A stretch of 24,607 nt of DNA, from positions 1-24,607 of the IMG/VR virus record IMGVR_UViG_3300031800_000016; one strand, 5' to 3'. The stretch comes from a virus. Position 1 is the stretch's first letter. Every line of letters starts with the position of its first letter. A program made the translations under genes and the position numbers. This document shows, one piece after another, positions 1 to 24,607 of this stretch. A model generated the notes under the pieces. It had not been told where the DNA came from. It worked only from the letters and a program-made list of their open reading frames with translations, and ran no database searches.

Positions 1-2627
1 AATGTGGTTGCCGGGTCTCCCTTGAACCAGTTGAATGTATTGTCGCCACCACTCCAAGCAATTTCGATGGTGTCTCCAGTTCTTGTCGTAGTGATGTAAG
101 CACCACCAGAAATCTCAATATTATCCCCGCCACCTACCACATTAACCTCATCGCCACCAGTACCAGCGTCGCTATCGGCTTGAACACTAAATGAGTACGT
201 TACTGGGTCTACTTCGTCAACGTAATCGACTTTTAAGACATTGCCGGTTAGGGTTGTGTTTATGCCAGCGCCACCAGAAATGGTTATACCATCATTGTGC
301 CCAATCCATCCACTCGCGTTTGTGCTGAGAGAAGGCGTATTATCAGCACCAAGTCGGAACTGATTAGCGCCACTAATAACAAATCTATCATTATCAAAAT
401 CTGGAATAATAGAAATTGAATTATCGTGTCCAGAGTCAATGACAAGAGTATCTGTTTTTGTGTCTGAACTAATAGTGCTGTGCCAAGTGCTTGGAGAAGC
501 GCCTGATATTGCCACGATTGAGAATGCGCTTTGGTTTACTTCGCCTACGTCTCCAAGGTTATCGAGCTGGTATTGCAACGCTCCAGAATTAGCTTCCATC
601 AGCCCGCCAACCCCAGATACTTCATGTAGCTCTTCACTGAAGAAACCGGAGTGAGCTACGCCAGACGCATACGGGAATCTATTTAAGGCAGCTGTCGCAT
701 TAGCAGTTACCTGTGTTTGTAAAACCCCAGAGAGCTGTGTTGGATCTACATAAACGGTATGAGTTCTGTCTGTTCCGTCAGTAAAGTCTGTTTTAGTCAG
801 ACCGGCAGGGGCAGAGTCCGTGAGGGTGATTGCTGTGTTTCCGGCTCCTCCTCCAGTGTTTTGTGTGATGGTAACAACCGATCCAACTACTGATGCAGAA
901 AATCTGGTTCCAGCAGGCCCGCTGCTTGTGTTAACAACGTTCATCAAATTTGTAGCAGTTTGATCGTTGCTTGTGGCAGACTCCCAAGTACCAGCTACCG
1001 AGCTTTGGTCTCCGTTTGTAAAATCATAATTAGTTCCATCAGTAGCGATTAAATTAACTTTGTCGCCTGCATTCAGTTCAGTAAAGTCAGTAACTGTTAC
1101 TGTTGCAGAAGCTTCTGCTGGGAATAACCCCATAGATGTTGCTATACCATTAATACCGCTTACAAAGACAATGTCTCCTTGATGTATATTTTGTGTAGGG
1201 CTAGCGCCAAGGCTAAATACATTTCCAATATCTATATTGAATCCATTTATAGATATGCCGCTTCCACCTTGATAAGCACCACTAATAGCAGTGCCATTAC
1301 CAAAGACCATACCACTTGCAGTTACGCCAATAGGCACACCGTTAGATGTTTGAGCTCTCCAAGTGTTTGATGAGTTTTGCCAAGTCCATTTTTTATCGCC
1401 AGTGTCAGAATCTCCATCGCCAGACGAGCGAACAACAATACCTCCATCATCTACGTAAGCATCAAGTTGGTCGTGAGTAGCGTTCCCACTCATAGAAGCC
1501 AGTTCTAGCTGTTTGTCCCATATGGTGACGGTTGTACTGTCTATATACGTAGTTGTTCCAGCTACGTCTAGATTACCAGACACATTTAGATTATTACCAA
1601 CTGTTAGGTTGTGAGATATACGAGCACTACCAACAACGTCTAACGCTGCGATGGGTTTAGCATTGTTGATGCCGAGCGAATTCAAGGTGTCGTCCCACAC
1701 AAAGCCGGAATCATATGTTAAGATTCCAGACTTGTGGAAGAACGCAACTCCACTCATGGCTTCCGGGTGAAGATTGTACCCAGTCAAATACAGGCTCGAT
1801 AGATCGGGAATATCACTAGTGTGCAGAACCCTGAAGGCTGGATAACCATCAGCACATCCGCCTACGCAGTCGTTAAGCGGGCCAGAAAATACTTGGCCAG
1901 CAGCCTGAGTTTTTAGCACGATTGACTCGCCTACCCAGCCGCTGACATCAATTACAGCGTTGCTCCCAGTTATAGCGTCTACCTGATTTCTCAGGAATGG
2001 TTCAGTTTGTCTGGTGGCGTAGCTTATGCCAGAGAATACAATGCCGGACGCATCAAGTATTAAACCTGAAGTTTTAACTATAGCGTAAGAAGATGGGCCT
2101 TCTATGTCAATAGCATATCCGGGAGTAAAGGTATGAAGACCTAACCTGTGATTGTCTTTGTCCCAGTTTCCGCTAGAGTCGTAATTGAGAATGTTGGTGC
2201 CTGATGCGACTCCATCATTGTCCCAGAAGGCAATACCACTTCTTTCGGGTTGATTAAATCTGTCGTCTACACCGTAAGCTGTTATAACAGTAAAAGGAGC
2301 AGGATAAGTAACAAATACTTCTTTAGTCCCTACTGCCCAGTCTACTTTAGTGTTGTTATTCGTACTTCTAAAAGGGTATCTTCTAATCTGGTCAGAAGAA
2401 TAAAAAGGATCTAACCCAGAGGATAAATAGTGACCTGAACCAACTTCGTAGTTACTACCATCGGTAATAGCGTAAAATACTAATCCGCTCTGCTGATAAA
2501 AATCTTCAAAGCGACTGAATCCCGGAGCTGCATTCTCAAGAACCATATTATTGGTTCCTACCGTATAGCTCAGCTCCTTAATTCTGTCTGATAATTGTAT
2601 AATGTTATCGTTTGGATCAGGAAACAT
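1..2627 (-). CDS. large tail fibre / virion structural protein, 3' end outside window
   Basis: The reading frame is open from an ATG at 2627 to the left edge: 875 codons, no stop, C-terminus missing. The ATG follows an AAGGG Shine-Dalgarno sequence. I see an N-terminal module (about residues 12-75: LSDRIKE, GT.NMVL, NYEVGSGHY) matching the start of the fibre at 5712-10292. Then comes low-complexity beta-rich sequence, followed near residues 340-430 by a module I recognise from cyanophage fibres (IDSTTV, LELA, DDGGIVV, WTWQNSSNTW). Near residues 505-590 lies a module rich in VTVT, DGTNYDF and GNTAITL that recurs in phage tail proteins. The repeated ISGGAGI / ISGGAYI phrases suggest a trimeric fibre shaft. 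It is last in the series and probably has its own promoter-like element at 2651-2665. It is a structural or adhesion protein; its receptor is unknown. Confidence 0.85.
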   Translation of the reverse strand, partial: MFPDPNDNIIQLSDRIKELSYTVGTNNMVLENAAPGFSRFEDFYQQSGLVFYAITDGSNYEVGSGHYLSSGLDPFYSSDQIRRYPFRSTNNNTKVDWAVGTKEVFVTYPAPFTVITAYGVDDRFNQPERSGIAFWDNDGVASGTNILNYDSSGNWDKDNHRLGLHTFTPGYAIDIEGPSSYAIVKTSGLILDASGIVFSGISYATRQTEPFLRNQVDAITGSNAVIDVSGWVGESIVLKTQAAGQVFSGPLNDCVGGCADGYPAFRVLHTSDIPDLSSLYLTGYNLHPEAMSGVAFFHKSGILTYDSGFVWDDTLNSLGINNAKPIAALDVVGSARISHNLTVGNNLNVSGNLDVAGTTTYIDSTTVTIWDKQLELASMSGNATHDQLDAYVDDGGIVVRSSGDGDSDTGDKKWTWQNSSNTWRAQTSNGVPIGVTASGMVFGNGTAISGAYQGGSGISINGFNIDIGNVFSLGASPTQNIHQGDIVFVSGINGIATSMGLFPAEASATVTVTDFTELNAGDKVNLIATDGTNYDFTNGDQSSVAGTWESATSNDQTATNLMNVVNTSSGPAGTRFSASVVGSVVTITQNTGGGAGNTAITLTDSAPAGLTKTDFTDGTDRTHTVYVDPTQLSGVLQTQVTANATAALNRFPYASGVAHSGFFSEELHEVSGVGGLMEANSGALQYQLDNLGDVGEVNQSAFSIVAISGASPSTWHSTISSDTKTDTLVIDSGHDNSISIIPDFDNDRFVISGANQFRLGADNTPSLSTNASGWIGHNDGITISGGAGINTTLTGNVLKVDYVDEVDPVTYSFSVQADSDAGTGGDEVNVVGGGDNIEISGGAYITTTRTGDTIEIAWSGGDNTFNWFKGDPATT

Positions 2628-2650
2628 TTTTTAACCCTTGTAAAAATTAA

Positions 2651-2665
2651 CTATCTTTTATACTA
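2651..2665 (-). promoter_or_regulatory. candidate late promoter element (divergent copy)
   Basis: On the minus strand this reads TAGTATAAAAGATAG, lying 23 bases before the ATG at 2627 and overlapping the stop codon of the preceding gene. It resembles the GTGTATA elements in the other gaps, especially GTGTATATATAGATAG at 15506-15521, but lacks the initial GTG. No -35 box is visible. It is the weakest of the five copies. Confidence 0.3.
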
Positions 2666-3634
2666 GCCGTAGGATGGCGTTGGAGTCTCTGGAGTTGGGC
2701 TATCTAGGACGCCCGATCCTCTTCCAAAAATAACCAAGTCACACTGATCCGATTCTACATATGTATTATCCTCTGCCAAGACGTTGAAGGTGAGTTGGCG
2801 TGGGTCTGAGGCTATATCGTCGCTACCAGACCTTTGGGCAACCCCAATAAAGCCCTGTGAAAAGTCTGAGCCGTCCGAAGCGGTGTTTGAGCTTGACTCT
2901 CCATGTCTAAATCTAGCTGAACCAAGCGCTACGTAGTAGTTATTGCCCAAAACCCCAGAAGTGAAGGTGAGTCTAAATTTACCAGCTTGTAATCTTTCAA
3001 ACTTGGCAATATTGAACGAGTCATAGACAACCGGCGCCCAATTTGTTGGTGCTGCATTTCCACTCGTATTGAATGTTATCCAAGCCTTTGCTCCAGCTTT
3101 TGCTGAAGACATTCTTCCAGAATCCATCTCAAATACTAGCTGGCCAGAGCCTTTGATGTGAACATCTTCTCTATTATCATTGATGTATTTAAACATCACA
3201 CCTCTGGCTGATGTTCCAGAAGCACTTACAACATTATCTTTAACACTAACATTGCCAGTAAATGCTCTTGAGCCATCTGCTAAGATATACTGCGTATGCG
3301 GGTCAGTTCCGGGAAGTCCACCTAGTGAGTCATGATCTATATTTGACACGCCTTTGAACGGTTCGTACTGAATACCTCCACCATTAACAAAATTAATGCC
3401 TGATTCTGGGACGAACATGCCGCCCGTGTTAGTGACACTATTTCTTTTCGCCCTAACGTCGTTAACGTAAGGCCAAGTAATATCGAAGTCACCGCTTGAA
3501 ACAATCAGGTTGATAGACTCAACAGCGTCGGCCATGTTGTGCCGTACATCTTCAGCAGAAATGAGACCAGCGTTATTGTTCGCTAAGTCAGCATTTATAC
3601 TGGAAAGCAAATCACCTGTATTTTTAACTGTCAT
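2663..3634 (-). CDS. short tail fibre protein with conserved C-terminal fibre domain
   Basis: 323 residues, ATG preceded by AAGGAG. Residues 1-50 contain IN-D/E-L-NN and DVRHN, matching the start of the giant fibre at 10304-14971, so both may attach to the virion in the same way. The segment near residues 90-125 (SLGGLPGTDPHTQYILADG) is a common phage fibre linker. From about residue 170, AWITFNTSG, then DSFNIAKFE and the AGKFRLTFTSG...YYVALGSARF pattern match a domain seen at the ends of many aquatic phage fibres. The C-terminus ends in a Pro/Thr tail (SPTPETPTPSYG). It lies 11 bases after the preceding small gene. Virion location and host adhesion are inferred from the modules. Confidence 0.8.
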   Translation of the reverse strand: MTVKNTGDLLSSINADLANNNAGLISAEDVRHNMADAVESINLIVSSGDFDITWPYVNDVRAKRNSVTNTGGMFVPESGINFVNGGGIQYEPFKGVSNIDHDSLGGLPGTDPHTQYILADGSRAFTGNVSVKDNVVSASGTSARGVMFKYINDNREDVHIKGSGQLVFEMDSGRMSSAKAGAKAWITFNTSGNAAPTNWAPVVYDSFNIAKFERLQAGKFRLTFTSGVLGNNYYVALGSARFRHGESSSNTASDGSDFSQGFIGVAQRSGSDDIASDPRQLTFNVLAEDNTYVESDQCDLVIFGRGSGVLDSPTPETPTPSYG

Positions 3635-3645
3635 TTAAAAACTCC

Positions 3646-4158
3646 TTAATATAAATATCCACCGGCCCTGTGGCCTTGGTTTCTTGCTATGTAATCACTG
3701 CCGGGACTGTATGGCCCAAGTATCGCTTGGCCCCCAACACTGTTGCCGGTTTTGTAGTTGAGTAATGTTCTTTCGTATTTTTCGGATAGGTCTTTATAAA
3801 GAACGGCTAAAGTGCCAGTTACACCTCTAAGGTCTATCGAGGATGGGCCGTCTTTAATTGATATCGCGTTGCTTGCTTCACTTCTTATCTCGCTACCAAC
3901 CATAACACACGCCGCTTTTAAGCAAACCAGATTAATGAATCCGTCATCCCTTGTGTCGGTTTCAGTTGGGTCTGGAGTAAGTGTGCAGGTCTCTACGTTT
4001 ATTGTATAATCATTTAATAAGTCTACTTCAAGCGTAACTAGCTGGCTAGCCACGAGAAGCGTTGTTTCTATTCTGTGGTCGCTGTAAGTGTACTTTGATG
4101 AATCAACATCATTTATTATGTACCTTAGTATGGTTGACATTTGACCTTGCCAAGACAT
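3646..4158 (-). CDS. virion protein, possible head-tail adaptor/connector
   Basis: 170 residues, start supported by AAGGGG. The first 60 residues look helical (ILRYIINDVD, YSDHRIETTLLVASQLVTLEVD), followed by a TPDPTETDT loop and another helical stretch (FINLVCLKAACVMVGSEIRSE), then IKDGPSSIDLRG. Similar TYSDERLE...LKAAC...IDLRG proteins occur in many marine phages as unnamed structural proteins. The helical N-terminus and length would suit an HK97 gp6-like adaptor, but I cannot show a fold match. Its place among fibre genes rather than beside portal or capsid is unusual for an adaptor, so the function is tentative. Confidence 0.5.
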   Translation of the reverse strand: MSWQGQMSTILRYIINDVDSSKYTYSDHRIETTLLVASQLVTLEVDLLNDYTINVETCTLTPDPTETDTRDDGFINLVCLKAACVMVGSEIRSEASNAISIKDGPSSIDLRGVTGTLAVLYKDLSEKYERTLLNYKTGNSVGGQAILGPYSPGSDYIARNQGHRAGGYLY

Positions 4159-4168
4159 AATCTACCCC

Positions 4169-4486
4169 TTATATGTTGCAGTTGACTTTAAAAGTATGGA
4201 TATCTGTGTAATAGGTTCCGCTTCCTCCGCCAAGTGTTACTTTGCCCTGTAGTTTATAGTGTCCTACTTCGTTGAGGTCTCCAGAGACGCTATCATAATA
4301 CATCACCCCGGAAACGGAGCTTCCTGTGCCCTGTGTTGAAGGCGATCTCTCAATAATTAAGTCGCTAGGCTTCCTGAAGCTAACCTGAAGAGCTGCCGCT
4401 TGCGATATATCAACAACACTTCCGTCGTCCTTAACGGTTATTAGAAACCTAGTTCCGATGTCGTCTACATGTATCTCGCTTGCCAT
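4169..4486 (-). CDS. small BppU-like Ig-domain baseplate/tail protein
   Basis: 105 residues. The order GTRFLITVKDDGSVVDISQA, then LQVSFRKPSD, VMYYDSVSGDL, GHYKLQGKVTL and YYTDIHTFKV matches the small all-beta domain at the N-terminus of phage upper baseplate proteins (BppU/DUF2479-like), which also occurs alone in many phages. Such proteins usually join fibres or receptor-binding proteins to the tail. It lies 4 bases after a tiny coupled reading frame (4491-4559) and 10 bases before the 170-residue gene. The fold assignment is from pattern recognition; the assembly role is inference. Confidence 0.65.
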   Translation of the reverse strand: MASEIHVDDIGTRFLITVKDDGSVVDISQAAALQVSFRKPSDLIIERSPSTQGTGSSVSGVMYYDSVSGDLNEVGHYKLQGKVTLGGGSGTYYTDIHTFKVNCNI

Positions 4487-4490
4487 TTTC

Positions 4491-4559
4491 CTACCTTTTG
4501 AGTGTAATGACGTGACTTTGTTTAATGTTTAGCGTTATTTCTACTATGGTTTGTGCCAT
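4491..4559 (-). CDS. possible 22-residue coupled mini-gene
   Basis: A 23-codon frame starts at an ATG sharing one base with the stop of the 60-residue gene (TAATG) and ends at a TAG four bases before the next ATG. It encodes MAQTIVEITLNIKQSHVIT followed by LKR. No independent ribosome site is visible, so it could only be translated by coupling. It may be a real microprotein, a spacer keeping ribosomes moving to the next gene, or the remains of a larger gene. Placement is exact but coding status is unproven. Confidence 0.35.
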   Translation of the reverse strand: MAQTIVEITLNIKQSHVITLKR

Positions 4560-4741
4560 TATGCCACTATTTCATTGCTTAAGTCTATATTTAAAGTTGT
4601 CTCAAGCGAAGTGTATATAACGAAAATAAAACTAGGCTCTTGACTGATCGTTAGTTCAAAATTAAACACCTCACCGTTGTACTTTGGTATAAAGTACTCA
4701 AATGAAAAGCCCGTAAACGAAAATGGTGCTGCTGCAAACAT
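4559..4741 (-). CDS. small hypothetical protein in fibre region
   Basis: 60 residues, starting at an ATG that shares one base with the stop of the 109-residue gene (TAATG), so translation is probably coupled. The product is aromatic and hydrophobic (FSFTGFSFEYFIPKY, EVFNFELTISQEPSFIFVIY) without a clear signal peptide or a continuous transmembrane segment; alternating residues suggest beta strands. It ends with another TAATG overlap. I do not recognise the family. The context suggests a minor virion component or assembly factor. Confidence 0.55.
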   Translation of the reverse strand: MFAAAPFSFTGFSFEYFIPKYNGEVFNFELTISQEPSFIFVIYTSLETTLNIDLSNEIVA

Positions 4742-5070
4742 TACGCATCAGGATCTGTAATAACCACTGCTGAATCAACAGCCGCTGCCGCTGCCTTCTT
4801 GGCCTCGTCGATTTCGTGGGCCTGAACATGCTCCGACAAAAACTGTCTTACTATCCTATGTGTAAAATCGCCCTGAGTTTCAGGGTTTGGAATAGTAGCA
4901 GAGATTGGATCTCCCGCTTCGTCAACGGGATAAATTGGGTTTTCAGGATCAGTCTCGTCAACAACGTAATCAGGATTAGCCACGTCATCAGGCCTTCCAT
5001 AATTTGAGCAGACGGCGTCGAACACTCTGGCTACGTCGTCTTCTGCTATTTCTAACTGGAAAATAGCCAT
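4741..5070 (-). CDS. hypothetical acidic protein in fibre region
   Basis: 109 residues with a strong AGAGGAGA ribosome site before the ATG. The N-terminus (IFQLEIAEDDVARVFDAVCSNYG) is followed by an acidic, Pro-rich loop (about 25-65) and a helical C-terminus (FTHRIVRQFLSEHVQAHEIDEAKKAAAAA). Small proteins with this layout, a short beta start then a C-terminal helix with AKKAAAAA, occur in other phages near tail genes, but I know of no assigned function. It is the first gene after the longest gap in this half and follows a candidate promoter at 5104-5120. Confidence 0.65.
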   Translation of the reverse strand: MAIFQLEIAEDDVARVFDAVCSNYGRPDDVANPDYVVDETDPENPIYPVDEAGDPISATIPNPETQGDFTHRIVRQFLSEHVQAHEIDEAKKAAAAAVDSAVVITDPDA

Positions 5071-5103
5071 TTCTTCTCTCCTCTACAAAATAAAAAGGTT
5101 TCT

Positions 5104-5120
5104 CTATAGTAAATATACAC
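5104..5120 (-). promoter_or_regulatory. candidate late promoter element
   Basis: On the minus strand this reads GTGTATATTTACTATAG, 34 bases before the ATG at 5070 in a 108-base AT-rich gap. It shares GTGTATA with 15506-15521, 18655-18671 and 20765-20781. No -35 hexamer is visible upstream, so it would fit a phage-modified polymerase better than the ordinary vegetative sigma factor. Confidence 0.45.
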
Positions 5121-5156
5121 TAAAAATTTAGTACTGTTTGACTTATATTTTCTCTA

Positions 5157-5168
5157 TTATAGCTATAA
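5157..5168. promoter_or_regulatory. 12-bp perfect palindrome, possible operator
   Basis: TTATAGCTATAA is a perfect 12-base palindrome just after the stop of the 177-residue gene and upstream of the candidate promoter at 5104-5120. It might bind a dimeric regulator, but in AT-rich DNA such palindromes also occur by chance. Confidence 0.2.
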
Positions 5169-5178
5169 CTAAGGGTTG

Positions 5179-5712
5179 CTAGTCTAAAAACAGTAAAAAC
5201 GCCGGATTGGCTGTCGCCTCTTCTGCTGCTGCGTCCTGTGTCTCTAGGTACACTTGTGTAACATACATTACATCACCAAAGCCAGACTGAGTTAACATCG
5301 TCAGTCTAATGTACAAATCAGTCCAATCACTGATGCCACTGACATCCGAGATGGTGTACGAATAAGATGTATAATCATCGGTAGATGTGTCCCAATTAGT
5401 TACGGCGGCCCTTACTGTGTAGCTGTCAGTTTCTAACAACTCCAGCTTCAGACCCGGACGGCCCATGCCTGCGTTGTCCTGAGTTAATGCCTTATATTTG
5501 ATGTAAGCATTTCCAGAATCCGGTGTAGACACATCGCTCAGGCGTAAAATACATACATCGTTGCTACCAGTGTCGTCAGTTGAGTTTATCTGAGTCGTGC
5601 CGTCATCAGCACTAGCCTCATCCACACTCGCATATAGATTAGTGTTATTGCCAGACTGATTTTTCCAATTGCCGTCTGTATCGTCTGCGTCAGGTCTTGC
5701 GTATTGTGCCAT
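5179..5712 (-). CDS. virion-associated beta-sandwich-like protein, unassigned
   Basis: 177 residues, starting at an ATG sharing one base with the stop of the 1526-residue fibre (TAATG), so it is probably translated together with that fibre. After a Gly/Asn/Asp-rich N-terminus, the rest looks like a beta-sandwich: IKYKALTQDN, LKLELLETDSYTVRAAV, YSYTISDVSGISDW, LYIRLTML, YVTQVYLET. This resembles carbohydrate-binding or fibre-cap domains, but no specific family motif is visible. Coupling to the fibre suggests a chaperone, cap or receptor-binding partner. The function is inferred from position only. Confidence 0.65.
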   Translation of the reverse strand: MAQYARPDADDTDGNWKNQSGNNTNLYASVDEASADDGTTQINSTDDTGSNDVCILRLSDVSTPDSGNAYIKYKALTQDNAGMGRPGLKLELLETDSYTVRAAVTNWDTSTDDYTSYSYTISDVSGISDWTDLYIRLTMLTQSGFGDVMYVTQVYLETQDAAAEEATANPAFLLFLD

Positions 5713-8700
5713 TATATATTTTGTCCTATCACAAACCCATCATATGTATCTGTTCCTGTAACAAGGAATCCAAATACATCCGCCTTACCTGCTGTGGTAG
5801 TTAAAGTAGGGGCAGAGCCTCCAGCCCATTTAATTGTGCTAAACCACGTCACGGTTCTACTGCCAGTGGCGTCTTGCTGTAATCTAAGCATAAACTTTTG
5901 ACCAGCAGTTTCATTTAATATAGCGAGCGTTCTATTGTCACCTAGAGTAACTGTATGCACGTTCGCTTCGTTTACATCAAACGTAATTGTAGCTCCATCT
6001 GAGTTGGCTTTAAGAGAGGGCTTGGTTGCTTTAGAGAAAGTAACATTTCCACCAGAAGAGATGGCAATAGCGTCAGTGTCGCTTGTGTGCCCAATCGTAG
6101 TGCCGTTGATAATAATGCTATCAACTGTTAGCGTGGTAAGAGTTCCTACTGATGTGATATTGGGTTGTGCAGCAGTCGTAACGGTGGCCGCAGTCCCGGT
6201 GGTGTTTTGGTTAAGAGTAGCAACATAGGAAGAGGCAATAGCAGTTCCTTGCCATGTGCCTGCGCCAATAGTTCCTACGGTAACAATACTGGAGTTACCC
6301 GCCGCTGGTGCTGCTGCGATATCTGAGAGAACTTCTGAAGCGGTGCGACCTTCTACTGCTGTTCCATCAATTCTAAGAAAATCATTGTCCGCAACCGCAG
6401 CATTGGCTGTTAGGAAGTTTCCATTGCTAATACCTGTAGCTAGAGCTTTTACTGTTGCAAGGTTTGTAACCTCTGAGTCCATTAATGCACCAGCAGCAGT
6501 TACGTTGGTGGCATCGGTTACATCAGCACTAGCTTCAATAGCGTCTAGTTTGCTTTGGTCTGCTGTTAGAAAAGTGCCAGTAGTTAATTTTAAGGCTGCA
6601 AGACCAGCACATTCACTATCCATCAATGCGCCTGCCGCAGTTACATTAGTAGTGTCTGTTACATCAGCACTAGCTTCAATACCATCTAGCTTACTGTTGT
6701 CCGCTGAAGTAAAGTTGATTTGAGTTAATCCACCATCACCTACCGAATAAGTTGTATTAGTATAGTTGCCTGCGTGTATTGTGCCAACGTTAGTAGTCCA
6801 GTCAAGATGCTCATTTGCCACAAAACCACTAAGATTATCATGAACAATTTCGCTATCTACACTGTTTACAGTTACGGTGTTCGTGGCAGAGGTTACAAAC
6901 TCGGCACCAACGCCATCAGTAAAGGTGATGGTTTCGCCGTCGTCTACTGTTTGTGGTGTGGAGCCATCAGTGATAATGAAGCTAGACATGCTACCACCAC
7001 CAGCGGCTGCGATCCAAGTGAAACCAGTCGAGCCGCTATCATAGGATAAGAGATAGTTATCGGTGGGAGAGTTTGTTACGTTTAAATGAGCTTCATCAAT
7101 TGACCCATCTTTGTAGTGAACACTATCGATACCATCTTCTAAGAGGGTTAATATTTCTCCAGCAGTCTGGTCTGCTGTAGCACTTGTTGCTATTCCATCT
7201 AATTTAGTTTGGTCAGCAGTTAAGAAAGTGCCTGTAGTCGCTTTAACTGCTGCAAGTCCAGCTAATTCACTATCCATCAACGCACCCGCTGCGGTTACAT
7301 TGGTAGCATCAGTTACATCCGCACTTGCCTCTATAGCGTCTAGTTTGCTTTCATCTGCCGATAGGAAAGTACCAGTAGTTGCTTTGACTGCTGCAATTCC
7401 AGCTAATTCGCTGTCCATCAATGCACCTGCTGCGGTTACATTGGTGGCATCAGTTACATCTGCACTAGTCTCTATACCATCTAGTTTAGTTGCTTGGTCA
7501 TCACTCATTATTCCCCAAGCTGATGTTGTAGCAGCTGGAAGAGCGACGTTGTTACCATCACTAGACTCTACAGTTAGGGAAGTCCCATTAGCTGTAGCAG
7601 AAAGATTTGTAGATACGTTTGTTACTTTAGCTGTGTTAGCTACAACAGCCGTTTCTAAGTTAGCTACATTCGGAATTGCAACTGTGCCTGTAAATGTTGG
7701 ACTTGCTATAGTTGACTTGAGTGCTAATGCAGTTGTTATTGTGCTTGCATAACTTGCATCATCATTTATTGCTGCTGCCAATTCATTTAGGGTATCTAAT
7801 GCTCCCGGAGCACCACCAACCAATGCATCTATAGCTGCTTGTACACCTGCTGGTGTAACGGCCCTAGTTGCGTCAGTTCCTGTAGTTGTTTCTCCGGTTG
7901 TAGCTAACTCGACACCACCAACCGCTGTAAGAGAGGCACTTGGTAGAGTGTAATTGTTAGCACTAGCGTCAATACCATCTAGCTTAGTGTGGTCAGCATT
8001 TGTAAAGTTGTTCTGAGATAACTCACCATCTGTTACAGAATAAGTTGTATTAGTATCAACCCAAGGTACATTGACAACCCCTTGTCCATCAGAATTTAAT
8101 TGTAAGCCATAAGTTCTCGCTGCTGTGGTACTTACAGCAGTAGCGGCAACAGATTGGTCAGTATTGCTGAATAATTCTATTCCACCTTTTGTAGTTGCGT
8201 TTGCTTCTGGTAGAGTATAAACTGTATCTGTAGACGCCACGGTTAGTGTGCCAGCCGCGTCGTCGTATGTTAGCGATACATTAGAACCCGCAGTAAGAAC
8301 CCCATTAACATAGTCTTCAACCTGTTCTTGGGTAAGCTGAGTGTTAGTGTCTGTTGCTGCTACGGTTAGCGTGCCAGCAGAGTCATCGTATACCAAAGAG
8401 ACATTAGAGCCAGCTGTTAATAAGCCAGCCACATAATCGTCTACTTGATCTTCTGTTAGCTGCGTGTTAGTATCAGTAACAGTACAGGTTATCGTAGCAG
8501 AATAATCACCGCTCGTCGTGTTAGTTTCGCCATCTATGGTGATACCAGCGCCAGCGGTTAAATCTACGCCAGTCATATCTCCAGCCCCACCTCCGCCACC
8601 TCTAAACTCACCAGCGTCAACCCTTTTTAACGCCGAGTCGGTTGCGTCCCACAAGAGAAGATAATCAGCATCTTCACTGGTTACATCAACAAGACCACTA

Positions 8701-10292
8701 ATTACATCAGGGGCTAAGTGCGATGCGTCAATCGACCCATCTTTGAGTTCAGAAGAGTCAACGGCGTTTGCGTCTATTTGGCCAGCGGCAACAGATCCTA
8801 GCGTGGCTAAAGCTCCAAGCCCTAAAGCTGCAACCTCTGCTGCAACAAAAGCTGTTGTGGCTACTTGAGTTGTGTTGGTTGATACAGAGGCGGTGGGTGC
8901 GGCAGGAGTACCAGTGAAGGTAGGGCTAGCAATGTTGGCTTTCAGAGCTATATTAGAGGTGTTAGTTGTTATGTCTTGCCTTAACGCGCCGGATGCAGTT
9001 TCTATATCTGGGGCACTAAACTCAGTGCTGGAAAGAACCAATCCATCACCAGCAGTATAGGTAGTATTAGTATCGGTATCAGTTGAGGTGATAGTTAATA
9101 CTTTTGTGGAATTATTATATGACGTAGTAACGTTAGTACCACCTACTAACTGTAGTGTGTTACCGTCAGATATTGCATAAGGAACACCATCGTCAGAATT
9201 TATATTCCAATCTTCAAACGCCGATGCCGTGCCTATCGCGGTAATATGACCGTTTGAGTCAACCGTTATATCTTGTATAAAAACATTGGTTGCGTTGTCT
9301 GAGCTTGAAGCTGCTGCAATGTTTGGATGAGCCGTTAAGTAGCCTGCGTCGTTAGTGAATATACTTACGTTATCGCCAGACGCTACACCCACTGCTGTGG
9401 TTTGTATTGTTCCGTCGCCAAACAAAATTTTGGGTGTATGTAATTCAACACCGCTAACGTGTCCATCTTTTGTTACCTTCGCTAAAGTGGTGGAAGAACT
9501 GTTGTTCCAGTTTTGAAGGTTCTTCGCTTGGGCGGCGGCTCCCTTTACGGTGAAAGTAGGAGATGCTGAGCTAATGTTTTGGAATATAATACCGTCGTCT
9601 TGGGCAAAGTTTGCTATGTTTTGGGAGTTATGTTTTACCCAAAAGCCATTGTTGGAAGCAATATAGAACTCACTTGTGCTATCAGCAACCCCTCCAGCGT
9701 AACCCTGTTCTGCAAATATATATCCATAAGTTGGGGCGGAGTTTCCAGTTGCGGAATCTCTAAGACCCATCTTCCACTTGGGGTATTGTTCGTCTTCTAG
9801 ATGTAGAGAAACCGTTTCATCGTAAGCGTTGTTGACGAAGTAGTTAAAGAATATACCAGCGTCTTGTCTCTCTAGTGTAACTGGAGCCTTTCCGCTAGCG
9901 GCAGAAGTGTATTGAACCGTACCGTCGGGAAAAGCAAAGCCCTGAAAGTTGGCATAGACACCGCTAACGAGACCTTCTGGGTTTGTGAATACAGCTTTGG
10001 GGCCGGGTTGAGCACAAAAGACTTCGGAAACGCCGGTGAGAGTTATCTTTGACCCGCTATTGCTGCTTGATATTACGGTGTCCCTGCTTAGCGTGTTCGT
10101 TCCAAGCGTGTATGTTCCTACGCCTGTTTCATAGTTACCATCCGCCGTCTCAACGCAATAGTAAGTCTGGTTGCCGTCCCCAACCGTAGAAGCAAAAGAA
10201 GTAGCAGCACCAACAGCCCCGCCAAGCACCATATCTGATGTGCCGGTAGTGCTAGTGACTTCCTTTACTCTGTCCGAAAGAACAAAAGCCAT
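5712..10292 (-). CDS. giant repeat-containing tail fibre protein
   Basis: 1526 residues, ATG preceded by AAAGGGGTG. Residues 1-105 form a conserved phage fibre N-terminal module (VLSDRVKEVTSTTGT, GVGTYTLGTNTLSRDTVISS, SEVFCAQPGPKAVF), likely the virion-attachment end. The rest is beta-rich and low complexity, with phrases common in aquatic phage fibres (GTPAAPTAS, ATTAFVAAEV, GIEASADVTDATNVTAAGA). Two repeats stand out: a 41-residue unit twice (genomic 8227-8474) and a roughly 30-residue unit four times (6476-7495). The C-terminal part (VGTIGAGTWQGTAI...VTLGDNRTLAILNETAGQKFMLRLQQDATGSR) matches a common fibre-end domain. It follows the 1555-residue fibre after 11 bases and is coupled to the 177-residue gene. 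Confidence 0.88.
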   Translation of the reverse strand: MAFVLSDRVKEVTSTTGTSDMVLGGAVGAATSFASTVGDGNQTYYCVETADGNYETGVGTYTLGTNTLSRDTVISSSNSGSKITLTGVSEVFCAQPGPKAVFTNPEGLVSGVYANFQGFAFPDGTVQYTSAASGKAPVTLERQDAGIFFNYFVNNAYDETVSLHLEDEQYPKWKMGLRDSATGNSAPTYGYIFAEQGYAGGVADSTSEFYIASNNGFWVKHNSQNIANFAQDDGIIFQNISSASPTFTVKGAAAQAKNLQNWNNSSSTTLAKVTKDGHVSGVELHTPKILFGDGTIQTTAVGVASGDNVSIFTNDAGYLTAHPNIAAASSSDNATNVFIQDITVDSNGHITAIGTASAFEDWNINSDDGVPYAISDGNTLQLVGGTNVTTSYNNSTKVLTITSTDTDTNTTYTAGDGLVLSSTEFSAPDIETASGALRQDITTNTSNIALKANIASPTFTGTPAAPTASVSTNTTQVATTAFVAAEVAALGLGALATLGSVAAGQIDANAVDSSELKDGSIDASHLAPDVISGLVDVTSEDADYLLLWDATDSALKRVDAGEFRGGGGGAGDMTGVDLTAGAGITIDGETNTTSGDYSATITCTVTDTNTQLTEDQVDDYVAGLLTAGSNVSLVYDDSAGTLTVAATDTNTQLTQEQVEDYVNGVLTAGSNVSLTYDDAAGTLTVASTDTVYTLPEANATTKGGIELFSNTDQSVAATAVSTTAARTYGLQLNSDGQGVVNVPWVDTNTTYSVTDGELSQNNFTNADHTKLDGIDASANNYTLPSASLTAVGGVELATTGETTTGTDATRAVTPAGVQAAIDALVGGAPGALDTLNELAAAINDDASYASTITTALALKSTIASPTFTGTVAIPNVANLETAVVANTAKVTNVSTNLSATANGTSLTVESSDGNNVALPAATTSAWGIMSDDQATKLDGIETSADVTDATNVTAAGALMDSELAGIAAVKATTGTFLSADESKLDAIEASADVTDATNVTAAGALMDSELAGLAAVKATTGTFLTADQTKLDGIATSATADQTAGEILTLLEDGIDSVHYKDGSIDEAHLNVTNSPTDNYLLSYDSGSTGFTWIAAAGGGSMSSFIITDGSTPQTVDDGETITFTDGVGAEFVTSATNTVTVNSVDSEIVHDNLSGFVANEHLDWTTNVGTIHAGNYTNTTYSVGDGGLTQINFTSADNSKLDGIEASADVTDTTNVTAAGALMDSECAGLAALKLTTGTFLTADQSKLDAIEASADVTDATNVTAAGALMDSEVTNLATVKALATGISNGNFLTANAAVADNDFLRIDGTAVEGRTASEVLSDIAAAPAAGNSSIVTVGTIGAGTWQGTAIASSYVATLNQNTTGTAATVTTAAQPNITSVGTLTTLTVDSIIINGTTIGHTSDTDAIAISSGGNVTFSKATKPSLKANSDGATITFDVNEANVHTVTLGDNRTLAILNETAGQKFMLRLQQDATGSRTVTWFSTIKWAGGSAPTLTTTAGKADVFGFLVTGTDTYDGFVIGQNI
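6476..7495 (-). repeat. four-copy protein-coding repeat in fibre gene
   Basis: A unit of about 90 bases, encoding ADVTDATNVTAAGALMDSE with flanking KLD.IE and LAAVKATTGTFL segments, occurs at about 6476-6560, 6614-6700, 7267-7350 and 7408-7495. The four form two adjacent pairs separated by about 570 bases of other fibre sequence, suggesting duplication of a pair. Copies differ mainly at third codon positions, with a few amino-acid changes such as ELAGI, ELAGL, ECAGL and EVTNL. Confidence 0.85.
8227..8474 (-). repeat. 123-bp tandem duplication in fibre gene
   Basis: Two head-to-tail copies encode closely similar 41-residue segments: TDTNTQLTEDQVDDYVAGLL then TDTNTQLTQEQVEDYVNGVL, each followed by TAGSNVSL.YDD.AGTLTVA. 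The DNA differs at many silent sites, so the duplication is not recent or has been under selection to keep the protein. Confidence 0.85.
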
Positions 10293-10303
10293 TTTTCACC
10301 CCT

Positions 10304-13300
10304 TTAGAATTGATTGTAAGAACCCATGACGTGCATGTTGCCATTCTGGTCAAGCCACGCAACAACATCTCCAGACTGGTTTTTCCACTCTTGAACTCTT
10401 TCGGACGCTGTGTTTGGTAAAACTTCAAGAGTCGCTGTTGATACAAAGGTTCCGTTGCCAATTGAAACACGCTTGTTTGTTGAGTCAGCTTTGATTGATC
10501 CACCAAGGTTCATCTGATTAGATTCTAAAGTTACAGATGTTCCATCGCTAAACCTTATGCCTCCAAGAACATTGATGTCACCAGACACACTGATGATTGG
10601 TCTCGCAGTAGATGCTATCTCAAACGCTGGGGTTGTGGTCATAGCGTCTACGTTATGCCTCATGGTCATGAGCGTTTTCTCATTTCCATCAGCCCCAGTG
10701 AATGTAAACGCAACACCTCCGTCGGGATTATTGCTATAAGAATCATTTTTGTTAAAGATGGACGCTGCTTTATCTGTACCAAAGAAATTGGAAGAGTGTT
10801 TGATGGTCATGTTGTCGGCTCCACCAGTAACCGTGAACTTACCATCTGGAACTTCTAAGTACTTGTCTGATGAGTTTGGCCCCATTATGCCTTTTAGAAT
10901 GGTATAGTTATCCCCAACACCAATGTATAAGCTATAGTCTGTAGTGGCATTCCTACCTAAGTTATCTTGACCGATAAAGATAGAATTACTTATACTGGAG
11001 GATATTTCATCGTCTCCAACATTGTGACCAATAATAATGTTACTCAGGCCGGTAGTGATACCTTCGCCAGCGTAGTTACCAATGAGAATATTTTTTCTAC
11101 CGTTGCCTATGTTGGTGCCAGCCCTGTATCCAACGGCTATATTGTCATCGCCAGAAGTCAGATTTTTTAAGCCTGAAGCCCCATAAGTTATATTTCTGAA
11201 ATTGTCTGTTAAGTCTGCTTCGCTTCTAGATAGAGGACTCAAGAACCCAGCAAATTGGTTTCCGTTTTGATCTCCAAATAATGTTGAAGATAAATTAGTA
11301 TCTCTTGGGTTTAGAGCTAGGTCTTTCTGGTTGCCGCACTCATCTTGGAAAATGAGCTTCTGACATTCTCCGGGAACATCAGAGGCGGTTACAAAAAGCT
11401 TTCCAAAAGAGGGGGCGTTTGAGGCAGCTCTACCCTGACCAAATTCCTGCATGGATATGTCGCCACCAACTGCGAGCTTGGCGTTTGGAGTCTCAAGGTC
11501 AATTCCCACCTGTCGCGAGGGGTCAATAGAGATAGCAACCCCTTTAGTACCATCATGATAAAGGCTGATCTTTCCAGCGTTGGCTGCATATTCTACCTCT
11601 AACCCATCTGCGCTGTCTATATAGTTTGAGCCAGACAATAACTGCAATCGAGAATAAGTACCGTCTCCACCAGTCACTCTAGCTACGGCATTTCCTGTAG
11701 ATTGGACATTGAATATGGTATTTGGCAGTGGGTTGGTTACCATGTTGGTTATACCAACTAAGCCAGCCCCCTTATAGTCACGCATAACTGTAAATGCATT
11801 TACGGGGGCGGTCATATCGTCATAAACAGATATGTCAAGCCTGTCTGTTTTTTGGTTATGACTGTCTACTACGTCTAGCTTATCTTTGTAGTTAATATCA
11901 AAGCCATAGAAGTGTTCTTTACCGTCAGTCTTCTTCTTATTAGAAGTTCTTGAGATAAATTTTTGACCAACAGTAACTCCCGACATAAGGGCAGAATAAC
12001 TTACGGTGTAGTCTGTCCCTGAGCTTAGGAAGTTAACATCTGAGATGTTATGAATTTTACCCTCTGGAGAAAGCGGGTTTGGCTTTATAAATTCTTCTCG
12101 CGATAGATATGTAGCGTTAGCTTCCCCAAAGGACTCTGCCGTTGTTACGTCTGTCGAACCCTGCTGCGTAGTTGTTACGGAGGCGTTAATAGCGGGAGTG
12201 CCGGAATAATTAAGAACATACATCAGTCCGCCAAGGTGGGCCCCGGTGGGCTGTGCCCTTAGCGTGGGAATCTCAATAACTGGCGTAATATCACTCCGTG
12301 ATTGATACCGAGCCCCTAATTCTTTCGCGTAACAGTTCGGCGCCAAAGTTAGTTCTTTGAGATTGAATGTCTCCTCCCCGACGGTGACGGTGGCATCGAG
12401 ATATTCAAACATCAGCCCCGTGATAGCAAAACAGTCTCTTCGTTGTTCATCAGGCCACAACTCCCCTTTAGAATCGTCTCGCCTATATCTATCATAGGCA
12501 GAGCCAGCGGGAACGTCGTCTCCCTTTAGATAGCTATATGGGCCAGAGGTTACAACAATTTTACCTGCGCCAATTTCAGCGTCAAACTTGGCCTGAACTT
12601 CAGCGGCGGTGTCGCTGCTGTTGATATCCACCTTAAGCACTACAACAGTTCTATCATTATTTTTCTGATCGAAGACTGCTTGTATTCCGGGCTTGTAGCC
12701 TCCAGTACACACTGGGGCTGGCCAAGATACCAACGAAGCCCCCCTGTGGTCTGGGATTGGCGGGTATCCAGCAGGGGCGTGGCCACCCCCAATTGCATGG
12801 TTGGAGTTACTGGATCGGAGGTTATGAATGGGGGTATCGTGACTAAAGTGACCAGTGTTGAAGAACAAAATAGAATAGCCAAATGTGGGGTCATTAAGTT
12901 TTAGGGCAGGGTTCCACATTGCACTTTCATCTAGCGGGACGCCTGCCATAGCGAGACAGCAACAAATGAAATCTGGTATTGCTCTATTGGGGTCATTTAC
13001 ACCATCCGCTTTTCTACCATTTTGAATAGCGTAGGTAATCGCCTCAGCAACCTCAAGCCGAGTGGAGGTATCCAACAGGTCTGTGGTTCTTACATTGCCA
13101 CCAGCAAGAAGGGGTGTGTTTGTTTGAAATTCAAAGTAAAAAGACTCTCCAGCCGTACCGTGTTCAATACGGAATTGGCCCTCATTAAAGTCATCTGGAT
13201 AGTTGTGTGTGATTGTGCAGCCAGCACCAAGGTAGTCGCCTTTAGTTATCGACCTGAGAAAAGTGTAAAACTTCTGCCCATCGCTAGTCTCTCCGCCGCC

Positions 13301-14971
13301 ACTAGTTAACTTGGCAGGATCAATTACTAATTGCTGTAAATCAACGCCACCCCATTGAGAATTAGAAGTGCCCGTAAATTCTACGATCCAGCCAACGCCA
13401 CCTGTAACACTTGCGTCTGTGACAGTAATATCATCAGATGACATCGAGTAAATTGCCGACGTGATAGCCAAACTAACTGCGGCAGCTGTAGCGTTCCAAG
13501 CAATATCTCCAGTTTGATACATTATGGGATCGCCGCCACCATAGTAGGTCAACGAAAGCGTGAATGTTCCACCGTTAGCATAATGTTTAATTAATTGTTT
13601 TTCATTTCTAGTTGTGGTTCCGCCCGCAATAACCACTTCATTATCTGGCCTGAGGAAGAATCCAAAGCATCCGCTTTCTGCCATCAGCGACACTGTTTCT
13701 CTACCAATAATCCTGTCTGTCTGCAGATGGTTTCCAGACGCAATATTTAAACTGATATTGCTATTCCAAGATGATTGGGAATATATATTGTGGTCTTCCA
13801 GACAGTTGGTAGGGGCACTACCAGATGGGCTAAACAGCCATTCGTATCTTCTCCTGTATGTTTCGGGAGAGGTGCCACTGGCAACCAGTACCAGACCAGC
13901 ACCGTCTGCGGATTGATCATCAAGATACCCGCAGGGAGTAGGTTGCCCATCGCAAATACCTGAGCTCGCTAAATACAGTGTCTTACACTCGTATACGCAC
14001 GATTCGACGGCGTGGAAAGTTAGTGTGGTGAGTGAGTCAGCTGTAAGGTCAGAGAAGTGACCTTGCCACTTGAGGTCGGGAACTCCTAAGCTATATTTGT
14101 CGCTTTCGTTGGGGACTATACCTCCCGCAACTGTGATTAAGCCATAAGATCCAGACGGTGCGGCGGTTCCTATACCCAGATCTCCGCCAGAGAAATATAT
14201 GTCATCATTTATAGAATGTGATAACCAAACACTCTTCCAGCCAAACGTTTCTTTACCAAGATCATACATACCTGACAAAGAGGGGGACACTGAGCCAGAA
14301 ACCTCAAGAGTACTGCCAGTATGAAGACCCTTAGTACCAATACCTAGCCTAAGATTGTCTAGCTCTCCATACATTAACGGTGTGTTGCCGCCACCTTCAG
14401 AAATATCTGGACACTCTGTAAGAGAAGAGACATCGTTGATACCAAGATAGAACCTATAGCTGTATTTTTCTCCAATTCCACTTCCGTGATAATATCCAGC
14501 GCCATTACCAATAGCAATGTTACTGCTTCCATACTTATTGCTTTGTAGGGCGTTGGAGCCTATTACCGTGTTTGAATGACCAAATGTATTGCCAGCTAAG
14601 GATTTATATCCAACGGCTGTATTGCCACTACCATACACATTACACGTTTCTGAATAAGCCCCAATCGCAGTGTTTTCACCGCCATTAAAGTTATGACGCA
14701 GCGCGTAGTAGCCAAACGCTGAATTGTCAGTGCTTACATATTCAGGAAGGTAAAGATAATCTAAAGCTCCGGCCCCACCAATAGTAGTTCTAGTGTGTGG
14801 AGTCGAAAAATTAGCAGCTTGTATATCCTTGCCCTCTAAGAAGAGATGCGTAGAATCAATCATGTCAATTAGATTGTGTCTAACATCGTAGGGCGATACC
14901 AACATTCTAGAGTTGTCTAGAATTTCGGAGTTGATATTGGCTGTTATAGTTTGCTTTGGCAGAATAGGCAT
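10304..14971 (-). CDS. giant multidomain tail fibre with trimeric-adhesin-like beta-roll repeats
   Basis: 1555 residues, AAGGG before the ATG. Residues 1-50 carry the DVRHN module shared with the 323-residue fibre. Residues 83-160 hold five N-[ST]-A-[IV]-G repeats at exactly 17-residue spacing (Asn 83, 100, 117, 134, 151), the pattern of YadA-like trimeric adhesin head beta-rolls; a second array of four lies near 1277-1335. Around 200-310 the phrases YDLGKETFGWKSVWLS and YSLGVPDLKWQGHFS are duplicated fibre modules. A long middle part (about 325-1000) is Cys- and His-richer and not fibre-like (SCVYECKTLYL, ICCCLAMAG, NHAIGGGHAPAG, PIPDHRGAS). The C-terminus (RVQEWKNQSGDVVAWLDQNG) matches a common fibre end. 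Probably a homotrimeric adhesin. Confidence 0.88.
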   Translation of the reverse strand: MPILPKQTITANINSEILDNSRMLVSPYDVRHNLIDMIDSTHLFLEGKDIQAANFSTPHTRTTIGGAGALDYLYLPEYVSTDNSAFGYYALRHNFNGGENTAIGAYSETCNVYGSGNTAVGYKSLAGNTFGHSNTVIGSNALQSNKYGSSNIAIGNGAGYYHGSGIGEKYSYRFYLGINDVSSLTECPDISEGGGNTPLMYGELDNLRLGIGTKGLHTGSTLEVSGSVSPSLSGMYDLGKETFGWKSVWLSHSINDDIYFSGGDLGIGTAAPSGSYGLITVAGGIVPNESDKYSLGVPDLKWQGHFSDLTADSLTTLTFHAVESCVYECKTLYLASSGICDGQPTPCGYLDDQSADGAGLVLVASGTSPETYRRRYEWLFSPSGSAPTNCLEDHNIYSQSSWNSNISLNIASGNHLQTDRIIGRETVSLMAESGCFGFFLRPDNEVVIAGGTTTRNEKQLIKHYANGGTFTLSLTYYGGGDPIMYQTGDIAWNATAAAVSLAITSAIYSMSSDDITVTDASVTGGVGWIVEFTGTSNSQWGGVDLQQLVIDPAKLTSGGGETSDGQKFYTFLRSITKGDYLGAGCTITHNYPDDFNEGQFRIEHGTAGESFYFEFQTNTPLLAGGNVRTTDLLDTSTRLEVAEAITYAIQNGRKADGVNDPNRAIPDFICCCLAMAGVPLDESAMWNPALKLNDPTFGYSILFFNTGHFSHDTPIHNLRSSNSNHAIGGGHAPAGYPPIPDHRGASLVSWPAPVCTGGYKPGIQAVFDQKNNDRTVVVLKVDINSSDTAAEVQAKFDAEIGAGKIVVTSGPYSYLKGDDVPAGSAYDRYRRDDSKGELWPDEQRRDCFAITGLMFEYLDATVTVGEETFNLKELTLAPNCYAKELGARYQSRSDITPVIEIPTLRAQPTGAHLGGLMYVLNYSGTPAINASVTTTQQGSTDVTTAESFGEANATYLSREEFIKPNPLSPEGKIHNISDVNFLSSGTDYTVSYSALMSGVTVGQKFISRTSNKKKTDGKEHFYGFDINYKDKLDVVDSHNQKTDRLDISVYDDMTAPVNAFTVMRDYKGAGLVGITNMVTNPLPNTIFNVQSTGNAVARVTGGDGTYSRLQLLSGSNYIDSADGLEVEYAANAGKISLYHDGTKGVAISIDPSRQVGIDLETPNAKLAVGGDISMQEFGQGRAASNAPSFGKLFVTASDVPGECQKLIFQDECGNQKDLALNPRDTNLSSTLFGDQNGNQFAGFLSPLSRSEADLTDNFRNITYGASGLKNLTSGDDNIAVGYRAGTNIGNGRKNILIGNYAGEGITTGLSNIIIGHNVGDDEISSSISNSIFIGQDNLGRNATTDYSLYIGVGDNYTILKGIMGPNSSDKYLEVPDGKFTVTGGADNMTIKHSSNFFGTDKAASIFNKNDSYSNNPDGGVAFTFTGADGNEKTLMTMRHNVDAMTTTPAFEIASTARPIISVSGDINVLGGIRFSDGTSVTLESNQMNLGGSIKADSTNKRVSIGNGTFVSTATLEVLPNTASERVQEWKNQSGDVVAWLDQNGNMHVMGSYNQF
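10975..11142 (-). repeat. second set of beta-roll coding repeats
   Basis: Four units (NIAVGYRAG, NILIGNYAG, NIIIGHNVG, NSIFIGQDNLG) are spaced 17, 17 and 18 residues apart near the C-terminus of the same protein. They are the same class as the N-terminal array, separated from it by more than 1100 residues. Confidence 0.75.
14506..14725 (-). repeat. five 51-bp beta-roll coding repeats
   Basis: Five 17-codon units encode the consensus N-[ST]-A-[IVF]-G-x-x-[AS]-L; the third residue is Ala in most units and Val in one. The Asn codons are spaced exactly 51 bases apart. The repeat is conserved in the protein rather than in the DNA. It matches the head repeats of YadA-type trimeric adhesins. Confidence 0.8.
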
Positions 14972-14981
14972 CTAAAATCCC

Positions 14982-15467
14982 TTACTTGAAACTAATTTCT
15001 AATGTATTGTAGTCAAATTTTACATTATCCCCTGCGTAAATAATCCTTGGGTTATCTAAAGCAGCGTGCATTAGTACATTTCCGGGTGAGTTATCTTCGT
15101 CTGTACTGTGATATGGTGAATCAACAATAGCTATTCCAGATACCCATCCCCAATCAAGAAGAGCGGTGTTGAATACTATTTGACCACTGTTTCTAACTGT
15201 TCCACTTCCAGCCTCAAAATCCTCTTGCGTATATGAGAATTTCGTTGAGTTGGGAGCCCCAATATTTACTCTACTGTAACCAGTTCCTGAGCCGTTAATA
15301 CCGCTTGGAATCTCTAGAATAGTAGTGCCTGTATCTGCATCAGCGAGATCTGCCTCTCTCACACCGCTGACCAGTGCAATTGAAATATTGGATGGAGCAG
15401 AGAAACTTTCGCCTCTAAATACGAAATTTAAGAGGCCCGACTCTAAATAATTTGATAGAGCAGCCAT
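14982..15467 (-). CDS. tail/fibre-associated virion protein of a widespread phage family
   Basis: 161 residues, ATG after AATAGGAGATAATA. The start (ALSNYLESGLLNFVFRGESF) followed by SNISIALVSG, a Gly/Ser-rich loop, GYSRVNIG, GTVRNSGQIVF, DWGWVSGIAIVD, NVLMHAALDNPR and a C-terminal LEISFK matches a family I recognise from many marine and cyanophage genomes, usually annotated as virion structural or tail fibre protein without a proven role. It is the first gene after the capsid terminator, preceded by the candidate promoter at 15506-15521 and a palindrome at 15496-15507, and followed 10 bases later by the giant fibre. I infer that it starts the tail-fibre transcription unit and contributes to the fibre attachment region. 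Confidence 0.7.
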   Translation of the reverse strand: MAALSNYLESGLLNFVFRGESFSAPSNISIALVSGVREADLADADTGTTILEIPSGINGSGTGYSRVNIGAPNSTKFSYTQEDFEAGSGTVRNSGQIVFNTALLDWGWVSGIAIVDSPYHSTDEDNSPGNVLMHAALDNPRIIYAGDNVKFDYNTLEISFK

Positions 15468-15495
15468 TATTATCTCCTATTATTTCCTAAAAAAA

Positions 15496-15507
15496 AGAAC
15501 ATGTTCT
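15496..15507. promoter_or_regulatory. 12-bp perfect palindrome in leader, possible operator
   Basis: AGAACATGTTCT is a perfect palindrome immediately downstream of, and sharing two bases with, the candidate promoter, followed on the minus strand by a run of T. It could be a repressor/activator site or a weak hairpin before a U-run. The two-base centre does not fit the GAAC-N4-GTTC spacing of Gram-positive LexA boxes. Confidence 0.3.
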
Positions 15508-15521
15508 ATCTATATATACAC
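15506..15521 (-). promoter_or_regulatory. candidate late promoter element
   Basis: On the minus strand this reads GTGTATATATAGATAG, 39 bases before the ATG at 15467 and directly after the capsid terminator. The layout of terminator, then this element, then ribosome site and gene is what a new transcription unit should look like, making it the best supported of the five copies. Confidence 0.5.
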
Positions 15522-15523
15522 AT

Positions 15524-15560
15524 AAAAAAAGAGCCACCCCCACAAATATATGAGGGTGGC
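15524..15560 (-). terminator. rho-independent terminator after the major capsid gene
   Basis: On the minus strand GCCACCC and GGGTGGC form a 7-base-pair GC-rich stem around a 14-base loop, followed by CTCTTTTTTTA. The T-run is present only on the minus-strand side, so it ends transcription coming from the capsid gene, whose stop is about 30 bases upstream of the stem. Confidence 0.85.
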
Positions 15561-15591
15561 CGCTTATCTTAATAGCTTTTAGTGCTAATAA

Positions 15592-16599
15592 TTAGAACGA
15601 TCCAAGGATCACTCGTCTATTATCAAGAACACCAAAACCAATTTCAGCCCAACCGTAGAAGCCAGCTCGCTGTTGTCTGTGAAGAGTAGGATCTTCAAAG
15701 ACTTCTAGCTGCTGCTTAACAGGCATGACAAAGCTGTCATTCGAGGACTGGTCTAAACCAACGACTAATTCTACGTCGTTAGTTTCTACAGCACCTGATA
15801 GAGAACCAGTAAAGAACGTCTGGTACTCTTGGTCTTCTCCAAGTTCGTCAAGATCATGGAGGTTTACACCAAAGATGCGTGTGATTGGAGCTCCGTCTTC
15901 AGAAGCCGTGTAGATTTCTCTACGTGTAACTTCATCAATTTGATCCAATCCCCAGTTGCGAACGTCTTCGAGAGCTTCTGGACTCACGTAAAGGTCAGTC
16001 AAACGACCGCGTCCCATTGATGCACTGTTTCCGCCAGAGTTGCGGCGCATAACAGTTTGCATAAGAGAAACCATTCGTTTGGTAAACTGACCGGCGGTAG
16101 CGTCGGCATCATAAACCAAGATGTTACGATCAACGCCAGCAGCCAAAATGGTGTGCCATCCATCGTCATTCATCTTCTTAGTGAAGCCTGCTTCCATAAC
16201 TTGCATAGCACGCGAAACGATGTCCCAACGGGCTTCACGAGCGTATCTCAACAAGTAGTCGATTGAGCTTGTGATGCTGTATGTGGGAATCATTACGTAA
16301 TCGCCTTCTACGCTACGTTCTGGAATTCTACCGTGTCCGGGGTTAGTGTAGGCAACGTGTTCGCCTTCAAGTCCCGGTGAAATCAAGTCAAGGGGAAACT
16401 CGGTATTAGCACCGGGTTCTACATTGATTGTTTCAAAAATATCTCCAAGAATGTTGCCAACTAGAACACCTTTTCTCAAAGGAAGTTCAAGCGCTTTGGC
16501 AAATTCTCGCTGAGCTGCTTGAGCAACGTTAATATCGCTGTCACCGGAACGGCGAAGCAGTGCGATAAATTCATCGCTAGGTCTATCTGTATAAGACAT
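15592..16599 (-). CDS. major capsid protein (HK97-fold type)
   Basis: 335 residues with a strong AAAGGAGATT ribosome site. It follows the protease-scaffold and decoration genes and is followed by a strong terminator, the usual setting of the most expressed phage gene. The product has a short helical N-terminus (FIALLRRSGDSDINVAQAAQREFAKAL) and a mixed alpha/beta body with features of HK97-like capsid proteins: VMIPTYSITSSIDYLLRYAREARWDI as the long spine helix region, a Gly/Asn-rich loop (RRNSGGNSASMGRGRLTDLYVSPEALEDV) and a C-terminus ending GWAEIGFGVLDNRRVILGSF, typical of the P-domain strand. The fold is inferred from these features and the context. No processing site can be assigned with confidence. 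Confidence 0.85.
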   Translation of the reverse strand: MSYTDRPSDEFIALLRRSGDSDINVAQAAQREFAKALELPLRKGVLVGNILGDIFETINVEPGANTEFPLDLISPGLEGEHVAYTNPGHGRIPERSVEGDYVMIPTYSITSSIDYLLRYAREARWDIVSRAMQVMEAGFTKKMNDDGWHTILAAGVDRNILVYDADATAGQFTKRMVSLMQTVMRRNSGGNSASMGRGRLTDLYVSPEALEDVRNWGLDQIDEVTRREIYTASEDGAPITRIFGVNLHDLDELGEDQEYQTFFTGSLSGAVETNDVELVVGLDQSSNDSFVMPVKQQLEVFEDPTLHRQQRAGFYGWAEIGFGVLDNRRVILGSF

Positions 16600-16629
16600 T
16601 ATTTTAATCTCCTTTAATTATTAAGTTTG

Positions 16630-17130
16630 CTAGTTAGCGTAGCCGTGGTTAGGTAGGTTAACTTCAACTTTAGCATAACCATCTTCATCCTTAGCGGAAA
16701 GGAATCGACCAATCGCTAAGTTACCAGAGGCTATTACACTCATTGGATAAGAACCATTACCGATGTTTCCAGCGTTATCTACATAAGCAACGTCGCCAGC
16801 TGAGGGAGTACCCACAATGCTGCTAGTTACGACATAGCCTTTACGTAGGAGGGTAACTTTACCACCAAGCTGAACTTCATCTTTGTGTTGGTTTAGATGA
16901 GTGCGTGTTAAGTCTTTGTCAACAACATCATTCATTAAAATACCAACGGGACTATCAGTTGCAGCAACAGTAGCCTTATAAACTACCTTGTTTACACCCT
17001 GATCCATTGCAGCACCAGAACCAGCTGTACTATCGTGAACAACACAACCGCCGCGTGTTACGGCTGCTGCACCACCCCAGAAAAAGCTGATATCGGTTTG
17101 CAGTTCGTATCTATCTGCTTTAAGAGCCAT
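16630..17130 (-). CDS. capsid decoration / head-stabilising protein candidate
   Basis: 166 residues, ATG after GAGGAGAAAA. It lies between the scaffold and the major capsid genes, the usual place of a decoration protein. The sequence reads as a small beta-barrel: VTRGGCVVHDS, SPVGILMNDVV, VQLGGKVTLLRKGYVVTSS, AGDVAYVDNAGNIG, LAIGRFLSAKDEDGYAKVEVNLP. The order of a gated start, a GDxxYVD turn, xxxIGR-L and VEV-L resembles DUF2190-type and lambda D-like decoration proteins. No membrane or signal segments are visible. It could alternatively be a minor head protein. Confidence 0.6.
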   Translation of the reverse strand: MALKADRYELQTDISFFWGGAAAVTRGGCVVHDSTAGSGAAMDQGVNKVVYKATVAATDSPVGILMNDVVDKDLTRTHLNQHKDEVQLGGKVTLLRKGYVVTSSIVGTPSAGDVAYVDNAGNIGNGSYPMSVIASGNLAIGRFLSAKDEDGYAKVEVNLPNHGYAN

Positions 17131-17164
17131 CTTTTTTTCTCCTCTAAAAATTTAGATAAAAAAC

Positions 17165-17857
17165 TTACTTGTTTAAAACGTTTGATTCAAGCCAAGATGC
17201 GATATCGGCACGGGTTGATTCCACTTCATCCATTTCTGGATCTGGCTCAACTAGTGCTGCCTCGGTTGACTCGACTTCTTCAAAAGCTTCTTCCAACTCA
17301 GCTTCTGCTTCTTCAGCAGCCTCAGTTTCGTTAGCTTCTTCCGTCACTTCTTCGGAAACCTCAACGGAGGCTTCTTCTTTTTTGTCGTCTTTTTTGTCGT
17401 CTTTTTTGTCGTCCTTCTTTTTCTTATCCCACCACTTGGCGACGATGGCGTCAAACGCTTCATCACTAAGAGCTGCGTAAAGCTCAAGGGACTCCTCAGC
17501 TTCTTCGCTATCAAAGCCAGCTTCAACGAGCGCGGCTTTTCTACGAGAGGCTACTTCTTTTTCATGCATTTCATCAACCTTAGCCTGACTTGAAGCCAAG
17601 TCGTCTTGAGATTGAGCTAATGCATCTTCTAGTTCAGCGATGCGAGCCTGAGTAGACTTAATGGTCTCTTCAAGTTCAGCAGCTGCTTCCTTCTTTGCCT
17701 CTACGTCAGCTTCAAAAGCCTCTACAGTGGAAGCAAACTCTTTATCTTTTGCTTCTTCTACAGATTGCTTCATGGCTGTGTTTTCAGCTTTGGAGGCAGA
17801 AAGGTCTTCTTTAAGCGAAGCGACTTGCTGTTCCAAAATTTCATGATTATCTGACAT
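17165..17857 (-). CDS. internally initiated scaffold protein (nested gene)
   Basis: An in-frame ATG at codon 263 of the fusion gene is preceded by AGGAGATATCAAA, a strong ribosome site (AGGAGA at 17865-17870) with a 7-base spacer, as good as those of the other genes here. Translation from it gives 230 residues beginning MSDNHEILEQQVASLK, exactly at the border between protease and coiled coil. This matches lambda, where Nu3 scaffold is made from within protease gene C. It would supply extra scaffold without protease. The site is seen in the sequence; its use is inferred. Confidence 0.7.
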   Translation of the reverse strand: MSDNHEILEQQVASLKEDLSASKAENTAMKQSVEEAKDKEFASTVEAFEADVEAKKEAAAELEETIKSTQARIAELEDALAQSQDDLASSQAKVDEMHEKEVASRRKAALVEAGFDSEEAEESLELYAALSDEAFDAIVAKWWDKKKKDDKKDDKKDDKKEEASVEVSEEVTEEANETEAAEEAEAELEEAFEEVESTEAALVEPDPEMDEVESTRADIASWLESNVLNK

Positions 17858-18643
17858 TTTGATATCTCCTATTGAAAGTTCATCAGTAATATCTTCTACA
17901 ATAAAGGATCGGCTTTTCTCAAATATTACGCTTCTTGGATTAGCAGGCTTAGAAACTAAACCCTTTCCAGAAAACGCTATATTTTTGAGCGCCCTACCAA
18001 TGGTAAATCCTTCATACTTCCCCTCACCGCCATAGGCGCGTAGGTGTTTTGTCAGGAATGCCGATTGTTCATCTCTTGCGACTACATGATTAGCTCCTTT
18101 GGGGTCTACCAGAGCGTAATCGAAGTCCGAGAAAAGACATTCCATTGAGACAAACCACTTGCCCTCCTCTATCTCGGCTATGATCTGTTGCATCCGATCC
18201 CTATTTTCGGGGTCAGTCCAACAGTTATAAAGAACAGCTTCCGTTACTATGTCAAAGTCTTCTGGAGCCTGCTCTTCTGCCGATATTTTTTTTCCTTCTT
18301 TGTTTAAAACATAGGAACTGGTTATGTGTCCTATGATATCATTTTCATTGTGCATGAAGTTGAACTGCTTGTCTTCCGGTGTATTTCTAGCAGCCCATGT
18401 TGATTCAGATGTAAAAACATCATCGTTCTTATTCCATCCGGTTGAAACCAATACTGATTCTAAGTAGTAAAGGTCAAACTGGTCAGGATTACTCTTCTTG
18501 TTTGATGCTATAATTTTTGCGATACTGTCACTAACCGGCTTTTCTGTGGTAGATATCGTGGCAACTGAAGCGTATATGATGGAGGCCTGAGACTTAACGA
18601 GCTCAGACACGCCATCTTCTATTTCTTGCTTATAAGTTTTCAT
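17165..18643 (-). CDS. prohead protease-scaffold fusion protein
   Basis: 492 residues, ATG after AGAGGTAAG. Residues 55-250 look like a herpesvirus-assemblin-type (U9/U35-like) prohead protease: a His in FNFMHNENDIIGHI (His98) and a Ser in GKWFVSMECLF (Ser166) are the likely catalytic pair, followed by AFSGKGLVSKPANPRSVIFE (223-242). Residues 268-395 form a long coiled coil (LEQQVASLKEDLSASKAENTAM through ELEDALAQSQDDLASSQAKVDEM). Residues 412-430 carry KKDD repeats, then a very acidic tail, and finally a small helical end (ADIASWLESNVLNK), often the capsid-binding part of scaffolds. It sits between portal and decoration/capsid genes, as expected. The scaffold guides head assembly and the protease then digests it. 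The family assignment is by motif only. Confidence 0.8.
   Translation of the reverse strand: MKTYKQEIEDGVSELVKSQASIIYASVATISTTEKPVSDSIAKIIASNKKSNPDQFDLYYLESVLVSTGWNKNDDVFTSESTWAARNTPEDKQFNFMHNENDIIGHITSSYVLNKEGKKISAEEQAPEDFDIVTEAVLYNCWTDPENRDRMQQIIAEIEEGKWFVSMECLFSDFDYALVDPKGANHVVARDEQSAFLTKHLRAYGGEGKYEGFTIGRALKNIAFSGKGLVSKPANPRSVIFEKSRSFIVEDITDELSIGDIKMSDNHEILEQQVASLKEDLSASKAENTAMKQSVEEAKDKEFASTVEAFEADVEAKKEAAAELEETIKSTQARIAELEDALAQSQDDLASSQAKVDEMHEKEVASRRKAALVEAGFDSEEAEESLELYAALSDEAFDAIVAKWWDKKKKDDKKDDKKDDKKEEASVEVSEEVTEEANETEAAEEAEAELEEAFEEVESTEAALVEPDPEMDEVESTRADIASWLESNVLNK
17377..17412 (-). repeat. three exact 12-bp repeats in scaffold gene
   Basis: CTTTTTTGTCGT (plus strand) occurs three times in a row, encoding the KKDDKKDDKKDD run between coiled coil and acidic tail. 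The A6 runs on the coding strand and the 12-base period make it prone to copy-number change in steps of four residues, and possibly to slippage. Confidence 0.9.
17865..17870 (-). promoter_or_regulatory. internal ribosome binding site for the scaffold
   Basis: AGGAGA on the minus strand, 7 bases before the in-frame ATG at 17857, inside the protease-scaffold gene. It encodes part of the linker (SIGDIK) just before the coiled coil and decides the nested start. Confidence 0.7.
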
Positions 18644-18654
18644 GTGTCTTACCT

Positions 18655-18671
18655 CTAAAATAAGTATACAC
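18655..18671 (-). promoter_or_regulatory. candidate late promoter element
   Basis: On the minus strand this reads GTGTATACTTATTTTAG, in the 56-base gap between portal and protease-scaffold. It begins only 28 bases before the ATG, so a start site 6-8 bases downstream of it would leave a very short leader with the AGAGGTAAG ribosome site. It may drive scaffold, decoration and capsid up to the terminator at 15524-15560. Confidence 0.4.
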
Positions 18672-18699
18672 GCTTTTTAAAAAAGTATTATAAAAACCC

Positions 18700-20724
18700 C
18701 TACTTTATACTAAATTCAACGTAGCAACTGATGGCTTGTTGTCTGAAATTATCTATAGTCATATCCTCAATAACTATGTTTTTATCGCTTAATGTTTCTT
18801 TAAACGCCTTGGGGGCTAGTTTGCCCTCTGCTAGGCTGGCATGTATTGTTTCATCGCTCACCTCTGACAAAAGATCTAGGTTTGTTAATACGTCAAATTT
18901 TATTCTTTCAATGTTAAACATATCAGATTTAGTCATTTGTCTAAGGTTTTTCTTGTTGTTCATCTTTAGAAAGGCCGTAGTAACAGACTCGGAAATCTTA
19001 TCGTAGGAGTTTTGAGACCAAGTAATGAGTTCAGCTAAGCCGGGTTTTGACTTTGGTTTTTCAACCCTTTTCTTTCTTGGCTTTTCGTCTCTCTTAAGCA
19101 AAGGTCTTCCTTCATTTTTAGGTGGTTTAGCATTGTTTTGTGGGGCTTTGGGCTCCTTGTTTTTCTGCTCTTTTTCGTTAAGCTTCGATTGTTTGTCCAT
19201 TTTTTCCAAGTCTTTTTTGTGGTTGGCATTATGGAAAGGGGAGGCTTTATCAGGAGTTCCACTAGAGTCCCTCTCTTTGAGCTCTCTCTTAAGTCTAATT
19301 TTTTCCACCGTTGGTATTTCCTTAAATCTTTCCAGTATCGTTTCGTGTGATATAATGTCTCTATCCGCGAGTTGTAGTAGCAAATTCTTTTCTGCTGTAT
19401 CGTCAGAGAGATTCATTTGGTCAAAGTGTACATAAGCTGGTCTTCTAAAGCCCATTGCTTTTCGTACTGTCTCCATCTCACCCTGCCAAAAACTAGACAG
19501 TAAGTTCCTTCCGTACTGTAATCTTTCAACTAAAGTCTTAAGACTGATGAAGTTATTGGTAAACCCACCACCATTTCCAGCTAACCCTGTTAGCGTCGGG
19601 GGAACACCAAGCCCAGCATATATACTATTGAGAACTGAATCATATTTTTCAGAACCTAAAAACTTATATACTTGACTGTTTGATTCCGTGTAGGATAGCT
19701 CTGGGCCCCAAACTAATTCCATAGTTCCACCGCCAGCATTACTTGCTAGGATGTCGCGTAGCTTGTTAATCGCGGCTTTATTGGGTAGGATCTTATGCTC
19801 TAAACTACCTAGAGTCCATAGGCGTATATTGGATATTGCGCCGTCAAGAGCTGATAAGTCCGCAAGTCTCATTTTTTCTAGCATGACAATGTCGTCTAGA
19901 ATAGCATAAATCATTGGGTTTGCCCACAACTGCCAATCGTCCTTCTTGTAGTAAAAGACGGAAAGACGGTCTTGTTCCAGCGGTATTTCTCTATCACCCC
20001 GTTCAATAGCTCGTCTAGCTGCTGGCGGCAAAGTCGCTAGAACATCTTGTGGGAGACCTCCTTTTTTGCCAACCTTATCGCCAGCGAAAGAGTTAGAGAT
20101 TGTGTAGTTTTTCTGACCAACAAACAGAGACAACCCACCATCTTTAATATTGATAGTGTTTGGATTGAAGAAGTTGTATCTCCAAGGTATTACGTTTTTT
20201 GTTATTTTTGGTATATCTACTTTGATATCGTTAGCTACGCTCTTCATGAAGCTTGACAGCTCAGGAGTAACCTTTGCGTTGCTCTTGTATATTATTACGT
20301 TGCCCGTTCTATATAGGTTATTAAGGAACCTTTCAGATCTTTCTTTACCATTGATCTTTTTAAACCACTGTTTGAAGAATTTTTCAGCAGTTCTATCTGG
20401 ATGAACAAGGCTAATACCCTGACTACCAAAGTCTCCCATCAAATCAACTACATTCCGTATGATTCCAACTTTGTCGTAAGCATCCATACACATCTTGATA
20501 ATGCGCTTCTGGTTGTTTGGAATTCTTTCTGCGTCTCTAAACGAGTAGTAGTCCCTCCTTGTGAACTGAGGTCGTACCGATCTATTAGTCTCAATATTCA
20601 AGAAAGTACTGGTATTGGCGTAGCTTTTGTTTAGACCAGCATAAGAGTCAATATTATCGCTATAAGCAGCAAATGCGTCCTGCTTGTCTTCATCGCCTGA
20701 CCAAGTTATCATGTTTTCACTCAT
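18700..20724 (-). CDS. portal protein with Lys-rich C-terminal extension
   Basis: 674 residues, ATG after GTAGAGGCATAAA. It directly follows terminase and precedes protease/scaffold, the canonical place of the portal, the dodecameric ring at the head vertex through which DNA enters. Portal-like features include the early VRPQFTRRDYYSFRDAER, YDKVGIIRNVVDLMGDF, FLNNLYRTGNVIIYKSN (wing region), VFYYKKDDWQLWANPMIYAIL, and a stem-like stretch YDSVLNSIYAGLGVPPTLTG followed by GGGFTNNFISLKTLVERL. Residues about 500-555 are an unusual Lys/Pro/Asn-rich linker (KEPKAPQNNAKPPKNEGRP), followed by a roughly 110-residue helical domain at the C-terminus that ordinary portals lack. The assignment rests on order and general pattern. 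Confidence 0.85.
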   Translation of the reverse strand: MSENMITWSGDEDKQDAFAAYSDNIDSYAGLNKSYANTSTFLNIETNRSVRPQFTRRDYYSFRDAERIPNNQKRIIKMCMDAYDKVGIIRNVVDLMGDFGSQGISLVHPDRTAEKFFKQWFKKINGKERSERFLNNLYRTGNVIIYKSNAKVTPELSSFMKSVANDIKVDIPKITKNVIPWRYNFFNPNTINIKDGGLSLFVGQKNYTISNSFAGDKVGKKGGLPQDVLATLPPAARRAIERGDREIPLEQDRLSVFYYKKDDWQLWANPMIYAILDDIVMLEKMRLADLSALDGAISNIRLWTLGSLEHKILPNKAAINKLRDILASNAGGGTMELVWGPELSYTESNSQVYKFLGSEKYDSVLNSIYAGLGVPPTLTGLAGNGGGFTNNFISLKTLVERLQYGRNLLSSFWQGEMETVRKAMGFRRPAYVHFDQMNLSDDTAEKNLLLQLADRDIISHETILERFKEIPTVEKIRLKRELKERDSSGTPDKASPFHNANHKKDLEKMDKQSKLNEKEQKNKEPKAPQNNAKPPKNEGRPLLKRDEKPRKKRVEKPKSKPGLAELITWSQNSYDKISESVTTAFLKMNNKKNLRQMTKSDMFNIERIKFDVLTNLDLLSEVSDETIHASLAEGKLAPKAFKETLSDKNIVIEDMTIDNFRQQAISCYVEFSIK

Positions 20725-20747
20725 TTTATGCCTCTACGCTTTCAATC

Positions 20748-20768
20748 GGAATGTTAATTGGAATGTTA
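20748..20768 (-). repeat. direct repeat upstream of the portal gene, possible regulator site
   Basis: GGAATGTTA on the plus strand (20748-20756 and 20760-20768) is repeated with a 12-base period, placed between the candidate promoter at 20765-20781 and the portal ribosome site. It could be a downstream regulator site or an accident of AT-rich DNA. Confidence 0.3.
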
Positions 20769-20781
20769 CAATATTATACAC
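20765..20781 (-). promoter_or_regulatory. candidate late promoter element
   Basis: On the minus strand this reads GTGTATAATATTGTAAC, in the 60-base gap between terminase and portal, starting 57 bases before the portal ATG. TATAAT within it matches a bacterial -10 box exactly, and TGTG precedes it, but no -35 box is visible at the usual spacing. Confidence 0.45.
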
Positions 20782-20784
20782 AAA

Positions 20785-22773
20785 TTAATAAACATCTTTC
20801 ATGCTCTCAGTGAACCAATTAGGCCCGGTGAACATTGTGTCGCTGCTCTTTCGTTTTACGCCATCCATTGTCGCGAACCCACCGTAGAAGTTGTACTCTT
20901 CCGGCGTGGGTGCTCTCATTATACCTCTAGCGGCCATGTTAGCCATAATCAAAGAAGAGTAACGGTCTTTTCTTATTTTGCTTTTTCTTCCTGCTCCAAT
21001 AATTACTTCTGGAGTATCCCACCTATCACGGCCAGAAGCTGTCTGTGTCATCTGTATCATGGAGAGTTCATCTTTGAGTTCCTCTATGTCGAGAACGCAC
21101 TCTTCCAGTGTATCATAAACCCTGTTTTTGAGACCATCCTCTGCGGCTGATATCCCAAGTGAGACAGGGTCGAAGAATGGGAACAATAAGGATTTGTCCT
21201 CAAAGTCTTTTCTTAAGCTGTGATTTGCCTCTGCTAACCAGTCGTATTTTGCAAACTGACACATTTCTAATATATGTAGTCCTTTTTCATCGTCAGTATC
21301 TTTCTCTTTGTTTTCGTCTATTACAGGCCATATTTCTATTTCGTCTTCTTTAATCTTGTCTTTGTCGTGAAGAGACTCCATTACGGCTATACCACCACCC
21401 TGCGCATCCATAGCGATGTGTACACACGGAAAGAGTCTCATGAGATCCCTGATTTTTTTAGCACAATATGCGTAGTAATCAGTCTCTGTGGAATATCCTT
21501 TCTTAACCTTGTCTTTGTGCTGCGATCTGTTTGTAGTCCAACAGTGAACAATCCTTCTGTGCTCTGCGTTTAGCTCAATTACTACAATGCTAAAATTATC
21601 AACCTCAGATGCCGGGTCAACCCCGAAAACATATCTTTTGTTTGGGTCTCCCATTAGTCTAGCTTCAAAGTGGATCTCATTACCTTGGGAGTCTTTAATG
21701 GTGTTATCTTTGGAGATAACGCATGACTCAATTAACGATCTCTTAAAAAAACCGTGACTGTCTCTAGTGAAACATGCTCCAAATTCCATTCGATAAATAC
21801 CTGCGTGAACTGTTGCTTTAGATCGAGCTACTTGTGCGGCGTCCATAAAGCCTTCCGGTAGCAGCTCGTAAGGTATTCTGATTATGGAGTACTGCCTCCA
21901 GTCAAAACTCTTTGGCACTTCTTCTCCGCCAAATACTTCTCTCAGCCTGCTCTCTACACCTCGGCTCTTAATAATCTGACGCCATTTCTTCCAGTATTCT
22001 GCAAAGTGGTTGAAGTCATAGTATGCCGTACCAGAAAGAATAATCTGGTTATCCTTGATGGATAGGTCTTCGTCTTTTCTATCTTCATCTAGCTCTACCC
22101 CTAATTCCTTTGCTCTTTTTTTAGCGGCTAGTCTTTTGACGTTATCAATAGGGTCTGCACTAACAGCGGCAAAACCAGCAACAACGTTTTCAAATATTTC
22201 ACGGGGAATGGACGCAAATTCATCTGCAATAATGTCGTTAGCTCGTTGACCACGAATCTTTTGCCCGTCACCAAGAGGTAGACAGGTTATGGTGCTGTCG
22301 TTTATTCTCATAACACATCTATCGACATCTCTACGAGGCCCACTGGTATTGCTGCATATGTCTCTCAGTATCGGAGCGTTACGCCATATGGTTTCCATGT
22401 ACTCAAACAGAACCTTTGACTGTCTAAATGCAGCGCCTACTACCACTACTTTTCTCTTTGGCAGTAGCAACGCCCGTAATAACGAATACAGGGACAGAAT
22501 AAAAGACTTGCCAAAACCACGGCTGGCAATAAGCATAGGGAACTTTCTGTTCCACATTTCGTAAAGCATGAGAGCTTGCGATGGTAAGATTTGGACATTG
22601 AGCATATATTTACAAAGAAATGAAAAATACTCTGGCCTAGTCATGAGATAGACTAGCCTTAAGTGGTAATCATCATCTCTCATTGTAAGTATTCCAGCAG
22701 GGTTAAATAGTTCGCCCTCTGAAATGTCTAGGTTTAACCAAGCTTCGTTTATGTGTTTTAATTCTGCTGTCAT
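20785..22773 (-). CDS. terL: terminase large subunit (packaging ATPase/nuclease)
   Basis: 662 residues. It pumps DNA into the prohead and cuts concatemers. The ATPase domain has a Walker A (SRGFGKS, residues 84-90), the second segment IRGQRANDIIADEF with Walker B and catalytic Glu (IIADE, 181-185), and the coupling motif LSGTAYY (246-252). The nuclease domain is RNase H-like, with acidic residues in YVFGVDPASEVDN (Asp386) and HIAMDAQGGG (Asp456), and probably a third acid in the segment NRVYDTLEECVLDIEEL. The start ATG overlaps the stop of the protease gene as ATGA. The length is at the upper end for large terminases. No small terminase subunit is recognisable in the window. Confidence 0.95.
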   Translation of the reverse strand: MTAELKHINEAWLNLDISEGELFNPAGILTMRDDDYHLRLVYLMTRPEYFSFLCKYMLNVQILPSQALMLYEMWNRKFPMLIASRGFGKSFILSLYSLLRALLLPKRKVVVVGAAFRQSKVLFEYMETIWRNAPILRDICSNTSGPRRDVDRCVMRINDSTITCLPLGDGQKIRGQRANDIIADEFASIPREIFENVVAGFAAVSADPIDNVKRLAAKKRAKELGVELDEDRKDEDLSIKDNQIILSGTAYYDFNHFAEYWKKWRQIIKSRGVESRLREVFGGEEVPKSFDWRQYSIIRIPYELLPEGFMDAAQVARSKATVHAGIYRMEFGACFTRDSHGFFKRSLIESCVISKDNTIKDSQGNEIHFEARLMGDPNKRYVFGVDPASEVDNFSIVVIELNAEHRRIVHCWTTNRSQHKDKVKKGYSTETDYYAYCAKKIRDLMRLFPCVHIAMDAQGGGIAVMESLHDKDKIKEDEIEIWPVIDENKEKDTDDEKGLHILEMCQFAKYDWLAEANHSLRKDFEDKSLLFPFFDPVSLGISAAEDGLKNRVYDTLEECVLDIEELKDELSMIQMTQTASGRDRWDTPEVIIGAGRKSKIRKDRYSSLIMANMAARGIMRAPTPEEYNFYGGFATMDGVKRKSSDTMFTGPNWFTESMKDVY

Positions 22774-23411
22774 TTTAGGCTGTTGATACTCCCAAAGTTT
22801 CTGTGAGTTATAACGTTGTCAGCTAATCCATAGTAAACCGCTTCATGAGCTGTTAAGTACCAATCACCGTCTTTTAGTTTACGCTTTAGAAATCGCTTGA
22901 CTTTTTCCATTGTTACGGTTTTAAATTTTTCTTTAAAGTATTTGCCCTTTTTAGATCTTGCGGTATAGATATCTAACATGGTATCTAATATTTTTTCCTC
23001 AAACTTAGACCAGTTTTGAGTGTCTAGATAGTTGCCAGAGTTTCCGCTGCTTCCATAGTGACACATAAAGTAGGAGTTGGGCATCATCATTCTTTTATCT
23101 GCTGCCTGCAGCATGATACTACTCATAGATTCAGCTTGACCATACACTAATATTGTTATGTGCGATCTAGAGAGTGTGATAGAGTCGTATATAGCCATTC
23201 CATCGCCCCAGTTTCCACCAAGGCTATGCATATGAATCAGTATTGGTTCATTTTTAAGATAGTCCAAGTGTCTGAGGTTTTTAATAAACGTTGTGGCCAT
23301 ACGATACTCCACTCCCGGATCGTCTTCAAACGGGCCGTGGTGTCCGTGTAAATATATTTCCCTTTGTTTGAGATCTATATTCTGATTGTGAATTGATTCA
23401 ATATCACTCAT
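22770..23411 (-). CDS. clpP: ClpP-like serine protease
   Basis: 213 residues. It is a ClpP/crotonase-fold peptidase: IHMHSLGGNWGDGMAIYDSI matches the oxyanion region (SLGG instead of the usual SPGG), Ser95 in GQAESMSS is the nucleophile, His118 lies in YFMCHYG, and Asp183 in KDGDWYLTAHEAVYYGLADNV completes the triad. ClpP normally forms a 14-mer fed by ClpX or ClpA; no such partner is in the window. It starts in a TAATG overlap with the ERCC4 nuclease and overlaps terminase by ATGA. Possible roles are prohead maturation beside the separate protease-scaffold, or acting with host Clp ATPases on host or phage proteins. It is not signal-peptide bearing and would act in the cytoplasm. Confidence 0.9.
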   Translation of the reverse strand: MSDIESIHNQNIDLKQREIYLHGHHGPFEDDPGVEYRMATTFIKNLRHLDYLKNEPILIHMHSLGGNWGDGMAIYDSITLSRSHITILVYGQAESMSSIMLQAADKRMMMPNSYFMCHYGSSGNSGNYLDTQNWSKFEEKILDTMLDIYTARSKKGKYFKEKFKTVTMEKVKRFLKRKLKDGDWYLTAHEAVYYGLADNVITHRNFGSINSLK

Positions 23412-23890
23412 TAATTATACATCTCGTTCACTCTTTTGAATATACTAGAGCTAGTGAGGAAGGCATTATACTTGTTTCCACAGAAAAGAACGTGTATGTC
23501 ACGTTGAAGCTGAAACTCCATAAGACACTTCAACATATACTTTCCGCTTATCTTTAATTGCTTCCTTTGTGACTCCGGGATTCTACTATTCTCTGGAAAA
23601 TCAACTAGATCAGCCAAGGAAAACTCTAAAACTATAAATTTATGTCTAAAGGGTTTCATTCGCTCAATCTCATTCATGAACGCATGTTTCTTTTGACCCA
23701 AGTTCATAGCGAGTTCTTCAGGAGAAGCTTTGCGTTCAATACAAATCTTTTCCTCAAGACCCACTATTGTATAGTCGCCGGTATCAAGTTTTTGTACTAT
23801 CATTCCATCGCACTTATCGTACTTACTGAAATGGTATCCTTCTTGCTCACGGGTGTCTTTAATAACTGTGAAGTTAGGTGTTTTTGCCAT
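23411..23890 (-). CDS. ERCC4/XPF-type nuclease
   Basis: 159 residues. It has the ERCC4-family nuclease signature: DTREQ (residues 12-16), GDY (38-40) and ERK (52-54), metal-binding motifs of XPF/Mus81-type structure-specific endonucleases that cut flaps and branched DNA. The usual Asp of ERK-x3-D is Glu here (Glu58). The rest is short, and no helix-hairpin-helix DNA-binding domain is visible, as in other small archaeal and phage members. Its start overlaps the HNH gene by 17 bases, and its stop overlaps the ClpP-like start (TAATG). A role in resolving replication intermediates before packaging is plausible but inferred. Confidence 0.85.
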   Translation of the reverse strand: MAKTPNFTVIKDTREQEGYHFSKYDKCDGMIVQKLDTGDYTIVGLEEKICIERKASPEELAMNLGQKKHAFMNEIERMKPFRHKFIVLEFSLADLVDFPENSRIPESQRKQLKISGKYMLKCLMEFQLQRDIHVLFCGNKYNAFLTSSSIFKRVNEMYN

Positions 23891-24146
23891 CGTTGTATAC
23901 TATTTGAGAAAATAATGTTTCGTAAACTTGTTCATGCCCGGTTATTCTTTCGTGGCACGAGCGGCATAGGGTTATACCATTGTCAACGTCATATCTCAAT
24001 ATAGCGGCATTTGACCACTTTTTTATGTGGTGTGCTTGTATTCTAAATTTTGAGTTACAGTCCGGCATTTGACAGCGGAACTTGTCTCTCTTATATATTT
24101 TTTTACGCCAGTCTTTATAGACCGGGTCGTCGTAATTTCTTCTCAT
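23874..24146 (-). CDS. HNH endonuclease
   Basis: 90 residues from the chosen ATG at 24146, which overlaps the preceding stop as ATGA; a longer start at 24194 would run 52 bases into the preceding gene with no better support. The HNH core is clear: Cys25 and Cys30 (RCQMPDC) with Cys61 and Cys64 (CRSC) as a zinc site, HH (39-40) in IQAHHIKKWS, Asn56 in YDVDNGITL, and His65. The YKRDKFRCQ start is typical. HNH proteins beside terminases are known to take part in DNA cutting during packaging in several phages; others are homing enzymes. This one is two genes from terminase in one coupled series, which suits the packaging role. Confidence 0.9.
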   Translation of the reverse strand: MRRNYDDPVYKDWRKKIYKRDKFRCQMPDCNSKFRIQAHHIKKWSNAAILRYDVDNGITLCRSCHERITGHEQVYETLFSQIVYNDGKNT

Positions 24147-24391
24147 TTTACAGCAGCGCTCTTTACTCTGATGTCTTTCTTGATTTCTTTGCATAGCAAT
24201 CTGGCTTCTGCAGAGTCGTCTTGACTTAGTATCAACTTAAACAACTGATGCGTTGCTTTAAAACAAGCGCCATCGGGGTCGTCAGCTTCTACAAAAATAA
24301 TCGGAGCGTTGTAATTGTATTCATATAGTCTATATTTTTTAAGTCTTGATATAACTAATGATAGATCAAGAAAAACTTTGTATATTTTCAT
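24143..24391 (-). CDS. hypothetical protein
   Basis: 82 residues, starting inside the last 26 bases of the dehydratase gene and ending in ATGA overlap with the HNH gene. The sequence is partly basic and probably alpha/beta (YNAPIIFVEADDPDGACFKATHQLFKLILSQDD, ARLLCKEIKKDIRVK). The phrase EADDPDGACFKATHQ looks like a conserved core, but I do not recognise the family. No ribosome site is obvious before the ATG, so translation may depend on the dehydratase gene. The small size and position before nuclease and terminase genes might suggest a small terminase, but nothing in the sequence supports it. Confidence 0.6.
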   Translation of the reverse strand: MKIYKVFLDLSLVISRLKKYRLYEYNYNAPIIFVEADDPDGACFKATHQLFKLILSQDDSAEARLLCKEIKKDIRVKSAAVK

Positions 24392-24607
24392 TTAAGTCGT
24401 GTTTCATCATGATGTTTACGAGATCTCCTAGGTCGTTCTTAGGAGTCCATCCTAACTTTGTTCTAGCTTTTTCGGAACTTCCTTTTAGGTAGTCCACGTC
24501 TGAGGGTCTATAGAATTCTGGATCAATAAATACATGATCTTCCCAGTTTTCAATTCCCACATATCCAAAAGCTCTTTCTAAAAATTGTTTTATCGTGTTC
24601 GTCTGCT
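24366..24607 (-). CDS. gmd: GDP-mannose 4,6-dehydratase, 3' end only
   Basis: Only the last 80 codons are in the window; the frame is open to the right edge. The part visible (TIKQFLERAFGYVGIENWED, then HVFIDPEFYRPSDVDYLKGS, then KARTKLGWTPKNDLGDLVNIMM) is the well-conserved C-terminal substrate-binding region of GMD, including the IDP-[RE]-[FY]-[FY]-RP-[AS]-[DE]-VD motif. The enzyme converts GDP-mannose to GDP-4-keto-6-deoxymannose, the precursor of GDP-fucose and related sugars. In phages it is an auxiliary metabolic gene thought to alter host surface glycans or phage glycosylation. A shorter GTG start at 24558-24560 is not the real start, because the frame continues upstream with conserved residues. 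Confidence 0.95.
   Translation of the reverse strand, partial: QTNTIKQFLERAFGYVGIENWEDHVFIDPEFYRPSDVDYLKGSSEKARTKLGWTPKNDLGDLVNIMMKHDLNENIQSFS

Follow-up and report, generated by a model that had tools for sequence, protein, structure and literature searches.

The closest described relatives, in kind, of the system discussed here are the late transcription systems of phages T4 and phiEco32. T4 late promoters, which serve virion genes, have an AT-rich element at -10 and no -35, and their sigma factor, gp55, is reduced to domain 2 (PMC2988020). In phiEco32, the gp36 sigma uses tAATGTAtA promoters, which are also found ahead of the sigma gene (PMC4331800). We analyzed a 24,607-nucleotide stretch of viral DNA (IMG/VR record IMGVR_UViG_3300031800_000016, positions 1 to 24,607), referred to below as the window, in which the heptamer GTGTATA recurs in gaps between genes. 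Sequence comparisons make it quite probable that GTGTATA forms the -10-like core of a late promoter specific to this phage group, which a small phage sigma on host RNA polymerase would read without a -35. By analogy, this system may work like T4 or phiEco32 late transcription. A literature search for GTGTATA as a late promoter found nothing relevant.

On the minus strand of the window, which is the coding strand, GTGTATA occurs four times, all in gaps and none within genes, and both the positions of these four copies and their absence from genes on this strand agree with the first-pass annotation. The putative promoter core at 20775 to 20781 has the stop codon of the terminase large subunit gene (terL, 20785 to 22773) a few bases upstream and stands ahead of a 674-amino-acid gene (18700 to 20724) that opens unit 1; this gene is called portal by position only, and Pfam and PHROG searches with it gave no match. 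The copy at 18665 to 18671 precedes unit 2 (15592 to 18643), comprising scaffold-position (492 amino acids), cement (PF22758), and capsid-position (335 amino acids) genes. As had been noted before, one site directly follows the capsid terminator: the copy at 15515 to 15521 lies right behind an intrinsic terminator of the capsid block (15532 to 15561; 13-pair stem and T run) and ahead of unit 3 (5179 to 15467), with a Gp80-like fibre protein (PF23140) and long fibre genes. Ahead of unit 4 (2663 to 5070), a set of small genes encoding 109, 60, 105, 170, and 323 amino acids, is the copy at 5114 to 5120; homologues of the 109-amino-acid gene have GTGTATA upstream in relatives G001, G002, and G005. 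All of these features are on the minus strand. The earlier division into five units is retained for portal, scaffold-cement-capsid, fibre I, and small genes, while a separate fibre II unit depended on TAGTATAAAAGATAG at 2651 to 2665 (minus strand), which was proposed as a fifth element. This sequence has no GTG and overlaps a stop codon; five relatives have nothing that clearly corresponds to it in that gap, and we reject it as a member of the system.

The same annotation placed an element in all five gaps longer than about 30 bases, which is incorrect, as longest-ORF calls leave seven gaps of at least 34 bases (2628 to 2662, 4487 to 4558, 5071 to 5178, 15468 to 15591, 17131 to 17164, 18644 to 18699, and 20725 to 20784), three of them without GTGTATA. 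Counting on both strands, as it had proposed, gave a divided result. When the 936 7-mers of the window were ranked by gap enrichment, GTGTATA came first (four gap copies, no sense copies, and one antisense copy), upholding the bias toward gaps and the coding strand. The raw total of five is within chance (shuffle mean, 3.6; five or more in 28 of 100 shuffles), and we dropped the plain count as evidence. The signal is one of position and strand, not of number. The antisense copy, at 4611 to 4617 (plus strand) within the gene at 4559 to 4741, looks like a chance match.

Relatives were recovered with terL as the query, and the uncultivated group to which they belong is large, with at least 599 matches in each of two scans. 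Genome matches for host assignment were solely to one SAR202 MAG and one Flavobacteriales MAG and are no proof of host. GTGTATA outnumbers every other 7-mer in the gaps downstream of the terminase gene of 53 representative relatives, being present on the coding strand in 90 of 122 gaps, compared to 1 for its reverse-strand form TATACAC and 0 for ATATGTG (shuffles, 0.9; maximum, 4), and its sense density is 6.75 per kb in these gaps versus 0.006 per kb in genes. Its placement is conserved as well: the motif is present in all 54 portal-scaffold gaps, in 27 of 29 gaps behind the capsid terminator, and in 53 of 80 terminase-portal gaps, about one-third lacking it, with a single occurrence in 71 short gaps within the capsid block. 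Spacing to the start codon at the three conserved positions is mostly 49 to 61, 24 to 28, and 50 to 60 bases. In a set of five long relatives, it ranks first among the 7-mers located 20 to 62 bases before starts (29 seen, 2.3 expected). Gap enrichment in large relatives was weak with longest-ORF gene calls, because calls extended to GTG and TTG start codons run over the sites, and became strong with better start choice. As the motif always lies in the leader, near the start codon, it could be imagined to be a processing or binding site in RNA or DNA, such as a leader element, instead of a promoter. This is highly improbable given that in most relatives the capsid-gap copy comes directly behind an intrinsic terminator, at a point where transcription must begin anew, and that a T-rich stretch before it and variable bases after it resemble a promoter.

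If these sites are promoters, the question is which polymerase form reads them. The first-pass annotation saw no -35, and we likewise found no conserved -35 element at the late GTGTATA sites, nor TTGACA at the 16- to 18-bp spacing of a host sigma-70 promoter; -35 matches with two mismatches are in weak excess at portal and scaffold sites and not at fibre sites. With host sigma-70 promoters, the sites have TATA(A)T at -10 in common. They might accordingly be plain host promoters, with a sigma-70-type holoenzyme reading a TATAAT-like -10 and GTG being a habit of the lineage, and in keeping with this, position 8 is T in 79 of 97 sites, many continue as TATAAT or TATATT, and TATAAT is present in 17 of the 18 sites ahead of the sigma operon described below. 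We nevertheless regard this explanation as quite unlikely. Independent sites have GTG in common but differ in the final bases of the hexamer. Nor does this invariant GTG, placed immediately before TATA, fit the register of the known TGn extended -10. Moreover, a conserved -35 is missing, and the same phages have canonical TTGACA-N16-18-TATAAT sites of their own, mainly in separate, non-structural regions, none of which is preceded by GTG. Non-structural regions use ordinary host-type TTGACA-TATAAT promoters, and virion genes appear to have a separate GTGTATA class.

The original proposal, in which a modified or phage-encoded factor reads a dedicated late promoter, is supported by the positional conservation, the gap and strand bias, the separate canonical promoters, and a linked sigma gene with region 2 only. 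The reader of GTGTATA is likely this phage protein of about 170 amino acids. Sigma70_r2 (PF04542) scored above the cut-off in 10 of 11 relatives' records, and Pfam detected region 2 only, with no region 4. Its PHROG matches are phrog_351/1740, compared to phrog_234 for gp55. Its AF2 model is of moderate quality (pLDDT 74, pTM 0.45) and superposes on sigma domain 2 (6psr_L; Z 8.9, rmsd 2.1, 70 residues, 26% identity); a Foldseek search with the model gave no E value below 0.001, the top rows being mostly sigma factors. Of 25 relatives whose loci extend 6 kb or more ahead of terL, 24 have the gene, 3.9 to 7.7 kb upstream of it. The window's record ends 1.8 kb upstream of the terminase gene, placing that distance beyond its end, and we infer that the window's own phage carries the gene off the fragment. 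It is present in L006, among the closest listed relatives by terL identity (89%); in L041, which has the motif, no sigma gene was found. A search for RNA polymerase by PF00562, with a working positive control, gave no match, nor did a search without a positive control for T7-type polymerase PF00940.

A real promoter could also have another phage reader, either a second sigma-like protein or an activator acting with host sigma. G001, G002, and G003 all conserve a second sigma-like gene, whose 157-amino-acid product has a region-4-like end, and in T4 middle genes activators can replace the -35. This alternative is unlikely, as a region-4-like end would predict a -35 element, and at almost all loci of this clade and of its sister clade it is the 170-amino-acid sigma that is found next to terL.

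Taking the 170-amino-acid sigma as the probable reader, the resemblance to T4 late transcription (gp55 with gp33 and gp45) lies in a -10-only promoter without a -35, virion genes, and a domain-2 phage sigma. The consensus differs, GTGTATA here versus TATAAATA in T4. The sigma has no significant similarity to gp55 by BLASTP or hhalign, and searches without a positive control gave no match to gp33 (PF16805) or gp45 (PF02916). With phiEco32 the system has in common a phage sigma, a short single element with a TGTATA core, and a phage promoter ahead of the sigma gene. Unlike tAATGTAtA, the motif has GTG where phiEco32 has AATG, leaving only TGTATA in common; the sigma has no significant similarity to gp36 by hhalign, and the 27-kb stretch of phiEco32 searched has no GTGTATA in gaps. 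A tblastn search with the sigma against named phages also gave no match. At the general level of a phage sigma with a dedicated late promoter, the relatives have a sigma-70 family protein and a motif, distinct from that of the host, ahead of virion genes.

In the mechanism we propose, the phage sigma, encoded in an operon upstream of the terminase gene, would bind host RNA polymerase, and the loaded polymerase would read GTGTATA without a -35 element, with transcripts beginning just downstream, within the leader of each block (portal, scaffold-capsid, fibre, and small genes). The motif also stands ahead of the sigma operon in 18 of 21 distinct loci, the exceptions being L028, L030, and L046. 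Since this operon is usually headed by GTGTATAAT with a -35-like sequence at 17-bp spacing, host polymerase would probably make the first sigma from that site, and the phage sigma would then amplify its own synthesis. Binding, transcript start sites, lateness, and the autocatalytic loop are what we infer from these arrangements. For a large uncultivated phage group, such a scheme would give a readable transcription map, with host-type promoters in non-structural regions and GTGTATA before virion genes.

More tentatively, these proteins may represent a new family of domain-2-only phage sigmas, with an origin apart from gp55 and gp36, no clamp co-activator, and a GTG-anchored -10, in which motif and sigma have co-changed across two uncultivated clades and a hybrid host/phage promoter of the sigma operon creates an autocatalytic late switch. 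The reading of a -10 by sigma domain 2 without a -35 has so far been studied mainly with T4 gp55, and the two clades, with their sigmas and paired promoters, would provide a natural series for asking how this is done. In the sister clade, the sigma gene is present in all 48 loci with enough flank; the sigma has diverged, and the motif is shifted to GTGTATT, GGTGTATTA, versus GTGTATA.

The window, 24,607 bases, spans an entire IMG/VR record. Its main genes are all encoded on the minus strand and read in the order HNH endonuclease, ERCC4 nuclease, ClpP-type head protease, terminase large subunit, portal-position gene, scaffold-position gene, cement protein, capsid-position gene, Gp80-like fibre protein, long fibres, and small genes. 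The names portal, scaffold, and capsid come from gene order and relatives, as these three genes are without a Pfam or PHROG match; for the capsid-position gene, tblastn gives nothing beyond a weak hit on the head protein of phage G. A 1526-aa fibre protein (5712-10292, minus strand) has many near-identical internal repeats visible in translation, such as DVTDATNVTAAGALMDSE. On the coding (minus) strand GTGTATA occurs at 5114-5120, 15515-15521, 18665-18671, and 20775-20781, each time in a gap, as the first-pass annotation had it, and a fifth copy lies on the plus strand inside a gene (4611-4617). Five copies on both strands is an ordinary total, reached or exceeded in 28 of 100 shuffles; it is the placement in gaps that stands out, GTGTATA being the most gap enriched among the 936 7-mers occurring in window gaps. 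The claim that every gap longer than 30 bases holds the element fails at 4487-4558, 17131-17164, and 2628-2662, which are without GTGTATA, and the proposed fifth element at 2651-2665, TAGTATAAAAGATAG, shares bases with a stop codon, and nothing clearly equivalent is seen in five relatives.

Evidence of conservation comes from 80 loci of viral contigs, found with the terminase protein among the matches listed, of which 53 representatives provide 122 gaps of at least 30 bases downstream of terminase. In coding-strand orientation GTGTATA occurs in 90 of these gaps and is the commonest of all 7-mers there; the reverse complement is in 1, the reversal in 0, and shuffled gaps give a mean of 0.9 and a maximum of 4. 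On the sense strand it occurs 6.75 times per kb in gaps versus 0.006 per kb in genes (0.030 per kb on their other strand), so that in relatives it is far from equally frequent in coding DNA or on the other strand, a point on which the annotation had made its proposal depend. In virion genes of the representatives the motif is rarer in sense (2 copies) than in antisense (11), and it may be avoided on the sense strand. By position, GTGTATA is present in 54/54 portal-scaffold gaps, 27/29 gaps between capsid and the Gp80-like gene, 53/80 terminase-portal gaps, and 1/71 short gaps inside the scaffold-cement-capsid block, counts that shared descent makes not fully independent across relatives. Flanks vary among relatives while the seven bases stay, and the three gap positions count as independent within one genome. 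For the seven core positions, base counts are circular, the sites having been picked by motif; the 54/54 figure is not.

T-rich DNA precedes the motif and a loose (A/T/C)T follows, position 8 being T at most sites (79/97). The start codon mostly lies 49-61 (portal), 24-28 (scaffold), or 50-60 (fibre I) bases away. The lack of a -35 box extends to the relatives, at whose sites no conserved -35 element was found: TTGACA matches are no better than shuffles at fibre sites, and at portal and scaffold sites 2-mismatch matches are in slight excess, those at portal sites falling within terminase codons. The placement directly after the capsid terminator also stands, with a hairpin at 15532-15561 upstream of the window's capsid-gap motif and, in most capsid gaps of relatives, a terminator T run and then GTGTATA directly. 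Just downstream of the candidate portal promoter, at 20744-20765 (minus strand), is a tandem element, CATTCCAATTAACATTCCGATT, in two copies spaced 11-12 bases, about one helical turn. The pair follows terL in 67/80 loci, is retained in loci without the portal promoter, and occurs only once elsewhere in 897 kb; possible roles are as a packaging site or a portal-gene operator.

Five longer relatives (173.8, 162.7, 135.8, 43.7, and 43.4 kb) were read with a simple gene caller of our own, which leaves gap borders approximate. The top 7-mer 20-62 bases before start codons is again GTGTATA (29 seen versus 2.3 expected; reversal 6, reverse complement 1), and the genes behind distal sites resemble structural or small-gene-block genes, judged by sequence and position and not by family search. 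TTGACA-N16-18-TATAAT sites in gaps of three longer relatives number 16, 30, and 8 (reversed control 1, 4, and 4), lie mainly in non-structural regions, and are never preceded by GTG; there are therefore two promoter classes, largely apart in the genome. At G003:C1:964-4570, on a phage contig, some genes look by eye like those for Planctomycetes-type cytochrome/DUF1501 proteins, possibly a host hint or a sign that the contig is chimeric.

A candidate reader is a sigma-like gene, its product about 170 residues. Of the 25 loci that reach 6 kb or more upstream of terminase, 24 have it, at a distance of 3.9-7.7 kb from the terminase gene; the exception is L041. In L006, among the relatives nearest to the window (terminase 89% identical), it lies at 2867-3367. 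The window extends only 1.8 kb upstream of terminase, which would put its own copy beyond the end of the record. Pfam matches sigma-70 region 2 above cut-off in 10/11 relatives and finds no region 4 in the protein. The most conserved stretch, RPLENFL..LSNRLKNF.RDN, in our reading lies within the portion aligning with region 2.3-2.4, and residues 3-78 of an AF2 model (pLDDT 74, pTM 0.45) superpose on domain 2 of bacterial sigmas, 6psr_L being one example (Z 8.9, rmsd 2.1, 70 residues, 26% identity). Because PF00562 detected no multisubunit RNA polymerase gene in eight relatives' genome records (G001-G008), where the control was detected, these phages presumably use the host polymerase, and a sigma limited to domain 2 is consistent with promoters that lack a -35. 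The main alternative is that GTGTATA is read by the second sigma-like protein of G001-G003, which has 157 aa and a region-4-like C terminus (G001:C1:58463-58936, plus strand). The G002 and G003 homologues share 40% identity with the G001 copy, and in G001 and G002 the last bases of the gene hold GTGTATAAT. Conserved gap positions, the linked sigma gene, and the separate TTGACA-TATAAT class, all read from sequence, argue for the dedicated late promoter and phage factor first proposed, in which the ~170-residue protein would bind core polymerase and GTGTATA, and transcripts would start there and be late.

The sigma operon may feed back on itself. A GTGTATA site lies at the operon head, 0.67-1.05 kb before the sigma gene, in 18/21 distinct loci; 16 or 17 of these 18 sites read TATAAT (last two positions 17/18 each), and a 17-base spacer upstream leads to a TTGACA or TTGAAA-like sequence or a TG..TTTT-like stretch. 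Such a promoter would be usable by host and phage sigma alike, and the loop would be autocatalytic; in phiEco32 and 7-11 the sigma gene has phage promoters ahead of it (PMC4331800). A GTGCTT or GTGTTT stretch, which may be an activator site, recurs 17 bases before the TATAAT in L013, L014, L049, L019, and L034.

The system proposed here works like the T4 late system, in which gp55, aided by co-factors gp33 and gp45, reads a -10 TATA box of 8 bp and there is no -35 (PMC2988020), and like phiEco32, which uses tAATGTAtA (PMC4331800), but its consensus differs from both. No homology of the ~170-residue sigma to gp55 or gp36 could be shown, and no copy was detectable in the named phages of the collection. 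Outgroup stretches (Microcystis phage MaeS, Bacillus phage Stills, and parts of T4 and phiEco32) lack gap enrichment. GTGTATA is absent from L127, a Flavobacteriales MAG contig whose terminase is 52% and sigma homologue 28% identical. Among 80 sister-clade loci like L127, taken from the matches listed, all 48 with >4.5 kb upstream have the sigma gene. GTGTAT occurs in 59/105 of the clade's gaps (reverse 1, shuffles 2.4), GTGTATT being slightly commoner than GTGTATA, with G before the core at 30/33 aligned sites and the terminator-then-motif order kept. With the sigma at 28% identity and the motif shifted toward GTGTATT, both have thus, at the level of sequence, diverged between the clades, with GTGTA kept.
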